Of a DNA stretch of 64,000 nucleotides, positions 1 to 64,000 are shown in pieces. Source of the DNA: Niabella beijingensis (lineage in GTDB: Bacteria > Bacteroidota > Bacteroidia > Chitinophagales > Chitinophagaceae); assembly GCF_020034665.1 (NCBI RefSeq), contig NZ_JAIQDI010000002.1, forward strand, positions 2,480,001-2,544,000, written 5' to 3'. The position numbers and the translations under genes were made by a program. The stretch's first letter is position 1, and each line of letters begins with the position of its first letter. The notes beneath the pieces are model-generated. The model made no database searches. It saw nothing but the letters and a program-made list of their open reading frames with translations, and was not told the origin of the DNA.

Positions 1-12
1 CGTCTTTACTTT

Positions 13-1401
13 TCATGGTGCCACAAAACTGTAAGTAATTGTGGTGTTATAAGTGCCCGGGGGCTTACCAAGTACCTGGGGTACCTTGTCAGCAGCAATG
101 CTGTATTGCAATCCTACCTGCCGGTCGATGACCGGAGCGGAAGCGGATAGGATCTTCTGCGCAGTTGACGAAAGTGTAACGGGCGTCACTGACGGGTCCC
201 CTGTGCTTGAGGATATGGAAACACAGCCCACCGGAATTGTATTGCTGCCATTTACAAGGCTGGAAGAGGAAGCTTTTACATACACATCATAAGCGGTGGT
301 TTTACTGATCGTAAGCGCATTGTTCAAACTGGCTGATACACCCTCCTGATAATCGTTCAGGTTATTAAACGACAGCGTCACATCACTGTTGTTTACACGC
401 AGCTCGCCGAGATCTGCTACGTTAACCGTAAACAGGGAGGATGGTGAAACAGTGGCGGCCTGTGGCGTGGTGCCGGCATCAAAAGCCTCATAGTTAAGCG
501 TGGCAATATACGTTCCTTTTTGTATAAACCCCGCTTTGAGATTCGCCGGGGTGATCGTATAACTGACGGTATTCGTCTGCTTATTACCTGCGGGAACTGT
601 ATAACCACCTGCCGGGGAAAGATTCTGATAGGTGCTGCTCAGCGCAATGCCTGCCCCCGGAACGGGAGCTGATACACTGGCCGACAGGTTACCGGTGCCG
701 GTACCCGGATTGGGAGCACCCGGATATCCATTGCTGTATGCAAAAGTGGATGTTGCTGTTTTAACACGCAATCCCAGCGGAACCGTATAAGTGAACGGCA
801 GTGTATGGCTGCTGCTTAGCGCAGTGCTCCTGAAATAATCAAGATTATCCACGGTAGCGGTTATGCCTGCCGGTGCAGGAACAACGATAAAAGGATTGAC
901 AATAACCCTTAGGGTTCCGGGATAAGTACTGGCCCCTAAACACAGTGTGCCCCCGGGTGTTGTAAAGATCAGATTGGTGCTGTAGGTTCCCGCCTTCCAC
1001 GCGTAACTGGTCATTTCTGTCTGAGGGATCCGGTAGCGGATCGTAACAGCCCCGCCGCTTGCCAGCGACAGCAGCGCGGAATAAAGGGTTTGATCAGCGG
1101 TAGAGAGTGCACGCTCGGTTGAGGAGCCGCCCAGACTTATATTAGGGCCGATAGCCGTAACAAGCAACCTTATTTTCGACAGTATCGAGGGCGTCAATAC
1201 AGGGGTAAAATCAGCGGCGGCCCTTGCCCGTATATAGGCCCCCAGGGCCAGCAGACAGCTGTTGGCCGTAAACGAGTTGTCGCTGACGGCTACTTCACTG
1301 GCTATATTACTGCTGGTAATCGTAAGAGAAGGGTTCTGCGCTTTACTTAACAGTGTGGTAAAGCAACCTAAAAACAACAGGGAGAAATAGCTTCTATTCA
1401 T
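13..1401 (-). CDS. Secreted two-domain fimbrial subunit (tip-adhesin-like)
   Basis: 462 aa with an N-terminal signal peptide (hydrophobic LLFLGCFTTLL, then SKAQ). The last ~130 residues (from LRVNNSDVTLSFNNL) are clearly related to the single-domain 183 aa protein encoded two genes upstream: both have DVTLSF, an NDYQEG/ADYQNG motif, an LGKPPGTY/LGKAPDTY motif, and end in a TYS-containing beta strand followed by xxP. The N-terminal ~300 residues are extra beta-rich, Ser/Thr/Gly-rich sequence. A long subunit carrying a pilin-like domain, made with a chaperone and an outer-membrane barrel, looks like a two-domain tip adhesin, although here the pilin-like part is C-terminal. The start overlaps the end of the chaperone gene by 8 bases, so the genes are probably co-translated. 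Its role is inferred from context; no named family was recognised. Confidence 0.6.
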   Translation of the reverse strand: MNRSYFSLLFLGCFTTLLSKAQNPSLTITSSNIASEVAVSDNSFTANSCLLALGAYIRARAAADFTPVLTPSILSKIRLLVTAIGPNISLGGSSTERALSTADQTLYSALLSLASGGAVTIRYRIPQTEMTSYAWKAGTYSTNLIFTTPGGTLCLGASTYPGTLRVIVNPFIVVPAPAGITATVDNLDYFRSTALSSSHTLPFTYTVPLGLRVKTATSTFAYSNGYPGAPNPGTGTGNLSASVSAPVPGAGIALSSTYQNLSPAGGYTVPAGNKQTNTVSYTITPANLKAGFIQKGTYIATLNYEAFDAGTTPQAATVSPSSLFTVNVADLGELRVNNSDVTLSFNNLNDYQEGVSASLNNALTISKTTAYDVYVKASSSSLVNGSNTIPVGCVSISSSTGDPSVTPVTLSSTAQKILSASAPVIDRQVGLQYSIAADKVPQVLGKPPGTYNTTITYSFVAP

Positions 1402-2263
1402 AGACTATTTCCTTTTGCGCTACTTTGAGATCGGTTCCGTCTCCCCCGTCCAGTATCAGGGTTGCCTGGTACTGCCCGGGAGCTAAATTTGCCGGAATCC
1501 TGATAAGAACCAGCTGTGAAGCACCTGGTAGCATTGATAGGGTCCGGGGCTGCAGTTTGATGTTATTTCCGGAACTCTTTTGGGTCAGTTCCCCACGCAG
1601 GATAGCATCTGCAGGCACCTCGCCGCTATTTTGAATCGTGGCGGCCAGGCACCGCGCAGAGTCCGCCATTACACCTCTGTCCTGAAGCGCTGTAAACTCA
1701 AGGTTCTTTTTGCCCAGAGCCGGCAGTATGTTGTAAAGCTGTATCCCAATTTCCACTTTAATGAGTATCGCTACTTTTTTGCCCGACTTATCAATTCCCA
1801 TAACAGGCTTCCGCTCGTTGACCTGTGTCAGGAAGAGCATGCTGTTGGTCACCGGCTTTGCCGCGGCGGGCACTTTCATGGAAACCGTCACTTCCTTTGA
1901 CTCACCGGGCTGCAGTACCAGCTGCAGCGGATCCACCCGCATCCAGCCGGCATTGGACGCAGGGAGGCTGCCCGGGTCCGAATAGATCTTATTTCCCAGG
2001 CTATCCCGGTACCAGTCTTTCAGAGTCGCGTTCAAAACAAGGATCCCGCTGTCGGTATTTGAAACACGGATACGTTCTGTTGCCAGCTGCCCTGCTGTAC
2101 TGTTAAAAAAAATACGGGAAGGTGTAACGGCCACACCCTGCGCAGCAACCTGGTTAAAAGCGAAGATGGCCTGCAACAGGTAAAACAACAAAATAAAACC
2201 GGAGCAGCACTGGATGCTCCGGTCCTTTGGGATATCCCGGAATGTTCTTTTTTTAGACAGCAC
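1394..2263 (-). CDS. PapD-like periplasmic pilus chaperone
   Basis: 289 aa. A hydrophobic signal segment (FILLFYLLQAIFAF, then VAAQG) precedes a two-lobed Ig-like protein. The first lobe begins VAVTPSRIFFN and contains the RIRVSNT strand and the QLVLQPGESKEVTVSM strand, the pattern of fimbrial chaperones of the EcpD/CS1 type. The second lobe carries a conserved-looking IQNSGEVPADA turn. Such chaperones bind unfolded pilins in the periplasm by donor-strand complementation and deliver them to an outer-membrane usher. It lies between two secreted subunit genes that share a domain, 20 bases after one and overlapping the other by 8, and near a divergent large beta-barrel gene. Family assignment rests on fold-like motifs read by eye. 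Confidence 0.6.
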   Translation of the reverse strand: MLSKKRTFRDIPKDRSIQCCSGFILLFYLLQAIFAFNQVAAQGVAVTPSRIFFNSTAGQLATERIRVSNTDSGILVLNATLKDWYRDSLGNKIYSDPGSLPASNAGWMRVDPLQLVLQPGESKEVTVSMKVPAAAKPVTNSMLFLTQVNERKPVMGIDKSGKKVAILIKVEIGIQLYNILPALGKKNLEFTALQDRGVMADSARCLAATIQNSGEVPADAILRGELTQKSSGNNIKLQPRTLSMLPGASQLVLIRIPANLAPGQYQATLILDGGDGTDLKVAQKEIVYE

Positions 2264-2283
2264 CGTTTTCTTCTGTATTATGA

Positions 2284-2826
2284 TCAGGGGTTAGTAATCG
2301 AATAAGTAAGCGCTACTGTATAAGTGTCCGGCGCTTTCCCAAGGATCTCCGTAGCTACATTTCCCTGGGGGATCGAATACGTAACATCAGCAGGTGCGGC
2401 CAGTGCATAAGATCCCCCTATCAGCGGCGCTGCCGTGGTAGAAAGCGATGTGATCGTTTGAAGATTATTACCCGGCAGCGTGGTATTGTTGGCCGTGGCC
2501 GGAGCCGTAACCGAAACCGCCGCTGCATTCACCGTCTCGGTATTGCCTCCTGTACCGGCCAGGGTGGCTGCGTTTGCAGCAAGACTCACCGTATACGGAA
2601 GAATACTTGTAATTAAAAGATGTCCTGTCATGGGCGTGGTAACACCGTTCTGGTAGTCGGCCAATGTTGTAAAGGAAAGTGTAACATCCGGCTGCTGAAC
2701 AGTAATACTAAGCAGCGGATTGATCACTACATGAAGATTTGTGGTACCGGTAGTCTGGGCGTTTGTTGCTGTAACGGAAGCTCCCAGAACAAAAGTGGTC
2801 GCCACCAAAAGTTTATAAAATTTCAT
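2284..2826 (-). CDS. Secreted pilin-like subunit
   Basis: About 180 aa; the ATG at 2826 is preferred because MKFYKLLVATTFVLGASVTA forms a clean signal peptide ending near NAQ (an ATG three codons upstream at 2835 is possible). The mature protein is beta-rich and Thr/Ala-rich, contains DVTLSFTTLADYQNG, and ends VALTYSITNP, similar to the C-terminal domain of the 462 aa protein at 13-1401. A short abundant subunit plus a longer one with the same domain, encoded with a chaperone, suggests the major pilin of a chaperone-usher-like fibre. First gene of the three-gene minus-strand operon; the ~100-base AT-rich gap before the divergent usher-like gene should hold both promoters. Confidence 0.55.
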   Translation of the reverse strand: MKFYKLLVATTFVLGASVTATNAQTTGTTNLHVVINPLLSITVQQPDVTLSFTTLADYQNGVTTPMTGHLLITSILPYTVSLAANAATLAGTGGNTETVNAAAVSVTAPATANNTTLPGNNLQTITSLSTTAAPLIGGSYALAAPADVTYSIPQGNVATEILGKAPDTYTVALTYSITNP

Positions 2827-2936
2827 ATGAGTCATTGTTCAGAGGTTTTGCTGATATAAATTTACAATAAAAAACAATTAAAAGATAAATTTTATTTTTT
2901 ATTTTGTAGTGTAAAACCGCTATATCCTCTTAACAC

Positions 2937-5714
2937 TTGCTGAACCTATTATTTTTATATGTACCTTTTCCAGGGTTAAGAAGATGCTTGTTGACATGCT
3001 CTTTCTCCGGATTATGCCTTTTTTCCAACGGGCAACAGCAGCCTGTATCCCTCTCCTTTTCAGAAGACAGTGTGTCTGCCATTTATGGCGAAACCTTTTC
3101 CAATACATTACGGGTTGCAAACAATTTGAACGAATCCGTTCTTTTAAAAAAGACCGTCTCCGATTCCTTTGCCCTGATCGGCCTGCCGGATACGGTACGG
3201 CTTAATCCCCGCGAAAAGAAACAGTTTCCTGTCCGGTACCTTACAAGTGCGTCGCTGATCAGCACCGTGCGAAATAAAATAACTGCCGGATATCGCATCA
3301 CCGGGAAAACAGGCGCGCTGGTGACTTCTTTTTTTATCCATACCCCCGATGTACAGCAATTCATACTGTCGGTAATCAACCCGGTGAATTATTTAAACAC
3401 CCAAACAAACACGGGAACGGTACAGGTAAAGTGTATCAATAACGGTTATACTGATCTGACCACTACACTGCGGCTAAAACCCTATCCGGAAGGGCTGGAG
3501 ATCACCGATAATAACAGAACCATTACCCTGCAACCGGGAAGCCAGCAAGTGCTGACCTTTAATTTCCGTAACCGGCTGGCGCAAAATCTTATTTCAGACT
3601 TCAGCCTGTCTGTACAGGCGGTGGAGGCGGTGTCTGGCAGGGAGCTGGGAGCCACTTATGCAAAGGTATTGGTACTGGCCAATGAAAAACGATTTGCCAT
3701 TGCCGGCTCTACCGACGCCTCGCTGATAAACAACAGTGCACAGCTGAGCTACTGGAACACCACCAATGGCTTAAGCTACTATCAATTAGGCTCAAGAGGG
3801 GTGGCGCAGCCTTCCACCCGGAGCGAGTTGCGCTATAACCTAAACCTCAACTACTATACAAGACCTTTTTCCGGGGCAGAAATGTATGATTCATGGATCG
3901 CCTACAAAGGCAAACACTTAGGGGCACAGGTGGGAAATATTGCTGAGAACCTTGACTACTCATTGTTTGGTAAAGGTGTTAAACTTTCGGTCTTTCCGGA
4001 TTCATCCAATGCAGTAAGCGGTTACTACGTCAAGAATAATTACCTGCTTTTTTCAGATATCACCCGGCAGCGGGAAGAAGCAACGATCTGGGCAGGGACT
4101 TATACGCATTCAGGAAAAAACAATAACAGCGGTCTCAATTATATCAACAGCAATGATCCTTTTACCGGTGTGCAAACAAACCTTATCAATGCCCGGTCGG
4201 GGTGGCAGCTCAAAGGCGACCAGTTTCTGGAACTTGAGGCGGGCTATAGCCATGAAAAACTGTCTGGTGCCAGGAGGGCTAACGAAACCGGTTATGCGGC
4301 CGGTTTCCGGTACCGGTATAATAAAAAACGGTGGAGCCTGCTGTCGGACAATTATTACAGCAGTCCCTATTACAGCGGGTTAAGACGGGGCGCTTTATTA
4401 TTACAGGAGCATATCGATTATCACTTTAATCCGCGACAGCATGTTTTTATACACTACGAGGTCGTTAACAATACGCCCCGGTACCTGAGCAGTTATTATC
4501 CCGCATTGTTCCATACCAAAACGGCAGAATACCAGCTGGGGTTTGCAACAACGACACGGGGCTGGCTGATCAACCTGCGCTCTTATTTTTACACCCAGGC
4601 ACTGGATCAAAAAATCCTCAGTACAGCACTGGCACTGCGTTCCACCTCCTGGCACCTGGCAGCAGATCTTTCCTACACGATCAACGGACATACAATGATG
4701 TTTTCCGGTGACTATGGAAATGTAAGGAGCTCCAACCCCTACCTGGCCAATAAAAACTACAATGTATGGCAGGGAAGGTTCAGTTATAGTTATAAACTGA
4801 TTGGTTTTAACGCAATGCTCCAATACAACCCGTTTTATCTCATCCAGGAACCATTGCCCTGGCAGCAGGGAACATTCCGGCAGTATACCCTGGGGCCTTA
4901 TCTGCGTTTTGCAGCCTTAAATAACCGGTTGGAGCTGGAGGCCTCCGACAACCTGAATTATTATGGATATTATTTTCAGGGCTGGTCCAATACCGCACAG
5001 GGCAAGGTCAGTTTCCGCTTTAAAAAAACCTGGCAGGTCTCTGCACAGGTCATGTACAATACCTATCAGCAATATCCCGGCTATAATTTTCTGCAGACCC
5101 AGGTCAGTATCACAAAATCATTTATGCAGAAAAATGCACCGGGCTACAAAAGCCTTTCTGTTGTATTTTTCGGGGATAAAAATGCCAATGGCAGCTGGGA
5201 CCCCGATGAATATCCCGTGGAAAATGTAATTGCGGCATTGGGGCAATCCCTGGCACAAAGCAATCATAAAGGGAAGATAGCCTTTACCAACCTGAAACCT
5301 TCGGTTTACAAATTACAGATCCAGGACGGGAACGGATGGTGGCTGATAAATCCTGTGGACGTATCATTAACCCGTAATCAAAAACTGCAGGTGGCACTGG
5401 TGAAAACGGCCACCATATCCGGAAAAATCGTCAGTGAAAAGAATGCCTTCCTGCAGGACGCACCGCTGCTTGAAGGCATCACCATCATTGCAGCAAGTAA
5501 ACAGGGCGAACAGTTTACTGCTATTACGGATGCCGCCGGAGGGTTCTCCTTTAACCTGCCGGCAAAGCCCTTTACCTTCTCAGCGGAGACCAGGGAGGGA
5601 AATCAGACCATCACCAATCAACAACAAACCATAACAATCCGGGAAAAAGATAATCCGCTGATCATTTTCAATCTGACCGATCATACCAGAAAGGTCGATA
5701 TAAAGCAATTCTAA
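2937..5714 (+). CDS. Outer-membrane usher-like beta-barrel protein
   Basis: 925 aa. No ATG is available near the N terminus and an in-frame TAA sits at 2931, so the start is probably the TTG at 2937, giving a signal peptide with an RR pair and a hydrophobic core ending near SNGQQQ. Residues ~40-250 look like two Ig-like domains (VANNLNESVLL; VRLNPREKKQFPVRYL). The middle ~450 residues are alternating, Tyr/Asn/Trp-rich strands typical of a large outer-membrane barrel. The C-terminal part has a calcium-loop-like DKNANGSWDPDE (~747-758) and a CnaB-like segment (TISGKIV, DAAGGFSF). Divergent from the chaperone and subunit genes, it is the natural candidate for the usher that exports the subunits. 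It is not recognisably a classical FimD, so the usher role is inference. Confidence 0.55.
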   Translation: MLNLLFLYVPFPGLRRCLLTCSFSGLCLFSNGQQQPVSLSFSEDSVSAIYGETFSNTLRVANNLNESVLLKKTVSDSFALIGLPDTVRLNPREKKQFPVRYLTSASLISTVRNKITAGYRITGKTGALVTSFFIHTPDVQQFILSVINPVNYLNTQTNTGTVQVKCINNGYTDLTTTLRLKPYPEGLEITDNNRTITLQPGSQQVLTFNFRNRLAQNLISDFSLSVQAVEAVSGRELGATYAKVLVLANEKRFAIAGSTDASLINNSAQLSYWNTTNGLSYYQLGSRGVAQPSTRSELRYNLNLNYYTRPFSGAEMYDSWIAYKGKHLGAQVGNIAENLDYSLFGKGVKLSVFPDSSNAVSGYYVKNNYLLFSDITRQREEATIWAGTYTHSGKNNNSGLNYINSNDPFTGVQTNLINARSGWQLKGDQFLELEAGYSHEKLSGARRANETGYAAGFRYRYNKKRWSLLSDNYYSSPYYSGLRRGALLLQEHIDYHFNPRQHVFIHYEVVNNTPRYLSSYYPALFHTKTAEYQLGFATTTRGWLINLRSYFYTQALDQKILSTALALRSTSWHLAADLSYTINGHTMMFSGDYGNVRSSNPYLANKNYNVWQGRFSYSYKLIGFNAMLQYNPFYLIQEPLPWQQGTFRQYTLGPYLRFAALNNRLELEASDNLNYYGYYFQGWSNTAQGKVSFRFKKTWQVSAQVMYNTYQQYPGYNFLQTQVSITKSFMQKNAPGYKSLSVVFFGDKNANGSWDPDEYPVENVIAALGQSLAQSNHKGKIAFTNLKPSVYKLQIQDGNGWWLINPVDVSLTRNQKLQVALVKTATISGKIVSEKNAFLQDAPLLEGITIIAASKQGEQFTAITDAAGGFSFNLPAKPFTFSAETREGNQTITNQQQTITIREKDNPLIIFNLTDHTRKVDIKQF

Positions 5715-5829
5715 GCGCATAAATCCAACCGGTGAAACACGCCCGCTACCGGCAGAGAATACCGCGAACAACCCGCAACTATTTTTTGGCGGTTCATTTC
5801 GCCCTGCCTCCTTTATAAATGAAATGGTG

Positions 5830-5837
5830 TACCTTTG
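5830..5837 (+). promoter_or_regulatory. Bacteroidota -7 promoter element (TAnnTTTG)
   Basis: TACCTTTG lies 37 bases before the ATG of the small lipoprotein at 5875 and matches the TAnnTTTG -7 element of the Bacteroidota housekeeping sigma factor. A clear -33 TTG at the expected spacing is not obvious, so this is a candidate only. Confidence 0.45.
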
Positions 5838-5874
5838 AAAGGTATATAAACTCCTGTACCCCTAATAAAATCTT

Positions 5875-6039
5875 ATGAAACGGATTATTCCCCTGGTAAT
5901 AATTGCAGCGATGGCGCTATCCTGTTCTGCTCCGCGAACAGCCGGCAGAAGCGGAAAAGTTCCTCCTGGTCAGGCAAAAAAAATGACCGGTAGTAAATCG
6001 GCAAAACCGTATGCACCCGGTCAACGGAACAAACATTAA
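5875..6039 (+). CDS. Small basic lipoprotein, 54 aa
   Basis: A 54-codon reading frame, ATG at 5875 to TAA at 6037-6039. The N terminus MKRIIPLVIIAAMALSC is a lipoprotein signal with lipobox ALSC. The short mature part is rich in Lys, Gly and Pro and contains PGQAKKMTGSKSAKPYAPGQ. From memory, near-identical short proteins occur widely in Bacteroidota, where some databases call them quinol oxidase subunit 4; I see nothing here that supports that enzymatic name. It has its own candidate promoter (5830-5837) and no operon partner: the next gene is convergent, its stop about 30 bases away. Confidence 0.75.
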   Translation: MKRIIPLVIIAAMALSCSAPRTAGRSGKVPPGQAKKMTGSKSAKPYAPGQRNKH

Positions 6040-6069
6040 TGCAGGATGATCAACGGGCGGACCGGTTCA

Positions 6070-7194
6070 CTAACGCTTCTTGGGATCATAAAGTGCAACA
6101 CCCACCCGTGAATCGGCACAGCCATAGTACAAAAACCATTTTTCTTTGTAAAAGACCAGCCCCTCCAGGAATACGGTGCCGGCAGCATACTGACCAGACC
6201 GCTCAAAGGGCTCCGTCGGATAGAGGAATGGCTGGTCCAGTCTTCCGATAACCCGGGTGGGATCTTTTTTATCAAACAGCACCTGCCCGGCACAATAGCT
6301 GTTGGAAGGGTACCGGGTATCCCCCCCGGCACCGGGAGCATTTTTCCCATTATATAACAGGAGGATGCCGTTGCCGGTAACTAACGCCGGGGGACCGCAT
6401 TCCGTAAGGTCGCTGTCAAAATATCCTTTTCGGGGTGCGATTAATTTCAACAGCTCCTTTTTATCATCCAGCACCGGCGTCCAGTTGATCAGATCGTCGG
6501 AAACCGCGGGGTTCACGAAATACTCGCCCCAATACATCAGGTATTTTCCGTTTACTTTAGCAATGACCAGCTGGCCGTTTGCAGGTTGCGTGACAATAGA
6601 AGCCGATTTACTGGAAACATCCCTGAAACGGCCACCCCATGCGGTTTTGAAGGCCGGACCATGCTTTACCCAGTGCACCAGGTCTGTTGAGGTTGCCACA
6701 CTGAGCCGGGGTGTTTTCTGGTTCCAGGAAGTGTAAAGCATCACATAAAGCCCCTTTTCTGTTACGGCCACACGGGGGTCTTCACATCCTCCCGGCCAGT
6801 CGTATTCCCGCTGGTCATCATTGCCGGGGTAGCACACGGGTGCCGGATAGATCTTCATGTTAATGCCATCTGTGCTTTCCGCCCGTCCGATCCTTGAAGT
6901 GTGCGCTCCGATCTTATCAACACCGGAATTATCTTCTGCGCGGAACAAGACCTGTATTTTCCCGTCTTTTACAATAGCCGCAGGGTTAAAGGCAGCGTGC
7001 CCCATCCAGGCAACGTTTTTCCCGGACATCGGATCCGGAAATTGTTGCTGCGGATCCGGTGTTATAACCGGCCGGACCGGCTGGGGGCGTGTAAACGGGC
7101 CCAGTGCCCAGGAGGGAAGAACAGGCGGTTGCTGTGCCCTACAGCCCAGGCAAAAGGACAACAACAGTAAAAAAGAAAAACAGATTGGTTTCAT
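6070..7194 (-). CDS. Secreted GH130-like glycosidase/phosphorylase
   Basis: 374 aa from the ATG at 7194, chosen because MKPICFSFLLLLSFCLGCRAQ is a proper signal peptide or lipoprotein signal; an ATG 18 codons upstream gives an unlikely leader. The mature protein has five-bladed-propeller features of glycoside hydrolase family 130: HAAFNPAAIV, VLFRAEDNSG, SRIGRAESTDG, the family-typical GGCEDPRV (EDPR), and LLLYNGKN near the end. GH130 enzymes phosphorolyse or hydrolyse beta-mannosides; secreted versions often act on beta-1,2- or beta-1,4-mannosidic glycans. Substrate and mechanism (phosphorylase versus hydrolase) cannot be told from the sequence. It stands alone, not in a SusCD locus. Confidence 0.72.
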   Translation of the reverse strand: MKPICFSFLLLLSFCLGCRAQQPPVLPSWALGPFTRPQPVRPVITPDPQQQFPDPMSGKNVAWMGHAAFNPAAIVKDGKIQVLFRAEDNSGVDKIGAHTSRIGRAESTDGINMKIYPAPVCYPGNDDQREYDWPGGCEDPRVAVTEKGLYVMLYTSWNQKTPRLSVATSTDLVHWVKHGPAFKTAWGGRFRDVSSKSASIVTQPANGQLVIAKVNGKYLMYWGEYFVNPAVSDDLINWTPVLDDKKELLKLIAPRKGYFDSDLTECGPPALVTGNGILLLYNGKNAPGAGGDTRYPSNSYCAGQVLFDKKDPTRVIGRLDQPFLYPTEPFERSGQYAAGTVFLEGLVFYKEKWFLYYGCADSRVGVALYDPKKR

Positions 7195-7273
7195 AGCCGA
7201 CTTATTAAATGCATACCCAAAATACACGGTCCTTATCAATGAGAGCACCCGGAGTCTTTGTTACGGATGATCA

Positions 7274-8131
7274 CTAATTATCAGACAGAACTACCCGGTC
7301 AATTTTTCCAAGTTCCTGTACATCCGGTGCCTTCACCGTTCTGAGCCCGGTCTTCGTAAACGGTTTATAGATAATATAAATTTCATCACCCGGGCAAATA
7401 TGTTTGTCCCGCTTCCAGGTACGGAACGTTTGGCTGCCGGTTATATAAAGTACCTCATCGCTCGATGTATCTCCGCTGCTATTTACAATGTACAATACCT
7501 GGCAGACGATTCCTCTGAAATGCATGACCGGTACCGGCCGGAGCCATGAACTTTTCTTAGAGGCGATATAATAATACCCGGCAGCAAAGACAAGCAGGAT
7601 TCCTCCTGTGAAATAGGTTGCCGCCCGGTACCGCTCCGGTTCGTTTTTATCGAACAGCTGTCCTAAAAAAAGAAGCAAAAATATAAACGCGCAGAACTTC
7701 AGCCCTTCGGTGAACAACAGGATCCCGTTCTTTGTAGCATCCGGCATTTCCATCAGCTGATCTTCGGTGCACCGGTCTTCCGGCATCTGCCCGGGATAGG
7801 TCATCTGCAAGAGCAGTATACAATCATCTCCCTGCAGGGAAATGCCCTCCAGCCGTACGGGTACGCCGGCCAGGGATTCCAGGCGCTCCCTGGAAAACCG
7901 GACAAGCTGATCCAAGGGAAACACCACGCTGACAGGATGCCCTTCGATAACATATTCCAGTGTGCCGGACTCCAGGTACCCCACCCTGTCGAGCCGCCCC
8001 GAGTACACAACCTTATCCCTGCTTAACAACTGCTCTTTTTGCCGTTGATCTAAAAGATGGCGGCCCATGCCGGCAACCAACCGTTTATCGCTTTCCGTCA
8101 AAGGCGTGGTATGACCAAATGACCCCTTCAT
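7274..8131 (-). CDS. Membrane protein of unknown function
   Basis: 285 aa, not recognised. The N-terminal ~150 residues are soluble and contain a possible beta-barrel segment (VVYSGRLDRVGYLESGTLEYVIEG). Two membrane helices follow (GLKFCAFIFLLLFLGQLF at ~150-168 and GGILLVFAAGYYYIA at ~185-200), then a ~85-residue beta-rich soluble domain including GDEIYIIYKPFTKTGLRTVKA. The arrangement, two adjacent helices between soluble domains, resembles proteins with a NfeD/OB-like or GIDE-like topology, but I cannot assign a family. It is transcribed in the same direction as the GH130 gene, 79 bases upstream, without obvious functional linkage. Confidence 0.6.
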   Translation of the reverse strand: MKGSFGHTTPLTESDKRLVAGMGRHLLDQRQKEQLLSRDKVVYSGRLDRVGYLESGTLEYVIEGHPVSVVFPLDQLVRFSRERLESLAGVPVRLEGISLQGDDCILLLQMTYPGQMPEDRCTEDQLMEMPDATKNGILLFTEGLKFCAFIFLLLFLGQLFDKNEPERYRAATYFTGGILLVFAAGYYYIASKKSSWLRPVPVMHFRGIVCQVLYIVNSSGDTSSDEVLYITGSQTFRTWKRDKHICPGDEIYIIYKPFTKTGLRTVKAPDVQELGKIDRVVLSDN

Positions 8132-8572
8132 TTCCGCTGATCTTATATGTACAGCTCCTTATTATTCTCAGACCCGTACAAGATATAAAAATTATGCTGT
8201 TCGAAATAATTTTACCGCCCTGTGCGCCCCATCCTTCCCCGCCGGGAGCCGGTTTGCCCTGTAAAGGTCCTTCTGGCGTACACCGGCTCTTCAGCAGCAT
8301 TGGACAGACCGGGCCTTGGGAGCCCGTTTTCAAGGCTCCGGCCGGAGCAGGATAATACCCGATTTATCCCCGGGGAGCTCCGGTTACACCTCCCGGAACG
8401 GCAAAATGCTGATTATAAATACCCGGGGGGCCGGATCCTCCTTCCCCGCCCGGGTCCCTCCGCCGCTTCCTCCTGAAAGAAAAAAAGAGATCCGTTTTAT
8501 ATATTTTATTTTTAACCGATGTTTTAGCTAACTTTATAACGTTATCCAAATTTCAAACTTTAACCCATTATC
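8132..8572. other. Intergenic, GC-rich, no gene seen
   Basis: About 440 bases between the divergent membrane protein and SWIB genes. The central part (8210-8480) is noticeably GC-rich with many CCGG/CCCGG words and could fold, but I see no coding sequence with any family resemblance and no RNA gene. The last ~70 bases turn AT-rich and contain TAACTTTA (8526-8533), a near match to the -7 element before the SWIB gene. Confidence 0.5.
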
Positions 8573-9019
8573 ATGGCAACAGCTAAAAAATCTGCTGCAA
8601 AAAAAGCAGCACCAAAAAAGGCAGCGGCTAAGAAGGCAGCACCAAAAAAAGCCACAAAAGCTCCCGTAAAAAAAGCAGCACCAAAAAAAGTAGCGGCTAA
8701 AAAAGCGGCTCCCAAAAAAGCAGCGGCTAAAAAGGCAGCACCAAAGAAAGCAGCACCCAAAAAGAAAAGAAAAATAAATCCTGCCCTGTTGCAGCCCCTT
8801 GCTCCCAGTCCCGCACTCGCGGCTGTTATTGGCAACAAGCCTGCATCCCGCCCGGACATTATCAAAAAAGTTTGGGTATATATTAAAAAAGAAGGGCTGC
8901 AGGATACCACCAACAAAAGAATGATCAACGCAGACGACAAATTAAAAACATTATTTGGGGGAAAATCCCAGATCTCCATGTTCGACCTGGCCAAGATTAT
9001 CAGCGCTAATGTAAAATAA
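8573..9019 (+). CDS. SWIB-domain protein with histone H1-like tail
   Basis: 148 aa. Residues 1-67 are a highly repetitive Lys/Ala/Pro tail built of AAPKK and AAAKK units, like the C-terminal tail of eukaryotic histone H1 or bacterial Hc1. Residues ~70-148 form a SWIB/MDM2-type domain (LAAVIGNKPASRPDIIKKVWVYIKKEGLQ, INADDKLKTLFGGKSQISMFDLAKIISANV). SWIB domains with basic tails occur in Chlamydia and in many Bacteroidota. The tail should bind DNA without sequence specificity, so a nucleoid-associated or condensing role is likely but inferred. The DNA repeat coding for the tail (8576-8770) is prone to length change. Confidence 0.85.
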   Translation: MATAKKSAAKKAAPKKAAAKKAAPKKATKAPVKKAAPKKVAAKKAAPKKAAAKKAAPKKAAPKKKRKINPALLQPLAPSPALAAVIGNKPASRPDIIKKVWVYIKKEGLQDTTNKRMINADDKLKTLFGGKSQISMFDLAKIISANVK

Positions 9020-9031
9020 CGGCTTTCTTAT

Positions 9032-9130
9032 AAAGAGGCTGTTTCAAAAGTCGGCTTAACCGTGTCATTCCGCTCTGGCTGCCGCCAGTATGGCACATCA
9101 ATGCAGGCCTTTGATACAGCCTCTTTTTTT
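9032..9130 (+). terminator. Long-arm palindromic terminator-like repeat
   Basis: Left arm AAAGAGGCTGTTTCAAAAG (9032-9050) pairs imperfectly with CTTTGATACAGCCTCTTT (9109-9126), followed by T's to 9130. It sits just after the SWIB stop. The same core (GGCTGTTTCAAAA, mirrored as TTTGAnAnAGCC) returns at 19264-19330, so this is a dispersed family as well as a probable terminator. Confidence 0.6.
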
Positions 9131-9162
9131 GGCTGCCTCCTGCAGGGAAAAGCATTGCAAAA

Positions 9163-9710
9163 ATGAAATCACGGAACTATCATAAAAAGGACTTTCCGGT
9201 TTCGGAGGCCCGGATCTACCTGGAGCCCGCTCCTGCTGTATTGTTGAGTTCTTTTTATAAAGACAGGAATAATATTATGGCTATGGGATGGTATACCATA
9301 CTGGAGTTTACACCCTCCCTGGTCGGCTGTATGATCTCCTCGGGTAATTACAGTTTTGAACTGGTCAGAAACAGCCGGGAATGTGTGATCAATATACCCA
9401 CTTTCGGATTAGCGGAAACACTGGTTGCAATCGGGAATTGCAGTGGCTACAACCTGGATAAGTTTGAAAAATTCGGATTAACACCGCAAAAAGCAGTTAA
9501 GGTAAAAGCCCCCTGATAAAAGAATGTTATGCGAACTTTGAATGCAGGCTGTATGACAAAAAGCTGGTGACCGGTTATAATTTTTTTATCTTTGAAATAG
9601 TGCGGGCGTATGTGGCCCGATCTCCAAAATATCCCGAAACGGTTCACTACAGAGGAAACGGCATTTTTATGCGTTCGGGAAAAGAGATAAAAATACCCTC
9701 CGCAAAATAA
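9163..9710 (+). pseudogene. Flavin reductase-like protein, frameshifted
   Basis: The first frame (9163-9516, 117 aa) starts MKSRNYHKKDFPVSEARIYLEPAP and runs through MGWYTILEFTPSLVGCMIS and NYSFELVRNSRECVIN, the FMN-binding split-barrel of the flavin reductase/DIM6-NTAB family. It stops at TGA 9514-9516 just after KVKAP. The family continues with LIKECYANFECRLYDKKLV, NFFIFEIVRAYVARSPKYPETVHYRGNGIF, and this is found intact in the next frame from 9513 to TAA 9708-9710. Restoring one C in the CCCCC run at 9509-9513 joins the two parts into ~182 aa. The extreme C terminus also differs from what I remember of intact homologues. It may be a real pseudogene or a homopolymer sequencing error. Confidence 0.75.
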
Positions 9711-10083
9711 GCACTGATTTTTCCCGGCCCACCGCCGCGATCCCGGCATAAATACCGCTTTTGAGGTATTGTTTCACCACTTAATATTGGTGTTATTTGC
9801 ATAGATAAAACAGCATCCATTAACCCCACGGGGGGTGCAGGGTATTTTAAACAACAGTTCCCGGAAGAAAAGTATAAGCCAATAGCTGGCGCCGCATTAG
9901 CTGTGTCCTGCATTGGTCTGCTCCATCAGGGTTTAATTCTTTATACTGAACAAACAGGGATCAACAAACCGGACATGCGGTGTATTGATCCCCAAAAGAA
10001 GGATCCTTTTTCATCTTACTGCCAATAAAACCTGCCTCCCCTTATCCTGCTACAACTAACGCATATTCCCTAAAAGCAAAAAA
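9711..10083. other. Intergenic, no gene seen
   Basis: About 370 bases between the flavin reductase remnant and the exported-protein gene. Short open frames here resemble nothing I know. No clear RNA gene or repeat is visible; the last 100 bases presumably hold the promoter for the gene at 10084. Confidence 0.45.
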
Positions 10084-10623
10084 ATGAAACAACTAACACT
10101 AACAACTGTACTTTGCTTTGTCCTCTGCAGTTTGTCTGCTCAGAATAAAATAAACTACGACAACCCGGAGCTCACTTTTTATATAACGGAACCTAACGAC
10201 AGTACCCTCTTTGAGCGCGATGTTGTTGATCTTTCGAAGCTCAGATATTCTTTCAATAAAGAAATGGACAAATTTGAAACCGTTATTCCGTTTATTGTTC
10301 GTGAATATGCTGCTTCTCAAAAAACATTCTGGTTTTTTAAACACATACCCGAAGGAGGCAGCGATGTGGCATGGATGATCTATGATAAAAACAATAAGGG
10401 CATTTGTAAATCCTTCGCCTCCATGCATTCAAAAAACAAAACATACATGGTGTTCCAGGGCCAGGATGACCTGAATATCCTTGTTGTTCCCGGCAGGTAC
10501 ACCTTGAAACTATTTACAAAAGAAATCCCCAAAGAGGAATCGCTGGTCTATCTCAGGACCGGTATAAGCTCAAAATCATTTTACAGGGGGCTAAAACACG
10601 CTGTTTACCTGGCCAGCTATTAA
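10084..10623 (+). CDS. Exported protein of unknown function
   Basis: 179 aa, not recognised. It begins with a signal peptide (MKQLTLTTVLCFVLCSLSAQ, cleavage probably after SAQ). The mature ~160 residues are mixed alpha/beta with no Cys and no obvious catalytic motif; a beta-rich C-terminal half (LNILVVPGRYTLKLFTKEIP) suggests a small beta-sandwich. It precedes the LuxR-type regulator by 118 bases in the same direction, but a separate -7 promoter element lies between them, so they need not form an operon. Confidence 0.7.
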   Translation: MKQLTLTTVLCFVLCSLSAQNKINYDNPELTFYITEPNDSTLFERDVVDLSKLRYSFNKEMDKFETVIPFIVREYAASQKTFWFFKHIPEGGSDVAWMIYDKNNKGICKSFASMHSKNKTYMVFQGQDDLNILVVPGRYTLKLFTKEIPKEESLVYLRTGISSKSFYRGLKHAVYLASY

Positions 10624-10711
10624 CAGCTTGCCTGTAATCATCCCCGCCCCTGTTCAATAAAGTCGGAAATATGATATAATCTGTCAGGTCGGAAATCCGG
10701 TGAAACTATTA

Positions 10712-10719
10712 TAACTTTG
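10712..10719 (+). promoter_or_regulatory. Bacteroidota -7 promoter element (TAnnTTTG)
   Basis: TAACTTTG, 22 bases upstream of the ATG of the LuxR-type regulator at 10742, matches TAnnTTTG. It suggests a short 5' leader of about 15 bases. The -33 part is not clear. Confidence 0.5.
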
Positions 10720-10741
10720 AAGAAGACCAACTGTAGTTATA

Positions 10742-11512
10742 ATGGGACCAAAACAACATGCGCTAATAGATATCTGGGACAGCTATCCCCTGGCTATTGC
10801 AAAACATTCCCGCCCGGCGGACAAGCTGCCAGACATTGAAAAAATTGTTGCCCAGATGTTTGCAATCGGCGACTTTTATCACTACGTTATTGACGTGGCC
10901 AATGGCACTGTCTCCGATTTTAACGAAAGCGTGCTCCGCATTCATTCCCTGGACGCCTACCCCATTCACCTGAAAGAGATCATTGACCTGATCCACCCGG
11001 ACGATATCGGATTTGTGCGCAATGCTGAAAACTGGAGCCTGGAAAAAATAGGCCAGATCGGTTATGAACATCAGCCCGATCTAAAATCTTCGTATTGTTT
11101 CAGGATGAAGACCTCAGAAGACAGATACGAACTATTTCATCACCAGGCCATACATGCGGCAACAGATGAGAACGGGCTGCTGCTGCATTCTATTAACATC
11201 CATACAAACATACACCATATCACCAGGCGAAATAATTTTATTGTCACCGTTTCCGGCCTGGGCGATCTGAAGATCTGCCACCAGGCCGCACTTCATCCCC
11301 GGTCAAATGGCCATACGGCACCTCTGCTGACTAAAAAAGAAAAAGAGATCCTGGTGCTCTTATACAAAGGGCTTACGGATAAGGAAATCGCCGGCAGCAT
11401 ACATCTTTCGCACCATACAGTTCGCACGCATCATAAAAATATCCTGCGAAAACTGGACTGCAGGAAAACGGCCGAGCTGATTAAAAAATGTATTGAGAGC
11501 GGTTACCTGTAA
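10742..11512 (+). CDS. LuxR-type transcriptional regulator with PAS-like sensor
   Basis: 256 aa. The C-terminal ~65 residues are a LuxR/NarL helix-turn-helix: LTKKEKEILVLLYKGLTDKEIAGSIHLSHHTVRTHHKNILRKL, with the expected TxxExEIL start and the recognition helix HHTVRTHHKNI. Residues ~45-155 resemble a PAS-type sensor domain (YHYVIDVANGTVSDFN; IIDLIHPDDIGFV; a FRMKTSEDRYELFHHQAI strand pair). No phospho-acceptor receiver domain is present, so it is not a classical response regulator; it more likely senses a small ligand or is constitutive. Target genes are unknown. The 179 aa exported protein upstream and the surface protein downstream (convergent) are possible but unsupported targets. Confidence 0.8.
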   Translation: MGPKQHALIDIWDSYPLAIAKHSRPADKLPDIEKIVAQMFAIGDFYHYVIDVANGTVSDFNESVLRIHSLDAYPIHLKEIIDLIHPDDIGFVRNAENWSLEKIGQIGYEHQPDLKSSYCFRMKTSEDRYELFHHQAIHAATDENGLLLHSINIHTNIHHITRRNNFIVTVSGLGDLKICHQAALHPRSNGHTAPLLTKKEKEILVLLYKGLTDKEIAGSIHLSHHTVRTHHKNILRKLDCRKTAELIKKCIESGYL

Positions 11513-11724
11513 GTCATACATCCGTAAAAGGCCCCGTAAACAGATCGTGTTTTATGATGCCAGCCTGTAATCCGGAACCGGTAAGACAGATAACCCCGGT
11601 TCGTTAAACCCCGTATAAGCGCGATTGCCTTTACCTTTTCAGAACCCGGCAGGTACCTTACAATATAACAGGCTGCTCATTTAAAAATGGCGGATAGTAT
11701 GGCAAAAGCATTAACCATATTATC

Positions 11725-11756
11725 AAAAAGGGAGAACAAATTTGTTCTCCCTTTTT
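11725..11756. terminator. Bidirectional intrinsic terminator
   Basis: A perfect palindrome: AAAAAGGGAGAACAAA (11725-11740) followed at once by TTTGTTCTCCCTTTTT. A-run on one side and T-run on the other fit a terminator working in both directions, between the LuxR gene (plus) and the surface-protein gene (minus, stop at 11764). Confidence 0.85.
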
Positions 11757-11763
11757 GTGCTGG

Positions 11764-13821
11764 TTATTCTTCAACTACTTTTACGATTTTGGAGGATCGG
11801 GTATTCCCGGATTTATCCACCTGCAGGATCTTCACAAACAAGGTCCGGTCCTGTTTTGTTTCATTCATTCCGTTCTTGGTGCAAGAGGTCACTCCAAACA
11901 GAACATACAAGGCGATAAACGGTAACAGGAGCTGTTTCTTTCTTCTCATGGATACCGCAACCAATGCAGCGAGGATCAGCGGGATACCGGCCAGTCCCAT
12001 GGCGGAGGTCATCGAATGGGCCAGTTCATAATTTATAGAGCGATCTGAATTCCCGTTTGCTGCCTTGGACTTCACCGTAGCGATCGTTTCGAAATGTGTA
12101 CCGTCTCTGGACACCTGTACTTCAAAATGATCGTTGTCGCGCTCCATTTCGGTTGACCAGTTTACCAGAAGCTGACCATTGGAAAATTTAGCAGTGACCG
12201 GTCCGAATGTAACCGGAAGGTATCCGTCCCATTTTATGGTATATGTGCCCGGGGGCTGGCTCTGCTGTCCTGCTGCGTCCAGGAAACTGTATTTGAAAGA
12301 CGTTTCATTTGTTCCATCCTGAAGATCCGTAAAAGAAAGCAGCGCCGGATCAAAATTGCCGATCTGCTGCCCGGCCGTTACAGGGTTGCCGTTATAGTAC
12401 ATGGTTCCGTTTGAAGGCAGTTCCGTAATAACAATAGTATTGCCGTTATCGAGCGCCCCGTCTTCTGCATCATTTCCGGATACCGGCGTGGTGATGGAGC
12501 CCTGGGGAATAGAGCCGCTGGTTGGTGTGGGGATCGTTTGTTCCTTGTTATCCGTAACAGGTGTTTGCTGCACACCAAAATTGGCATTTGTAATATTACC
12601 GTTCACGCTCACCCCGGTCAGGATGCCGTCTGCGGTACCATCGCTTCCGGCACCCGTTCCCAGGTTCTCTCCGGTTGCCGCCCACCCGTCGGGAAGTACT
12701 ACCCCCGGAAATGCCTGGCCCACCGTAACATTATCTTTGGTAATTGCAATGGAATAATCGGCACCCAGTATGTTGGTAAAGTTATACGTACCATCTGCGT
12801 TCACAGGCACCGTTGCTACAACGTTGCCCGTTGCCGGATCGATCAGCACGGCATTCAGTCCGCCGGCGTTGGTTCCCGGACCATTCACGGTATTATCACT
12901 CATACCATTGGCATCGTTGAGTACATTACCGCTGATATTGTAGGTGGTGAGGGTTACAGCTACCAAAAACTCGTCGCCATTCACCACATTCGTGGCACTC
13001 CAGTTGCGGCCAGCCCTGTCTCCGTCCATCAGCACCTTAAAGGTAAGCGAAGTGATATTGCTGCCATTCACCAGAACACTGCCGGAGGCCGCAGAAGGAC
13101 TGCTGTTATTGGTGCCGGTAGTGAACTGTGCAGAAGAGTTGTATATTTTGTTGTTATTGACCAGGCTGAAAGCAAAATTACCTGCCAGGCGGGAAAGTGT
13201 GTACCCGGAATTCGTCAGTTCAAAACCTGCTGCAAATCCTAAAGCACCGTTAGAGCCGTTATAAAATCCACCCATTCCTGTAAAATGAAGGATGGGATTG
13301 TTTACCGGCCGGTTAAAGGTCAAGGTCAGATCACCGAAATAGACATTTTTCGTATTGGTGGCGATTTTATTACTGCCGTTTGCATTGATCAACGCATCGC
13401 CAATGGTCATCAATGATACCGTGTAATCATTGGTCACATTGATCGCCGGTGTAGCACCGTTGGTGGAATAGTGCGTATTGCCTGACCCGCCCAGCCGGTT
13501 CATTAATCCATAGTTCGGAGCTGTCAAAGGAGTATTTCCGTTACCGTTGACAGCCGCTCCGAATACCAGGCCGGGAATATTGGCATTGCCTTCAACAGAA
13601 GTGTACTGCTGGTTACTTAACGAATACGTTACAGTGGTAGTGGGACTGTATACTCCGGCATCGCCGTTATAGATGGTCACCGTTTTATCCGTAGTGGATG
13701 CACCACTGCCGGAGGGCCCGCCCCCGTTTTCATATTTCAGCGAACGCTGGGAAAATGCCGGGCCGGCAAAAAAGATGGCAAGCAGGGATAGCAACGGCCA
13801 TCGAGTTAATTTCAGATTCAT
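11764..13821 (-). CDS. Large secreted surface protein with Ig-like/SdrD-like modules and unusual C-terminal anchor
   Basis: 685 aa from the ATG at 13821 (signal peptide MNLKLTRWPLLSLLAIFFAGPAFSQ); an upstream ATG at 13851 lies before the signal. After SQRSLKYENGGGPSG comes a ~260-residue beta-rich domain, an SdrD/B-like segment (ISGNVLNDANG, DGTYNFTNILGADYSI), an Ig-like segment (GSITTPVSGNDAEDGALDNG), and a module of the type common before Bacteroidota C-terminal sorting signals (YLPVTFGPVTAKFSNGQLLVNWSTEMERDNDHFEVQVS). The end is odd: a hydrophobic helix (MGLAGIPLILAALVAVSM) plus RRKK, a second helix with a lipobox-like LFGVTSC, and ~35 polar residues. A paralogue with the same first domain starts at 63323. 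Likely cell-surface or adhesive; function unknown. Confidence 0.65.
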   Translation of the reverse strand: MNLKLTRWPLLSLLAIFFAGPAFSQRSLKYENGGGPSGSGASTTDKTVTIYNGDAGVYSPTTTVTYSLSNQQYTSVEGNANIPGLVFGAAVNGNGNTPLTAPNYGLMNRLGGSGNTHYSTNGATPAINVTNDYTVSLMTIGDALINANGSNKIATNTKNVYFGDLTLTFNRPVNNPILHFTGMGGFYNGSNGALGFAAGFELTNSGYTLSRLAGNFAFSLVNNNKIYNSSAQFTTGTNNSSPSAASGSVLVNGSNITSLTFKVLMDGDRAGRNWSATNVVNGDEFLVAVTLTTYNISGNVLNDANGMSDNTVNGPGTNAGGLNAVLIDPATGNVVATVPVNADGTYNFTNILGADYSIAITKDNVTVGQAFPGVVLPDGWAATGENLGTGAGSDGTADGILTGVSVNGNITNANFGVQQTPVTDNKEQTIPTPTSGSIPQGSITTPVSGNDAEDGALDNGNTIVITELPSNGTMYYNGNPVTAGQQIGNFDPALLSFTDLQDGTNETSFKYSFLDAAGQQSQPPGTYTIKWDGYLPVTFGPVTAKFSNGQLLVNWSTEMERDNDHFEVQVSRDGTHFETIATVKSKAANGNSDRSINYELAHSMTSAMGLAGIPLILAALVAVSMRRKKQLLLPFIALYVLFGVTSCTKNGMNETKQDRTLFVKILQVDKSGNTRSSKIVKVVEE

Positions 13822-14327
13822 ATATTGGTTTTTAGTGTTTATTTTGGACAAGAACTTCCCTCCTTCCCAAGAACAATGCTGCTACCATTGCATTCAGGAA
13901 TGTCATCATGATGCTGCGCCGGATTAAAATCTCCGGTTCAGGAATTAATCAATAACGCATGTACTTATACTTTAAAACCCTGGACTGCTTCCTTCGGCTA
14001 CTATTGCCGGGGTTATCTGATATTGCCAAAACAAGGCAAAGAAGTTCCTGTTTTTTTATCCTGCGCAAATGTAGGATGCACAGCTATTCAGGAAAGGCGC
14101 TGTCCTTATTTAGTTATAATTTCCACAAGTCTTTTACGGAATCCTATAAATGATCGCTTTCTTCGGGATGGGATGAGCATTACCTTCTGAAGAGATACCT
14201 GATAATTATCACAACCATGCCACAGATGCGGGCAATTGCTTCAATTAGAAAAGCACAGGCCCTGCCGGAAAAAAAATTAAAATTTCTTTTTGATTTAATC
14301 AGATAATATTGCAACTTTGTTGCAGTT
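13822..14327. other. Intergenic between divergent genes, regulatory
   Basis: About 500 bases separating the minus-strand surface-protein gene from the plus-strand metal locus. It should contain both promoters. A short open frame at 13959-14153 has no family resemblance and is not called. The clearest element is the palindrome at 14310-14324, listed separately. Confidence 0.5.
14310..14324. promoter_or_regulatory. Palindromic operator-like site before metal locus (Zur-like?)
   Basis: TGCAAC-TTT-GTTGCA, a perfect 6-base inverted repeat with a 3-base spacer, preceded by AT-rich DNA and ending 3 bases before the TTG start of the His-rich protein gene. Its size and symmetry fit a dimeric metalloregulator of the Fur/Zur family. 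Given the zinc-like features of the downstream genes, Zur is my guess; the regulator itself is not in this window. Confidence 0.5.
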
Positions 14328-14684
14328 TTGAAAAAACCTGTTTTTCATAAAAGCGTGATAGTTCAGCGGATCCTGGCCGGGTTCTTTTTACTGCTGATGG
14401 CAGCAACCCTGGCAGTCCAGTCGGTTCACCGCCATCATTCAAAAGCAGCGCTTCAGGGTCGCAACCACCAGGATCACTTTGCAGACTATCATCCGCATTG
14501 CCTGTCCTGCGATCATTTTCATTACCGAACCGGTTTTATCGTTCCGGTTCTGTCTGCCGTTCAACTGACCCGGCTTTTACCGGTTCCGATCAGGCATGAC
14601 GGGCGGTATGTTCCGGAGCTTTATGCCATCGCCTTACCACATGCTGCCAACAGGGGCCCTCCTCCATCCGTTCCTTCCGTTTAG
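14328..14684 (+). CDS. Small His-rich membrane-anchored or exported metal-binding protein
   Basis: 118 aa from a TTG start at 14328 (no suitable ATG). A hydrophobic N-terminal helix (ILAGFFLLLMAATLAVQSV) is followed by a region dense in potential ligands: HRHHSK, NHQDHF, YHPHCLSCDHFHY. The CxxC flanked by His is typical of zinc or copper binding. The start lies immediately behind the palindrome at 14310-14324 and the gene precedes a TonB receptor by ~110 bases. Function is inferred: a periplasm-facing metal-binding helper for the receptor. I do not recognise a named family; DUF2946-like proteins near copper receptors are an analogy only. Confidence 0.6.
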   Translation: MKKPVFHKSVIVQRILAGFFLLLMAATLAVQSVHRHHSKAALQGRNHQDHFADYHPHCLSCDHFHYRTGFIVPVLSAVQLTRLLPVPIRHDGRYVPELYAIALPHAANRGPPPSVPSV

Positions 14685-14792
14685 ATCCGCTTGATGAATC
14701 AGCGGTTTTCAAATCCTATTATTTAACGGGTCTTACCAGGCCCTGAAAACAGGTATTGTACTGCAAATCCTGTTGAATCATTCCACTCCGGC

Positions 14793-17204
14793 ATGAAGCT
14801 GTTATTCCTGCTTTGCTGCAGTATGGTATACTGTATGGGCAATGCCCAGCTGTACCAACTTGCAGTGAACGTTACCGATCCTCGTCACAACCCCGTTCCG
14901 GACGCACAGCTCCGGATCGCAGATCATAAGACCCATGTTGTTACAGACGCCGGTGGCACCGGTCTGTTTAAGGAACTGCTGCCCGGCACTTATTACCTGC
15001 ACGTTTTTAGGGAAGGATATCAGCCTTTTACTAAAAAGATAGCTATTACAACACATGATCGCTCAATAGTTGTAACACTACAACCGGAAGCAGGGCTGCT
15101 TCAGGAAGTACAGGTCAACAACACAACGGCCCGCCAGCGTAAAAACCAGGAGCAGCTGAACCTGGAGATCATAAAAAGCGATTTTATTCAAAAAAACCTG
15201 GGAGGCAGCCTGCTGCAAAGTCTTGAACGGCTTCCCGGTGTCAAAACGATCAGTATCGGTTCAGGGCAATCCAAACCGCTGCTGCGGGGACTGGGGTTTA
15301 ACCGGGTGGCGGTGATTGACGGCTACATCAAACACGAAGGGCAGCAATGGGGCGCTGATCACGGACTTGAAATCGATCAGTTCGCCGTCGAAGAACTGGA
15401 AATACTAAAGGGGGCCGCATCCTTTGCCTATGGCTCCGACGCTATAGCCGGCGCTATTAATATAAAACACCCGGTGCCGCCGGCGCCCCGCAGCCTAGGA
15501 GGGAATGTTAATCTGATCGGCAAAACCAACAATGCCCTTTACGGGGGTTCGCTGGAGCTGCATGGAAGAACTCAAAAATGGTTCGGAACGGGCAGGATTA
15601 CATTTCAGGATTATGCCGATTACCGGGTGCCTGCCGACAGCCTGTACGTTTACGACTATCCGGTTCAGCTTTACCGTCATCACCTCAGGAACACCGCCGG
15701 CAGGGAATTGAACGGGCATCTCACCACGGGTTATATAAGCGGCCGGTTTAAGTCGGTATTCGACATAACCAACATCTATAATAAGAGTGGTTTTTTTGCC
15801 AATGCGCATGGTCTGGAACCCCGCAACGTAAATACAGCAATACACGATGCGGACAGCAGGGATATCTTAATGCCGTATCAGCAGGTCAACCATTTCAAAC
15901 TGATCAACAGGAGTCATTTCATGATACATCATCATGTTATTACGATGGCGGCCGGATATCAAAACAATCACCGCCGCGAATACAATCACTATGTTACCCA
16001 CGGTTACATGCCCGCAGTATACCCGGATACGATGACCATCCCGGTCAACCTGGAACGAGCGTTCAGAAAAAATACTTATTCTTTAAACGCAAAGGACATG
16101 ATAGCATTCGGCAACCATGAACTTGAATTTGGTTTTAACAGTGAGATCCAGAAAAACACCATAAACGGCTGGAGTTTTTTAGTGCCCGCATTTGATCAGA
16201 AAAGCATCGGGGTCTTTATATACGATAAGATCCATTTGACGGACCGGACACTGCTGCATGGCGCCCTCCGGTATGATCATACCGGTATCCGCATTCATGA
16301 TTATACGGACTGGTTTCCATCGCCGGTTGCTGAAAATGGCGACACCAGCGCCATTCACATCTCAAGAGCCGGCAATACCAACCGGGATTTCAACAGTATC
16401 ACCGGATCCATCGGCATTAATCATAACCGGAAGCACCTGAGCCTGAAAGCGAACATAGGCAAAAGCTACCGTGTACCCATTGCCAAAGAGCTTGCAGCCA
16501 ACGGAGTCAACTATCACTACTTCAGCTATGAGAAAGGGAATGCGGCCCTCGATCCAGAAGCGTCCTATCAGATCGATGCTTCGGCCGTTCTGGATCAAAA
16601 CAGGTGGCAGGTGCAACTGAGCCCGTTCTTCAATTATTTCCCCAACTACATCTATTTAAACCCTACCCCTGATCATGATTACCTGTATGGAGCCGGCAAC
16701 CAGGTCTTTGAATACCGGCAAAGCAGGGTAATGAGATATGGCGCCGAATTACAGATAACCTACCGGCTGCTGAAAAATCTAAGTGCTGAATTTCTGGGGG
16801 AATATCTTTATTCCAGACAGCTTTCCGGTAATAAAAAAGGTTACACCTTACCCTTTTCGCCCGCCCCGACAGCATTGATGAACCTGACCTTCCAACCCAT
16901 AAAAACCGCACCGTTTCATCAGACCTATTTTTCTGTGGATTACCGATTGTCGGCGCCGCAAAACAATATCGTGCCGCCCGAAAAGAAAACAAAAGGATTC
17001 ACTGTATTGAACATACAGGCCGGTACCCGTTTTATCATAGGAAAACAGCAGGCCCGGCTCAGCCTTCAGTTACAAAATGCATTTAACACGAGGTATATGG
17101 TGCACACCAGCTTTTACCGGCTGATAGGTCTTCCAGAGCCCGGCCGTAACCTGATCCTTTCCCTAAAAATACCTTTCAATTTTTTAAATCATAAAGAACA
17201 ATGA
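14793..17204 (+). CDS. TonB-dependent receptor, ZnuD-like (metal uptake)
   Basis: 803 aa. Signal peptide MKLLFLLCCSMVYCMGNAQ, then a carboxypeptidase-regulatory-like domain (~20-95, VNVTDPRHNPVPDAQLRI...GYQPFTKKIAI), a plug domain (~100-225: LLQEVQVNNT; GGSLLQSLERLPGVKTISIGSGQSKPLLRGLGFNRVAVIDGY; LEILKGAASFAYGSDAIAGAINI), and a long barrel ending in an aromatic strand. His-rich loops (YNHYVTHGY, HHHVITM) and the WGADHGLEID plug motif are like ZnuD/zinc-type receptors. It imports a metal or metal complex across the outer membrane using TonB energy. Its neighbours, a His-rich helper and His-rich lipoproteins overlapping or directly following it, support zinc; copper or nickel remain possible. 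Confidence 0.78.
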   Translation: MKLLFLLCCSMVYCMGNAQLYQLAVNVTDPRHNPVPDAQLRIADHKTHVVTDAGGTGLFKELLPGTYYLHVFREGYQPFTKKIAITTHDRSIVVTLQPEAGLLQEVQVNNTTARQRKNQEQLNLEIIKSDFIQKNLGGSLLQSLERLPGVKTISIGSGQSKPLLRGLGFNRVAVIDGYIKHEGQQWGADHGLEIDQFAVEELEILKGAASFAYGSDAIAGAINIKHPVPPAPRSLGGNVNLIGKTNNALYGGSLELHGRTQKWFGTGRITFQDYADYRVPADSLYVYDYPVQLYRHHLRNTAGRELNGHLTTGYISGRFKSVFDITNIYNKSGFFANAHGLEPRNVNTAIHDADSRDILMPYQQVNHFKLINRSHFMIHHHVITMAAGYQNNHRREYNHYVTHGYMPAVYPDTMTIPVNLERAFRKNTYSLNAKDMIAFGNHELEFGFNSEIQKNTINGWSFLVPAFDQKSIGVFIYDKIHLTDRTLLHGALRYDHTGIRIHDYTDWFPSPVAENGDTSAIHISRAGNTNRDFNSITGSIGINHNRKHLSLKANIGKSYRVPIAKELAANGVNYHYFSYEKGNAALDPEASYQIDASAVLDQNRWQVQLSPFFNYFPNYIYLNPTPDHDYLYGAGNQVFEYRQSRVMRYGAELQITYRLLKNLSAEFLGEYLYSRQLSGNKKGYTLPFSPAPTALMNLTFQPIKTAPFHQTYFSVDYRLSAPQNNIVPPEKKTKGFTVLNIQAGTRFIIGKQQARLSLQLQNAFNTRYMVHTSFYRLIGLPEPGRNLILSLKIPFNFLNHKEQ

Positions 17205-17686
17205 AGTACAATCAATTTTTAAAAATGACGCTGGCCGTTGCACTCTGCGGAAGCCTGATCACAGGTTGTTCCAAAGACAACGACACAAAAACAGATACGG
17301 AATACCCGGTCATTGACGTTACCACATCCGATGCTTTTCCCAAACAGTGTTCGGAACTCAGAAGAGGAACCGCATTCTCTGCTAAGATCATCGTATCCGA
17401 CAATGCGGAGCTGGGTTCGGTGAGTATCGACATTCACCACAATTTTGATCATCACACGCACAGCACCGAACTGGATGACTGTGGGCTGGATGCTCTAAAA
17501 ACGCCCGTCAACCCCTTTACATTGATAAAAAGTTTTCCCATACCGGCAGGTAATAAGAACCATATGGTATCGGAAGAGATCCAGGTTCCTGCAACCATCG
17601 ATCCCGGCGATTATCATTTTATGATACGCGCCACCGACAGGGAAGGATGGCAAACCATAAAAGGATTGAGTATTAAAATAAAATAA
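17201..17686 (+). CDS. DUF4625-like His-rich lipoprotein
   Basis: 161 aa, overlapping the receptor stop by 4 bases (ATGA), so translationally coupled. The N terminus MKYNQFLKMTLAVALCGSLITGC is a lipoprotein signal with lipobox ITGC. The mature part is one Ig-like beta-sandwich with the DUF4625 pattern (LGSVSIDIHHNFDHHTHS, then IDPGDYHFMIRATDREGWQ). The loop with six His in nine residues, plus two Cys (KQCSEL, DDCGLD), is a probable metal site. It may capture metal ions at the cell surface and pass them to the TonB receptor; this is inferred from position and residues. Confidence 0.72.
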   Translation: MKYNQFLKMTLAVALCGSLITGCSKDNDTKTDTEYPVIDVTTSDAFPKQCSELRRGTAFSAKIIVSDNAELGSVSIDIHHNFDHHTHSTELDDCGLDALKTPVNPFTLIKSFPIPAGNKNHMVSEEIQVPATIDPGDYHFMIRATDREGWQTIKGLSIKIK

Positions 17687-17744
17687 GATCCTGTTACACA
17701 GCAACCCGGGTCAAAACCAACAAAAACGCATTTAAACAATAAGA

Positions 17745-18440
17745 ATGAAATCATTTATCAAATTACCATATATCATCACCGCCGGGTTACTGGCACTTGG
17801 CGGATGCAGCAAGGAAAAAATCAAACAGGAGCAGGAAAAGCCATTCACGATCACCGAATATTTTGTGGCAGGAACGATCTCCCCTTCCGGCAATTCTTAT
17901 AAAAGCATCTACCTGATACAACTTTTAGAAAATAACAAAGCTGTTTTCATAAGCTCCGGAAAAGATTTTACCGGCAACTACACTTTAACAGATGATTCGC
18001 TGGTTGTAATAGTGAGCGATCCTGACAATTACCGCGAAGCCCGGTTTGCCGTCAACAGCAAACATCAACTCACAGCTGCGCAGTACAAGGCCCTTGCCAT
18101 GGAATACAACACCACCGGTACATTACTGAAAATTGAAAGCACTAACCAGTTTGCCGGCAAAACCTTCGGAGGCAGGGAGTACAGGATGGGGCCGGCCGTT
18201 AATAAAGAGCACTGGTATTATAAATTTGATGCAACGGGTACAAAATATGGTTCCGGCGAAAACACTTCATTCATAACACCGGCAACTGCTATTGAAATCA
18301 TCAATAACAGCGCTTTTAAATTCAAAAAGGAGGCAACAACGGAGTTAGGCTTTATCAGCGGCGACTCTCTCACCGTATTCCGTTACAGCGGGCTCTATTA
18401 TTTCGGAAATTATAAAATGCAACCATCCGTTACTGATTAA
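17745..18440 (+). CDS. Lipoprotein of unknown function in metal locus
   Basis: 231 aa. Lipoprotein signal ending LALGGC (lipobox LGGC) followed by a charged linker KEKIKQEQEK. The mature protein is beta-rich; FISSGKDFTGNYTLTDDSLVVIV suggests a lipocalin-like or META-like small barrel, but I recognise no family. Unlike its neighbours it is not His-rich. It lies 58 bases after the first DUF4625-like lipoprotein and 100 bases before the second, in the same direction, so probably in the same operon. Confidence 0.65.
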   Translation: MKSFIKLPYIITAGLLALGGCSKEKIKQEQEKPFTITEYFVAGTISPSGNSYKSIYLIQLLENNKAVFISSGKDFTGNYTLTDDSLVVIVSDPDNYREARFAVNSKHQLTAAQYKALAMEYNTTGTLLKIESTNQFAGKTFGGREYRMGPAVNKEHWYYKFDATGTKYGSGENTSFITPATAIEIINNSAFKFKKEATTELGFISGDSLTVFRYSGLYYFGNYKMQPSVTD

Positions 18441-18540
18441 TTCTGCATCACTGATCCGGACGGAAGATCCTGTCGCTGCTATTTCATCCGGACAAATGAC
18501 CCTTTATTTTTTTAACTACATAAACAATAAAACAATTATT

Positions 18541-19257
18541 ATGGTATTCCAACAACCTTTCAGCAAATGGGCGATCGCTATTATTGTACTTCTGGCAGGG
18601 GTCGCATCCTGTAAAAAAGACGACAAGGAATTAATCGCCAAACCAACGATCACCAACCTGGAGATCGGGGCCAACAACAGCAAGACCGGTTATCCGGGAG
18701 CCGATATTCATATCGAAGGCGATATCACCGCTCCCGGAACGATCGAAAACATTGCAGTAGAGATCCGGCCGGAAAGCGGGAACGGATGGAAATTCAATGA
18801 AACGTTTACAGAAGGCTATACCGGAACAAGGAACGCCACATTGCACGAGCACATTGATATACCGGAAGACGCGGCAACAGGGCGTTACCAGGTGCTGATC
18901 AGGATCGCCGATAAGACGGGGAACGTCACCGAACTGGCCGCAGAACTGAACATCGTGACAGACCCTTCACTTCCTTCCATAAAGGACCTGGAAGTGGCGT
19001 ATGAGGGCAATGGCGAATTACATGTGGAAGGAGCCGTTACTGCAGTCAACAAAATTGCAGCGATCACCATAGAAGTGCACGGAGGCAGTTATGAAAAAGA
19101 GTTTCCGGTAACCGGTGACTATGCGGGCAAGACCACCTATCATTTGCACCAGCATATAGATATTGCTGATGCGCCCTCCGGTCATTACCATGTACATGTG
19201 GCGGTAAAAGACCAGGCCGGAAAAGAAATGGAATTTGAAGGTCACTTTGACAAATAA
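18541..19257 (+). CDS. Tandem DUF4625-like His-containing lipoprotein
   Basis: 238 aa from the ATG at 18541, which gives a clean lipoprotein signal (WAIAIIVLLAGVASC, lipobox VASC); an upstream ATG at 18496 adds an unlikely leader. The mature part holds two related Ig-like repeats. The first has IENIAVEIRPESG...LHEHIDIPEDAATGRYQVLIRIADKTGN, the second IAAITIEVHGGS...LHQHIDIADAPSGHYHVHVAVKDQAG. The matching LHEHIDI/LHQHIDI motifs and HYHVHV give clustered His likely to bind a divalent metal. It ends the metal-uptake group and is followed by a palindromic terminator-like repeat at 19264. Confidence 0.72.
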   Translation: MVFQQPFSKWAIAIIVLLAGVASCKKDDKELIAKPTITNLEIGANNSKTGYPGADIHIEGDITAPGTIENIAVEIRPESGNGWKFNETFTEGYTGTRNATLHEHIDIPEDAATGRYQVLIRIADKTGNVTELAAELNIVTDPSLPSIKDLEVAYEGNGELHVEGAVTAVNKIAAITIEVHGGSYEKEFPVTGDYAGKTTYHLHQHIDIADAPSGHYHVHVAVKDQAGKEMEFEGHFDK

Positions 19258-19263
19258 GGTCAG

Positions 19264-19330
19264 CCCGGGGCTGTTTCAAAAAGCGGTATTAACGCAGTAC
19301 TAAAAAGGCTTTTGACATAGCCCCGGGTTT
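19264..19330 (+). terminator. Palindromic terminator-like repeat, second copy
   Basis: Left arm CCCGGGGCTGTTTCAAAAAG (19264-19283) pairs with CTTTTGACATAGCCCCGGG (19309-19327), followed by TTT. It closes the metal locus. It shares the GGCTGTTTCAAAA core and mirrored arm with the element at 9032-9130, while the outer arm bases differ but stay complementary, which indicates a conserved fold. Confidence 0.6.
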
Positions 19331-19395
19331 TATAAACAGTACCGGGTGATGGCAGGGGTTTCAAAAGCCCCTCCTTCCCGTACCTATGATAAATA

Positions 19396-21795
19396 ATGAA
19401 AAAGCTTCTTTTATTTATACTACTCCAATGGCTGGTTCACGCCAGCGGGTCAGCACAAACAGCAGGCATTGACGGCACCGTGCAAAACAGTCACCGTAAG
19501 GCCCTGCCCGGGGCTACGGTTTCACTGCAGCAGCCGGGCAACAGTGCGCCGGCTATCAGTAAAAGCTGTGACAGTTCCGGTCATTACCGGTTCGACAAGC
19601 TTTCTCCCGGAAAATACATTATAACGGCTTCCCACACGGGCTATCTGAAATCATCCTGCGATACCATTTTTGTAGCAACAGTTCCGTCCAGGCATACCCA
19701 TCATTTCATCCTGCCGGAGGACAGTACCACATTGACGGGTGTAGTGGTACAAAACAGCAGGCACCTGATCCGGATGGAAAAAGGGAAAATGATAATTAAC
19801 GTACAGCAGATGGCCGTTACAACAGGGCTTACCGGTTTTGACCTGCTGAAAAAGATGCCGGGCATCACCGTCGATCAAAATGAAACTATTCAGATGCGAG
19901 GCTCATCGGGTATTAATGTGCAGATTGATGGTAAAACGACCTACCTGTCCGGCAAGCAGCTTACCACTTACCTGAAAGGGATCAGCGCGGAAGACCTGAA
20001 TAAACTTGAACTGGACATGGCACCTTCAGCCGAATCGGATGCGGCCGGAAATGCGGGCATTATCAATATCATCCCGAAAAAGAACCGGCAAAAAGGCTAT
20101 GCAATGGATTTAAGGACCGGCATCACCAGGGGATACTTCTGGATGCCTGCGGCGAACATTTCCTTTAGCCGCAACAGTAAAAAAATAAATCTGTTTGGTT
20201 CTTTCGATTATAAAACGCCCGACAGTCATTGGGAAAGCTCCAGTGGCAACACGATCTATCAGGACGGGGCTGCATTACAACTCCGGCGGATAAACCGGTC
20301 CGATTACAAAATCAACTATTATACCTGGCATGGGGGAACAGAATGGCAGTTCCTGCCCAAACATCTGCTGGGCATCGATTACATGGGATACCTGGATGAC
20401 TATAAAAGCAGTAACCGCCCGACAGTCGCCACGTATAATGAGGCGGGCCTCCTGCGTTCTTCCATACATTCGGTCAATGATATCAAAGAACCTTATCACT
20501 ATGATGCAGTTAACCTGAATTATCGTTTCGATATTGATTCCACCGGAAAAAACATCACTGCAGATGCACATTACACCTCCTACCGGAATTATTCCGACGG
20601 GAGAATGACCACTCAAAGCGCGAACGCGGATGGCAATATCACCGGTACATACAGTCTTTTATCGCACCAGCCGGGATTCATCCGGATCAGATCGGTTCAG
20701 TCTGATGCCACGCTCCCCTTTCCAAAGTTTTCGCTCAGGACAGGGGTCAAATATGCGGTAATAACCAATGACAATGCCTATCAGTTCGACTCCCTGACAG
20801 ACGGCCGTATCATCCCAGCGGAAGCAATGAGCAATCATTTTGTTTACCGCGAAAGGATTGCCGCAGCTTATCTCTCGGCAGCGGGAAAAATAAAAAACAT
20901 CAGCATCGATGCGGGCCTGCGCGCAGAATATACGAACGCGGACGGGTATACTGTCAAACAGGACATCAACAACCGGCGGTCGTACCTGCAGCTGTTCCCC
21001 ACCCTTTCGCTCGGGGAGGATTTGAAAAACGGCGACAGGGTCAATATTGCTGCGAGCAGAAGGATCAACCGTCCATCCTACAGCGACCTGAACCCGGTAC
21101 GCTGGTATACGGACCCCTACTATTATTATGCCGGCAATCCCGATTTGCTGCCTGAAATGGCCTGGGTCTTCTCAGCCGCCTACACCCTTAAACACCGGTA
21201 TATTTTTACATTCAGCTACAATCGCAGCAGCAATTATATCAACAGAAAACTATTCAGGGATGACAATAGCGCTGCAGTCAGCAGCCGGTCCGCCAATCTG
21301 GGGAGCATGCAGCAGGCCGGGCTGATCATTGCCGCACCACTGCAGCTTTTTTCATTCTGGGAACTGCAGCTGACAGCAGATCTGAATTATATGACCTATC
21401 CTGTTTCACAGCTTGAAGGAGAATACCGGCTCGCGAAATGGTACGGAACCTTAACAGCACAACAGCAGATCCGGTTGCCGGCTGGTATAAAAATGGACCT
21501 CTTTACACAGTATGTATCTGCGGCGCTGCGGGGCATTTATACAACCAAACAGTATTTCTATACCGACATTGGTTTCAAACGATCATTTTTTGCCGGCAAG
21601 CTGGACCTGCAGTTCACCTTAAATGATGCTTTCAATACCATCCGTTATCAGGGCGTATCACAAAGCAATATTGTCAACTACTGGTACAACGACAAACCCG
21701 ATACCCGGAAGGCCGGCATCTCAGTACATTATCATTTTGGCAGCGGGCCTGTAAAAGGCAACAAAAAGAAAACGGAAGAACAGGAACGGTTATAA
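19396..21795 (+). CDS. TonB-receptor-like outer-membrane beta-barrel protein
   Basis: 799 aa. Signal peptide MKKLLLFILLQWLVHASGSAQ, then a carboxypeptidase-regulatory domain (IDGTVQNSHRKALPGATVSLQQ; GHYRFDKLSPGKYIITASHTGY), a short plug-like part (GFDLLKKMPGITVDQNETIQMRGSSGINVQIDGK...LNKLELDMAPSAESDAAGNAGIINIIPKK), and a barrel of the outer-membrane beta-barrel family 3 type. This subgroup lacks an obvious TonB box and its cargo is usually unknown. It follows the metal locus after a terminator-like palindrome and starts its own unit; the next gene is convergent. Link to metal uptake is possible but not shown. Confidence 0.75.
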   Translation: MKKLLLFILLQWLVHASGSAQTAGIDGTVQNSHRKALPGATVSLQQPGNSAPAISKSCDSSGHYRFDKLSPGKYIITASHTGYLKSSCDTIFVATVPSRHTHHFILPEDSTTLTGVVVQNSRHLIRMEKGKMIINVQQMAVTTGLTGFDLLKKMPGITVDQNETIQMRGSSGINVQIDGKTTYLSGKQLTTYLKGISAEDLNKLELDMAPSAESDAAGNAGIINIIPKKNRQKGYAMDLRTGITRGYFWMPAANISFSRNSKKINLFGSFDYKTPDSHWESSSGNTIYQDGAALQLRRINRSDYKINYYTWHGGTEWQFLPKHLLGIDYMGYLDDYKSSNRPTVATYNEAGLLRSSIHSVNDIKEPYHYDAVNLNYRFDIDSTGKNITADAHYTSYRNYSDGRMTTQSANADGNITGTYSLLSHQPGFIRIRSVQSDATLPFPKFSLRTGVKYAVITNDNAYQFDSLTDGRIIPAEAMSNHFVYRERIAAAYLSAAGKIKNISIDAGLRAEYTNADGYTVKQDINNRRSYLQLFPTLSLGEDLKNGDRVNIAASRRINRPSYSDLNPVRWYTDPYYYYAGNPDLLPEMAWVFSAAYTLKHRYIFTFSYNRSSNYINRKLFRDDNSAAVSSRSANLGSMQQAGLIIAAPLQLFSFWELQLTADLNYMTYPVSQLEGEYRLAKWYGTLTAQQQIRLPAGIKMDLFTQYVSAALRGIYTTKQYFYTDIGFKRSFFAGKLDLQFTLNDAFNTIRYQGVSQSNIVNYWYNDKPDTRKAGISVHYHFGSGPVKGNKKKTEEQERL

Positions 21796-21843
21796 CCATT
21801 GATCAATCCGGCAACCCGTTAATGCTGTTTTATTTTCATTCAG

Positions 21844-23685
21844 CTACCGCTCAACGATCTCTTTTACGTAGTCGCCATAATAATCCAGCTCCAGCGCCCG
21901 TTTTCGCAGTAAGGACCGCCATCTCCGGAAGGTATTCAGGAAAACGATCAGCATCAGCAGCATAGCAGTGAATGCCAGAAAGGCCAGCAGATACTGCTCT
22001 TTAGGCAGGTAGATCTTCATGATCTGTTCGTAGCCCGCCCAGAAGGTGATAATAGCCATAAAGACCCCGGGAATGGCTGCGCACAATGCATATTTTTTCC
22101 GGTTAAGACGGATCAGCATTGTCGTACAAACGATCAGCCCGCAGGCGGCCAGCAGCTGATTGCTGATCCCGAATAACGGCCAGATGGAACTGATATTTCC
22201 TGTATAGACCAGGTAGCCCCAGGATAGTGTAAAAATAAGACTGGTGATCACAATCCCCGGCAGCCAGTTCCGGTCGTTGAATTTTGGGAAAACGGTACCG
22301 ATCATTTCCTGTAAAAAGAACCGGCCTACTCTTGTCCCTGCATCGATCGCCGTTAAAATAAAAACGGCTTCAAACATGATCGCAAAATTGTACCAGTAGG
22401 CCATCACATCATTCATAAAAGGGATCTTGTCAAAAATATGCGCCATGCCTACGGCCAGCGATACCGCGCCACCCGTTCTCCCCATCAGGTCGACCCCGAT
22501 CTTTGAGCTGATATGATCCAGATCCACAGTAACCAGACCGGGATTCTGCAGCAGAAAATCGGGATACAGTTCCTTCGGGGTGTTGATACCAAAATAATCG
22601 CCGGGCATCAGCGTACAGGCAGCGATCAATGCCATTAATGCCACAAATCCTTCCACCAGCATTGCTCCGTATCCCACAAAGAGGATCTCCTTTTCATTGC
22701 CCAGCATCTTGGGAGTGGTTCCGGTAGCGATCACCGCATGAAAGCCGGAAATAGCCCCGCAGGCGATCACAATAAATATAAAGGGCAGTACCGGTCCTCC
22801 GATGATCGGGCCGCCGCCATTCACAAACTTTGTCAGCGCGGGCATTTGCAGATCCGGGTGGATGATCACCACGCCGATGGTGAGCATGATAATCGTGCCG
22901 ATCTTTAAATAAGTAGACAAATAATCCCTGGGAACCAGCAACAGCCACACCGGCAGCACGGAAGCCAGGAATCCGTAGATCGTAATGGCCACTGCAATCG
23001 TACTCATTTTCCAGTGAAACAGTTCCCCGATCCCTTTAAATTCCATCAGCCGGTGCCCGCCTACGATCGCAACAATAAGCAACACACCACCCAGGATACT
23101 GGCAAACGTGATACTGTTTTTTTTATACCGCATGATAAGGCCCATGATGAGGGCAATGGGTAATGTGGAAATAACGGTGAACAGCGACCAGGGGGCCTCA
23201 TACATGGCACTGATACAGGCTAGGGAAAGGCCTGCCAATGTTAAGATAAGAATAAAGAGAATGGCGATCCCCGCAATAAACCCGGTGGTTTTTCCGATCT
23301 CCTTGCCTGCAATGGAAGCCAGACTCTCTCCTTTATGCCTCACGGAAGCGAAAAGAACCACCATATCGTGCACACCGCCGGCCAGCACACATCCGATCAG
23401 GATCCACAGCGTGCCCGGCAGGTAGCCGAACTGCGCGGCCAATACCGGCCCAACCAGCGGCCCTGCTGCTGCTATGGCGGCAAAATGATGCCCGAAAAGT
23501 ACGTTTTTGTTGGTGGGCACATAGTCCTTTCCATTGGAGAACTCATGTGCAGGCGTTGTATTCTTTGCATTGATCCGGAGCACTTTGTTCGCCATAAAGA
23601 TCCCGTAGAACCGGTAAGCAATGGCAAAAAGGAGCAATCCGGAAAAAATTAAGGTGAGGGCATTTACTCCGTTCAGAAAATCCAT
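21844..23685 (-). CDS. cstA: CstA-family carbon starvation transporter
   Basis: 613 aa inner-membrane protein with ~16-17 hydrophobic segments. Family marks: an early HEFSNGKDYVPTNKNVLFGHHFAAIAAAGPLVGPVLAA, then GGVHDMVVLFASVRHKGESL, a mid IACGAISGFHAVIATGTTPKML, and FGISNQLLAACGLI. CstA proteins import peptides and, in enterobacteria, pyruvate during carbon starvation. It is shorter than E. coli CstA (~700 aa), like other Bacteroidota versions. It stands downstream of the FAD oxidoreductase genes in the same direction, with a 173-base gap, so co-transcription is uncertain. Substrate unknown. Confidence 0.88.
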   Translation of the reverse strand: MDFLNGVNALTLIFSGLLLFAIAYRFYGIFMANKVLRINAKNTTPAHEFSNGKDYVPTNKNVLFGHHFAAIAAAGPLVGPVLAAQFGYLPGTLWILIGCVLAGGVHDMVVLFASVRHKGESLASIAGKEIGKTTGFIAGIAILFILILTLAGLSLACISAMYEAPWSLFTVISTLPIALIMGLIMRYKKNSITFASILGGVLLIVAIVGGHRLMEFKGIGELFHWKMSTIAVAITIYGFLASVLPVWLLLVPRDYLSTYLKIGTIIMLTIGVVIIHPDLQMPALTKFVNGGGPIIGGPVLPFIFIVIACGAISGFHAVIATGTTPKMLGNEKEILFVGYGAMLVEGFVALMALIAACTLMPGDYFGINTPKELYPDFLLQNPGLVTVDLDHISSKIGVDLMGRTGGAVSLAVGMAHIFDKIPFMNDVMAYWYNFAIMFEAVFILTAIDAGTRVGRFFLQEMIGTVFPKFNDRNWLPGIVITSLIFTLSWGYLVYTGNISSIWPLFGISNQLLAACGLIVCTTMLIRLNRKKYALCAAIPGVFMAIITFWAGYEQIMKIYLPKEQYLLAFLAFTAMLLMLIVFLNTFRRWRSLLRKRALELDYYGDYVKEIVER

Positions 23686-23858
23686 ATCGTTTTAATTTTA
23701 AAAGCATTCATCACAGTCGTTATTGAACAGCAATCGTATCACGCAAATCCGATAAATAGTTTTATTGCAGTCAATAATACAAAACAATTTTTACTTCAAG
23801 GTCTACCGCATCCCACTGTGCAACCTGCCGGTAATTTATTGATCATAACAGATTCCTT

Positions 23859-25583
23859 TTACTTATAGATCTCCTCCGGCCATTGAAGGGACACGCCCTG
23901 CGCTTCGAGGTACTGCTGAAATTCCTCCAGCATTTTTTTATTCCCGCGTATGGCATGTGGCTCGGTCTTTTTCCGAAGCGAAAAAGCGATCACCATGCCG
24001 GCGGCTTCCCCTATCCCCCATTCTACCGGGTGCAGCCGGTAACAGCCGTTTGTTATATGTGTGGTGCCTATATTTTTATTGGCCGCCAACAGATTCCGCA
24101 CCCGTTGCGGCAATAGCGCGCCCAGAGGGATCTGGAAAGGCAGGGAATCAAAATCGATATAATTGGTTCCGCCGGTACAGGGATGCAGGTCGATATGATA
24201 GTACCCGATACCGACGCTGTCAAAAAAAGCAGCCGATCTTGCCGCCGCCGCTCCTGAAGCGACCAGCTTCCGGTTCTCGCGTCCCACATGCTCTTCCAGT
24301 ATCCGGAATACCGGTTTGATGCGGCGCGACTCGCGGATATAGGGATACTGGGCCATCCCATCATCCGTACCCAGCATATCCGTGCGGAGCAGCAGTCCCG
24401 GCCATCCCTGTCCTCCGTCAGGCCGTTCCACTTCCGTTTGAAGCCAGTAAAGCAGGGACCTGCTCAGCTCCTTTGCTTTTTTCACGCCCTTGTCAAAAGC
24501 CTGCTGGTCCACATCAATAATATTGGTCAGAAAATAATCATTCTGCGGCCAGTTGATCAGACTCAGGTTCCCTTTATAAAATCCCTCGCTAAAATTCCTG
24601 TCGTCAATAATGCGCCGGTAATTCCAGAGATTCAGCGTACCACCCGTTGGTTTTCCTGTGGGATCAAAACCCAGCTTCTTCGGTTGCAATGTAGCAGGAC
24701 TGGAATAATACAGGGACAACAATTTCCCCGACCAGGAGGGTTTTAACGGGGGAACAAAATCCCGCCAGAAGCTGTAATTCTCCGGCTTATCGATGCGATG
24801 ATCCTCGCCTTTCCGGTATTCCAGTACAAAGCAGCTGGTCAATGCCTGATTGTTTGCCGGGTCTGCCATTGCTGCGGCATGTAACTCGTTTGTCTGGCTT
24901 TTTGATTCGGCCCCGGAAACATACTCAACACCGGCCAGTGGCAACAGGTCGCCCAATTCTGTGGCATCCACAAAGTAGCTGCCTTTGAGCACATGCTCCG
25001 TTCCCGTTTCCAGGTTCCGGCATTTTACAAAATGTACCAGGTCTCCATCCGGATCCGCCGCCACTACTTTTGTCCGCAACAGGAGGTTCAGCTTTCCTGC
25101 AAGGGCATACGGCAATAGGAGGCTGTTCAATACCGACAGTGCCACACGGGGCTCATGACATAATTTAGATACCGCACCATTACCAGGATTGAAGAAAGCA
25201 GCCGCTTTCGCCGGTGCGCTTAAAGGATAAAAGCGATTGTAGAATTCCCGGATCTGTTTCCGCAGTTCCAGGTAAGATTTTGTGGCGCCAAATGATTCGA
25301 TCCAGCGATGTTCATCCGGGCAGCTCACGCCCTGTTGCGTCAGCTGGCCGCCAATCCAGGCCGTCTCTTCCGTCATGGTAACGGAGCAGCCATTCCTTAA
25401 TGCTGCCAGTGCCGCAGCACAGGCACCCATACCACTACCCGCTATCACCAGGTCGGAGCTGATCTCCCGGGAACCCCTGAGCGGTGAAGGTATTGAAGAT
25501 ACAGGACCGGAGGCCAGGCCATTAAAGGTCATCAGCGCCCCTGCCCCAACTCCGAATGATTTTATAAAATGTTTTCTTTTCAT
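23859..25583 (-). CDS. Secreted FAD-dependent oxidoreductase (third of three)
   Basis: 574 aa. A Tat-like N terminus (MKRKHFIKSFGVGAGALMTF; KR rather than RR) leads to a Rossmann FAD site DLVIAGSGMGACAAALAALRNGCSV (GxGxxG), then WIGGQLTQQGVS. It belongs to the broad FAD_oxidored (PF12831) group, sometimes mislabelled xanthan lyase. Near the C terminus, a substrate/FAD motif (LHPVEWGIGEAAGMVIAF) is present. Divergent from the next two copies, which share TTGGLG/TSGGLG. Gap to the second gene is only 20 bases. Placed in a SusCD locus, it may oxidise a sugar, cyclitol or glycoside; substrate not readable. Confidence 0.78.
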   Translation of the reverse strand: MKRKHFIKSFGVGAGALMTFNGLASGPVSSIPSPLRGSREISSDLVIAGSGMGACAAALAALRNGCSVTMTEETAWIGGQLTQQGVSCPDEHRWIESFGATKSYLELRKQIREFYNRFYPLSAPAKAAAFFNPGNGAVSKLCHEPRVALSVLNSLLLPYALAGKLNLLLRTKVVAADPDGDLVHFVKCRNLETGTEHVLKGSYFVDATELGDLLPLAGVEYVSGAESKSQTNELHAAAMADPANNQALTSCFVLEYRKGEDHRIDKPENYSFWRDFVPPLKPSWSGKLLSLYYSSPATLQPKKLGFDPTGKPTGGTLNLWNYRRIIDDRNFSEGFYKGNLSLINWPQNDYFLTNIIDVDQQAFDKGVKKAKELSRSLLYWLQTEVERPDGGQGWPGLLLRTDMLGTDDGMAQYPYIRESRRIKPVFRILEEHVGRENRKLVASGAAAARSAAFFDSVGIGYYHIDLHPCTGGTNYIDFDSLPFQIPLGALLPQRVRNLLAANKNIGTTHITNGCYRLHPVEWGIGEAAGMVIAFSLRKKTEPHAIRGNKKMLEEFQQYLEAQGVSLQWPEEIYK

Positions 25584-25603
25584 TGTTAAATACGGATACC
25601 CGT

Positions 25604-27274
25604 TTATCCTTCTATTTTCTGTTGTTGCTTTACCAGATTGTTTTTTAATTCCTGATAATTCACCTGTTGTACCGTTGTTTTATTCTCGATGGCCATAACC
25701 GCTGCGGTGGCAGCCGATTCCGCAAGGATCATAAATACCGGTTCCATCCGGATGGAGCCATAGGCCACATGGGAACTGGAAAGGCATACCGGCACCAGCA
25801 GGTTCTCACATTCAGCGGCCTTTGGTACAATCGCTTTATAGGAGATCTGATAAGGTTTGGGAACATGCACGCCAAAATCCCCCTCATTCTGAACAAAACC
25901 ATCGCTGGTCACATATCGCTGAATGTTATGCGAATCCAATGTATAGGAGCCCATTCCGACAGGATCCGGAACCGACCGTTGCCCGAGGATCTCCTGCTCG
26001 GTCATTACAACATCGCTGACCATCCGCCGTGCTTCCCGTATATATAACTGATACGGCCAGTTGCCGTTATCTGCAAACTCATCTTTGGCCAGTCCCCATT
26101 TATTAAATTCCTGCTGCACATCCCGGGGGATACGTTTGTCGGTAGCTAAAAAGTAAAACAGGCCCTGCTGATACTTTTTGTGATCCTCCGTGATCTTTTT
26201 CCGCAGTGTATAGGAGGCCTCAGGATAGTGATAGTTCATGCCGATATAATCCGTACTGAACGGACCGTGGTTATTGGTATCTGTTTTCAGGTTAGGGATC
26301 GGGTCAAACTTTTGAAAAAGCTCGCGCCAGCCGCTGTTAAAGACCCGCACCAGCAGCTCATACTCCTTCGGATCATATCCGGCAGGCTGCGAAAACGCGA
26401 TCCTGTTTTCCGGATGCGATGAAAAACACATCCGGTAACAATAGGCCTGCACTTTTTTATCACCCGTTCCATACGCCCCGGGAGCTTCGCCGGAAATGCC
26501 CGGCAGCAGCCCGCTTGAGGGATTTCCGGGGACCTTGTAGGGATCAATCCTGGACTTGAAATAGTGCCCGTGATGGAATACGCCGGTGAGCACGCCCGCC
26601 CATTTTTCATTATAGACCGCAGCCGCCTCTCTTCCAACGGTAAAGCCCACACCGGCAGCAGCCATCAGATCCCCTTCGTAAGTGGCGTCGATAAATACCT
26701 TGCCCGTATACTGGTTCCCCTTCAATGTTTTAATGGAAACGATCTGATTATTTTTAACCTGTACCCCTGAGGAACGATCCAGCCACTCATCCCGGAATAC
26801 ACTGATGTTATGTTCTTTAATAAATGCTTCAAACACCTGCTCCGCTGCATGCGGCTCAAAGATCCACATGGTCCGGTTGGCTCCATCCATCGCTGGGGTG
26901 CCCTGTCCCTTATTGCCGTACTGTTCTTTTTTCTGCCAGCGCCAGGAACCGGGATCGTCATAGTGTGACCAGATCCGGTGATAAAACTCCCGGGCCAGTC
27001 CTCCGATCACTGATTTATTTCCTGTGTCCGTAAACCCCAGTCCGCCGGAGGTCATGCCTCCCAGATGCAATTCAGGGCATACGATTAGCACCGACTTTCC
27101 CAGCTGTTTTGCTTTTACGGCTGCAGTAACCGCTGCTGCTGTGCCTCCATAAATAATGATATCGGCATTTCTTGCTTCACCGGCCGGACCAAACAGTTGC
27201 GTTCCCGTAACACCTCCGGAGACGATTGCACCACTGCCGATCGCCAGTGATTGAATGAATTTCCTTCTTTTCAT
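25604..27274 (-). CDS. Secreted FAD-dependent oxidoreductase (second of three)
   Basis: 556 aa. The N terminus MKRRKFIQSLAIGSGAIV is a good Tat signal (RRKFIQ), consistent with export after cofactor loading. FAD-binding start DIIIYGGTAAAVTAAVKAKQLGKSVLIV, then LGGMTSGGLGFTD. Later motifs GKVFIDATYEGDLMAAAGVGFTVGRE and AECENLLVPVCLSSSHVAYGSIRMEPVFMILAESAATAA are closely shared with the 537 aa gene just upstream, showing paralogy. PF12831-type oxidoreductase. Likely periplasmic, acting on a carbohydrate-like ligand delivered by the SusCD pair; reaction not known. Confidence 0.8.
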   Translation of the reverse strand: MKRRKFIQSLAIGSGAIVSGGVTGTQLFGPAGEARNADIIIYGGTAAAVTAAVKAKQLGKSVLIVCPELHLGGMTSGGLGFTDTGNKSVIGGLAREFYHRIWSHYDDPGSWRWQKKEQYGNKGQGTPAMDGANRTMWIFEPHAAEQVFEAFIKEHNISVFRDEWLDRSSGVQVKNNQIVSIKTLKGNQYTGKVFIDATYEGDLMAAAGVGFTVGREAAAVYNEKWAGVLTGVFHHGHYFKSRIDPYKVPGNPSSGLLPGISGEAPGAYGTGDKKVQAYCYRMCFSSHPENRIAFSQPAGYDPKEYELLVRVFNSGWRELFQKFDPIPNLKTDTNNHGPFSTDYIGMNYHYPEASYTLRKKITEDHKKYQQGLFYFLATDKRIPRDVQQEFNKWGLAKDEFADNGNWPYQLYIREARRMVSDVVMTEQEILGQRSVPDPVGMGSYTLDSHNIQRYVTSDGFVQNEGDFGVHVPKPYQISYKAIVPKAAECENLLVPVCLSSSHVAYGSIRMEPVFMILAESAATAAVMAIENKTTVQQVNYQELKNNLVKQQQKIEG

Positions 27275-27339
27275 ACTATTTTTTTTGGGGGATCCTCCCC
27301 GTTTCTTTAAATAATTCGTAACTGTCTTTACAGATAAAC

Positions 27340-28953
27340 TTATTTTTTGCCCTTTTCCAAAAACGGATCATCCTGCAACCATTGCTTCAGCCCCTGCACG
27401 TCAATTTTCTGAACCGGTTTTTCCTCTTTTATAGCCATGGATGCCGCCATGGCAGCGGATTGGCTCAACACCATAAATACCGGCTCCATGCGTATGGAGC
27501 CATAAGCAATATGACTGGAAGACAAACAAACGGGCACCAGAAGATTGGTGCACTCTGTTTCCTTTGGCGTGATCGAGCGGTAAGCGATCGGATAAGGCTG
27601 CTTTACATGCACTTCCACATTCCCTTCATTTTTTACCATCCCGTTCGCCACAATCCGGTCGCAATTATGACTGTCCATGCCATAGGAAGCAAGACCGATA
27701 CCATCTTCAACCGTTACCTCCCCGGTACAGTTATGTTCCGTCATCACATAAGTCCCCACCATCCGCCGGGCTTCGCGCACATAAAGCTGTGGTGTAAAAT
27801 GATCAAAGTCCCTGTACTCATCTTTGGGGTATCCCCAGTTGCGGATAAAATTCCTCAGGGTATCCGGAACTCTTTTATCCGTGGACATGAAATAAAGCAG
27901 CCCTTTTGTATAGGCGATACTTTCCCGGATCATGCCTTCCCGTTCGGCATAGCCCGCTTCCGCCCAGTCCTGGTTCATCCCGATCATATCCGTAGAAAAA
28001 CCGCCCCGGTTGTTGATATCCGTTTTGCGGTTGGGCATCTTGCTCCAGATAAAGTAATGGTTAATGCCTCTCATTTCCGGCTGCGCTTCAATAAGGCGGA
28101 TCAGCAATTCATATTTTGAAGGATCATAACCAGCGGGACGTGTAATAGGGATGCGGTTGGAAGCACTGTCGGTAAGACATATCCTGAAATTATAAGCCTG
28201 TACTTTTTTATCACCCGTTCCGGGTGCGACTGCCTGATTGGCGGAAATGCCCCACAGCAGCCCGCTTTGGGGGTCCCCGGGTGTTTTATAGGGACTGATC
28301 CCGTCGGGAAACTGGTGATAACCGGATTGTTTATGATACTCCGGAAGCTGAAATCCATTTAAAGTTTCCTTATACACGGTATTATCCTCCCGTCCAATAA
28401 AATAGGATACACCGGCCCTGGCCATCAGATCTCCCTCATAAGTACAGTCAATAAATTGTTTTGAACGTACCACAATAGCGGTGCCTGCTGCCTGACGGGA
28501 GAAATGTGCTTCTGTTATTGATGTACCGTTCTTTGTTACCGCTGCAAGCTGTGTCTGCGTCAGTAATTGTATTTTCCCTTCTTTCAGAAAATCATTCATT
28601 ACAGCTGAAGCCACCCGCGGCTCGAATGTCCATTGCTCTCCGGATTGCCGGTATTTTTGTGCCACCCGCTGGTAAAATTGCCGGGAAAACCCGGTAATGG
28701 CATCTTTTATGCCCGCATCCGTTTGTCCGAGTCCCCCCGTGGTCAGCCCCCCGATCCAGTTTCCGGGTTCGATCAACAGCACCGTGTCGCCACACTTCGC
28801 AGCGGTGTAGGCAGCGATCACACCTGCTGCGGTGCCGCCATAAACACAGATATCGGCCGTATACGTTTTGGGAGCTTCTCCTCCCGCGCTTGCATGACCG
28901 GTTAGAAAATGCCCCACCATTACCATCAGTAACAGGATCGATTTATAGTTCAT
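27340..28953 (-). CDS. Secreted FAD-dependent oxidoreductase (first of three)
   Basis: 537 aa. In contrast to its two neighbours it has a Sec-type signal (MNYKSILLLMVMVGHFLTGHASAGG). FAD site DICVYGGTAAGVIAAYTAAKCGDTVLLI, then WIGGLTTGGLGQTD, KQFIDCTYEGDLMARAGVSYFIGRE, and TECTNLLVPVCLSSSHIAYGSIRMEPVFMVLSQSAAMAAS. Same PF12831 group as the next gene, and about the same length. It follows the SusD gene by ~110 bases. Exporting one enzyme by Sec and a paralogue by Tat is unusual; the Sec version would have to take up FAD outside the cytoplasm. Confidence 0.8.
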   Translation of the reverse strand: MNYKSILLLMVMVGHFLTGHASAGGEAPKTYTADICVYGGTAAGVIAAYTAAKCGDTVLLIEPGNWIGGLTTGGLGQTDAGIKDAITGFSRQFYQRVAQKYRQSGEQWTFEPRVASAVMNDFLKEGKIQLLTQTQLAAVTKNGTSITEAHFSRQAAGTAIVVRSKQFIDCTYEGDLMARAGVSYFIGREDNTVYKETLNGFQLPEYHKQSGYHQFPDGISPYKTPGDPQSGLLWGISANQAVAPGTGDKKVQAYNFRICLTDSASNRIPITRPAGYDPSKYELLIRLIEAQPEMRGINHYFIWSKMPNRKTDINNRGGFSTDMIGMNQDWAEAGYAEREGMIRESIAYTKGLLYFMSTDKRVPDTLRNFIRNWGYPKDEYRDFDHFTPQLYVREARRMVGTYVMTEHNCTGEVTVEDGIGLASYGMDSHNCDRIVANGMVKNEGNVEVHVKQPYPIAYRSITPKETECTNLLVPVCLSSSHIAYGSIRMEPVFMVLSQSAAMAASMAIKEEKPVQKIDVQGLKQWLQDDPFLEKGKK

Positions 28954-29066
28954 TACTTAAGAATTTTTATTATTGAATAGGATTTAACTGTTCTGTCCGC
29001 CGGTCTGCGGGGTCGCATTCCTGCAGGTCCGCAATTACCGGAGACCGTCCGTTCTACTCCGGATCA

Positions 29067-30512
29067 TCAGTAGCCGGGGTTCTGGTCTGCCTGCGAGAGT
29101 GCGCCGTTATTATCGATTTCCTCCTGCGGAATGGGCCACAACAGCCGGGCATCAATAACGGTGCGCCCCACCAGGCCCATTGCCTTCTTTACTGTTCCTG
29201 TTCTTTTCAGATCGTGCCACCGTTGTCCCTCGGCAATAAATTCCAGCGCCCGTTCCTTCAGCACCGTATCCCGGAATTGCTCCTGGTTCATTCCGGGTGC
29301 AAAATCCGCTGCCGATGGTGTGGCAGGACTGTATCCATATGCCCGCCTCCGGATCCAGTTCAGGCGTTCCAGTGCCTGCGCCGTGGGGCCTCCGTTTGCC
29401 ATACAATCGGCCTCTGCAAATACCAGGAAGGCTTCTGCATAACGGTATACGGGGTCGCTATAGGTTGCCAGGCCGTCATTTCCGGTGATGAACTTTTTGA
29501 ACAGCACCGGTGTGGCGGAAGGCAGCAGTACTGAATCACCGTTCGGTCCGAGATATTTCTTATATAAGTTAAAATTCTTGCGGAGATCCTTATCATCCCA
29601 GGCAGCAAGAAATGATTTCATATTGGGCAGCCATGCATACACCCCGCCGCTGCTGTAGTTATACGGCGGCGTATTGGGGCGGTGCAGGTAATTGGGCAGG
29701 GTCGATTGCCGTGAATCGGAATGATGGATGGATAACACGTCCTCCGTACTGGTTGTTACAGCAAAGATCTTATAAAAGTCATCAGATTTTTGCACATTCA
29801 CCAATGTGTATATTCCGCTTTTGATGATATCATCTGCTTCTTTTGCCGCTTCCGCCCATTTTTCCCGCGTCAGGTATACATTTGCCAGCAGCATTTTTGC
29901 CGCTCCTTTTGAAGCTCTTCCGGTCTCGGCACCCACCGATTCCGGCAGCCCGTCCACCGCCGCTTTTGCATCTTCAATGATCAGTGCATACACTTCATCT
30001 TCTGACGACCGCGGCACATCAACCTGACTGGCATCCACGCTTTCCTTTGTTTTTAACGGTACGGGACCGAATCCCCTGACCAGGTTAAAATAGGACATCC
30101 CTCTTAAAAAGTGCGCCTCTGCCAGGATCTTGTTCTTCAGGGTCTCATCCATTTCGATTGCAGGAACATTTTCCAGGACCGAATTGGCCCGGTTGATGGT
30201 ACTGTAAAACGTAGACCAGATATCGCCGGCACGGCCGATATTAGCCACATCCAGGATCTGGCTGAACACCGATATCGGCGCCTGCGATCCGCGCCCCTCT
30301 TCGTAATCCGAATGATTTACCAAAAACAGCCAGTAATTGATGCCATAATTGTCCGCCAGGGCCGAATAGGCCCCGGTAATAGCGGTTTGCGCATCGGAGG
30401 CGTTCTTATAATAGTTTGCTTTTGAAATAAAACTTTCTGGGACCTCTGTCAATTGTTTTTTACAGGAAGTCCATAAAGCAATAAATCCGATATATAAAAT
30501 AATCTTTTTCAT
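29067..30512 (-). CDS. SusD/RagB-type nutrient-binding lipoprotein
   Basis: 481 aa. Lipoprotein signal MKKIILYIGFIALWTSC (lipobox WTSC). SusD marks: NYYKNASDAQTAITGAYSAL, a TPR-like region with AEAHFLRGMSYFNLVRGFGPVPL, then AAKMLLANVYLTREKWAEAAKEADDII, and near the end EQFRDTVLKERALEFIAEGQRWHDLKRTG and LLWPIPQEEIDNN. It caps the SusC channel at the cell surface and binds the glycan or other ligand. Directly downstream of the SusC gene. Ligand unknown; the three FAD oxidoreductases that follow suggest an oxidisable sugar-like compound. Confidence 0.93.
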   Translation of the reverse strand: MKKIILYIGFIALWTSCKKQLTEVPESFISKANYYKNASDAQTAITGAYSALADNYGINYWLFLVNHSDYEEGRGSQAPISVFSQILDVANIGRAGDIWSTFYSTINRANSVLENVPAIEMDETLKNKILAEAHFLRGMSYFNLVRGFGPVPLKTKESVDASQVDVPRSSEDEVYALIIEDAKAAVDGLPESVGAETGRASKGAAKMLLANVYLTREKWAEAAKEADDIIKSGIYTLVNVQKSDDFYKIFAVTTSTEDVLSIHHSDSRQSTLPNYLHRPNTPPYNYSSGGVYAWLPNMKSFLAAWDDKDLRKNFNLYKKYLGPNGDSVLLPSATPVLFKKFITGNDGLATYSDPVYRYAEAFLVFAEADCMANGGPTAQALERLNWIRRRAYGYSPATPSAADFAPGMNQEQFRDTVLKERALEFIAEGQRWHDLKRTGTVKKAMGLVGRTVIDARLLWPIPQEEIDNNGALSQADQNPGY

Positions 30513-30618
30513 CCGTTTGTTTTTTTAAGTTTAAAAAGACCTGATGACACGCCTCCACAATCATCGCCCGGTGTGAGAAGAGGCATCCGGCTTCATTCGC
30601 TTACTGAAATCATTTCAG

Positions 30619-33600
30619 TTAAAAACGCAGTTCGATCCCGGCTCCGAATACCCGGGCATTGGGATACCCGCTTTCATCCGTACCTATGAACAGCCGGTCT
30701 TCTATCGACTGTGAGTCGCTTCCCCTTGTATTCACTTCAGGATCCAGCCCCGGGTATTTGGTAAACGTGAACAGATTGGTCGCTTTCACATAAATACTGG
30801 CATAGCTCAGCCAATCCAGTTTCATTTTTTTCACCGGCAGGCTATAGGAGAGCTGCACCGACTTCACCCGCAGGTAGCTGCCGTCCTCTATAAACCGGTC
30901 GGATGGCCGCATCTGGGTCAGGGAGCTTAATTTGGGATACTTTGCATGCGGGTCGGGATTATCCGCCGTCCAGTAATTGCCGAAGAGATCTGCAAACTGA
31001 TTTTGTGTCCGCTGAAAGGAATTCAGGTTTGTGAAAGCAGTGGCAAAAAAGATGTCATTGCCTTTTACTCCCTGTAAAAATACCGTCAGGCTAACATCCT
31101 TATAGGAGAAGCTGGAATTGAATCCATATTCAAATTTCGGATAGGGATTTCCCAGGATCACCCGGTCCAGCGGGGTAATGCTGCCGTCTTTATTCACATC
31201 CACAAATTTTATAAATCCGTTCTCATCCAGCCCGTCTTCCAGGTAGCCGTAAAAAACGCCCAGCGGTTGTCCTACCCGTGCCAGATTATACCCGGGCAAA
31301 CCGGAGGTTTGTCCTGCAGTAACAATATCACTTTCTCCTGCGATCTTTAATACCTTGTTCCTGTTTGTCGATAACTGCGCCGCTGCATTCCATTTAAAGG
31401 CGCCGGTCAACACATCTGCGTTCACACTGAATTCCAGACCCTGGTTCTGAATTTCCCCGACATTGCGCAACATATAGCCAAAACCGGCAGAAGGCGGAAG
31501 GGGTACCGATGCCAAAAGATCCTTGGTATTTTTCTTGTAGTAATCAAATGTAAAACCCAGCCGGTTGGTCAGTATTGCCAGGTCCAGCCCCAGGTCCAGC
31601 TCACTACTGGTCTCCCATTTCAGCTGGCTGTTTGCGATCCCCGATGGGGCATAGCCCACATTTTCTGTATTGCCGTTATAAATATATTTCACCGGTGAAA
31701 GCCGGTCCAGGGACTGATAAGGTGAAAGCGCCGTGTTACCGGTGATACCATAACTGGCCCTGAGCTTAAGATTATTGATAAAGGTCAGGTTGTCTCTTAT
31801 GAACCGTTCTTCCGAGAGTCTCCACGCCAGTGCTCCCGAAGGAAAGATCCCCCATTTATTGTCTTTTCCAAACCGGGAAGATCCGTCAGCGCGGATACTT
31901 CCTGTCACGAAATACCGGTCCAGAAACGAATAGTTCACGCGCCCCAGGCCGGAGACCAGGCTCCACCTGGAAATACCGGAGGTGGGCGGGTTGATGGTCT
32001 CTGCCGATCCCAGGTTATAGTTCTCGGTATTATTATTGGGAAACCCGGAAACAGAGATCCCGGAGTTTCTCGTCATATAGGTCTGATAGGTGAACCCACC
32101 GGTAGCCGTCAGCTTATGCCCGCCGGTGAATGCCTTTTCATAGGTCAGTACTTCTTCATTCAAAACTGAGTTCCAGTAGGTGCTGCTGTTGGAAGCACTG
32201 CCACGGTCGTTGGGATAGATGATCGGCGTAAATCCGTCACTGATCGAGTTCTCATATTCAAGTCCGATCCGGGATACAAAGGAAAGTTCTTTTGTTAATT
32301 TAAATGTAAACGCATTGTTGAGCAACACGGTATTTGCAAGGGTCTGGTTCTTATAGGGCGCTGCCCACAACATCGGGTTCCTCATATCACCGGGATCCGT
32401 AAACGGATAGGCTTCTCCGATACGCACCGGCAATCCGTTGTTGTCATAAATGGGACTGGTTGGCGGTGCAGACAACGCTCCCGAAAACATATTGTTACCT
32501 CTCCGGCCGTTATCTACCGGCACCGTATATTGTTGCCGTCTGGATAAATTAAGATTCACGGCAACTTTCAGCCAGTCTTTGATCTCATGATCCAGGTTCA
32601 GCCGGAATGACCCCTTCTTAGCACCGGAGTTAATAATGATACCCTGCTGTTCATAATAATTACCGGACATCGAATAGTTGGTCCTTTCGTTCATCCCCGA
32701 AAAACTCAGTGTATGGTTTTGCACCGGGGCATCCCGGAAGATCGCATCCTGCCAATCTGTTCCCGGCCCCTGTATATCATCCAAATTAAAATAGGGCGCT
32801 TTCCCGTCATTTTTTAAAAACTCATTTACTACGGTCGCGTACTGCCGGGCATCCAGCATGTCGAAACGTTTTGCCGTTTGTTGCACCCCGTAATAGCTGT
32901 TGACGGCGATCTCATTTCTGGCGCCGCCCTTTCCCCGCTTGGTGGTTACCATTACCACGCCGTTGGCGCCCCGGGCCCCATAAATTGCGGTTGCTGATGC
33001 ATCCTTTAAGATATCAATGGATTCGATATCGGCAGGGTTCAGGAAATTGATCCCGCCTGCTATCGGAAACCCGTCCACAACGTATAACGGATCATTACTG
33101 CCGATCATGGAGTTGCCCCCCCGAACCCTGACCTGGACCCGCGAACCCGGTGCCCCCGAATTATGCGCTACAGACACACCGCTGGCCCTCCCCTGGAGCG
33201 CCTCCCCCACATTGTAAACCGGAACGGCCTGCAGGTCTTTATTGGAAACCTGCGCAACCGAACCCGTCAAATCCTTTTTTCGCTGGGTACCGTATCCTAC
33301 CACTACCACCTCATCCAGCCGGTTCTCCTCTTTCTGCAAGGTGATCTGCTTTGCCTCCCCGTTGTTTACCGGGATCTCACGACTCAGATACCCGACTATC
33401 GAAATGATCAGGATGGCGTTGCTGTCTGCAACCTTAATGGAAAATGAGCCGTTCTCATCGGTTGTGGTGCCGTTCGTGGTTCCTTTCTCCACAATATTTA
33501 CTCCGGATAAAGGCGCCCCTGCCTCATCGGTGACAACGCCTTTTACATTCAAAGAAACGGTTTCACTCGGATACCCGACGATCACCACCATACCGCTGTT

Positions 33601-33936
33601 CATCTTTTTATAAGAGAGCGAGGAATTCTTAAGCAGATTGTCCATTACATCGTCAATGCTCGCCTTGCTGGCATAAATATCCACTTTCCGGCTGTTCAAT
33701 TCATCGTTATCATTATAGAAGAACCTGTATTGGTACCGGTTCTCAATATATTTTATCACGGAAACGATGGTCTTGCCCTTGAGGTCAAGATCTATTTTCT
33801 GCTGGGAACGCCCCTCCAGGGCGAACACCTGCAGGGAGCTAAACAGAATTAATAAAACAGCACCATTCATTATCAGGAAAAATTTCACACATAACGACCC
33901 TAACCCACCTACAGCAGGGCAATCATTTTTTTTCAT
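30619..33936 (-). CDS. SusC/RagA-type TonB-dependent receptor with STN domain
   Basis: 1105 aa. Signal helix (FFLIMNGAVLLILFSSLQVFA), then an N-terminal STN signalling domain (~45-115; IDLDLKGKTIVSVIKYIENRYQYRFFYND, IDDVMDNLLKNSSLSYKK), a carboxypeptidase-regulatory domain (VKGVVTDEAGAPLSGVNIVEKGTTNGT), a plug (VVVVGYGTQRKKDLTGSV, VRVRGGNSMIGSNDPLYVVDGFPI, ILKDASATAIYGARGANGVVMVTTKRG) and a SusC barrel. The STN domain is the part that signals to a FecR anti-sigma factor; FecR and the ECF sigma gene lie immediately upstream. It imports the ligand bound by SusD. Confidence 0.95.
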   Translation of the reverse strand: MKKNDCPAVGGLGSLCVKFFLIMNGAVLLILFSSLQVFALEGRSQQKIDLDLKGKTIVSVIKYIENRYQYRFFYNDNDELNSRKVDIYASKASIDDVMDNLLKNSSLSYKKMNSGMVVIVGYPSETVSLNVKGVVTDEAGAPLSGVNIVEKGTTNGTTTDENGSFSIKVADSNAILIISIVGYLSREIPVNNGEAKQITLQKEENRLDEVVVVGYGTQRKKDLTGSVAQVSNKDLQAVPVYNVGEALQGRASGVSVAHNSGAPGSRVQVRVRGGNSMIGSNDPLYVVDGFPIAGGINFLNPADIESIDILKDASATAIYGARGANGVVMVTTKRGKGGARNEIAVNSYYGVQQTAKRFDMLDARQYATVVNEFLKNDGKAPYFNLDDIQGPGTDWQDAIFRDAPVQNHTLSFSGMNERTNYSMSGNYYEQQGIIINSGAKKGSFRLNLDHEIKDWLKVAVNLNLSRRQQYTVPVDNGRRGNNMFSGALSAPPTSPIYDNNGLPVRIGEAYPFTDPGDMRNPMLWAAPYKNQTLANTVLLNNAFTFKLTKELSFVSRIGLEYENSISDGFTPIIYPNDRGSASNSSTYWNSVLNEEVLTYEKAFTGGHKLTATGGFTYQTYMTRNSGISVSGFPNNNTENYNLGSAETINPPTSGISRWSLVSGLGRVNYSFLDRYFVTGSIRADGSSRFGKDNKWGIFPSGALAWRLSEERFIRDNLTFINNLKLRASYGITGNTALSPYQSLDRLSPVKYIYNGNTENVGYAPSGIANSQLKWETSSELDLGLDLAILTNRLGFTFDYYKKNTKDLLASVPLPPSAGFGYMLRNVGEIQNQGLEFSVNADVLTGAFKWNAAAQLSTNRNKVLKIAGESDIVTAGQTSGLPGYNLARVGQPLGVFYGYLEDGLDENGFIKFVDVNKDGSITPLDRVILGNPYPKFEYGFNSSFSYKDVSLTVFLQGVKGNDIFFATAFTNLNSFQRTQNQFADLFGNYWTADNPDPHAKYPKLSSLTQMRPSDRFIEDGSYLRVKSVQLSYSLPVKKMKLDWLSYASIYVKATNLFTFTKYPGLDPEVNTRGSDSQSIEDRLFIGTDESGYPNARVFGAGIELRF

Positions 33937-34078
33937 ACATTTGAGTTTGAATTAATAATTGATACCAGCAAATTGCTTTCAGCAATTTTTCAATTGTTTA
34001 ATTTGGTGGAAATGTGACAGCATTTCCACTTTTTTTCTTTATATACCCATAGGCCTTTTATATTGGTTTAGACAATGT

Positions 34079-35122
34079 TTATCTGATGATCACGGTATCC
34101 TTATCCATCCGATACTGTATACCGCCCGACAGTTTGAACGACTCCAGCACTTCCGGCAGGGTTTCTTTATCTATTTTTCCGCTGAAGCGCATTTCTCCTA
34201 ACGATGGGTCATGCAGCACAATAGTGATCCCATACCATTTTTCCAGCATCGGGATAATGGTCTTCAATGGTTGCTGATCAAAACGGATATTGTCTTTCAA
34301 CCACTGCGTCTCCAGAAAACCGGAATCGGCCCCGTTAGGAAATACCTTACTGATCGCTATTACCGGCCTCGCCGTATCTCCGCTTTCCGCAGCTCTTTTC
34401 CGGTTACTGCCATCCTTATTTTGAATCACCAGTTTCTCATTGGGGTGCAGGACCACCTTCTCTTCTTTTTTCTGATTTAATAACACTTCCACCCGTCCTC
34501 TTATCAGTGTCGTTTCAGAGCTGTATTCATTTCCATAAGCCCTTACATTAAATTCGGTCCCCAGCACCCTGACATCCATATTCCTGGTATGCACCACAAA
34601 GGGTTTGTTCTTATTTTTGACGATATCAAAATAGGCCTCCCCTTCGAGGTAAACCTCCCGTTGCTCCCTTCCCAGGTCATTGCTGAACCGCAGCACCGTT
34701 TTCTCGTTGATCCAGACTTTGCTTCCGTCGGGCAGTACCAGTGAGGTTTTTGACTGCCCCTTTGTAGACACCACTTGCATCGCGCCCGGGCTGCCCATAT
34801 AGTGAAACAACCCGAACAAGCCGATACCAACCAGGAAAATCGCTGCAGCGGCGATCCCTACCGGTCGCCACCGGTTCAACCGCTTTGCCCGGTTCGTATG
34901 TTCCAGCTTTTTATTGAGCACTTCAAGCGATCGTTCAACTGAGTCCGGGTCCGTAACTCCTTCCGCCACCAAACGATGATCAAACAGTACATTCAGATAT
35001 TCTTCGATTACTTCCGTTGAAGTATACGCGCTCATCAGTCTTTTTAACTCTAGCTGTTCATCCAGGTTAATGATCCCTTCTTTTCTTTTTAATAGTAGCT
35101 CGAACAATCTGGTTTGTTCCAT
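34079..35122 (-). CDS. FecR-family anti-sigma factor
   Basis: 347 aa. A cytoplasmic N-terminal part (~1-85), one membrane helix (IGIAAAAIFLVGIGLFGLF), a FecR domain (STKGQSKTSLVLPDGSKVWINEKTVLRFSNDLGREQREVYLEGEAYFDIVKNKNKPFVVHTRNMDVRVLGTEFNVRAY; written as one conserved block at ~118-205), and a C-terminal DUF4974/STN-contact domain (FDQQPLKTIIPMLEKWYGITIVL). It holds the ECF sigma factor inactive and releases it when the STN domain of the loaded SusC receptor contacts it in the periplasm. 91 bases downstream of the sigma gene, 142 bases before SusC. Confidence 0.93.
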   Translation of the reverse strand: MEQTRLFELLLKRKEGIINLDEQLELKRLMSAYTSTEVIEEYLNVLFDHRLVAEGVTDPDSVERSLEVLNKKLEHTNRAKRLNRWRPVGIAAAAIFLVGIGLFGLFHYMGSPGAMQVVSTKGQSKTSLVLPDGSKVWINEKTVLRFSNDLGREQREVYLEGEAYFDIVKNKNKPFVVHTRNMDVRVLGTEFNVRAYGNEYSSETTLIRGRVEVLLNQKKEEKVVLHPNEKLVIQNKDGSNRKRAAESGDTARPVIAISKVFPNGADSGFLETQWLKDNIRFDQQPLKTIIPMLEKWYGITIVLHDPSLGEMRFSGKIDKETLPEVLESFKLSGGIQYRMDKDTVIIR

Positions 35123-35212
35123 TTGATTACCGTTCTGTTATAAAGACGCTTTTCAGCTACCGGAACCCTGAAAGCGGTTCCGTTTTTTTTTGAATTATTT
35201 TTTTCCTGGAGC

Positions 35213-35797
35213 TTATTTACCTGCTGTTTGGGCCCTGGAAGGTATATTGGAGCTGTATTCCGGCAGGGATTCAAGCAGTGCGGCCGCCACTCTTTTGTTA
35301 GCGATCATCATCTGGGTCTCCACCGTTTTAACGGAGATATCCAGCAGTCTGGCAACTTCGGTGTATTTCAGCTGTTCTTCTTTTATCAATCGGAAAATCA
35401 GCAGGCATTTAGGCGGAAGGGAGCGGATCGCCTCTTCGATCAGCGTCATATTTTCAGTTGAGACCAGGTCCGTCTCGGGTGTAACCATTGTATAGACCAG
35501 TTCATCGGCTATTTCATCCGTGAAGACCTGTTTCCTTTTCCGGGTAAAACTGATACAGGCGTGCCTGGATGCAATAAAGATATAGCTGGAGATATTTTGT
35601 ATCGCTGTAAGCATCTTCCGGTTTTCCCATAGCTTCAGGAACACATCATGAATCAGCTCTTCCGCCCTTTGTTTATCTTTTACAATAGCCAATACAAAAG
35701 GGAAAAGACCGGGAAAAAAATGTCTGAACAAGTCATTAAAGGCCGCCTGGTCATCCTTTTCCGCAACAAGAACAACCAGCTTTTCAATCGTTTTCAA
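35213..35797 (-). CDS. ECF RNA polymerase sigma-70 factor
   Basis: 194 aa. Region 2: DDQAAFNDLFRHFFPGLFPFVLAIVKDKQRAEELIHDVFLKLWENR (the DVFLKLW core). Region 4: LPPKCLLIFRLIKEEQLKYTEVARLLDISVKTVETQM, with the SVKTVE recognition helix. This is the Bacteroidota FecI-like ECF type paired with FecR. First gene of the sigma-FecR-SusC-SusD-oxidoreductase order, which it most likely switches on when the ligand is bound. Confidence 0.93.
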   Translation of the reverse strand: MKTIEKLVVLVAEKDDQAAFNDLFRHFFPGLFPFVLAIVKDKQRAEELIHDVFLKLWENRKMLTAIQNISSYIFIASRHACISFTRKRKQVFTDEIADELVYTMVTPETDLVSTENMTLIEEAIRSLPPKCLLIFRLIKEEQLKYTEVARLLDISVKTVETQMMIANKRVAAALLESLPEYSSNIPSRAQTAGK

Positions 35798-36020
35798 TTT
35801 ACAGGCATTTCGTTAATGATGAATGAACGCACACGCTTATGTACCAGTATCAGGTACCGAATTTACAGTGTTTTGGCAATTTAAACAATCTCATGTTGTT
35901 TTTTTGCCCGGGGAGCAGCAGAAAACATCCGTAAAAAAGCACAAAATCGATGCACCAGGGAAGACAGCAATGCGTTACAAATATAAAATTACCGCTCGTT
36001 AAAGACCGGCGGCAATAGTT

Positions 36021-37184
36021 TTATAGATGTGACCCGGTACGCCGTTTTTTTATTTTCGTTGATTTATTCCACCACATTATATAGCCGGTAACGGGCAATG
36101 AAGCACAAAACAAGATAAGAATAAACTGGATGAGCTTTGAAGACATACCTAAAAGATTACCGGTATGAATGTCGTAATTGAGCGAAACCAACCGTTCGCC
36201 CAGGGGCAGTGAAGCACCTGTTCTGATCCGGGCTACCTGCTGACCGGTGCTGTCGAAATAATACCATTTAAAATCACCCGTCCGGTCCTTCGTCAGCCGC
36301 ACCTGTATATCGATCTCTTTTGATGTGGCCCCCCGCATGCGGACAGACATCATATCTGCACCGGGGTTATTGGACAGCGTGTGATACAGCGCATTGTCCA
36401 AAGGATCTTCATAACGGGCAGCCACCGGCGGGACCGGCTGATGTGGTATGTTTTGGGTTCCGCAGAACAAATTAAAAAAACCGGTATAACTTTTCTTTAC
36501 CCCGTCAAACGCAAATACCAATCCGGTGATACACACAACAAAGGCCAGCAGAAAACCATAAAAGCCCGCAACATGATGAATGTCGTAAACAAGCCGCTTC
36601 CATTTTACTGTTGTATCGAGCCACACCCGCTTTTTCAGGTTCTTTTTTGTCCATCGCCGGGGGAACCAGAGCACAAGTCCTGTTATCAGCAAAACTGAAA
36701 ACAGCGCTACCGCAGTGCCGGTAACAGGAGTACCATAAGTATCCCCCAGCAACAGGCCTCTGTGCAGGTGCAATACCAACTGGAAGAATTCTTTCTTTGC
36801 ATCTTCTACTTTCACCACACTGCCGGTGTAGGGATTTACATATACCCGCCAGTAGTACTTATAATAACGGTTAAACCCGAATCCCTTTTTATTGATCCCG
36901 GTAAAGCGGAACACCCAGCTGCGGTTCTTGGCCGGATACAGATCCACCCTGGATAATTTTTCCCCGTTTTTCAAAGCCGCTTCTGCGGAGGCAATCAGCT
37001 TGCTCAGGGGTAACGGCTGTTGGTCCCGGTAGTTTTCAGACAACAGGAAGCGATCCGGATAGATCTTCAGTTTCAGCTCATCATAAAATATATAAATACA
37101 TCCGGTAATGCAGATAATAAAAACGATCAGGCCTGTAACAAGGCCCAGCCATTTATGTATCTGAAAAAAAAGTTTCCGGTCCAT
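36021..37184 (-). CDS. PepSY-associated TM protein (iron-uptake companion)
   Basis: 387 aa with four membrane helices. The first helix (LGLVTGLIVFIICITGCIYIFY) follows FFQIHKWLG, typical of the PepSY-TM family; a periplasmic PepSY domain follows (LSRVDLYPAKNRSWVFRF), then HLHRGLLLGDTYGTPVTG, a helix pair around WFPRR and DIHHVAGFYG, and the last helix FILILFCASLPVTGYIMWWNK. Members sit next to siderophore receptors and may reduce ferric siderophores (FoxB-like) in the periplasm. The ATG abuts the receptor stop with no gap (37184/37185), so the pair is one unit. Confidence 0.85.
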   Translation of the reverse strand: MDRKLFFQIHKWLGLVTGLIVFIICITGCIYIFYDELKLKIYPDRFLLSENYRDQQPLPLSKLIASAEAALKNGEKLSRVDLYPAKNRSWVFRFTGINKKGFGFNRYYKYYWRVYVNPYTGSVVKVEDAKKEFFQLVLHLHRGLLLGDTYGTPVTGTAVALFSVLLITGLVLWFPRRWTKKNLKKRVWLDTTVKWKRLVYDIHHVAGFYGFLLAFVVCITGLVFAFDGVKKSYTGFFNLFCGTQNIPHQPVPPVAARYEDPLDNALYHTLSNNPGADMMSVRMRGATSKEIDIQVRLTKDRTGDFKWYYFDSTGQQVARIRTGASLPLGERLVSLNYDIHTGNLLGMSSKLIQFILILFCASLPVTGYIMWWNKSTKIKKRRTGSHL

Positions 37185-39517
37185 TTAGAATGTGTAGCTG
37201 ATATTTAGAGAAGCCGTTGTTCCCGGTCCCCGGAAATAGGTGGTATTATTGGCATTATACTGGCTCAGCACCGTATAATAGGTCTTATTGAATATATTTT
37301 CAATTCCCAGTCCCAGCCTGGCTTTTTTGCTGAAGTTATAGGCAGCAGCGAAATTAAACAGGTCAACCGGTTTCACAGGGCCTTCATTCCCGTTATACAA
37401 CCCTTTTGCATTTTTTACAAACCGGTCCCGTTTGCCGGTATTCAGCCAGAACAGCTGCAGGCTGAAAGCAGGAACAGGTGTAAAGTGTACAAAACCGGTA
37501 GCCATTGGTGGTGCGATCCGCGAGCCGTTCAGATAATTTTCGGATCCATCATCGTTCTTTGATGTTCCTTCCACATAAGCATAGGAGCCGCCGAATTTCC
37601 ACACAGACGAAGGAGTAACGCTCAATGCGATCTCATATCCCCGGATGGTTTCAGGAAGCCGTTGCGGCATAAAATATCCACCCACATCAACAAGCTCCAC
37701 TCCCAGTTTCGACGTGCTGATAAAATAAGCGGCCGTCAGGTTAAAGATGCTGAAGGTGCTGGAAAAACCTGCTTCATAGTTATTGGTAATGATGGGATCC
37801 GTTTTCAGGCTATCCAGATCGCTGTCTGTGGCCCGGCGAACGATACGCCCCAGTTCATTGATCGCAAAGCCCTGCGAAAAGCTGACAAAAGGATTGAATG
37901 CTTCATACTTATTGTATCTCAGCCCCGCGTTGAATGTAGCGCCCCTGTAGGGGATTTCGCCACCGGTAACAAAGATGCTGCCTTCGTTGCCGGGGCCGGT
38001 AGCAATGGTGTTAAAATCCTTTATTGTAACTTTTGCATTCTCATAGCGCACCCCACCTTTAAAGATCAGCTGCTGCAACAGATCCAGCTTCAGCTGGGCA
38101 TACGGTGCAATGTTCACCATGTTCATATTAGGAATATACACCCGGCCGTCTACCAGGTCCTGATCAGTGATATCGTTCAGCACATCCAGGCCATAGGTTA
38201 CTTCTGCCAGTCGGCCACCGACAGCAAAAGGTGTGCTTAAGTTGATGCGAAGGCCTTTCTTCCGGGAATTGATCTTTGTCTGTCCCGGACCGTACCACGC
38301 GGTAGCGCTTGCCACATAACGATTCATGGAGCGGAAGGAATTGATATAGGCCGTAACATCCAGTTGTGTGGAAGCAAAGAGCTCCTTCCGGGAATAGGTG
38401 ATCCTAGCATTATGATTGAATGGCGTTCCTGCCGGTTCGCCGGGGTCTTCGCCTCTGATGCCGATCGCAGGCTTTTCTCCGTATACTCCGTTCTCTGTGA
38501 TATATTTTGCGTGTGAGGTGCTGGAATAAAAATTATAGAAGGCCGTCAGAGAAGAATTTTCGTTGATCTGGTATCCCAGCTTTGCAAATGCATTGTATTG
38601 ATAACTGTTGGATAGTCCGTCTGTCTGCCCCAGCACCTGACCTTCCCCATCCCGCTGCACACCGGTATACTCGATGGTGCCGCTGGCAACATAATCCCAT
38701 TTTTTAACACGCCCGTAAACGCTTTGTGAGGCCCTGTAGCCAGCGGTCCCGGACGTATTAAACGGCTGAACCGTACCTCTTAAAAGCGAAGCGCCTCCAA
38801 AAGCAGGATCTCCGGTCTTTGTCTTTTTTGTAATATAATTGATGATACCTCCCGCAGACCCGTTACCATAAATGGAAGTAGCACCTTTTATTACTTCTAT
38901 CCGCTCAATAACCGCCGGGTCGATCGTTCGGATATCCCGCTGGCCGTTCATCAGCGGTGTCGATTGCGGAATACCATCGATCAGTACCAGCACCGACCGG
39001 CCGCGCAGGGTTTGCCCCGAATTGGTTGCTTTATTATTGGCAGGCGCCAAACCGGGAACAGCGTTGCCAAGTATCGCCGAAAGATTCGTGGTGATCTGGC
39101 TTTGTGTTTCTATATCTTTCCCGTTAGTATGGTCACAGAGGAAGGAACCGTTGCTATGTTCTCTGCCCGCCGGCCCGCTGTAACAACAATATTATCCATC
39201 ATCCCTCCATCTGCCAAAGCAATGTTCAGCACGGGAGGTAAGGTATCGCGGAGCAGCTCTTTTGCAAAAGGTTCGAACCCCAGCGATTCGATACGAAGAA
39301 TAAAGCGCTCCCGCATCCGTTCCTTCCCTGAAAAAAGACCCGTTTTATCCGTAAACCCCGCCAGCTTATCATCAATATAAACAGAAGCCAGTGAAACAGG
39401 AGTATGGTTCTTGTCGCTTACAGACAGTTGTAATTGTTGTGCATTGGATACCAGGGTCAGGCATAAAGCGAGGCTGATAAACAGCAAATGCTTTAACAGA
39501 AAGGAACTACGGCTCAT
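37185..39517 (-). pseudogene. Siderophore-type TonB-dependent receptor, frameshifted
   Basis: Two frames make one receptor of ~777 aa. The first (39517-39110, 135 aa) has a signal peptide (LLFISLALCLTLVSNAQ), a carboxypeptidase-regulatory domain (VSLASVYIDDKLAGFTDKTGLFSG) and the plug start DNIVVTAGRRAENIATVPSSVTILTGK, then stops at TAG 39110-39112. The second frame continues exactly with DIETQSQITTNLSAILGNAVPGLAP, SGQTLRGRSVLVLIDGIPQSTP, the rest of the plug and a full barrel to 37185, ending GTTASLNISYTF. Restoring one base in the TTT at 39117-39119 (plus strand) repairs it. Everything else looks intact, so it is a recent mutation, a phase-variable site, or a sequencing error. Confidence 0.85.
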
Positions 39518-39742
39518 AATGATTTGTGATGCTGATTTTAAGATCGCAAATGTACAGGAGCTTACGGCGCTGCCTGTTACGAAATCGGGAATTTATCATC
39601 ACCAAAGTCACAAGGAGACATAAGACCTTATCAGGGTATAGTCAAAAAACTGTACAGAAAAGCCACAACGGCCAATCAAGCTTTCAGCGCCTTGCGGGAT
39701 GTGCCGGCAGCAGTGTTATTTTGTGTACAGGGTCCTGGAGTT

Positions 39743-41407
39743 TTAACGGTGTTGCGCGCTGCCGCTGCAGAACAGACGGCTGCGTTCAATAGCTTCTGCA
39801 AAGCTGGAGGTCACGTTTGCCTTTCCGATCGCAAACAACAGCCTTGAGGTTCTCAGCTCGGTCATTACCTGTTCGCTTTCAATTTCAGAAAGGATGAGCT
39901 TAATATCACGTTTTACGGCATCCGCGTGCATGTCTCGTAGTGTTTTGATACCGGTAGCATCGATGATCGGCACCTTCCGCATCCGGATGATCAGCACCCG
40001 GGGATCATGGTCGATAAATTTCATGGCATCGCGAAATTTATATACTACACCAAAGAACAGGGGACCCGTAATTTCAAACACCTCGGCTCCTGCTGGAACC
40101 GCTGTATAATTTTCCAACGCATCTTCTTCCGCTGCGTTCACCGGCAAACGCGTCACCCCGCTGCTGCGTATCATGTTGCGCATAAACAGGAATGCCGCTA
40201 CGATCATTCCCAGTTCAATAGCCACCGTCAGATCAACAAAAACGGTAAGCAGAAATGTCACCAGCAATATGACGCGATCGTTTTTAGGGCCGCGGAGCAC
40301 CGAGCGAAAACTTTCCCATTCGCTCATGTTATACGCTACCACCACAAGCACACCGGCCAGCGTGGCCATGGGGATCAGCGTTGCCCATTTCCCAGCAACA
40401 TACATGATCAGCAGTAATGTCAGCGCATGGATTATTCCGGCCACGGGGGTGCGTCCCCCGCTTTTCACATTGGTAGCAGTTCGGGCAATGGCTCCCGTTG
40501 CCGGTATGCCGCCGAATATTGCAGAAAAAATAGTTGCGGTACCCTGGGCCACCAGTTCCGTATTGGACCGGTGACGCCCTCCTATCATCCCATCCGCCAC
40601 AACTGCCGAAAGCAGTGATTCGATTCCCCCGAGCAATGCGATCGTAAAGGCAGGAAGCAGCATCTGCCTGATGGTTGCAAGATCCAGGGACGGCATATGG
40701 GGTCCGGGGAGGGAAGACGGGATCGCCCCAAACCGGTCGCCGATCGTGCCTACCGGCAAATGCAGCCAATGAACGAGGCCGGTTGTAATAAACAATGCAA
40801 TCAGCGAGCCGGGAATCCTCCGGGTTATTTTTTGGGAGAACTGCATGACCAGTACCGTTATCACAGCAACCAGAACTGCATAGGGATTCACAGATCCGAA
40901 GTTGCTGGCATAGGCAATCCATTTGTCCACAAAATCCGCAGGTATGGCTCCCATCTTCAATCCTAAAAGCTCCTTTATCTGGGAGGCAAAGATAATGAGC
41001 GCGATTCCGCTGGTGAAGCCGGTAATAAGCGAAAAAGGAATAAACCGGATAACGGATCCGAGCCGGAGCACTCCCATAAGAATGAGCAGGATTCCTGCCA
41101 TAAAAGTAGCGATGATCAACCCGTTCACTCCGTAGGTTTGCACAATTCCGTAAACGATCACAATAAATGCACCGGTGGGTCCGCCGATCTGCACCCGGCT
41201 GCCGCCAAGGGCAGAGATGATAAAACCCGCGATCACGGCGGTATACAACCCTTTTTCAGGAGATACACCTGAAGCGATTGCAAAAGCGATCGCCAGCGGG
41301 AGGGCAACAATGCCAACGATAAGGCCCGCCATAGCGTCTTTGCCAAACTGCTCCCGGGTGTAGCCCTTTAAAGTGGTAAACAGCTTTGGCCTGAATATAG
41401 CGGACAT
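39743..41407 (-). CDS. SulP-family anion transporter with STAS domain
   Basis: 554 aa. About 12-14 membrane segments with SulP signatures: DAMAGLIVGIVALPLAIAFAIASG, GSRVQIGGPTGAFIVIVYGIV, FTSGIALIIFASQIKELLG, GGIPATGAIARTATNVKSGGRTPVAGI. The C-terminal STAS domain (~440-550) holds VLIIRMRKVPIIDATGIKTLRDM. SulP proteins carry sulfate, bicarbonate or other anions; bicarbonate or sulfate cannot be distinguished here. Its start overlaps the stop of the PhnA-domain gene by one base (TGATG), so it is translationally coupled to that gene. Confidence 0.9.
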   Translation of the reverse strand: MSAIFRPKLFTTLKGYTREQFGKDAMAGLIVGIVALPLAIAFAIASGVSPEKGLYTAVIAGFIISALGGSRVQIGGPTGAFIVIVYGIVQTYGVNGLIIATFMAGILLILMGVLRLGSVIRFIPFSLITGFTSGIALIIFASQIKELLGLKMGAIPADFVDKWIAYASNFGSVNPYAVLVAVITVLVMQFSQKITRRIPGSLIALFITTGLVHWLHLPVGTIGDRFGAIPSSLPGPHMPSLDLATIRQMLLPAFTIALLGGIESLLSAVVADGMIGGRHRSNTELVAQGTATIFSAIFGGIPATGAIARTATNVKSGGRTPVAGIIHALTLLLIMYVAGKWATLIPMATLAGVLVVVAYNMSEWESFRSVLRGPKNDRVILLVTFLLTVFVDLTVAIELGMIVAAFLFMRNMIRSSGVTRLPVNAAEEDALENYTAVPAGAEVFEITGPLFFGVVYKFRDAMKFIDHDPRVLIIRMRKVPIIDATGIKTLRDMHADAVKRDIKLILSEIESEQVMTELRTSRLLFAIGKANVTSSFAEAIERSRLFCSGSAQHR

Positions 41408-41970
41408 CAGGATTTACGTACAAATTGTGTAAGGATCACAATTACCTGTTCATTGATCTTGCCCTCGATCTGCCCGGTGTCACCGGCCACCAGCCGGATC
41501 TTGCGGACAACCGTTCCTTTGGGTGCGGTAAAACTGGTACCCTTAACATTCAGATTCTGTGTCAGAACTACTGTATCGCCGTTCTGCAATTCATTTCCGT
41601 TGCTGTCGCGGTGCACCGCCTTTTCTTCAAATACCGTCATCGCCCAGTGAACGACCGCTTCATCCAGCTCCACTGAATTCAAAATATCCTCCGCCCAGGA
41701 TTGCTCTTTATTCTTGTATAAGATACGATAGCTCAATGCCTGTACAGCAGGTTCCGAATGCCAGATACTGCCTGCCAGACACTGCCAGTGGCGGGCCGCA
41801 TCCCCGTTATCAAGCGCTTCCAGACAGGTCTGGCATAACGCTACTTCATGTTCGATGGCATCATTATTTTTCGGACTCACCGCAAATGCCGCAACCGCGG
41901 TGTCCGCCGCGCAAAGTTCGCAAGTGCCTTCACACCGTTCCCGTAACGCCGGGGTAATTACTGTACTCAT
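41407..41970 (-). CDS. PhnA-domain protein
   Basis: 187 aa. The N terminus carries a zinc-ribbon-like pair: CEGTCELCAADTAV and VALCQTCLEAL. The C-terminal ~70 residues are the PhnA/YjdM domain (RDSNGNELQNGDTVVLTQNLNVKGTSFTAPKGTVVRKIRLV; GQIEGKINEQVIVILTQFVRKS). Despite the name, this family is not shown to be a phosphonate hydrolase; its function is uncertain. It lies 13 bases after the methyltransferase stop and is coupled to the SulP transporter. Confidence 0.88.
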   Translation of the reverse strand: MSTVITPALRERCEGTCELCAADTAVAAFAVSPKNNDAIEHEVALCQTCLEALDNGDAARHWQCLAGSIWHSEPAVQALSYRILYKNKEQSWAEDILNSVELDEAVVHWAMTVFEEKAVHRDSNGNELQNGDTVVLTQNLNVKGTSFTAPKGTVVRKIRLVAGDTGQIEGKINEQVIVILTQFVRKS

Positions 41971-41983
41971 TGAAAATTTTAAT

Positions 41984-42631
41984 TTAAGCCTTTATCCAGA
42001 ATTTAAGCAGGTTATTGGAAAGTTCATCCACTACATAATAGTCCGCAGGCATTTCATCCTCCATACTGTGATAGGTCACCATCCTTGTACCTGCAGGTTT
42101 CTGATCCAGCAACCGGTAGAGATAGCGGTTATAGTAGTCAAACAATTCATTGGAATAAGCGATACTGTCATCGATCTTTTCCGTTCCGTCCAGGTTCTCA
42201 TAGAATGCATTGAAAAAATAGAAATGATCGTAGTTGCTGAAATCAAGCTGTGTAAAATTGGCATGTATAAAATGGACATTTCCCAGCTGCAGTACCTTCT
42301 TCGCCTCTTCTGCCTGGTGCAATAATGAAGCCCGTTGCTCCACACCGTAAAACCGGGCATCCGCTGCAAAATAGGCTGCAGACAAACAGAACTTACCGAC
42401 ACCACAACCGATGTCCAGTATCCGGACATCTTTATGGGTGGAAAGGAATGCCGCAGCACTTCTTGCCACTTCAATCGGGGTCCAGTGCCGCCGGGCAAGT
42501 GCCGCTATGGGCAACGGATAAAGCTCATGAAACCGCTCGTCGGATTCAAAAAATCCGGCCCGTTCCGTCAACAGCGCTTCGCCCTGCAACTCTAATTCTT
42601 TTCCTGTCCCGATCTCGTTATTCTGCATCAT
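41984..42631 (-). CDS. Class I SAM-dependent methyltransferase
   Basis: 215 aa. Motif I VRILDIGCGVGKFCLSAAY, then the acidic residue after beta-2 in FYGVEQRASLL, HFIHANFTQLDFSNYDHFYFFNAFYENL (motif IV region). The N-terminal ~60 residues lack the motif and may shape the substrate site. Substrate unknown. It overlaps the upstream GcvH-like gene by 4 bases (ATGA), so the two are co-translated. Confidence 0.78.
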   Translation of the reverse strand: MMQNNEIGTGKELELQGEALLTERAGFFESDERFHELYPLPIAALARRHWTPIEVARSAAAFLSTHKDVRILDIGCGVGKFCLSAAYFAADARFYGVEQRASLLHQAEEAKKVLQLGNVHFIHANFTQLDFSNYDHFYFFNAFYENLDGTEKIDDSIAYSNELFDYYNRYLYRLLDQKPAGTRMVTYHSMEDEMPADYYVVDELSNNLLKFWIKA

Positions 42632-43023
42632 GCCGGCCGTTTATACTTTTGATCATATTCCTCCTCGCACAGCAACCTTGTGTTGTGATTGATTTCCCAG
42701 GGCGCGATCTCCGCGATCCATCCCTCCCCTCCGGGATCATCAAGCAGAAGTACAGGTTCCGACAGCAGCGTTTCATTGATCCTGATCACATTACCATCCA
42801 CCGGCATATGCGCCGTTATCTGATAATCATTACCAACGATCACCGCCAGCACATCCCCTTCCCGCCTGAAACCGGTAACGGGCTGTACAAACAATACCTT
42901 CTGTATCTGCCGGAATCCGATCAGCTTGAACCAGCTGATACCGGTCATCGCATGATCCCCGTAAAAATCAACCCATTCATGGTCTCTTGTATAACGCCGT
43001 TCCCTTACAATAAACTGCTTCAT
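42628..43023 (-). CDS. GcvH-like protein without the lipoyl lysine
   Basis: 131 aa. YTRDHEWVDFYGDHAMTGISWFKLIGFRQIQKVLFV matches the H-protein opening, and GYNV-type geometry continues through REGDVLAVIVGNDYQITAHMPVDGNVIRINETLLSEPVLLLDDPGGEGWIAEI, matching the H-protein EVNxxLxxxPxLVNxDPYGEGW pattern. Where the true H protein has the lipoylated Lys in ESVKAAS, this one reads VGNDYQI: by counting back from the conserved Pro the position is Asp. It is therefore unlikely to serve glycine cleavage. Coupled to a methyltransferase by a 4-base overlap. Role unknown. Confidence 0.72.
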   Translation of the reverse strand: MKQFIVRERRYTRDHEWVDFYGDHAMTGISWFKLIGFRQIQKVLFVQPVTGFRREGDVLAVIVGNDYQITAHMPVDGNVIRINETLLSEPVLLLDDPGGEGWIAEIAPWEINHNTRLLCEEEYDQKYKRPA

Positions 43024-43113
43024 ATTATGGGCGGCAAAATTCGGGATTCTACTCCGGATAACAAATGCACTGGATCAGTTCAAAAGCTGCAATTTCTCAG
43101 TCTTTAAATTAAG

Positions 43114-43121
43114 TACCTTTG
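43114..43121 (+). promoter_or_regulatory. Bacteroidota -7 promoter element (TAnnTTTG)
   Basis: TACCTTTG lies only 6 bases upstream of the ATG (43128) of the Crp/Fnr gene. With the usual ~7-base spacing to the start point, transcription would begin at or next to the ATG, giving a leaderless or nearly leaderless message. A -33 element is not clear. Confidence 0.5.
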
Positions 43122-43127
43122 TTTTCC

Positions 43128-43835
43128 ATGAGCATTAACGGACTTTTTCCAATAGAAAAATGGGATTTCAGCAGCGATTCGATTCTTTCGGGGTTATCCA
43201 TGGAGGACCTGGAACCTTTGATGACACACCGTTTGGAGCAGGTATATAAAAAAGGCGAGGTCATCTTCAGGGAAGGTGGCTTTCCGCAGGGGATCTTCTA
43301 CATCATGGAAGGAATGGTCAAAAAATACAAGGTAAATGACTCAGGCAGGGAACAACTCTTTTATGTGGCCAATACCGGTGAGCTGATCGGTTACCATGCG
43401 GTGCTTTCCGAAGACCGCTATCCGGATTCTGCTGCCGCACTCGAGAACAGCCGGATTGCTTTTATACCCAAAGAAGATTTTTTAGAAACACTGCAGCGCT
43501 CCCCCGTTTTAAACAGCCGGTTGTTAAAGACCCTTAGCCGGGAATTCGCGGTCCTGATCAATGGCCTGAGTTTGATCGCACAACGATCGGTAAAGGAACG
43601 GCTGGCACTTCAGCTGATCGTACTCCGGGAAAAATACAAAGTGGATTTCAAACCAGGCATGCCGGTCTCGATCAATATGAGCCGCGAGGATCTTGCCAAT
43701 CTTGTGGGTACCGCAACCGAAAATGCCATACGGATACTGACCGAATTCAAGGAGGACGGTATTCTTGAAACAAAAGGCAGAAAGATCATTATACTTGATA
43801 TAAACCGGCTGATCAAAATCGCCAATTACAGGTAG
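43128..43835 (+). CDS. Crp/Fnr-family transcriptional regulator
   Basis: 235 aa from the ATG at 43128 (a TTG at 43119 overlaps the promoter element and is rejected). Residues ~20-135 are a cNMP-binding-like beta-roll (VYKKGEVIFREGGFPQGIFYIMEGMVKKYKVNDSGREQLFYV, ELIGYHAVLSE). A long dimer helix follows, then a Crp-type winged HTH (SVKERLALQLIVLREKY, MSREDLANLVGTATENAIRILTEFKEDGILETKGRKIIIL). No Fnr cluster cysteines are seen. The ligand is unknown. Divergent from the GcvH-like/methyltransferase/PhnA/SulP group over a ~100-base gap, and followed by a second methyltransferase; both are candidate targets. Confidence 0.88.
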   Translation: MSINGLFPIEKWDFSSDSILSGLSMEDLEPLMTHRLEQVYKKGEVIFREGGFPQGIFYIMEGMVKKYKVNDSGREQLFYVANTGELIGYHAVLSEDRYPDSAAALENSRIAFIPKEDFLETLQRSPVLNSRLLKTLSREFAVLINGLSLIAQRSVKERLALQLIVLREKYKVDFKPGMPVSINMSREDLANLVGTATENAIRILTEFKEDGILETKGRKIIILDINRLIKIANYR

Positions 43836-44031
43836 ATAATACGGCCCTGTTTCCCGGCCGCTTTCCGACTCCGGATTTATCTGAAAACAGCCACAGTGCC
43901 CGTTTTCCTCCCCGGCTCCGGTCTTTTTATTATATTTACAATCGTTTTCTGACGCGGTGCTATATTGAAAACACCCGTTACCTGCCACCGGCTCGTGGTG
44001 CCGGGCATCAGGCCGCATTAAACCAAATAAA

Positions 44032-44670
44032 ATGACAGCAGCCCGCCGCAACAAAGCCGAAAAATTCTGGGACAGGACCGCAGGCCATTACGACAAAGAA
44101 GAACAAAAAGATGAAAAGATCTATCGCGGGATCATTGAAAGAACGAAAGACTTTTTGACGTCAGCGGACACCATACTGGACTTTGGCTGCGGAACAGGAA
44201 CTGCCTCCAATGAACTGTCGGCAGTGGTAAAGGAGATTCATGCATTTGATACTTCATCACGAATGATTGAGATCGCCCGGTCAAAAACACCAAAAAAAAG
44301 GGTCACTTATATCCATTCAACAATTTTTGACAACCGGTTGAAAACAGATTTCTATGATGCCGTGCTGGGGTTTTATATATTGCATTTGCTGGAAGATCCG
44401 CAGCCCGCAGTATCAAAAATATACGAACGTTTAAAACCCGGCGGCCTGTTTCTGTCTGTTACGCCCTGTATGGGTGAAAAGCCGTTCCTCGCCCGCGTTT
44501 TCTCGCTCCTGGGCAAACTGGGAATGGCACCTGAAATGCAGCCGCTTAAACCGGCTGGTCTGGAACGGCTCATAACAGCCGCATCATTTACGATCATCGA
44601 AAGCAGCCTGCTGCCCGGGACCAAAAACCAGTATTTCATTGCAGCAAAAAAAGCAGCGATACTACACTAA
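44032..44670 (+). CDS. Class I SAM-dependent methyltransferase
   Basis: 212 aa. FWDRTAGHYDKEEQ start is typical of Methyltransf_11/25 type enzymes, then motif I ILDFGCGTGTASNEL, the acidic end of beta-2 in IHAFDTSSRMIEIAR, DAVLGFYILHLLEDP (post-motif II) and LKPGGLFLSVTPCMGE (motif III). Substrate unknown. It converges on the glycolipid-like operon: its last 9 bases (44662-44670) overlap the end of the minus-strand 185 aa gene. It might act with that operon, but it is on the other strand, so no co-transcription. Confidence 0.82.
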   Translation: MTAARRNKAEKFWDRTAGHYDKEEQKDEKIYRGIIERTKDFLTSADTILDFGCGTGTASNELSAVVKEIHAFDTSSRMIEIARSKTPKKRVTYIHSTIFDNRLKTDFYDAVLGFYILHLLEDPQPAVSKIYERLKPGGLFLSVTPCMGEKPFLARVFSLLGKLGMAPEMQPLKPAGLERLITAASFTIIESSLLPGTKNQYFIAAKKAAILH

Positions 44671-45219
44671 AACAACCTGCCTGATCTTTGCAAAGCGGTT
44701 TATTGAGCGTTTCATAAAATACAGGGCAACAGTGCCGGCATAGATGCCCATGAGTATACTTACCGTCAGCCCGTTGTAGGTCTGCCCCTCCGGCATGCCC
44801 AACTGCAGCACGACCATCACGGCCAATGTAAGTACAAGTGTGATACAACCGTTGATCAGCGCATGTTTCAGCAGAAAGCTGTTGTACCGGAATCCGGGAG
44901 GAAAGGAAAAACCAGCGGCGTGTTTTTGAAAAAGGATCCGCATTTTATTCATGGTATCGATGGTAACAAGAAGCGGGATAAAGAATGCCAGGGGTAATAA
45001 GAAACGGGCGACACAATAAGTACCTTTAAAAAGATACACGGCGCCCGGGTCTTCAAAACTAAGATAGGGAATAACGGAATTAAAGAATACGTTGGTACCC
45101 GCATAGATCAGCACATTCCTGACGAGGAACCGTTTCCATGCGCGGGGGGCAACGGTTACAGCCGTTTTATCTGCGGCATACCCCATGGCAGCCGTTCCCG
45201 TTTCATTCGGTTGTTTCAT
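44662..45219 (-). CDS. Four-helix membrane protein, last gene of PKS operon
   Basis: 185 aa, not recognised. A ~30-residue cytoplasmic start, then four hydrophobic segments: NVLIYAGTNVFFNSVIPYL, CVARFLLPLAFFIPLLVTI, ALINGCITLVLTLAVMVVLQLG and YNGLTVSILMGIYAGTVALYFM, ending in a basic tail (KRSINRFAKIRQ). It starts 13 bases after the stop of the 423 aa acyltransferase, so it is probably the last gene of the operon. It may help move or anchor the product, or shape the membrane for the enzymes; this is inference. Confidence 0.6.
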   Translation of the reverse strand: MKQPNETGTAAMGYAADKTAVTVAPRAWKRFLVRNVLIYAGTNVFFNSVIPYLSFEDPGAVYLFKGTYCVARFLLPLAFFIPLLVTIDTMNKMRILFQKHAAGFSFPPGFRYNSFLLKHALINGCITLVLTLAVMVVLQLGMPEGQTYNGLTVSILMGIYAGTVALYFMKRSINRFAKIRQVVLV

Positions 45220-45232
45220 GGCGTTCAGGTGA

Positions 45233-46504
45233 TCATGCGGTAACGGTGACCGCTTCTTTTAACAGATCCATAAATGCTTCCCGGACCGCCTGTGCTTTTT
45301 CCCGGGCCAGGAACGATTCTTCTGATATCAGGGAAAAATCAAGCTGTCCTCCAAAACTCGTCACTACAAGCGTGTTCGGGTTCTTCCAGGGGAGGGCCGT
45401 GCTGGGTGAATAGACCCGTTTTATTTTAAACCCGTTGTATGCATCCGGGAGCTCCAGTTTTCCCATATTGGAAAGTGTGATATCATGACTGCCGTTAACC
45501 GTCCGTAAATGTTTCAGCATTTTATCTGCTGCCCGGTGAAAATATTCTGTCAGCACCAGCAGGTGAGCGGGCCGCAGCCGGCTGATCTTTTCCTGCAGGT
45601 CGGCCTTCATCCGGCGGGCCTGCTCCCAGTATGCAGTGCCTTCTTTATATGTTCCCGAAAGCTCCACCACCGGCGCAAAAGCAAACATCATGTCTTCTTT
45701 GATACCCGGTACGGATTTTCGGATATCCACCGGGCAGATCAGTTTGTTTTTGGCATCCTTGCCCATTACCTTTCCAAAAGCCGTCAAAAAAGCAATACCA
45801 AGGGCCGCCTGCACCGAGGTTCCACCGGCTTTGCAGGCATTTATTACCTGCTGCGACAGGTTGCGGTCCAGCGACCAGCGGATCATATAATAGTTCATTC
45901 CAGTGGCTTCCTGTTTATTGCGGATCAATATCGACAACACCCCACGGGCCACATGAGATAACAGCCGGGCCCTGATCTGCGCGCCCTTTCCCGGCATTTC
46001 GTTTGCAGTAATAAGATCTGTGGTTCCGGAAAACGTATCGTAAGGAATGGCTTCCAGCGACGGGTCGCCGGTGTACGACAACAGTTCCCGCATCAGGTTT
46101 ACGATCGTTCCGCCGTCGCAGACACAATGCGGCAGCACGATTACCAGGTCTGACACGGCACCGCCATTCAACCAGAGCACCCGCATCAGGGGGGCCCTGT
46201 TGTAATTAAACGGCCGGTGCCATTCCACCTGCGCCACTTTTATCCAGTCTTCTTCGGTGTTTCGCGGCAATACTTCCACAACCGCCGGCACCATATCGGT
46301 CCGTATATCAAAATAAGGCGCGCACTTCCGGTCTTCCTTTATTACGGCACGCAGCAACGGATGTTTGGCCTGCAGTTTTGCAAAAGCTGAATCGATACGG
46401 CCCTGCTGCAACTCTCCTGCGATGGTTACAGAAAAAACACAATTAACCGTCCTTGAGCCATTGGCATACATCAGGCGTTCTCCAACAATAAGTCTTCTTT
46501 TCAT
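45233..46504 (-). CDS. PapA/condensation-type acyltransferase (variant motif)
   Basis: 423 aa. It starts MKRRLIVGERLMY and is paralogous to the next 430 aa gene. The acyltransferase motif HHxxxDG appears here as PHCVCDGG (residues 125-132): the first His is Pro, the catalytic second His (126) and Asp130-Gly131 are kept. The second half has ICPVDIRKSVPGIKEDMMFAF (a conserved Arg-rich bridge region) and TSFGGQLDFSLISEESF. Related enzymes (PapA5, WS/DGAT, NRPS C domains) join an acyl-ACP or acyl-CoA to a hydroxyl or amine. One base separates it from the upstream gene. It likely adds an acyl chain to the operon product. Confidence 0.75.
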   Translation of the reverse strand: MKRRLIVGERLMYANGSRTVNCVFSVTIAGELQQGRIDSAFAKLQAKHPLLRAVIKEDRKCAPYFDIRTDMVPAVVEVLPRNTEEDWIKVAQVEWHRPFNYNRAPLMRVLWLNGGAVSDLVIVLPHCVCDGGTIVNLMRELLSYTGDPSLEAIPYDTFSGTTDLITANEMPGKGAQIRARLLSHVARGVLSILIRNKQEATGMNYYMIRWSLDRNLSQQVINACKAGGTSVQAALGIAFLTAFGKVMGKDAKNKLICPVDIRKSVPGIKEDMMFAFAPVVELSGTYKEGTAYWEQARRMKADLQEKISRLRPAHLLVLTEYFHRAADKMLKHLRTVNGSHDITLSNMGKLELPDAYNGFKIKRVYSPSTALPWKNPNTLVVTSFGGQLDFSLISEESFLAREKAQAVREAFMDLLKEAVTVTA

Positions 46505-46505
46505 A

Positions 46506-47798
46506 TCAATCTGGATCGCGGTCCGGCTGCAGGCGCAGCAACAGACCCATAAGCGTTTTTTTTATGGCCACAGCTTCGGTATAAGGAATATACCCCTCGC
46601 TGGATACGAAGCTGAAGTCGAGTTGTTTTTTAAATGTCGAGCTGATCAATGTGGTCGGATTTCCCAGCGGGCCGATCACCGAAGGACTGAAGATGGTATC
46701 CACTGTGAAGTGGCGGTATCCCGCCGGAATATTGAGCAGTCCCAGATTCGAGAACATACAGTCATTCGTCGATTTTCCATACTTCAGGAAATCGATCATC
46801 CGTGGCAAAACCGGGTGCGCATATTCAAACATCATCAGCGAATCGTAGGCGTTCAAACGGGCCAGCCGCTTTGAAGCCAGCGCCTGCATCCGCTGTGCCC
46901 TGGTTGCGAAATCCAGTCCTGCTGCCTTGTCCATCGATAACACCAGCATCAGGCCAAAAGCAAACATGGCGTCTTCCCTGATCTCAGGCGCATATTTACG
47001 GATCTCCACCGGGCAGGTAATTTTATTGAATGCCTTTTTTCCCCGTACGGATGCAAAAGCGCTAAGCAGTGCAAGGCTGATGACCGTATTAACGGTCGCT
47101 CCGATCGCCTTACAGTTCCGAAGCAGCTGCCGGGTTTCCTCTTCGGAGAGCTTCCAGTTCAGCAGGTAATCCGGCCCGCGGTCAATCGTTCTTTTCCGCA
47201 ACGGGAGTGCATGCAGCAACAGGTAACCGGCCTTACCCAGGAACCGGGCACGGAGTATTTTTTTGCGGTTGTGCAGTACGGAAGCCGGTACCACATCCGC
47301 CAGCCCTGTAAATACCCGTTCCCTGCCGATATCCGCGTCGGGCTGATCCATCAGCAACAGGAACTCTTTTACAAGTGCCAATGCCGAGCCACCATCACAC
47401 ATACAATGATGAAATACCAGCAGCAGTTCCGAAAGAGCAGTACCACGGATCCATACCAGCCGGATCAGCGGCCCGTTCTGTGCATTAAAACCGGTATTCC
47501 ATTCTTTCACCGTCTCCTCCTTCCACATTTCATCCGAACAGCGTTCCGCAATGCGTATGGGTATGGCTGCTTCCGGCACCGTGCTCTCAAACCAGGGCAT
47601 TCCTTTCCCGTCGACTGTTACCGCCGCCGCAAGTACCGGGTGTTTTTCCTGCAGCCGCTTCAGTGCGTGTTGCAGTTGCTCACGCGTCAGTACACCCCGA
47701 ATCCTTAGCGGGAACAACCCGTTAAAAGGAGTTACGCCGTCATTGTACATCATCCGCTCTGCAAACAGCATCTTTCTTTTTATTCTTGGCTCTGTCAT
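46506..47798 (-). CDS. PapA/condensation-type acyltransferase
   Basis: 430 aa with the full HHxxxDG site: HHCMCDGG at residues 130-137. Opening MTEPRIKRKMLFAERMMYNDG and the ITCPVEIRKYAPEIREDAMFAFG and STFKKQLDFSFVSSEGY segments align with the neighbouring 423 aa protein, so the two arose by duplication. Family members transfer acyl groups from a carrier protein or CoA onto hydroxyls, as PapA5 does when releasing polyketide lipids in mycobacteria. Three bases lie between the upstream glycosyltransferase stop and this start. With no thioesterase domain in the synthases, this enzyme is a plausible chain-releasing catalyst. Confidence 0.8.
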   Translation of the reverse strand: MTEPRIKRKMLFAERMMYNDGVTPFNGLFPLRIRGVLTREQLQHALKRLQEKHPVLAAAVTVDGKGMPWFESTVPEAAIPIRIAERCSDEMWKEETVKEWNTGFNAQNGPLIRLVWIRGTALSELLLVFHHCMCDGGSALALVKEFLLLMDQPDADIGRERVFTGLADVVPASVLHNRKKILRARFLGKAGYLLLHALPLRKRTIDRGPDYLLNWKLSEEETRQLLRNCKAIGATVNTVISLALLSAFASVRGKKAFNKITCPVEIRKYAPEIREDAMFAFGLMLVLSMDKAAGLDFATRAQRMQALASKRLARLNAYDSLMMFEYAHPVLPRMIDFLKYGKSTNDCMFSNLGLLNIPAGYRHFTVDTIFSPSVIGPLGNPTTLISSTFKKQLDFSFVSSEGYIPYTEAVAIKKTLMGLLLRLQPDRDPD

Positions 47799-47801
47799 GT
47801 A

Positions 47802-49001
47802 TCAGATCACATTGGGCGTGGTTTCCATTACAAAATTTTCCAGCAGTGTAACCGCTCTGGAGCTGCCGCCTGCTGCTATAAAAGTGGCGCGCACCCGGGC
47901 CGCTGCCTGCCGGAACTGCGGCTCTTTCAGCAGCCTCCATACAGCATTGCGTACATCGTCCACCCGCATCCGCCTGTAGCGGATCTTAAGACCGCATCCG
48001 GCTTTTTCGATCAGCGAGGCCGTATGAAAATGATCGTATGCGATCGGCGTAACCAGCATGGGCAGTCCGTTCATAAACGTATCGTTCACCGTATTAAAGC
48101 CGCCGTGGCAGATCACCGCGTCCATATAGGGCATCAGCTCCGATTGCGGCACAAAGCCCTGTACGATAAAATTATCCGGCCATTGCTCAATAACAGAAGG
48201 ATCTGTGGCAGCAATGATCGTCAGCGGCTCATCACGGAAGGCTTCGATCAGCCGGGTAAAAAATTCCTTGCGTATGTCCACCAGCAAGGTGCCCAGCGAT
48301 ACAAAGACCCTCGGAGTATTGGCCTTTGACAGACGCTCCCAGTCGAACGGACTATGATTGGGCCGGCCCTGTACCGGGCCTACAAACTGCATATGCGATT
48401 CAGGCTCTTCAATCCCTGCAAATGCAGCAGAGGTAAAAACAATATTCATCTCGTGGGAGTGAATAAAGATCCCATCCGTTTCAACGCCGACACTGCGTTG
48501 CAATTCCTTTATCAGTTGTTGCTGCCACTCAAATATTTTAGGTGCATGAAGGGCGGTATCGCCCATTACATCGGGCGGTACCGGCGTGGTGGTAACACAG
48601 GGGATTCCTTTTTTATAAGCGGCAAGAGCGCCCGCAAAAGCAATACAATCATTAACGATCACATCCGGCTTCCACTCATCGATCACCCGTTCCAGTCCCG
48701 GCATCATCATTGTTGCGAGGGGGACATATGTTTCTTCCAATGCCAGCTTCATCACTTCCGGACCGGATAGCGAAGGACCATCGTCCTGGCGTTTCAGCAA
48801 CACTTCAATCGCTCCGCGATGCGGCTCCAGCTCCGCTTCCGGCACTATGAACAGCCCCCCTTCCGGTATATGTGTTTCATGAACCGGCACCATACCCAGC
48901 CAGGCTACTTCATGTCCTTTTGCGATCAGTCCGGCACCCACACTGAGCGTTGGACTTAAGTGCCCGAAAAAAGGAGGTACCACAAATAAAAATTTCGACA
49001 T
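47802..49001 (-). CDS. CrtX/MGT-like family 1 glycosyltransferase
   Basis: 399 aa. GT-B fold, family 1. N-terminal acceptor domain FVVPPFFGHLSPTLSVGAGLIAKGHEVAWLG with catalytic-type His14 in GHxxP. Mid FVSLGTLL, then the donor-binding PSPG-like box FIVQGFVPQSELMPYMDAVICHGGFNTVNDTFMNGLPMLVTPIAYDHFHTA (given in parts: VPQSELMPYMDAVICHGG, GLPMLVTPIAYDHF). Closest in feel to zeaxanthin glucosyltransferases and macrolide glycosyltransferases, which glycosylate lipophilic hydroxyls using UDP-sugars. Eight bases after the second, paralogous glycosyltransferase. Probably glucosylates the polyketide or a first sugar. Confidence 0.85.
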   Translation of the reverse strand: MSKFLFVVPPFFGHLSPTLSVGAGLIAKGHEVAWLGMVPVHETHIPEGGLFIVPEAELEPHRGAIEVLLKRQDDGPSLSGPEVMKLALEETYVPLATMMMPGLERVIDEWKPDVIVNDCIAFAGALAAYKKGIPCVTTTPVPPDVMGDTALHAPKIFEWQQQLIKELQRSVGVETDGIFIHSHEMNIVFTSAAFAGIEEPESHMQFVGPVQGRPNHSPFDWERLSKANTPRVFVSLGTLLVDIRKEFFTRLIEAFRDEPLTIIAATDPSVIEQWPDNFIVQGFVPQSELMPYMDAVICHGGFNTVNDTFMNGLPMLVTPIAYDHFHTASLIEKAGCGLKIRYRRMRVDDVRNAVWRLLKEPQFRQAAARVRATFIAAGGSSRAVTLLENFVMETTPNVI

Positions 49002-49009
49002 ATTATCTT

Positions 49010-50245
49010 TTATGCTCCGCTGTCCGCCGGCTGCAATTGCGCCCGGTCCGCAGGAAGATCTTGTTTTGCTGTTACTAATATTTCCAGATAACCGGCAGCT
49101 GCAGCTACTCCCCCGGTTGCTTCAAATGAAGTGCGGACAAGGCCTGCCGCTTCCCGGAAGCGCTGCTCCTGCAATATTTCCATTACCGCATCCCGCAGGT
49201 GCTGCGCCCTGAACCGGTTGAAATTAAGCCGCAGTCCTGCACCGGTACGCACCACCCTGCCTGCAACATGCGACTGGTCGTAAGCGATCGGTATCACCAC
49301 CATGGGTAGTCCGTGGCTCAAGGTTTCACAGACGGTATTGTGTCCGCCATGACAAACCACCGCCTGCAAATGCGGGAGCAACTCCAGTTGCGGCACCGTT
49401 TTCTGAATGATAAAATTATCCGGTATTGCTTCAAAGAGCGCCGGGTCGGATACCACCACCACCGTAAGTGCCCTGCCACCAAAAGCTTCCAGCACTTTAT
49501 CAAAGAACAGTTGCTTATGCGTATGATCAAAAGTGGTGCCGATGCTCACCAGTATCCTTGGGTGCGGTGTATTGTGAAAGCGTTCCCAATCAAAGGCCTC
49601 AATGGACTTACGGCTCTGTATCACCGGGCCTACGAAACGGAACTGTTCCGGCAATTCCATTTCCCCGAAAAACAACGGTGAAGTAAACACCAGTGTCAGT
49701 GCCTCTGAACAATCCAGCGCCTGGTCACCCGGCCAGCCCAGTTCCTGTTGCAGGGCCACGATCTGCTTTTCCTCCCATTCATGTACTTTGGGCAGCTCCT
49801 CCATTACTTTTATTGCAGCAGGGGCCGTTACGGAAGTAGCATAAGGTAGTCGCAACTGCCGGGCAGCAACTGCACCGGCAAACAGCTGATGATCCGTAAT
49901 AACCACATCCGGTGCAAAGCGCAGCAATGCATCCCGGATGCCATCATACATATAGCGGTTTAAAGGGATCAGCACTTCTTCATATAAGAATTTAATGCTG
50001 TCGATGCCATAAACATTTTTCCGGGTAATGATATCGAGGTAAGCCTTGCTTTCCTTTTTTTCTGCGTCGCTGCGGTCATAGCCGATCAGCAGCGGGGTTC
50101 CGCCCTCCGGCAGTTTGTCCTGCAATGCCGGGTCCAGACTGATCCAGCCCACTTCATGCCCTCTGCCCAGCAATGCGCTGCCGAGACTGAGCGTCGGGTT
50201 TACATGTCCGGTAAGCGGGGGTACTATAAAAGCAAATTGTGCCAT
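49010..50245 (-). CDS. CrtX/MGT-like family 1 glycosyltransferase, second copy
   Basis: 411 aa. Opening FIVPPLTGHVNPTLSLGSALLGRGHEVGWISLD has His14 in GHxxP. SIGTTFDHTHK, then FIIQKTVPQLELLPHLQAVVCHGG and GLPMVVIPIAYDQSHVA form the donor site. It is paralogous to the 399 aa gene downstream (same length class, same motifs). Paired glycosyltransferases suggest either a disaccharide or two separate sites. 12 bases after the hydrolase stop. Donor sugar not readable. Confidence 0.85.
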   Translation of the reverse strand: MAQFAFIVPPLTGHVNPTLSLGSALLGRGHEVGWISLDPALQDKLPEGGTPLLIGYDRSDAEKKESKAYLDIITRKNVYGIDSIKFLYEEVLIPLNRYMYDGIRDALLRFAPDVVITDHQLFAGAVAARQLRLPYATSVTAPAAIKVMEELPKVHEWEEKQIVALQQELGWPGDQALDCSEALTLVFTSPLFFGEMELPEQFRFVGPVIQSRKSIEAFDWERFHNTPHPRILVSIGTTFDHTHKQLFFDKVLEAFGGRALTVVVVSDPALFEAIPDNFIIQKTVPQLELLPHLQAVVCHGGHNTVCETLSHGLPMVVIPIAYDQSHVAGRVVRTGAGLRLNFNRFRAQHLRDAVMEILQEQRFREAAGLVRTSFEATGGVAAAAGYLEILVTAKQDLPADRAQLQPADSGA

Positions 50246-50257
50246 ATTCCGTTTTTC

Positions 50258-51055
50258 TTAAAATACATTTCCGTCCGGTTCCATCACCGGTACCGCTTCA
50301 GTCAAAAAGTGCAGCAGGACCCCGGCCACTGCTTCCGGAGCCTGGACCGGTACATTATGATCGCCTTCTATTTCTTCCAGTTCAGCACCCGGTATGCGTT
50401 CTTTTAAGAAATAGCCGGCACGCAGGCAATTCGAGCGGCTGCCATAAATCAACAGCGGATGATGCTCCAGCCCGGCAATCGCATCGCTTGAAAAAAAATC
50501 CTTCTCTGCCAGCATATCCTGTTTAATTGTAGTCTGATAAAAAAGATATTCATACATGCGGTGGTTCCGTTCCAGCTGCCGCTTTCCCATTTGTACCTTT
50601 GTGGCATCGGTAAAATTTCTGATGTAATGTTCCAGGAATTCCCTGCTGTACTCATCCATAATGCCCCGCGTTTTATCATCCGCCGGATCAGGTCCCTCAA
50701 TCATGATAAGCCGGTCAATACGCCCGGGAAAACGCAGGGCCGCTTTAAGGCTGATCAGTGCACCAAAACTATATCCCACCAGGTGCACTTTCTCCAGCCC
50801 GAGGGCATCCATCAGCGCCCTGAGGTCATCCGACATACTGTCCAGGTCATAACCATCCCTCGTCCGTTCGCTCATGCCATGACTCTTAAGATCGTACAAT
50901 ACCACATGAAAACGCAGCGCCAGCAGCGGGGCGATATTAAAATAATAAACGGAGAGGTTACTGAACATACCATGCACCATTACTACTGTTTCAGCAGCGC
51001 CCTTGTTCAGTTCCTGGACATGAACCTTTTTTCCGTTGATCGGGATTATCGGCAT
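50258..51055 (-). CDS. Alpha/beta hydrolase (possible release enzyme)
   Basis: 265 aa. Alpha/beta-hydrolase signs: oxyanion loop VVMVHGMFSN, YDLKSHGMSERT, nucleophile elbow VGYSFGAL (Ser96), LLIYGSRSN before the acid region, and catalytic His233 in EEIEGDHNVPV. No lid of a lipase type is obvious. It overlaps the end of the ACP gene by 10 bases. Because neither synthase carries a thioesterase domain, it could free the acyl chain or act as an editing thioesterase; transacylation is also possible. Cytoplasmic, no signal peptide. Confidence 0.8.
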   Translation of the reverse strand: MPIIPINGKKVHVQELNKGAAETVVMVHGMFSNLSVYYFNIAPLLALRFHVVLYDLKSHGMSERTRDGYDLDSMSDDLRALMDALGLEKVHLVGYSFGALISLKAALRFPGRIDRLIMIEGPDPADDKTRGIMDEYSREFLEHYIRNFTDATKVQMGKRQLERNHRMYEYLFYQTTIKQDMLAEKDFFSSDAIAGLEHHPLLIYGSRSNCLRAGYFLKERIPGAELEEIEGDHNVPVQAPEAVAGVLLHFLTEAVPVMEPDGNVF

Positions 51056-51348
51056 TCCTGTATATAATTGATGATATCGTTCAGGTTCAGCCGGATCAGC
51101 TGGTCGAGGTCCATACCCGACAACCAGCCGGTAAAATCGATCCGGGTGCCAAAATGTGCTTTTACTTTCTCGGAGAAGGCAACGATCTCGATACTGTCCA
51201 TTTCCAGATCTTTTGTAAAAGAGCTTGTAGGCCGGATGTCCATTTCTTCTGCAAATTCTTCGCCGATCACTTCGGTGATCATTTGTTTTAACTGATCAAA
51301 GATCGCTGCCGCAGCAGGTTGATCCGGGGTTGTTGTTACTGTGTCCAT
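51046..51348 (-). CDS. Stand-alone acyl carrier protein
   Basis: 100 aa. The phosphopantetheine site is FTKDLEMDSIEIVAFSEKV (Ser in DSIE). A ~15-residue Thr/Pro/Ala leader precedes the helical ACP fold. Acidic and small. The start overlaps the stop of the KS-AT-DH-PPTase gene by 13 bases. It could shuttle the finished chain from the iterative synthases to the acyltransferases or hydrolase, or load a starter unit. Confidence 0.9.
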   Translation of the reverse strand: MDTVTTTPDQPAAAAIFDQLKQMITEVIGEEFAEEMDIRPTSSFTKDLEMDSIEIVAFSEKVKAHFGTRIDFTGWLSGMDLDQLIRLNLNDIINYIQECR

Positions 51349-54300
51349 CCTATAATGTAATTTTTGTATTGAATTGTTTTGATCACGGTATCATTGATCA
51401 GCAGCGCATCACCATTGATCTGCTTTATTTCATAAGCCCTCGGATTCCCTTTCAGTCCCTGTCCCAGCATTTTGCCATATGCTTCCTTCGCTACCCAAAA
51501 CCGGGTGCTCCATTCTGCAGGATCCCTGTCTTTTATCAGATCCCGTTCAGTCGCTGTAAACGACAATTCCATAAAACCAGCTGTGCGGGATGCCACCGTT
51601 TCCATATCGATCCCTACCGGCTTGCCGGAAGCGGCCACGGCTACCGCATCGGTACCCTTATGTGCGAGTGAGATGCTGATGCCGTCAACCTTACTGCCGG
51701 TAACAAAGGGTTGCTGTACTGCATTGCTGCCGGTAGTGAAGGTGATGGGGAAACAGGAATAACCCCGTTCCCGCTGCAACAGCGCCCGTACAGCGTCCTT
51801 TACCGCCACACGGCTGATCATCCATTCTTTTTTTCTCGCCGGAGGCAACTGCTGATAATATTTTTTTTCATCCTGGTTGAAGTAACGTTTCAGGATAAAG
51901 TCCCAGCTAACCATCCGGGTATATGCGTTATTAAACAGGAATATGCCCGGTGCTACTTCTTCAGACAACCGGTTATGCAACGGCGACATGGATACCTTCC
52001 ACAAGGCTTCATCAATTTCCAGCCGGCGGTTCTGCCAGCCGGTAATGACCGCCCAGGTACTGCCCTCCCGTTCCATGATGATATCGGCTGTAGCAAATTC
52101 ATCGTTCATTGCAGTAAGTACACAGGTACATTCAAAGATCCCCTGCTGGTCTTCCATATCACCGTAGAAAGCGATCTCCTGTATCTTCACCGGGAATGCA
52201 ATGCGGTCTTTGGCAAGCGTAAGCTGCAGCCACAGGCCAAACAGCTGTCCGGCATTGTCTAGCAGGGAGCCTTTACCACCCACACCCCGGATCCGGCCGC
52301 TGATCCCCTTCTCCCCCACCGTGGTAACCGATACGATACCCTGGTAAGCCGGGCCGTGGAACATATGCTCCTCATAGATCTTTTGCGGTATGATGGAAAT
52401 ACCAAGATCCTCACCGATGTTCTTATCTGTTTTGGGCGGTGCCGGCAATACAGCTGCCAGCACCACTTCTGCTGTTGCGTATTTTTCCAGATCCAGCAGG
52501 GCGAGGTCCGGAGTTTTCCAGCGGCCCCTTATTGTTTCGCGGAACGGCTGTGCCACATTCATCCACTGGAGCACTCTTGTATTTAAGATCTGCTGCACCC
52601 TCCGGCCCGGAGCCTGCGCCAGTGCTGTCTCTCCGAACAATTCAAAGATCAGGGTCATGGGAATGACGGGGTCCATATCCTCCACACAGGCCCAGCCCTT
52701 GGGCTGGCGCAGCAATGCGTGATCGATAAGATAAGGCGTGTTCTCTAATGTGATATCCAGTTCCCGGGTAAAAGGTTGTAATGCCTGTACCGCCGGGGTG
52801 CCATCGCCACTATAGGGCTGTTCTGTTGTCCGGAACAGTGTCAGCAATTCCTCCTGCATCCGGATCATCTCATCCACATTCTCTTTCATCGCACGTATCA
52901 CCGGATGCGCCGCGGCTGCCACCGGCTGTTCGTTAACCGGTATTGTGCGGGTCATACCCGGTGCGATCATATCCGGGTGCGGCCAGCCTTTGACCAGCGG
53001 CGCGCCCAGTTGGAGTTTTATTCTTCTGGTGGTACCCGGTTCCGGTTCATTGCTGATGCCCAGGAAGGCGAGGTCCACTTCCTTACCTTCGGTGAACAGC
53101 GCCGCCAGTACTCTTTTCAACTGGGCCATGCCCGTGCGCACCGGCAGGTTGGAAGCGATGACGCTGTATGACCGGCCTTTGAACGTATCGTCGATAAAAC
53201 CGGTCAGGCCGCCTGAACCGATCTGTACAAAAACTCTTGCGCCTTCTTCATATAATTTCAGCATCAGCTCGCGGAACCGGACCGGCCGGACCAGGTGCTC
53301 CACGCTTAGTTTGCGAATGGCTTCAAAATTTTCCGGATAGGTTTGCAATGTTGTCGCAGACCAAAGCGGGATTTTTGTTTTCTGAAAACACATAGCTTCC
53401 ATGCCCTGTAGCAATACATCCAGCTTGTCTGCCACAAAGGGCGAATGAAAACCGGATTGAAAGGGCAATACCTGGTAGAAAAGCTGCCGTTCTTTTAACA
53501 GTTCGGTAAGCTGTGCGATGGCTGTATGGGTTCCGCAAAGGATCACCTGGCTGGGACAGTTATCATTGGAAAGGTAAAGATCAGGGATGCGTTCCATCAC
53601 CGGGCCAATGGTGTCCAGTCCGCAGCCGATCGCAATAAAGCGGGAGTCTTTCAGCTCAAAGGTCCGCGGATCAAGCATATTGAGCAGCTGTGCCACCGAA
53701 GCTTCTTCTGCCAGTTCTGCAGAGCGTGCGGCCAGCCATTCACCAAGGCTGTGCCCGGCATTCATATCCGGTATAATCCCAAGGCGTTTCATTGCCGTAT
53801 CCAGCACACGGCTCCTGTCCAGCACGTCGAGTGCCTGATCCAGCAGGCCTTTTTCCCGCGCAACCGGGCGCTGGTCTAATCCAAAATATTCCGCCACGCT
53901 TTCCACCTCGCCGCCCGCCAGTCCATCCAGTCCCGGAAATACAAAGGCCAGCTTCGCACCCCGCAGCAATAACGGTTCATTGGTAAACCAGATATCCTGC
54001 CGGTTCCTCCAGGGTTTATCCTTACTCACGATCTTGATCGCTTTGGCGATCCGCTCCGGTGTGGGATCAAAAAGAGCGATCCTGTAATTTCCCTCACCCG
54101 GCCGGGTGGCTCCTTCCGTAAGCGCGCTGATCAGCGCTGCCTTACTATTCCGCGCCAGCAGTAACAGCCGGTCGCCGGACACCGGTTCCGGCGCAGCCTT
54201 TTGTTGTTGCTCCAAACCTTCCAGCACCACATGTGCATTGATACCGCCAAATCCAAAAGCATTCACACCGGCAAATCGTTTCAGTCCGCTGCTGCTCCAG

Positions 54301-55586
54301 CCCACCGGCTCCGCTACTGCACGAAAGCGGGTCTGTGCCATTTGCGGCAACGGTTGCGTACAATATAACGTAGGGGGCAATATGTCGTGATACAGGGCCA
54401 TTGCCGTCTTGATCAATCCTGCAATACCTGCAGCCGGCATGGCATGCCCGATGTTCGACTTCACGGAACCGATACCGGCCCTGGGCCGTGTATCACCGGT
54501 ACCAAAAACTTTTCTGAGCGTTTCCAGCTCCGTCTTATCACCAAGCGGTGTACCGGTTCCATGGGCTTCAATATATCCCACTTCATCCGGACCGATGCCA
54601 GCCATATCCCATGCCTGCTGTATCGCCTTTACCTGGCCTTTTACAGCCGGGCTCATTACACTGGTACCACTGCCGTCGCTGCTGACCCCTACTGCTTTTA
54701 TAACTGCATAGATCCGGTCGCCGTCCTTTACTGCTTCGCTTCGTTTCTTTAATACCACAAAGCCACAGCCTTCACCGATCAGCAACCCATCGGCATCCTG
54801 GTCAAAAGGACGGATCTGTTGTTTCCTTGATAAAGCGCCGAGCTGACTGAAGATGCTCCAGAAGGCTGCGTTCTGCGCCACATGCACTCCGCCGGCGATC
54901 ATCCGGTCGCAGCGGCCGCTGTGGAGCTCCCGGATGGCCTGGTCTACTGCCAGCAACGAACTGGCACAGGCCGCATCCACAGTATAAGCGGCACCGCCCA
55001 GGTTGAGGCGGTTGGCCACCAGCGATGCCACCAGGTTAGGGATCAGTCCCATTGCCGTATCAGCGCTAAAGCGGCCTTTACGTTCCTGGTAACCCTTCTT
55101 TATTTTTTCTATTTCTGTTTCAGACAAATGGGGCGATACCTGCCGCATTATTTCTGCGATCTGTTCACCTGTTCTTACGATCTCGATCGCCCTTGTAGCG
55201 CCAGGCCCTGCATAATTACCTTTTCCGATGATGATACCGGTCCGTTCAAGCACTTCCTTATCACCAAGCATGCCGGCATCTTCAAGGGCTTTACAAACCA
55301 GATCGAGCGTCAGCAGCTGGTCGGGCTCCATGCCTTCTACTGCCAGGGGCAGGACCCCGAAACGCACCGGATCAAAAGTAACCTCCGGGATAAAACCACC
55401 CCTGCTGCAATAGAACCGGTCGGCACCTTCAGCAGCAGCATCAAAATACAATGCGTCCAGCCGGTCGGCCGGAACGGTTTGCACCGCATCTTTTTTATCC
55501 AGTATGTTCTGCCAGAAGGCAGGAAGATCGGCTGCACCGGGAAAGATGCAGGACATTCCTGTTATGGCGATATCGGTTTCTTTCAT
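51336..55586 (-). CDS. Iterative PKS: KS-AT-DH-PPTase
   Basis: 1416 aa from the ATG at 55586 (MKETDIAITGMSCIFPG); the open frame continues 80 codons upstream into the previous gene but that part has no KS resemblance. Domains: KS 1-455 with Cys207 (DAACASS), His342 (EAHGTGT) and His381 (NIGHA); AT ~545-830 with Ser613 (GHSLGE) and His714 (GFHSPF); dehydratase ~940-1190 with His956 (IDHALL) and Asp1110 (LLDNAGQ); C-terminal phosphopantetheinyl transferase ~1215-1416 with GIDMET (1325-1330) and WVAKEAYGK (1364-1372). The built-in PPTase would activate the ACPs of this pathway. This resembles secondary-lipid and PUFA-type synthases. 71 bases after the first synthase. Confidence 0.88.
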   Translation of the reverse strand: MKETDIAITGMSCIFPGAADLPAFWQNILDKKDAVQTVPADRLDALYFDAAAEGADRFYCSRGGFIPEVTFDPVRFGVLPLAVEGMEPDQLLTLDLVCKALEDAGMLGDKEVLERTGIIIGKGNYAGPGATRAIEIVRTGEQIAEIMRQVSPHLSETEIEKIKKGYQERKGRFSADTAMGLIPNLVASLVANRLNLGGAAYTVDAACASSLLAVDQAIRELHSGRCDRMIAGGVHVAQNAAFWSIFSQLGALSRKQQIRPFDQDADGLLIGEGCGFVVLKKRSEAVKDGDRIYAVIKAVGVSSDGSGTSVMSPAVKGQVKAIQQAWDMAGIGPDEVGYIEAHGTGTPLGDKTELETLRKVFGTGDTRPRAGIGSVKSNIGHAMPAAGIAGLIKTAMALYHDILPPTLYCTQPLPQMAQTRFRAVAEPVGWSSSGLKRFAGVNAFGFGGINAHVVLEGLEQQQKAAPEPVSGDRLLLLARNSKAALISALTEGATRPGEGNYRIALFDPTPERIAKAIKIVSKDKPWRNRQDIWFTNEPLLLRGAKLAFVFPGLDGLAGGEVESVAEYFGLDQRPVAREKGLLDQALDVLDRSRVLDTAMKRLGIIPDMNAGHSLGEWLAARSAELAEEASVAQLLNMLDPRTFELKDSRFIAIGCGLDTIGPVMERIPDLYLSNDNCPSQVILCGTHTAIAQLTELLKERQLFYQVLPFQSGFHSPFVADKLDVLLQGMEAMCFQKTKIPLWSATTLQTYPENFEAIRKLSVEHLVRPVRFRELMLKLYEEGARVFVQIGSGGLTGFIDDTFKGRSYSVIASNLPVRTGMAQLKRVLAALFTEGKEVDLAFLGISNEPEPGTTRRIKLQLGAPLVKGWPHPDMIAPGMTRTIPVNEQPVAAAAHPVIRAMKENVDEMIRMQEELLTLFRTTEQPYSGDGTPAVQALQPFTRELDITLENTPYLIDHALLRQPKGWACVEDMDPVIPMTLIFELFGETALAQAPGRRVQQILNTRVLQWMNVAQPFRETIRGRWKTPDLALLDLEKYATAEVVLAAVLPAPPKTDKNIGEDLGISIIPQKIYEEHMFHGPAYQGIVSVTTVGEKGISGRIRGVGGKGSLLDNAGQLFGLWLQLTLAKDRIAFPVKIQEIAFYGDMEDQQGIFECTCVLTAMNDEFATADIIMEREGSTWAVITGWQNRRLEIDEALWKVSMSPLHNRLSEEVAPGIFLFNNAYTRMVSWDFILKRYFNQDEKKYYQQLPPARKKEWMISRVAVKDAVRALLQRERGYSCFPITFTTGSNAVQQPFVTGSKVDGISISLAHKGTDAVAVAASGKPVGIDMETVASRTAGFMELSFTATERDLIKDRDPAEWSTRFWVAKEAYGKMLGQGLKGNPRAYEIKQINGDALLINDTVIKTIQYKNYIIGWTQ

Positions 55587-55657
55587 TTGAACTTTCAGAC
55601 ATTTTTGTACAGCAGCTGCCGGGGGATCCTGATCATTATCTTTCCTGCAGACCGGGC

Positions 55658-58600
55658 TTACCAGACATCCCCGGCCATGATCAGCACCTGGCTTTCCGTA
55701 CCATATTTCAGTTCGTTCACAAAACTTTCCAGGCCGTCCTCCAGGGGTATCATTGCGATGCCTCTTTTTATGTATTCTTTTTCCAGCGAAGGTGAAACCA
55801 TACCGGCACCCTTCCACGGGCCCCAATTGATGGAGGTGACCCGGCCTTTGATCCTTTCCTTCAGCGCCCAGGTATAGCGGTCCATCACACTGTTGGCCGC
55901 CGCATAATCGGTTTGCCCGCGATTGCCGTACACCGATGCGATACTGCTGAAGAAGATCACAAACTGTACCTCTTCCTTCAGTTCTTCAACCAGTACCCGC
56001 AGGGGGGTAACCTTGGTGGTAAAGACCCTTTCAAACGATTCTGCCGTTTTATGAAGGAACAGTTTATCCTCCAGGAGACCGGCACCATGAATCACACCGT
56101 CGATGCGGCCCTGCTCCCGGTATACGCTCTGGATAAAAGCGCGCAATCCTTCTTCATCCCGGAGGTCCAGCGAATAATAGCTTGCCGTTGCACCGTTATT
56201 TTCAAGTGTCTTTATTGCATGCAGGATCTGGTTATTTTTAAACAGTTCCTGTACGCTTTTCTCTATTTCGGAAGGAGCCTTTAACAGACCTTCTTCAATC
56301 AACTGTTTCCGGATCGCATCTTTTGTTTTCAATGCCGCGTAGGGATTGTTGCCAACCGGGTGCGGAGAACGTCCTACCAGGATATAATGACAGGGATATT
56401 CCCGGGCAAATCCGGCCGTAAGTTCAGCGGTTATTCCCTGTGCGCCTCCAAACACCAACACTACAGCTTCCTTGCCGAGATGCAGGGTGGTTTGCCCTTC
56501 CTTTGCAGTCAGATGAGACGACACGAGGTTGTAACGGAACCGCTCTGTTCCCTGGTAAAGGACCTCCGGCGGCCGGTCCGCGTACAGCAGTTCGTTCAGC
56601 ACAATGGTTGAAAAGGCCGCAGGATCCAGTACCGATTGCAGGCTGATCATACGGCAACAGGTCTGTTCCAGTTCGCGGTCGAGGCTCTTCATCAGACCAG
56701 AAAATCCCTGGTAACGGCGCAGCAGGGTTATATCGCCGCTTTGTTTCATATGCCCGGTAAGATCGCTGAGCGTAAAGATCCACGATACTTTTTCCGGGTT
56801 TAGTTTTTTAATAAGGGCAAAGGCATCCATAATGCTGTAACATCGTTCCGATTCATGGGCATTGATGATGATAAGACCGTCGTACAGATCCAGCGGATCC
56901 TCCATTGTGATCACACGGGCTACCGCACCCTGTTCTTCCAGCCGTTGCTTTACAGCTGCCGCCATATGCCCGTTGTCCTCGGTAACAGCAAAGAGCTTTC
57001 CACGGATCAGTTCAGGATCTCCGGCAGCTGTTTGCGCAGCGGCAATTTCAAAACGCAGCCGGGAGATCAGGTTGTCTGAATCTTTCCGGCCGGAGGTAAG
57101 CCCTTCATTGATGATCTGCTGCGCTTCCTCAACCGGGGTTGCAGTAGTACCGGGTTTACTCAGCCAGCCCAGCAGGCCATTCAGGGTTTTGATGGCCGCC
57201 AACTGTTCCATCAGATCATCACCCGCCGCTTTATCCCCGCCCAATGCACCTTGCAGGGCGCCGATGATCTCCATCCGTTTGATCGAATCAATGCTCAGGT
57301 CTGCCTCAAGATCAAGATCGAGCCCGAGCATCTCTACCGGGTAACCGGTTTTATCACTTACGGTCTGCAACAATACAGCACGCAGATCCGGCACCGGCCG
57401 GTTCAACGCCCGCGCTGCCGGCACAGATGATTCCGGTTCCGGCTGACCGGTATTGGCATTGATCCAGCTGATCAGACCGCTCAGGGTTTTGATGGCCGCC
57501 AGCTGTTCCATCATCTCTTCTCCGGCATCACCACCGGTATTAAAACCGCCCAGCCTGTTCCGCAGCTCACCGATGATCTCCATTCTTTTTATAGAATCGA
57601 TACTCAGATCGGCTTCCAGGTCCATTTCCAAACCCAGCATTTCATTGGGGTAACCGGTTTTATCACTTACCACCTCCAGCAATACTGCTTTCACATCTGC
57701 AGCCCCGGGTTGCGGCAACGCGGCAGGAGTTATATCCGGGATTACAACAGCAGGAACCGTTGAAGCCGGTGGAATGGGCGGTGGCACCCGGTTCGCCGGT
57801 ACAGCCGGCGGCATCATCACGGGTTGCCCGAGATAACTCATCATCACATCCCGCTGTGCCTGTATCATCATTTTCATGCTGTTCAGGTATTCCAGCATCA
57901 TTTTATCTGTGGAAGAAGGTTCCTGTATCATGGAAGCAGTTGACGTTTTCAGCTGAAGGGGTTGTACGATCGGCAAGGCGCCGTGGTCCGGCAGCGTACC
58001 GGAAGCCGGTAATGCCTTCTGTCCGTCTATATACCAGAGGGCGGGGCTTTTACGGTAAGCTTCCGGTGTATCGATTTTGAGCAGCCGCGCATTCCTGTTG
58101 CTGAATAATTGCTGCAGATGCACCTCCCTTCCTGTTGCCAGGTAAGCTGCAATCGTTTTAAGCAGCAGCGCAATACCTCCCTGATCCTTATCTTCTGTAT
58201 GCAATACCAGCCCATCTTTATTCAGGATCGACCGGGTAAGTCCCGCCAGTACTTTGCCCGGTCCGGCTTCAATAAATATCCGCGCACCTTCAGCATACAT
58301 GCCTTCTATTTCTTCCGTAAACTTAACCGGCTCCACCAGGTGCTTTGCCAGCTGCTGCCGGATCGCTTCCGGCTGCGCCGGATAGACACCGGCCGTGGTA
58401 TTGGACCATACCGTTAATTGCGGGCTGTGGAAGGGCACCGCCTGAAGTGCAGCAGCAAACAGGTCTTCAGCGCCGGCCAGCAACGGACTGTGAAAAGCAC
58501 AGGCCACTTCCAGTTGCCGGAAGGAGATCTTCTCTTCTTTCATCCGTTCCATCAGTTGCTGCATGGCAGCTGTGGTTCCCGCCAGCACTGATTGTTTGGG

Positions 58601-61600
58601 CGCATTAAAATTAACGGCCCATATATCCTTTTCGTCTTTGATCAATGCCTGCAATGCGGCGGACGGCAAGCTCACGGCGGCCATCATTCCTTTATCGGCG
58701 CCAACAGCATTCAATATGGCGGCCGCTCTTTTTTCACTCAGATCGACCAGCACTTCCGGATCAAACACCCCCGCAAAGCATAATGCAGGCAACTCACCAT
58801 AGCTGTGCCCGGCTACCATGTCGGGCACGATGCCAAGCGAAAGGAGGTATTCGGCAATGGCGAGATCCACGATCCCCAGCAGCGGCTGGGCATTGCGCGT
58901 ATCTTTGATCGCTTCCTGCTGTGCTGCGCGTGCGGCTTCGTTGAACACAGCATCCGGAAACAATATTTTTTCATATTTTTTATGCCGTGCCAGCAAACAG
59001 CGCATTGCGGGGAACGCAACAAACAATTCCCGCGCCATATTGATACGCTGGCTGCCCTGCCCGGAAAACAGGAACGCCACCTTACCTTCTTTTTTATCTA
59101 TTGAAAAAACGCCCTCGGCTGCAATGCCCTGCCTTGCAGCCTCTATACGTTCCAGCAACTGCACACTGCTTCCGGCAATGATACTGAACTGTACCGGTGC
59201 TTCATTATAAACTGCCAGACTGTACGCCAGGTCTTTTAATGAAAGGGTATCATTCGCATAAAGCAATTTTTTTACACGCTCCATCACCTGTATTGCCGCA
59301 CCGGAAGTTACACCCCGGAAAACAAACAATTCAACCGGCCAGGCAGGCAATGGCATTGCCGGCTCCTGTGCAGGGTTACTTTCGAGCACTGCATGAAAAT
59401 TGGTCCCCCCAAAGCCAAAGGCGCTCACACCGGCCCTTCGGATTGCATCGGTCCAGATACCTGCCGCTGCATTAAACGCAAACGGACTGGTCGATGGTGC
59501 GTAATACCCATTGGGTTGATGCAGGTGGATAGTAGCGGGTTTTACACCGTGATAAACAGCAAGTGCCGCTTTGATCAGCCCGGCCAGGCCCGCTGCACAT
59601 TTGGTATGCCCGATCTGCGTTTTTACAGAGCCCAGATGTACCTGCCCCGGCAAAGCACCTGCATTCAGCAACAGGTCGGTCAGTGCGCTCAGTTCTGTGC
59701 GGTCGCCCACTACGGTTCCGGTTCCGTGTGCTTCCAGCAGCCCCAATGCTGCCGGTGAAATACCCGCCTGTTCATAGGCCCGTCCGAGTGCGCTGAGCTG
59801 TCCGGTTTTACGGGGAGCGGTCAATCCAAGACTTTTGCCATCGCTGCTGCCGCCCACACCTTTGATAACAGCATAGATCCGGTCTTCGTCGCGCTCAGCA
59901 TCTTTCAGCCGTTTCAATACTACAATAGCTACACCTTCTCCCAATGCAATACCATCTGCTTCCGCGTCAAAAGTGGCGCAGCGTCCTTTACGCGAAAGCG
60001 CATGCGTACTCGAGAACATCAGGTAGTCGTTGATACCGTTATGCAGGTCTACACCACCGGCCAGCACCATATCCGACTTTTCAAGGATCAGCTCCTGACA
60101 GGCCAGGTCGATGGCCGCCAGCGATGAGGCACAGGCTGCATCTACTGTATAATTGCGGCCGCCGAGGTTCAGCCGGTTGGTGATCCTTCCGGAAATCACA
60201 TTTGCCAGCACTCCCGGAAAAGAATCTTCTGTAAGTTTGGGCAGGGCCTTATCCAGTTCTTCCGGCATTTCGCCAAAGACCTGTTTAAAATAATTGCGGA
60301 AACCATAGCTGTTCGCCAGGTCGTTGCCACCTTCAGCGCCCAGGATCACGGATACATTTTCCGCATTAAAATCACCGTCCTTATAACCGGCATTTTCAAG
60401 CGCCTGTTTGGCCACCAGCAGGCTGAGCAGCTGACTGGGTTCGATCGCGGCAAGCGACTGCGGCGGTATGCCAAACTCCAGCGGATCAAAATCTATACGG
60501 GGAATAAAGCCGCCCCATTTGGAGTGCGACAAACCCTCCGCGCCAGAATCCGGATCGAAGTAAAGTGCTTTATTCCAACGGTCGTCAGGTACTTCCGTTA
60601 CGCTATCGGTACCCGTTACAATATTGCGCCAGTATTCATCGAGGTCTCTAGCTCCGGGATAGATACAGGCCATACCCACAATGGCAATATCCACGGCCTT
60701 GTCCGTTCTCACAGGCAGTATTGGCAACGCGGCCGATTGTAAATAAGCGGCGCTGCCTTCTGTTACATTTTCATGCAGCTCCCGGAGGCTCATGGTGCCG
60801 TGATGCATTGCTGTTACCTGTCCGATCATATACATACCCCGGTCCAGCTGCCCGGTTGCATCCACCGCCACCAGGTTGCTGTCCTGCCGCTCGATACCCT
60901 TGGCAGCGATCCTCAGGCGGCCAATATTCAGTGCCTCCAGTTGCTTCCAGATCTCTTTTTTATCCCATCCTTCTTTTATGAGCCGCTGTTTTTCCTGATT
61001 AAAAAAATCAGTGAAAGGAGAACAGAGGCAGCGGGTTTCATGACCCGGTGCTGTTTCCAGCAATACCGTATCTTTTTTTGCGATGGCCTGCTGCTGAAAC
61101 TGTTCAAGCACGGCACCTGTCTGCACGGCTTCATGGGTGAAGATATAAGCCGTACCCATCAGCACCCCCAGCTTTGCACCCCGTGCTGCCAGCGGCGCAG
61201 CCATTACAGCAACAAATGCGGCAGAAAGCGCATCGTGTATGCCACCGGCAAAAAAAACATGGATATCCGAAAGATCATCTTCCTGCAATAACCGTTCGAT
61301 CTGTTTCTCCCAGAGCACCATGCTTGATAAGGGTCCGACATGACCGCCGCATTCCCTTCCTTCAAACACAAAACGCCGGGCTCCTTCCCGAAGGAACAGG
61401 TCCAGTAATACTACAGAAGGCACATGCAGGAATACAGGGATCCCCATCTTCTCCAGTGGTTTGGACTGCGAGGTCCTGCCCCCTGCGATCAGCACCACCG
61501 GTGGCCGCTCTTCGCGGATCAATGCCAGCTGCTCCTCGCGCAGCTCCTGCGGAGCAAAGCCTAGAATGCCCACGCCCCAGGTTTTACCGCCGGCCAGTGC

Positions 61601-62644
61601 TTTGGTCTGCCGGATAAGATCACGTGCCGGTTGCCCTTTTAAAAGACTTAACGCCACAAACGGCAGTGCACCGGCATTGGCTACCGCTGCTGCAAATTCC
61701 GGCACATCGCTTACACGGGTCATAGGCCCCTGCGCTACAGGATAGTGAATGTTCAATGCCTGTGCCATTGTATTTCCCGGACACAGCACGTTCAGGGCTT
61801 TGGCCTGAACCAGGTGTCCGTGCATTGCCTCATGAAAGGCAAACACGAGGTGTTCCATTTTTTTATAACGGGCTGAAAGACCGGCTGCCAGCGCCACATC
61901 CTGCCCCAGGGGAATAAAACCTGTTTGCAGTTCCCAGTTACCCAGCAACGGACTGATATCGGCAAAAGCCGCAGCAGCAGGCAAAACCGGGCTGTCGGGG
62001 CGTACGAGTACCCGGTACCCGTCAATGACCCGCGTCTCATTCCCGTTTAGTTTTTCTGCGATTTTTTTTATGATTGCGGGAGCATTGCATTCCCGGAACA
62101 GCAATACCTGGCTGTCGAGCACCACCCCTGCTGCTCCAAGCGCTTTCACCGCAGCAGCCGTGTGGATGCCAATCCCGCCCTGTACATAAACAGGAATATC
62201 TTTAACAGCAGCTATTACACGCTGAAACAGGATATAGGCCGACTCCTCCCCAACCGCTCCCCCGCTTTCATTGCCCTTTACAATCAAAGCGGCGGCTCCG
62301 GCATTTTTCGCCTGCAACGCCTCCTCCAATGCAGTAACCTGGTAAAACAACCGGGCCGGATCGGTACCGGACACTTGCCCGTGCAGGCTCCAGGGTGCTA
62401 TAACAACTGAAATATTGTCCGGCAACCGGATATCCTCCGGAAGAGCGGTTGTCAGACAGATGCCAAAGTTGTCCCGTTCCTGTCTGTCCATCTCATCAAG
62501 GGCAGTTACGATATCCGCTTTTTTCCGCCCCAGGTGCACAACAGGGAAGGCTCCGGCCCGCGCTACAGTCAGGGCGAACCTGACGTCCGGGATTTCGCAT
62601 GGAGACACGATCAGCAGGTCCTCATCTGGAAATTTTGGATGCAT
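55658..62644 (-). CDS. Iterative PKS: (enoyl-reductase-like barrel)x2-KS-AT-ACP-ACP-KR
   Basis: 2328 aa, first gene of the operon. Residues 1-530 are two FMN-type TIM barrels of the nitronate monooxygenase/PfaD class: the first (1-230) has NESGGAVG and lacks the His, the second (~300-530) has RECGGHVG (His435) and AGGIHDALS. KS 650-1090 with Cys838 (DAACASS), His973 (EAHGTGT), His1013 (IGHTK). AT ~1185-1500 with Ser1281 (GHSYGE) and His1385. Two very similar ACPs with Ser1684 and Ser1787 (both ADLSIDSIKRMEI). Ketoreductase ~1870-2320 with FGGAQGIT and Tyr2247/Asn2251 (DYAAAN). Together with the second synthase this gives the full KS, KR, DH, ER cycle. Confidence 0.9.
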   Translation of the reverse strand: MHPKFPDEDLLIVSPCEIPDVRFALTVARAGAFPVVHLGRKKADIVTALDEMDRQERDNFGICLTTALPEDIRLPDNISVVIAPWSLHGQVSGTDPARLFYQVTALEEALQAKNAGAAALIVKGNESGGAVGEESAYILFQRVIAAVKDIPVYVQGGIGIHTAAAVKALGAAGVVLDSQVLLFRECNAPAIIKKIAEKLNGNETRVIDGYRVLVRPDSPVLPAAAAFADISPLLGNWELQTGFIPLGQDVALAAGLSARYKKMEHLVFAFHEAMHGHLVQAKALNVLCPGNTMAQALNIHYPVAQGPMTRVSDVPEFAAAVANAGALPFVALSLLKGQPARDLIRQTKALAGGKTWGVGILGFAPQELREEQLALIREERPPVVLIAGGRTSQSKPLEKMGIPVFLHVPSVVLLDLFLREGARRFVFEGRECGGHVGPLSSMVLWEKQIERLLQEDDLSDIHVFFAGGIHDALSAAFVAVMAAPLAARGAKLGVLMGTAYIFTHEAVQTGAVLEQFQQQAIAKKDTVLLETAPGHETRCLCSPFTDFFNQEKQRLIKEGWDKKEIWKQLEALNIGRLRIAAKGIERQDSNLVAVDATGQLDRGMYMIGQVTAMHHGTMSLRELHENVTEGSAAYLQSAALPILPVRTDKAVDIAIVGMACIYPGARDLDEYWRNIVTGTDSVTEVPDDRWNKALYFDPDSGAEGLSHSKWGGFIPRIDFDPLEFGIPPQSLAAIEPSQLLSLLVAKQALENAGYKDGDFNAENVSVILGAEGGNDLANSYGFRNYFKQVFGEMPEELDKALPKLTEDSFPGVLANVISGRITNRLNLGGRNYTVDAACASSLAAIDLACQELILEKSDMVLAGGVDLHNGINDYLMFSSTHALSRKGRCATFDAEADGIALGEGVAIVVLKRLKDAERDEDRIYAVIKGVGGSSDGKSLGLTAPRKTGQLSALGRAYEQAGISPAALGLLEAHGTGTVVGDRTELSALTDLLLNAGALPGQVHLGSVKTQIGHTKCAAGLAGLIKAALAVYHGVKPATIHLHQPNGYYAPSTSPFAFNAAAGIWTDAIRRAGVSAFGFGGTNFHAVLESNPAQEPAMPLPAWPVELFVFRGVTSGAAIQVMERVKKLLYANDTLSLKDLAYSLAVYNEAPVQFSIIAGSSVQLLERIEAARQGIAAEGVFSIDKKEGKVAFLFSGQGSQRINMARELFVAFPAMRCLLARHKKYEKILFPDAVFNEAARAAQQEAIKDTRNAQPLLGIVDLAIAEYLLSLGIVPDMVAGHSYGELPALCFAGVFDPEVLVDLSEKRAAAILNAVGADKGMMAAVSLPSAALQALIKDEKDIWAVNFNAPKQSVLAGTTAAMQQLMERMKEEKISFRQLEVACAFHSPLLAGAEDLFAAALQAVPFHSPQLTVWSNTTAGVYPAQPEAIRQQLAKHLVEPVKFTEEIEGMYAEGARIFIEAGPGKVLAGLTRSILNKDGLVLHTEDKDQGGIALLLKTIAAYLATGREVHLQQLFSNRNARLLKIDTPEAYRKSPALWYIDGQKALPASGTLPDHGALPIVQPLQLKTSTASMIQEPSSTDKMMLEYLNSMKMMIQAQRDVMMSYLGQPVMMPPAVPANRVPPPIPPASTVPAVVIPDITPAALPQPGAADVKAVLLEVVSDKTGYPNEMLGLEMDLEADLSIDSIKRMEIIGELRNRLGGFNTGGDAGEEMMEQLAAIKTLSGLISWINANTGQPEPESSVPAARALNRPVPDLRAVLLQTVSDKTGYPVEMLGLDLDLEADLSIDSIKRMEIIGALQGALGGDKAAGDDLMEQLAAIKTLNGLLGWLSKPGTTATPVEEAQQIINEGLTSGRKDSDNLISRLRFEIAAAQTAAGDPELIRGKLFAVTEDNGHMAAAVKQRLEEQGAVARVITMEDPLDLYDGLIIINAHESERCYSIMDAFALIKKLNPEKVSWIFTLSDLTGHMKQSGDITLLRRYQGFSGLMKSLDRELEQTCCRMISLQSVLDPAAFSTIVLNELLYADRPPEVLYQGTERFRYNLVSSHLTAKEGQTTLHLGKEAVVLVFGGAQGITAELTAGFAREYPCHYILVGRSPHPVGNNPYAALKTKDAIRKQLIEEGLLKAPSEIEKSVQELFKNNQILHAIKTLENNGATASYYSLDLRDEEGLRAFIQSVYREQGRIDGVIHGAGLLEDKLFLHKTAESFERVFTTKVTPLRVLVEELKEEVQFVIFFSSIASVYGNRGQTDYAAANSVMDRYTWALKERIKGRVTSINWGPWKGAGMVSPSLEKEYIKRGIAMIPLEDGLESFVNELKYGTESQVLIMAGDVW

Positions 62645-63322
62645 AAGTTCAGATTGGGCTCAAAATTCTTGTCCGCGCTATTATAATAATTATTAGTCTT
62701 TATGAATGGGGCGCCATGCCGACTTATCAGAAAACTGAACCAGGTCTTTTTCAGAAGCCTGTCCGTCTTATCTTATGGAGGGCGATCCGTCAACATTTCC
62801 CATCCTATTTACACAAACACTTATAATATTTTTTTAGTATTGGCTCAATAATTTGGAGGTTTAGAGATTCAAGTTAAGAGGATTCAAAGGTAAGGCTATC
62901 GGATACTAGAACTGTTATTTTTTTGAAATTTATTTTTGAAATGCTGCGCTGCTCCTGTGTATTGCTTCCCCGGTACCCTTCTGCATTTCTACGATCGATA
63001 AGATTGTCCTCTTATGCCACAAGTGCCGGAACCCTTCACTTTTGATGACACAGGTTCCTCCTTCGCTGCTTCAACTAAAGATCACAGACAACCTTTCTGT
63101 TTGAAAACGGACCGCCCCATAAAACGGGAAGGAAAGAGCAATCATACCGGAGAATGAAATCACTTTGAAAAAATTACTTGTAGATCTTATTAAAAAAGTC
63201 ATTGAAATTATCATTATCCCCGGTACCCCGACCGATGGCAATAAATTGTTCCGTAATTTTTCAATATGATGAAAAGCCCGTCAGACCTGGTAGCATAATC
63301 AGTTCACTTTAAATCCTTGTTT
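62645..63322. other. Intergenic between divergent genes, AT-rich, no gene seen
   Basis: About 680 bases between the PKS operon (minus) and the surface-protein gene (plus). It is AT-rich compared with the flanking genes. Short frames found here look random. The only candidate element I could name is the -7 type site at 62885-62892 on the minus strand. Confidence 0.5.
62885..62892 (-). promoter_or_regulatory. Possible -7 promoter element for PKS operon
   Basis: CAAAGGTA on the plus strand, i.e. TACCTTTG read toward the PKS operon, 240 bases upstream of its first ATG. It matches TAnnTTTG, but no -33 TTG is visible at the usual spacing, and the implied ~230-base leader is long. Confidence 0.3.
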
Positions 63323-64000
63323 ATGAAACCGACACCTCATCTCAAACTGTCTTTTTTTATCTTCTGCTGTATAACGTGTATTACAGCAGGTGCCCAGCGT
63401 TCCCTGAAGTATGAAAACGGAGGCGGACCGTCGGGGAACGGACCGTCCACAACGAATAAAGTGGTCACCATGTATTACGGAGATGCAGGTGTGTACAGTC
63501 CTCCCACCACCGTCACCTATTCCATAAGCAACCAGCAATACCCCGGCATTGAGGGCAATTCCGGCACACCCGGTCTTGTTTTTGGCGGGGGCAACAATAA
63601 TTCTGCGAACAGCCCGGTGGGAGGCGCTGTTTATTATTCGCTGATAAACAGTCTGGGGGCATCAACCAATGGTCATTATTCAACCGGGGGCGCCACACCT
63701 GCTGTCAATGTTGCCAATGATTATTCCATACAACTGACCGGTTTTTCAGATGCATTGCTGAATGCCAATGGCTCCAACAAAGTGGCAACCAATTCAAAGA
63801 ACGTATATTATGCGGATCTCACGCTTACATTTAACCGCCCGGTGAACAATCCCGTGTTACACATAACCGGCCTGGGAGGAACCACGAATTCAAGCAACGG
63901 GCAAACACTGGGGCTGGCCTTACGGTTTGAACTGACCAGTGCGGGTTTTTCCGTTTCAAGGCTCAGCGGCAATTTTGCATTTAATGTCTCCGGCACCACC
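63323..64000 (+). CDS. Secreted surface protein, paralogue of 11764-13821 gene (partial, runs off window)
   Basis: 226 codons from ATG 63323 to the last base with no stop, so the gene continues beyond the window. Signal peptide MKPTPHLKLSFFIFCCITCITAGAQ, then RSLKYENGGGPSGNGPSTTNKVVTMYYGDAGVYSP, nearly the same as the start of the mature 685 aa protein at 11764-13821 (RSLKYENGGGPSGSG, TIYNGDAGVYSP). Further shared blocks: ISNQQYPGIEGN, NGHYSTGGATPAVNVANDYSIQL, NANGSNKVATNSKNVYYADLTLTFNRPVNNPVLHITGLGG, SRLSGNFAFNV. Whether it has the same unusual C terminus cannot be seen. Likely exported to the cell surface; function unknown. Confidence 0.85.
   Translation, partial: MKPTPHLKLSFFIFCCITCITAGAQRSLKYENGGGPSGNGPSTTNKVVTMYYGDAGVYSPPTTVTYSISNQQYPGIEGNSGTPGLVFGGGNNNSANSPVGGAVYYSLINSLGASTNGHYSTGGATPAVNVANDYSIQLTGFSDALLNANGSNKVATNSKNVYYADLTLTFNRPVNNPVLHITGLGGTTNSSNGQTLGLALRFELTSAGFSVSRLSGNFAFNVSGTT

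Follow-up and report, generated by a model that had tools for sequence, protein, structure and literature searches.

Several described lipid synthase systems resemble the operon analyzed here. Among secondary lipid synthases, Type N occurs in Bacteroidota (Chitinophaga pinensis and Chryseobacterium gleum), is pfa-like, and has an unknown product, and Type P makes phenolic lipids and includes Beijerinckia (PMC3098273). ArsA, the Azotobacter Type P enzyme, is said to produce C23-C25 fatty acids (PMC4824345). Heterocyst glycolipid (hgl) islands, which combine a PKS-made alkyl chain with a glycosyltransferase, are described as closely related to PUFA-type PKSs, including some Bacteroidetes genera (PMC11804610). 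Regions labeled hglE-KS/T1PKS by antiSMASH have been listed for Chryseobacterium herbae (PMC10459008) and Sphingobacterium thalpophilum (PMC11446778), both without similarity to known clusters; the labels are automatic, and the available sections of the two papers give no product.

The operon shares features with each of these systems. Like Type N, it belongs to Bacteroidota and is pfa-like, and in two sampled Chryseobacterium genomes (G636 and G690) the two candidates scored for PfaA are the present operon. Compared by description, the operon core may be the uncharacterized "Type N" of Shulse and Allen (2011); the available parts of that paper name no tailoring genes (PMC3098273). The coordinates of C. 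herbae region 2.2 enclose one of our loci (L120), provided that the paper's contig 2 corresponds to NODE_2 (PMC10459008), and the S. thalpophilum region is likened by label. The "terpene" part of the C. herbae region was traced by eye to three terpene-synthase-like ORFs about 8 kb downstream (L169 8538-11654), outside the operon. The resemblance to hgl islands is also by description, but Pap genes are unmentioned in the available part of PMC11804610, and the nine operon genes include no exporter gene. Pfa PUFA synthases have in common with the operon a PfaA-like protein, an NMO-type ER, and a PPTase, but no CLF or FabA-type dehydratase was found in the operon, and AT and ER are fused differently. 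Mycobacterial Pap acyltransferase/PKS glycolipid systems likewise place a Pap-type acyltransferase beside a reducing synthase, but their synthases differ, the operon lacks a transporter gene, and its PapA scores fall under the family cut-offs. The initial annotation named no characterized product for this set. No characterized cluster with these nine genes, and no characterized product, appeared in the literature searched on the operon, product, hosts, and ars system, a search that covered few subscription journals.

The window (64,000 nucleotides of the Niabella beijingensis genome) contains nine adjacent genes on the minus strand, from 62644 to 44662, forming one operon (Table 1). Gaps from g9 to g1 are +71, -13, -10, +12, +8, +3, +1, and +13 bases with g8 starting at ATG 55586. 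We took this as the likely g8 start because the listed TTG 55826 would overlap g9 by 169 bases, and with it the gene coordinates and the gap range of -13 to +71 annotated initially were reproduced. The operon has clear ends: upstream, a divergent ORF starts about 670 bases away, and downstream, a convergent methyltransferase gene (44032-44670) overlaps g1 by 9 bases.

Table 1. Genes and selected domains of the operon in the Niabella beijingensis window.
Feature	Coordinates	Strand	Domains, motifs, and remarks
g9, PfaA-like synthase	55658..62644	-	NMO1 (aa 1-285) - NMO2/ER (286-640) - KS (650-1090) - AT (1188-1476) - ACP-ACP (about 1650-1850) - KR (2060-2290)
NMO1 of g9, degenerate first flavin barrel	61790..62644	-	GNExGG, without GGH histidine
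g8, second synthase	51336..55586	-	KS - AT (malonate Arg -> Leu) - PS-DH-type dehydratase - PPTase; likely start ATG 55586, ORF open to TTG 55826
g7, free acyl carrier protein	51046..51348	-	EMDSIEIV
g6, alpha/beta hydrolase, putative thioesterase	50258..51055	-	GYSFG, GDH
g5, GT1-type glycosyltransferase	49010..50245	-	YDQSH
g4, GT1-type glycosyltransferase	47802..49001	-	YDHFH
g3, condensation/Pap-type acyltransferase	46506..47798	-	HHCMCDGG
g2, condensation/Pap-type acyltransferase	45233..46504	-	PHCVCDGG
g1, small membrane protein M	44662..45219	-	by hydropathy; no assigned family; Pap fusion in relatives

Domain content was assigned by Pfam and NCBIfam. These assignments bore out the free ACP, the alpha/beta hydrolase, the two glycosyltransferases, the two Pap/condensation acyltransferases, and the carrier-protein activator (the PPTase domain of g8) proposed initially, together with the full set of reductive activities (KR, DH, and ER domains, all conserved). 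Catalytic residues are intact in the window proteins and 99-100% conserved in aligned relatives (n = 78-81, window included), and other motif positions vary among these relatives. The claim that motifs and catalytic residues are complete across the set thus stands for the catalytic residues, but not for every motif: NMO1 lacks the GGH histidine, g2 has PHxxxDG and not HHxxxDG, and the AT of g8 lacks the malonate-binding Arg.

Of the two synthases, which had both been annotated as PUFA-synthase-like, profile scores point to g9 as the sole PUFA-synthase-like (PfaA-like) protein. It passed the curated PfaA cut-off of TIGR02813 (1034 against 1010.1 bits); in a six-frame genome search with this model, the matched stretch of g9 scored 686 bits, and none of 395 genomes exceeded the cut-off. 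The N-terminus of g9 consists of two related flavin barrels (NMO1 against NMO2, hhalign probability 95, E 4e-8), of which the second has the GGH histidine, and NMO1 also occurs in Streptomyces (35%) and Beijerinckia (30%). The g9 AT keeps the malonate Arg in the window and in 80 of 80 loci.

The domain tests indicate that g8 is not PfaC-like, since they found neither a CLF nor a FabA-type dehydratase, which makes a PUFA product unlikely. Its dehydratase is nearest to PS-DH (PF14765, cut-off 23.7 bits), with the window protein under (21.3 bits) and a relative from another genome (G098) over (26.3 bits); the catalytic His and Asp are present in 100% of 81 aligned sequences, and no FabA-type match was listed. 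The KS of g8 (KS2) has the Cys-His-His triad and aligns to 6riw (310 bits), which we take to be the PfaC KS-CLF chain. In the g8 AT, Ser and His are kept and Leu stands at the malonate-binding Arg position (presumably that of FabD Arg117) in the window and in 80 of 80 loci. In malonyl transferases, loss of this Arg is a sign of a non-malonyl AT; a literature search on the AT returned no paper on this point. Because the catalytic pair is retained and the Arg is replaced, the g8 AT probably moves fatty acyl groups.

Both glycosyltransferases belong to the GT1 (UDPGT) family, with 54-60 bits against PF00201 and PF06722 (cut-offs 19.5 and 31.7). They match macrolide/YjiC-type GT1 enzymes best, at 177 and 194 bits, below the 260-bit cut-off of the macrolide MGT subfamily TIGR01426. 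The donor-site residue is fixed but different between the two, Gln in g5 and His in g4. The acceptors of the glycosyltransferases and acyltransferases are unreadable from sequence, and a polyketide or another acceptor of a GT pair could fit.

Membership of g3 and g2 in the Pap/condensation superfamily is supported by the HxxxDG motif, whose His and Asp are 99-100% conserved in 78 (g3) and 80 (g2) sequences. Against Condensation PF00668 (cut-off 30.6 bits), g3 is over (42.8) and g2 just under (29.2). Neither reached the curated cut-offs for PapA5 proper (NF006787, 28.9 against 396 bits; PF16911, at most 21.8 against 30). Among PDB entries, g3 comes closest to a phthiocerol/phthiodiolone dimycocerosyl transferase (E 3e-13). 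Two family genomes carry a single Pap gene.

The small protein M, initially described as a four-helix membrane protein, remains a predicted membrane protein, with three clear hydropathy peaks and probably three to four helices. Its Pfam matches are weak: the window protein hits SepA at E 0.007, and two of 12 members scanned hit SecD_SecF_C, at E 3e-4 for the better one. M is joined to the Pap C-terminus in two genomes of another genus (G152 and G222), which suggests that the Pap step takes place at the membrane. In 11 genomes searched, five had one M match each, all at the operon, and six had no match; the family has so far been seen only in the present operon. M does not appear to be essential, since it is missing in 10 of the 79 loci that have Pap genes, as well as in two of 10 family genomes.

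Tailoring genes travel with the synthases, because gene order recurs across operon-bearing genomes and loci. Among 394 family genomes, 10 (window included) have the g8 marker, and all of these keep the order g9-g8-ACP-hydrolase-GT-GT-Pap; the order from g8 onward is kept in 79 of 80 named loci, the remaining locus being cut by its contig end. This is the conservation of tailoring genes with synthases that the initial annotation claimed and proposed to check by gene order in other genomes. The 80 loci span Pedobacter, Mucilaginibacter, Chryseobacterium, Dyadobacter, Flavobacterium, Sphingobacterium, Niabella, Taibaiella, and one unplaced Sphingobacteriaceae genome. Genes that look interrupted or short, through error or decay, occur in a few loci (papB in L069, L080, and L085, g4 in L089, g9 in L124). 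Relatives of the g8 C-terminus are encoded by at least 273 stretches among 84,980 species genomes, a lower bound obtained through two exact peptide patterns.

Occurrence of the operon is patchy: four of 395 genomes in a phylum sample, 56 of 98 Chryseobacterium genomes (g8 marker), and two of 17 in the genus of the window. Evidence for horizontal transfer comes from this distribution and from the KS tree, in which the one Sphingobacterium locus falls among those of Flavobacterium and Chryseobacterium and apart from those of Pedobacter and Mucilaginibacter. In the same tree, built without canonical PfaA, PfaC, or HglE sequences, the clades of KS1 and KS2 run parallel, and each has the Streptomyces KS as its sister. 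GC content is 52.8% in the operon and 48.4% in the rest of the window. Recent transfer judged by base composition was rejected, since GC3 (0.55-0.60 in six operon genes, 0.53-0.58 in three neighbors) gives no clear signal.

Judged by gene content, the nearest relatives found are a five-gene core on Streptomyces plasmids and, for the fatty-acid part, the Beijerinckia Type P cluster. Plasmid clusters of Streptomyces sp. NBC_01243 and NBC_00984 share g9, g8, ACP, alpha/beta hydrolase, and GT in identical order (g9 42.6% over 99%, g8 36.9% over 100%), but they have one ACP site in g9 (tblastn) and one GT followed by a SAM methyltransferase, and g1, g2, and g3 have no match there. As far as found, these Streptomyces clusters are uncharacterized. 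Beijerinckia indica pBIND02 (Type P, ars) shares an NMO1-NMO2-KS-AT-ACP-KR protein and a DH-PPTase by domain-wise tblastn, and a glycosyltransferase gene is annotated nearby. It differs in having an ABC exporter, a DH-PPTase unfused to KS-AT, and two KAS III C-terminal domain genes, which are presumably the Type P type III PKSs; profile searches found no type III PKS among the nine operon genes. By tblastn, g1-g7 have no match in the Beijerinckia locus, and a single KS of the operon kind was found there.

We propose, with a probability of about 0.6, that the operon directs the synthesis of a long-chain lipid of a non-PUFA type that is both glycosylated and O-acylated. The PPTase of g8 would activate the ACPs, and g9 together with the g8 DH would act iteratively on malonyl-CoA to give a long acyl chain that is reduced for the most part and may retain a beta-hydroxyl where DH is skipped. 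The PS-DH-like dehydratase and the domain tests for CLF and FabA-type DH/isomerase suggest that this chain is probably not a methylene-interrupted PUFA. The g8 AT, with its substituted Arg, would probably load or unload fatty acyl groups, either supplying KS2 or handing the chain over to the free ACP, and the hydrolase may edit or release chains. Two sugars, probably different given the Gln and His motifs, would be added by the two GT1 enzymes, and one to three Pap acyltransferases (two here) would esterify sugar or lipid hydroxyls. A Pap enzyme acting next to M, or joined with it as in the fusions, would put acylation at the membrane.

Alternatively, the synthases might yield a diffusible glycosylated polyketide (antibiotic or signal), with the GTs and the Pap acyltransferases serving to modify or protect it. 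The macrolide/YjiC-type GT matches, the patchy distribution, and a pair of MFS-like transporter and TetR-like genes next to the operon or close by in three genomes (G152, G222, and G098) are consistent with this idea; still, we consider it unlikely, since the pair was seen at only three of 10 family loci, the set of KR, DH, and ER is complete and conserved, and, of the fatty-acid engines found whose kind of product is known, the closest is Type P, a supplier of phenolic lipid synthesis. Less likely still, KS2 and the non-malonyl AT of g8 could join two acyl chains or start a second one, so that glycosylation would act on a branched (mycolate-like) or two-chain lipid, a reading that overlaps with the glycosylated, O-acylated lipid preferred here, so that their odds are not additive. 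The conserved KS2 and AT2 residues and the single KS of the Beijerinckia locus argue for it, but KS2 may just share in elongation, and neither an AMP ligase nor a carboxylase is among the nine genes. A glycosylated PUFA-type chain as in Pfa systems is improbable: the TIGR02813 score of g9 and the 6riw alignment would suit it, but the composition of g8 and the presence of only two ACPs argue against it. CrtX-like glycosylation of a carotenoid, together with its acylation by an acyl group from the synthases, agrees with the GT1 family in general and with a PF00494 (phytoene/squalene synthase family) protein in nine of 12 operon-bearing genomes tested, but is very improbable and was rejected for the window's genome, where, as in N. 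aurantiaca and C. herbae, no PF00494 protein was found.

Extending the acylated glycolipid reading, we tentatively suggest that a horizontally mobile and widespread system of Bacteroidota, whose five-gene core also occurs in Streptomyces, might make an undescribed class of acylated diglycosyl lipids, in which the second KS-AT would handle fatty acyl and not malonyl groups, whether to join, start, or unload chains, and Pap would work with a membrane partner. The operon thus offers an acyltransferase-membrane protein pair for study. It may also show the purpose of one of the "secondary lipid" types described in 2011. Should the operon indeed make a glycolipid, a lipid or glycolipid metabolite listed in the two genome papers only under the hglE-KS/T1PKS label would be present in many common Bacteroidota of soil and plants.

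The nine genes run from g9 (first) to g1 (last). Behind the two synthases, g9 and g8, lie a free ACP (g7), an alpha/beta hydrolase (g6), two GT1 glycosyltransferases (g5, g4), two Pap/condensation-type acyltransferases (g3, g2), and a small membrane protein (g1). Intergenic gaps are +71, -13, -10, +12, +8, +3, +1, and +13 bases if the likely ATG at position 55586 is taken as the g8 start, on which the list depends; with it, the range of -13 to +71 given by the initial annotation was borne out. The unit has clear ends, because a divergent ORF starts about 670 bases upstream and, at the other end, the final operon gene shares 9 bases with a convergent methyltransferase gene.

Coordinates of the operon and of features near it or its relatives
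Feature	DNA	Position	Strand	Remarks
Nine-gene operon	window	62644 to 44662	minus	g9 to g1
Ordinary neighbors	window	30619-42631		TonB receptors, FecR-type regulator, PepSY protein, sulfate permease family protein, methyltransferase
Large secreted-type ORFs	L029	3317-5398 and 12482-14674	opposite strands	693 and 730 aa; near operon
Three consecutive ORFs resembling class I terpene synthases (by eye)	L169 (Chryseobacterium herbae)	8538-11654		approximately 8 kb downstream of operon
g9-like synthase, dioxygenase, methyltransferase, 1296-aa PPTase-bearing protein	L163 (Rhodobacteraceae SC52 plasmid)	11587-26206		further relative; no product named in plasmid record

A g8 marker indicating the operon was present in 10 of 394 genomes of the family sample and 4 of 395 of the phylum sample, the window's genome included in both. 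In the window's genus, 2 of 17 genomes gave strong matches. The genus of G636 has the marker in 56 of 98 genomes and is read as Chryseobacterium, since L136 and L137 share 88-91% identity with named Chryseobacterium loci. A scan of named genomes gave 293 pattern matches; 273 proved to be relatives, and the best 80 of these were analyzed, with successive matches to one gene merged in the gene-order count. Searching genomes for the same gene order, as first suggested, found it kept. All 10 family loci were inspected, and each has g9-g8-ACP-hydrolase-GT-GT followed by Pap; from g8, the order g8-ACP-hydrolase-GT-GT-Pap-Pap is seen in 79 of the 80 named loci, and the exception (L115) stops at a contig end. 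Among these 80, g9 is absent only from L084, whose contig starts within g8.

Two Pap genes are present in eight of the 10 family loci; in G152 and G222, a single Pap is fused at its C-terminus to the membrane protein, which is absent from G103 and G098. Sixty-nine of the 80 named loci encode the membrane protein, which is missing from nine loci in Dyadobacter, one in Mucilaginibacter, and L115, which is cut. All three Dyadobacter loci inspected (L095, L121, L116) have an additional Pap gene. In a few loci a gene looks incomplete, reflecting either sequencing error or decay: the Pap gene papB (L069, L080, L085) and g9 (L124) seem to be interrupted, and the g4 of L089 is short. In Taibaiella chishuiensis (G261; L038/L039), the g2 orthologue has an internal tandem duplication of approximately 60 residues, possibly an assembly error. 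Two copies of the locus (L070, L071) lie on one contig of Pedobacter panaciterrae O48, in opposite orientation and separated by about 70 kb. The pair, whose match statistics are identical, is either a duplication or an assembly artefact. Downstream in G152 and G222, the operon is adjoined by a convergent gene for an MFS-like transporter and by a TetR-like gene (named by eye from G152 translations); in G098 such genes lie about 5 kb from it. The two secreted-type ORFs of L029 look paralogous by eye.

Synthase g9 has the domain order NMO1-NMO2-KS-AT-ACP-ACP-KR and reaches 1034 bits with the PfaA model TIGR02813 (cut-off 1010). A further flavin barrel, diverged in sequence, occupies its residues 1-285 (hhalign between the halves: probability 95, E 4e-8), with motif GNExGG in the first barrel and ECGGH in the second. 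Synthase g8 is ordered KS-AT-DH-PPTase. Its DH matches PS-DH under the cut-off (E 2e-4), the G098 relative matches over it (E 6e-6) with a weak PKS_DH_N match, and no FabA-type DH is listed among the domain matches of either. In PDB, the part of g8 that follows the KS hits malonyl transferases and AT-bearing proteins, and none of the best 60 of 66 matches is a KS-CLF by name.

A residue that bears on mechanism, as do the glycosyltransferase motifs, lies 25 positions past the AT serine and corresponds to the malonate-binding Arg of FabD. The 80 ORFs assigned to g9 give 79 motif windows, and 78 of these have Arg there; the interrupted g9 of L124 gives no window, and the single Leu comes from L084, which lacks g9 and for which the g8 ORF had been taken in its place. 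In g8 it is Leu in all 80 loci, and the Streptomyces g8 AT likewise lacks Arg. Across the aligned sequences, conservation is 99-100% for the catalytic Cys-His-His of the KS in g9 and g8, Ser and His of the AT, Ser of the ACP, Tyr of the KR, and His and Asp of both the DH and Pap.

Relatives also occur outside Bacteroidota. The plasmid collection holds 677 records with a g9 match (E 1e-50 or better) and 463 with a g8 match; for each, two have at least 80% coverage, both times the plasmids of Streptomyces sp. NBC_01243 and NBC_00984, which are the top two g8 matches and cover 100% of g8. The gene order g9-g8-ACP-alpha/beta hydrolase-GT is unchanged on both, and a methyltransferase follows the GT. 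Beijerinckia indica pBIND02 and Methylosinus sp. C49 encode a g9-like NMO1-NMO2-KS-AT-ACP-KR protein (the Methylosinus NMO1 match spans residues 102-274 only), but unlike in g8, DH-PPTase is a separate protein. Putative type III PKSs were read from the annotation "KAS III C-terminal domain protein," which two genes carry in pBIND02 and one in Methylosinus sp. C49. Shulse and Allen assigned B. indica to Type P, phenolic lipids (PMC3098273), and Azotobacter ArsA is reported to make C23-C25 fatty acids (PMC4824345). In a quick KS tree (55 rows, SH-aLRT support only, some long branches, no canonical Pfa or Hgl reference), each operon KS groups in a separate clade whose sister is the Streptomyces KS (support 98 and 99), and internal groups are nearly identical between the two clades.

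The synthase type was known. Type N, to which the operon's core may belong, was described for C. pinensis and C. gleum in 2011 as an uncharacterized type (PMC3098273). A "hglE-KS, T1PKS, terpene" region reported for C. herbae as without similarity to known clusters contains locus L120 within its coordinates (PMC10459008), and the terpene synthase-like ORFs of L169 are probably the source of its terpene label. A similar region is reported for S. thalpophilum (PMC11446778). A prokaryote genome screen for hgl islands found them to be close kin of PUFA-type PKSs, including those of some Bacteroidetes genera (PMC11804610), and the PUFA-like hybrids with PKS and NRPS mapped in PMC13291983 are a different set. 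In the literature searched, we found no report of the operon's product, nor of the conserved nine-gene set, unusual AT, Pap-membrane protein fusion, or shared Streptomyces core.

A carotenoid acceptor is unlikely in the window's genome because it has no PF00494 match; of 12 genomes tested, nine have a PF00494 protein, and those of the window, N. aurantiaca, and C. herbae have none. A PUFA product does not fit the evidence well. The evidence as a whole fits an iterative long-chain synthase with a glycosylated, O-acylated product, whose linkage, sugars, chain length, and location we infer. The synthases would build a long chain iteratively and transfer it onto the free ACP, after which it would be glycosylated and O-acylated. 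Motif YDHFH in g4 and YDQSH in g5 are each present in 100% of 80 sequences. In plant GT1 enzymes, the Gln/His position can determine the choice between glucose and galactose; since g4 and g5 differ there, by analogy they likely add two different sugars. The membrane protein was found only at the operon in 11 genomes searched (five with it, six without), and this confinement, together with its fusion to Pap, suggests that acylation takes place at the membrane.
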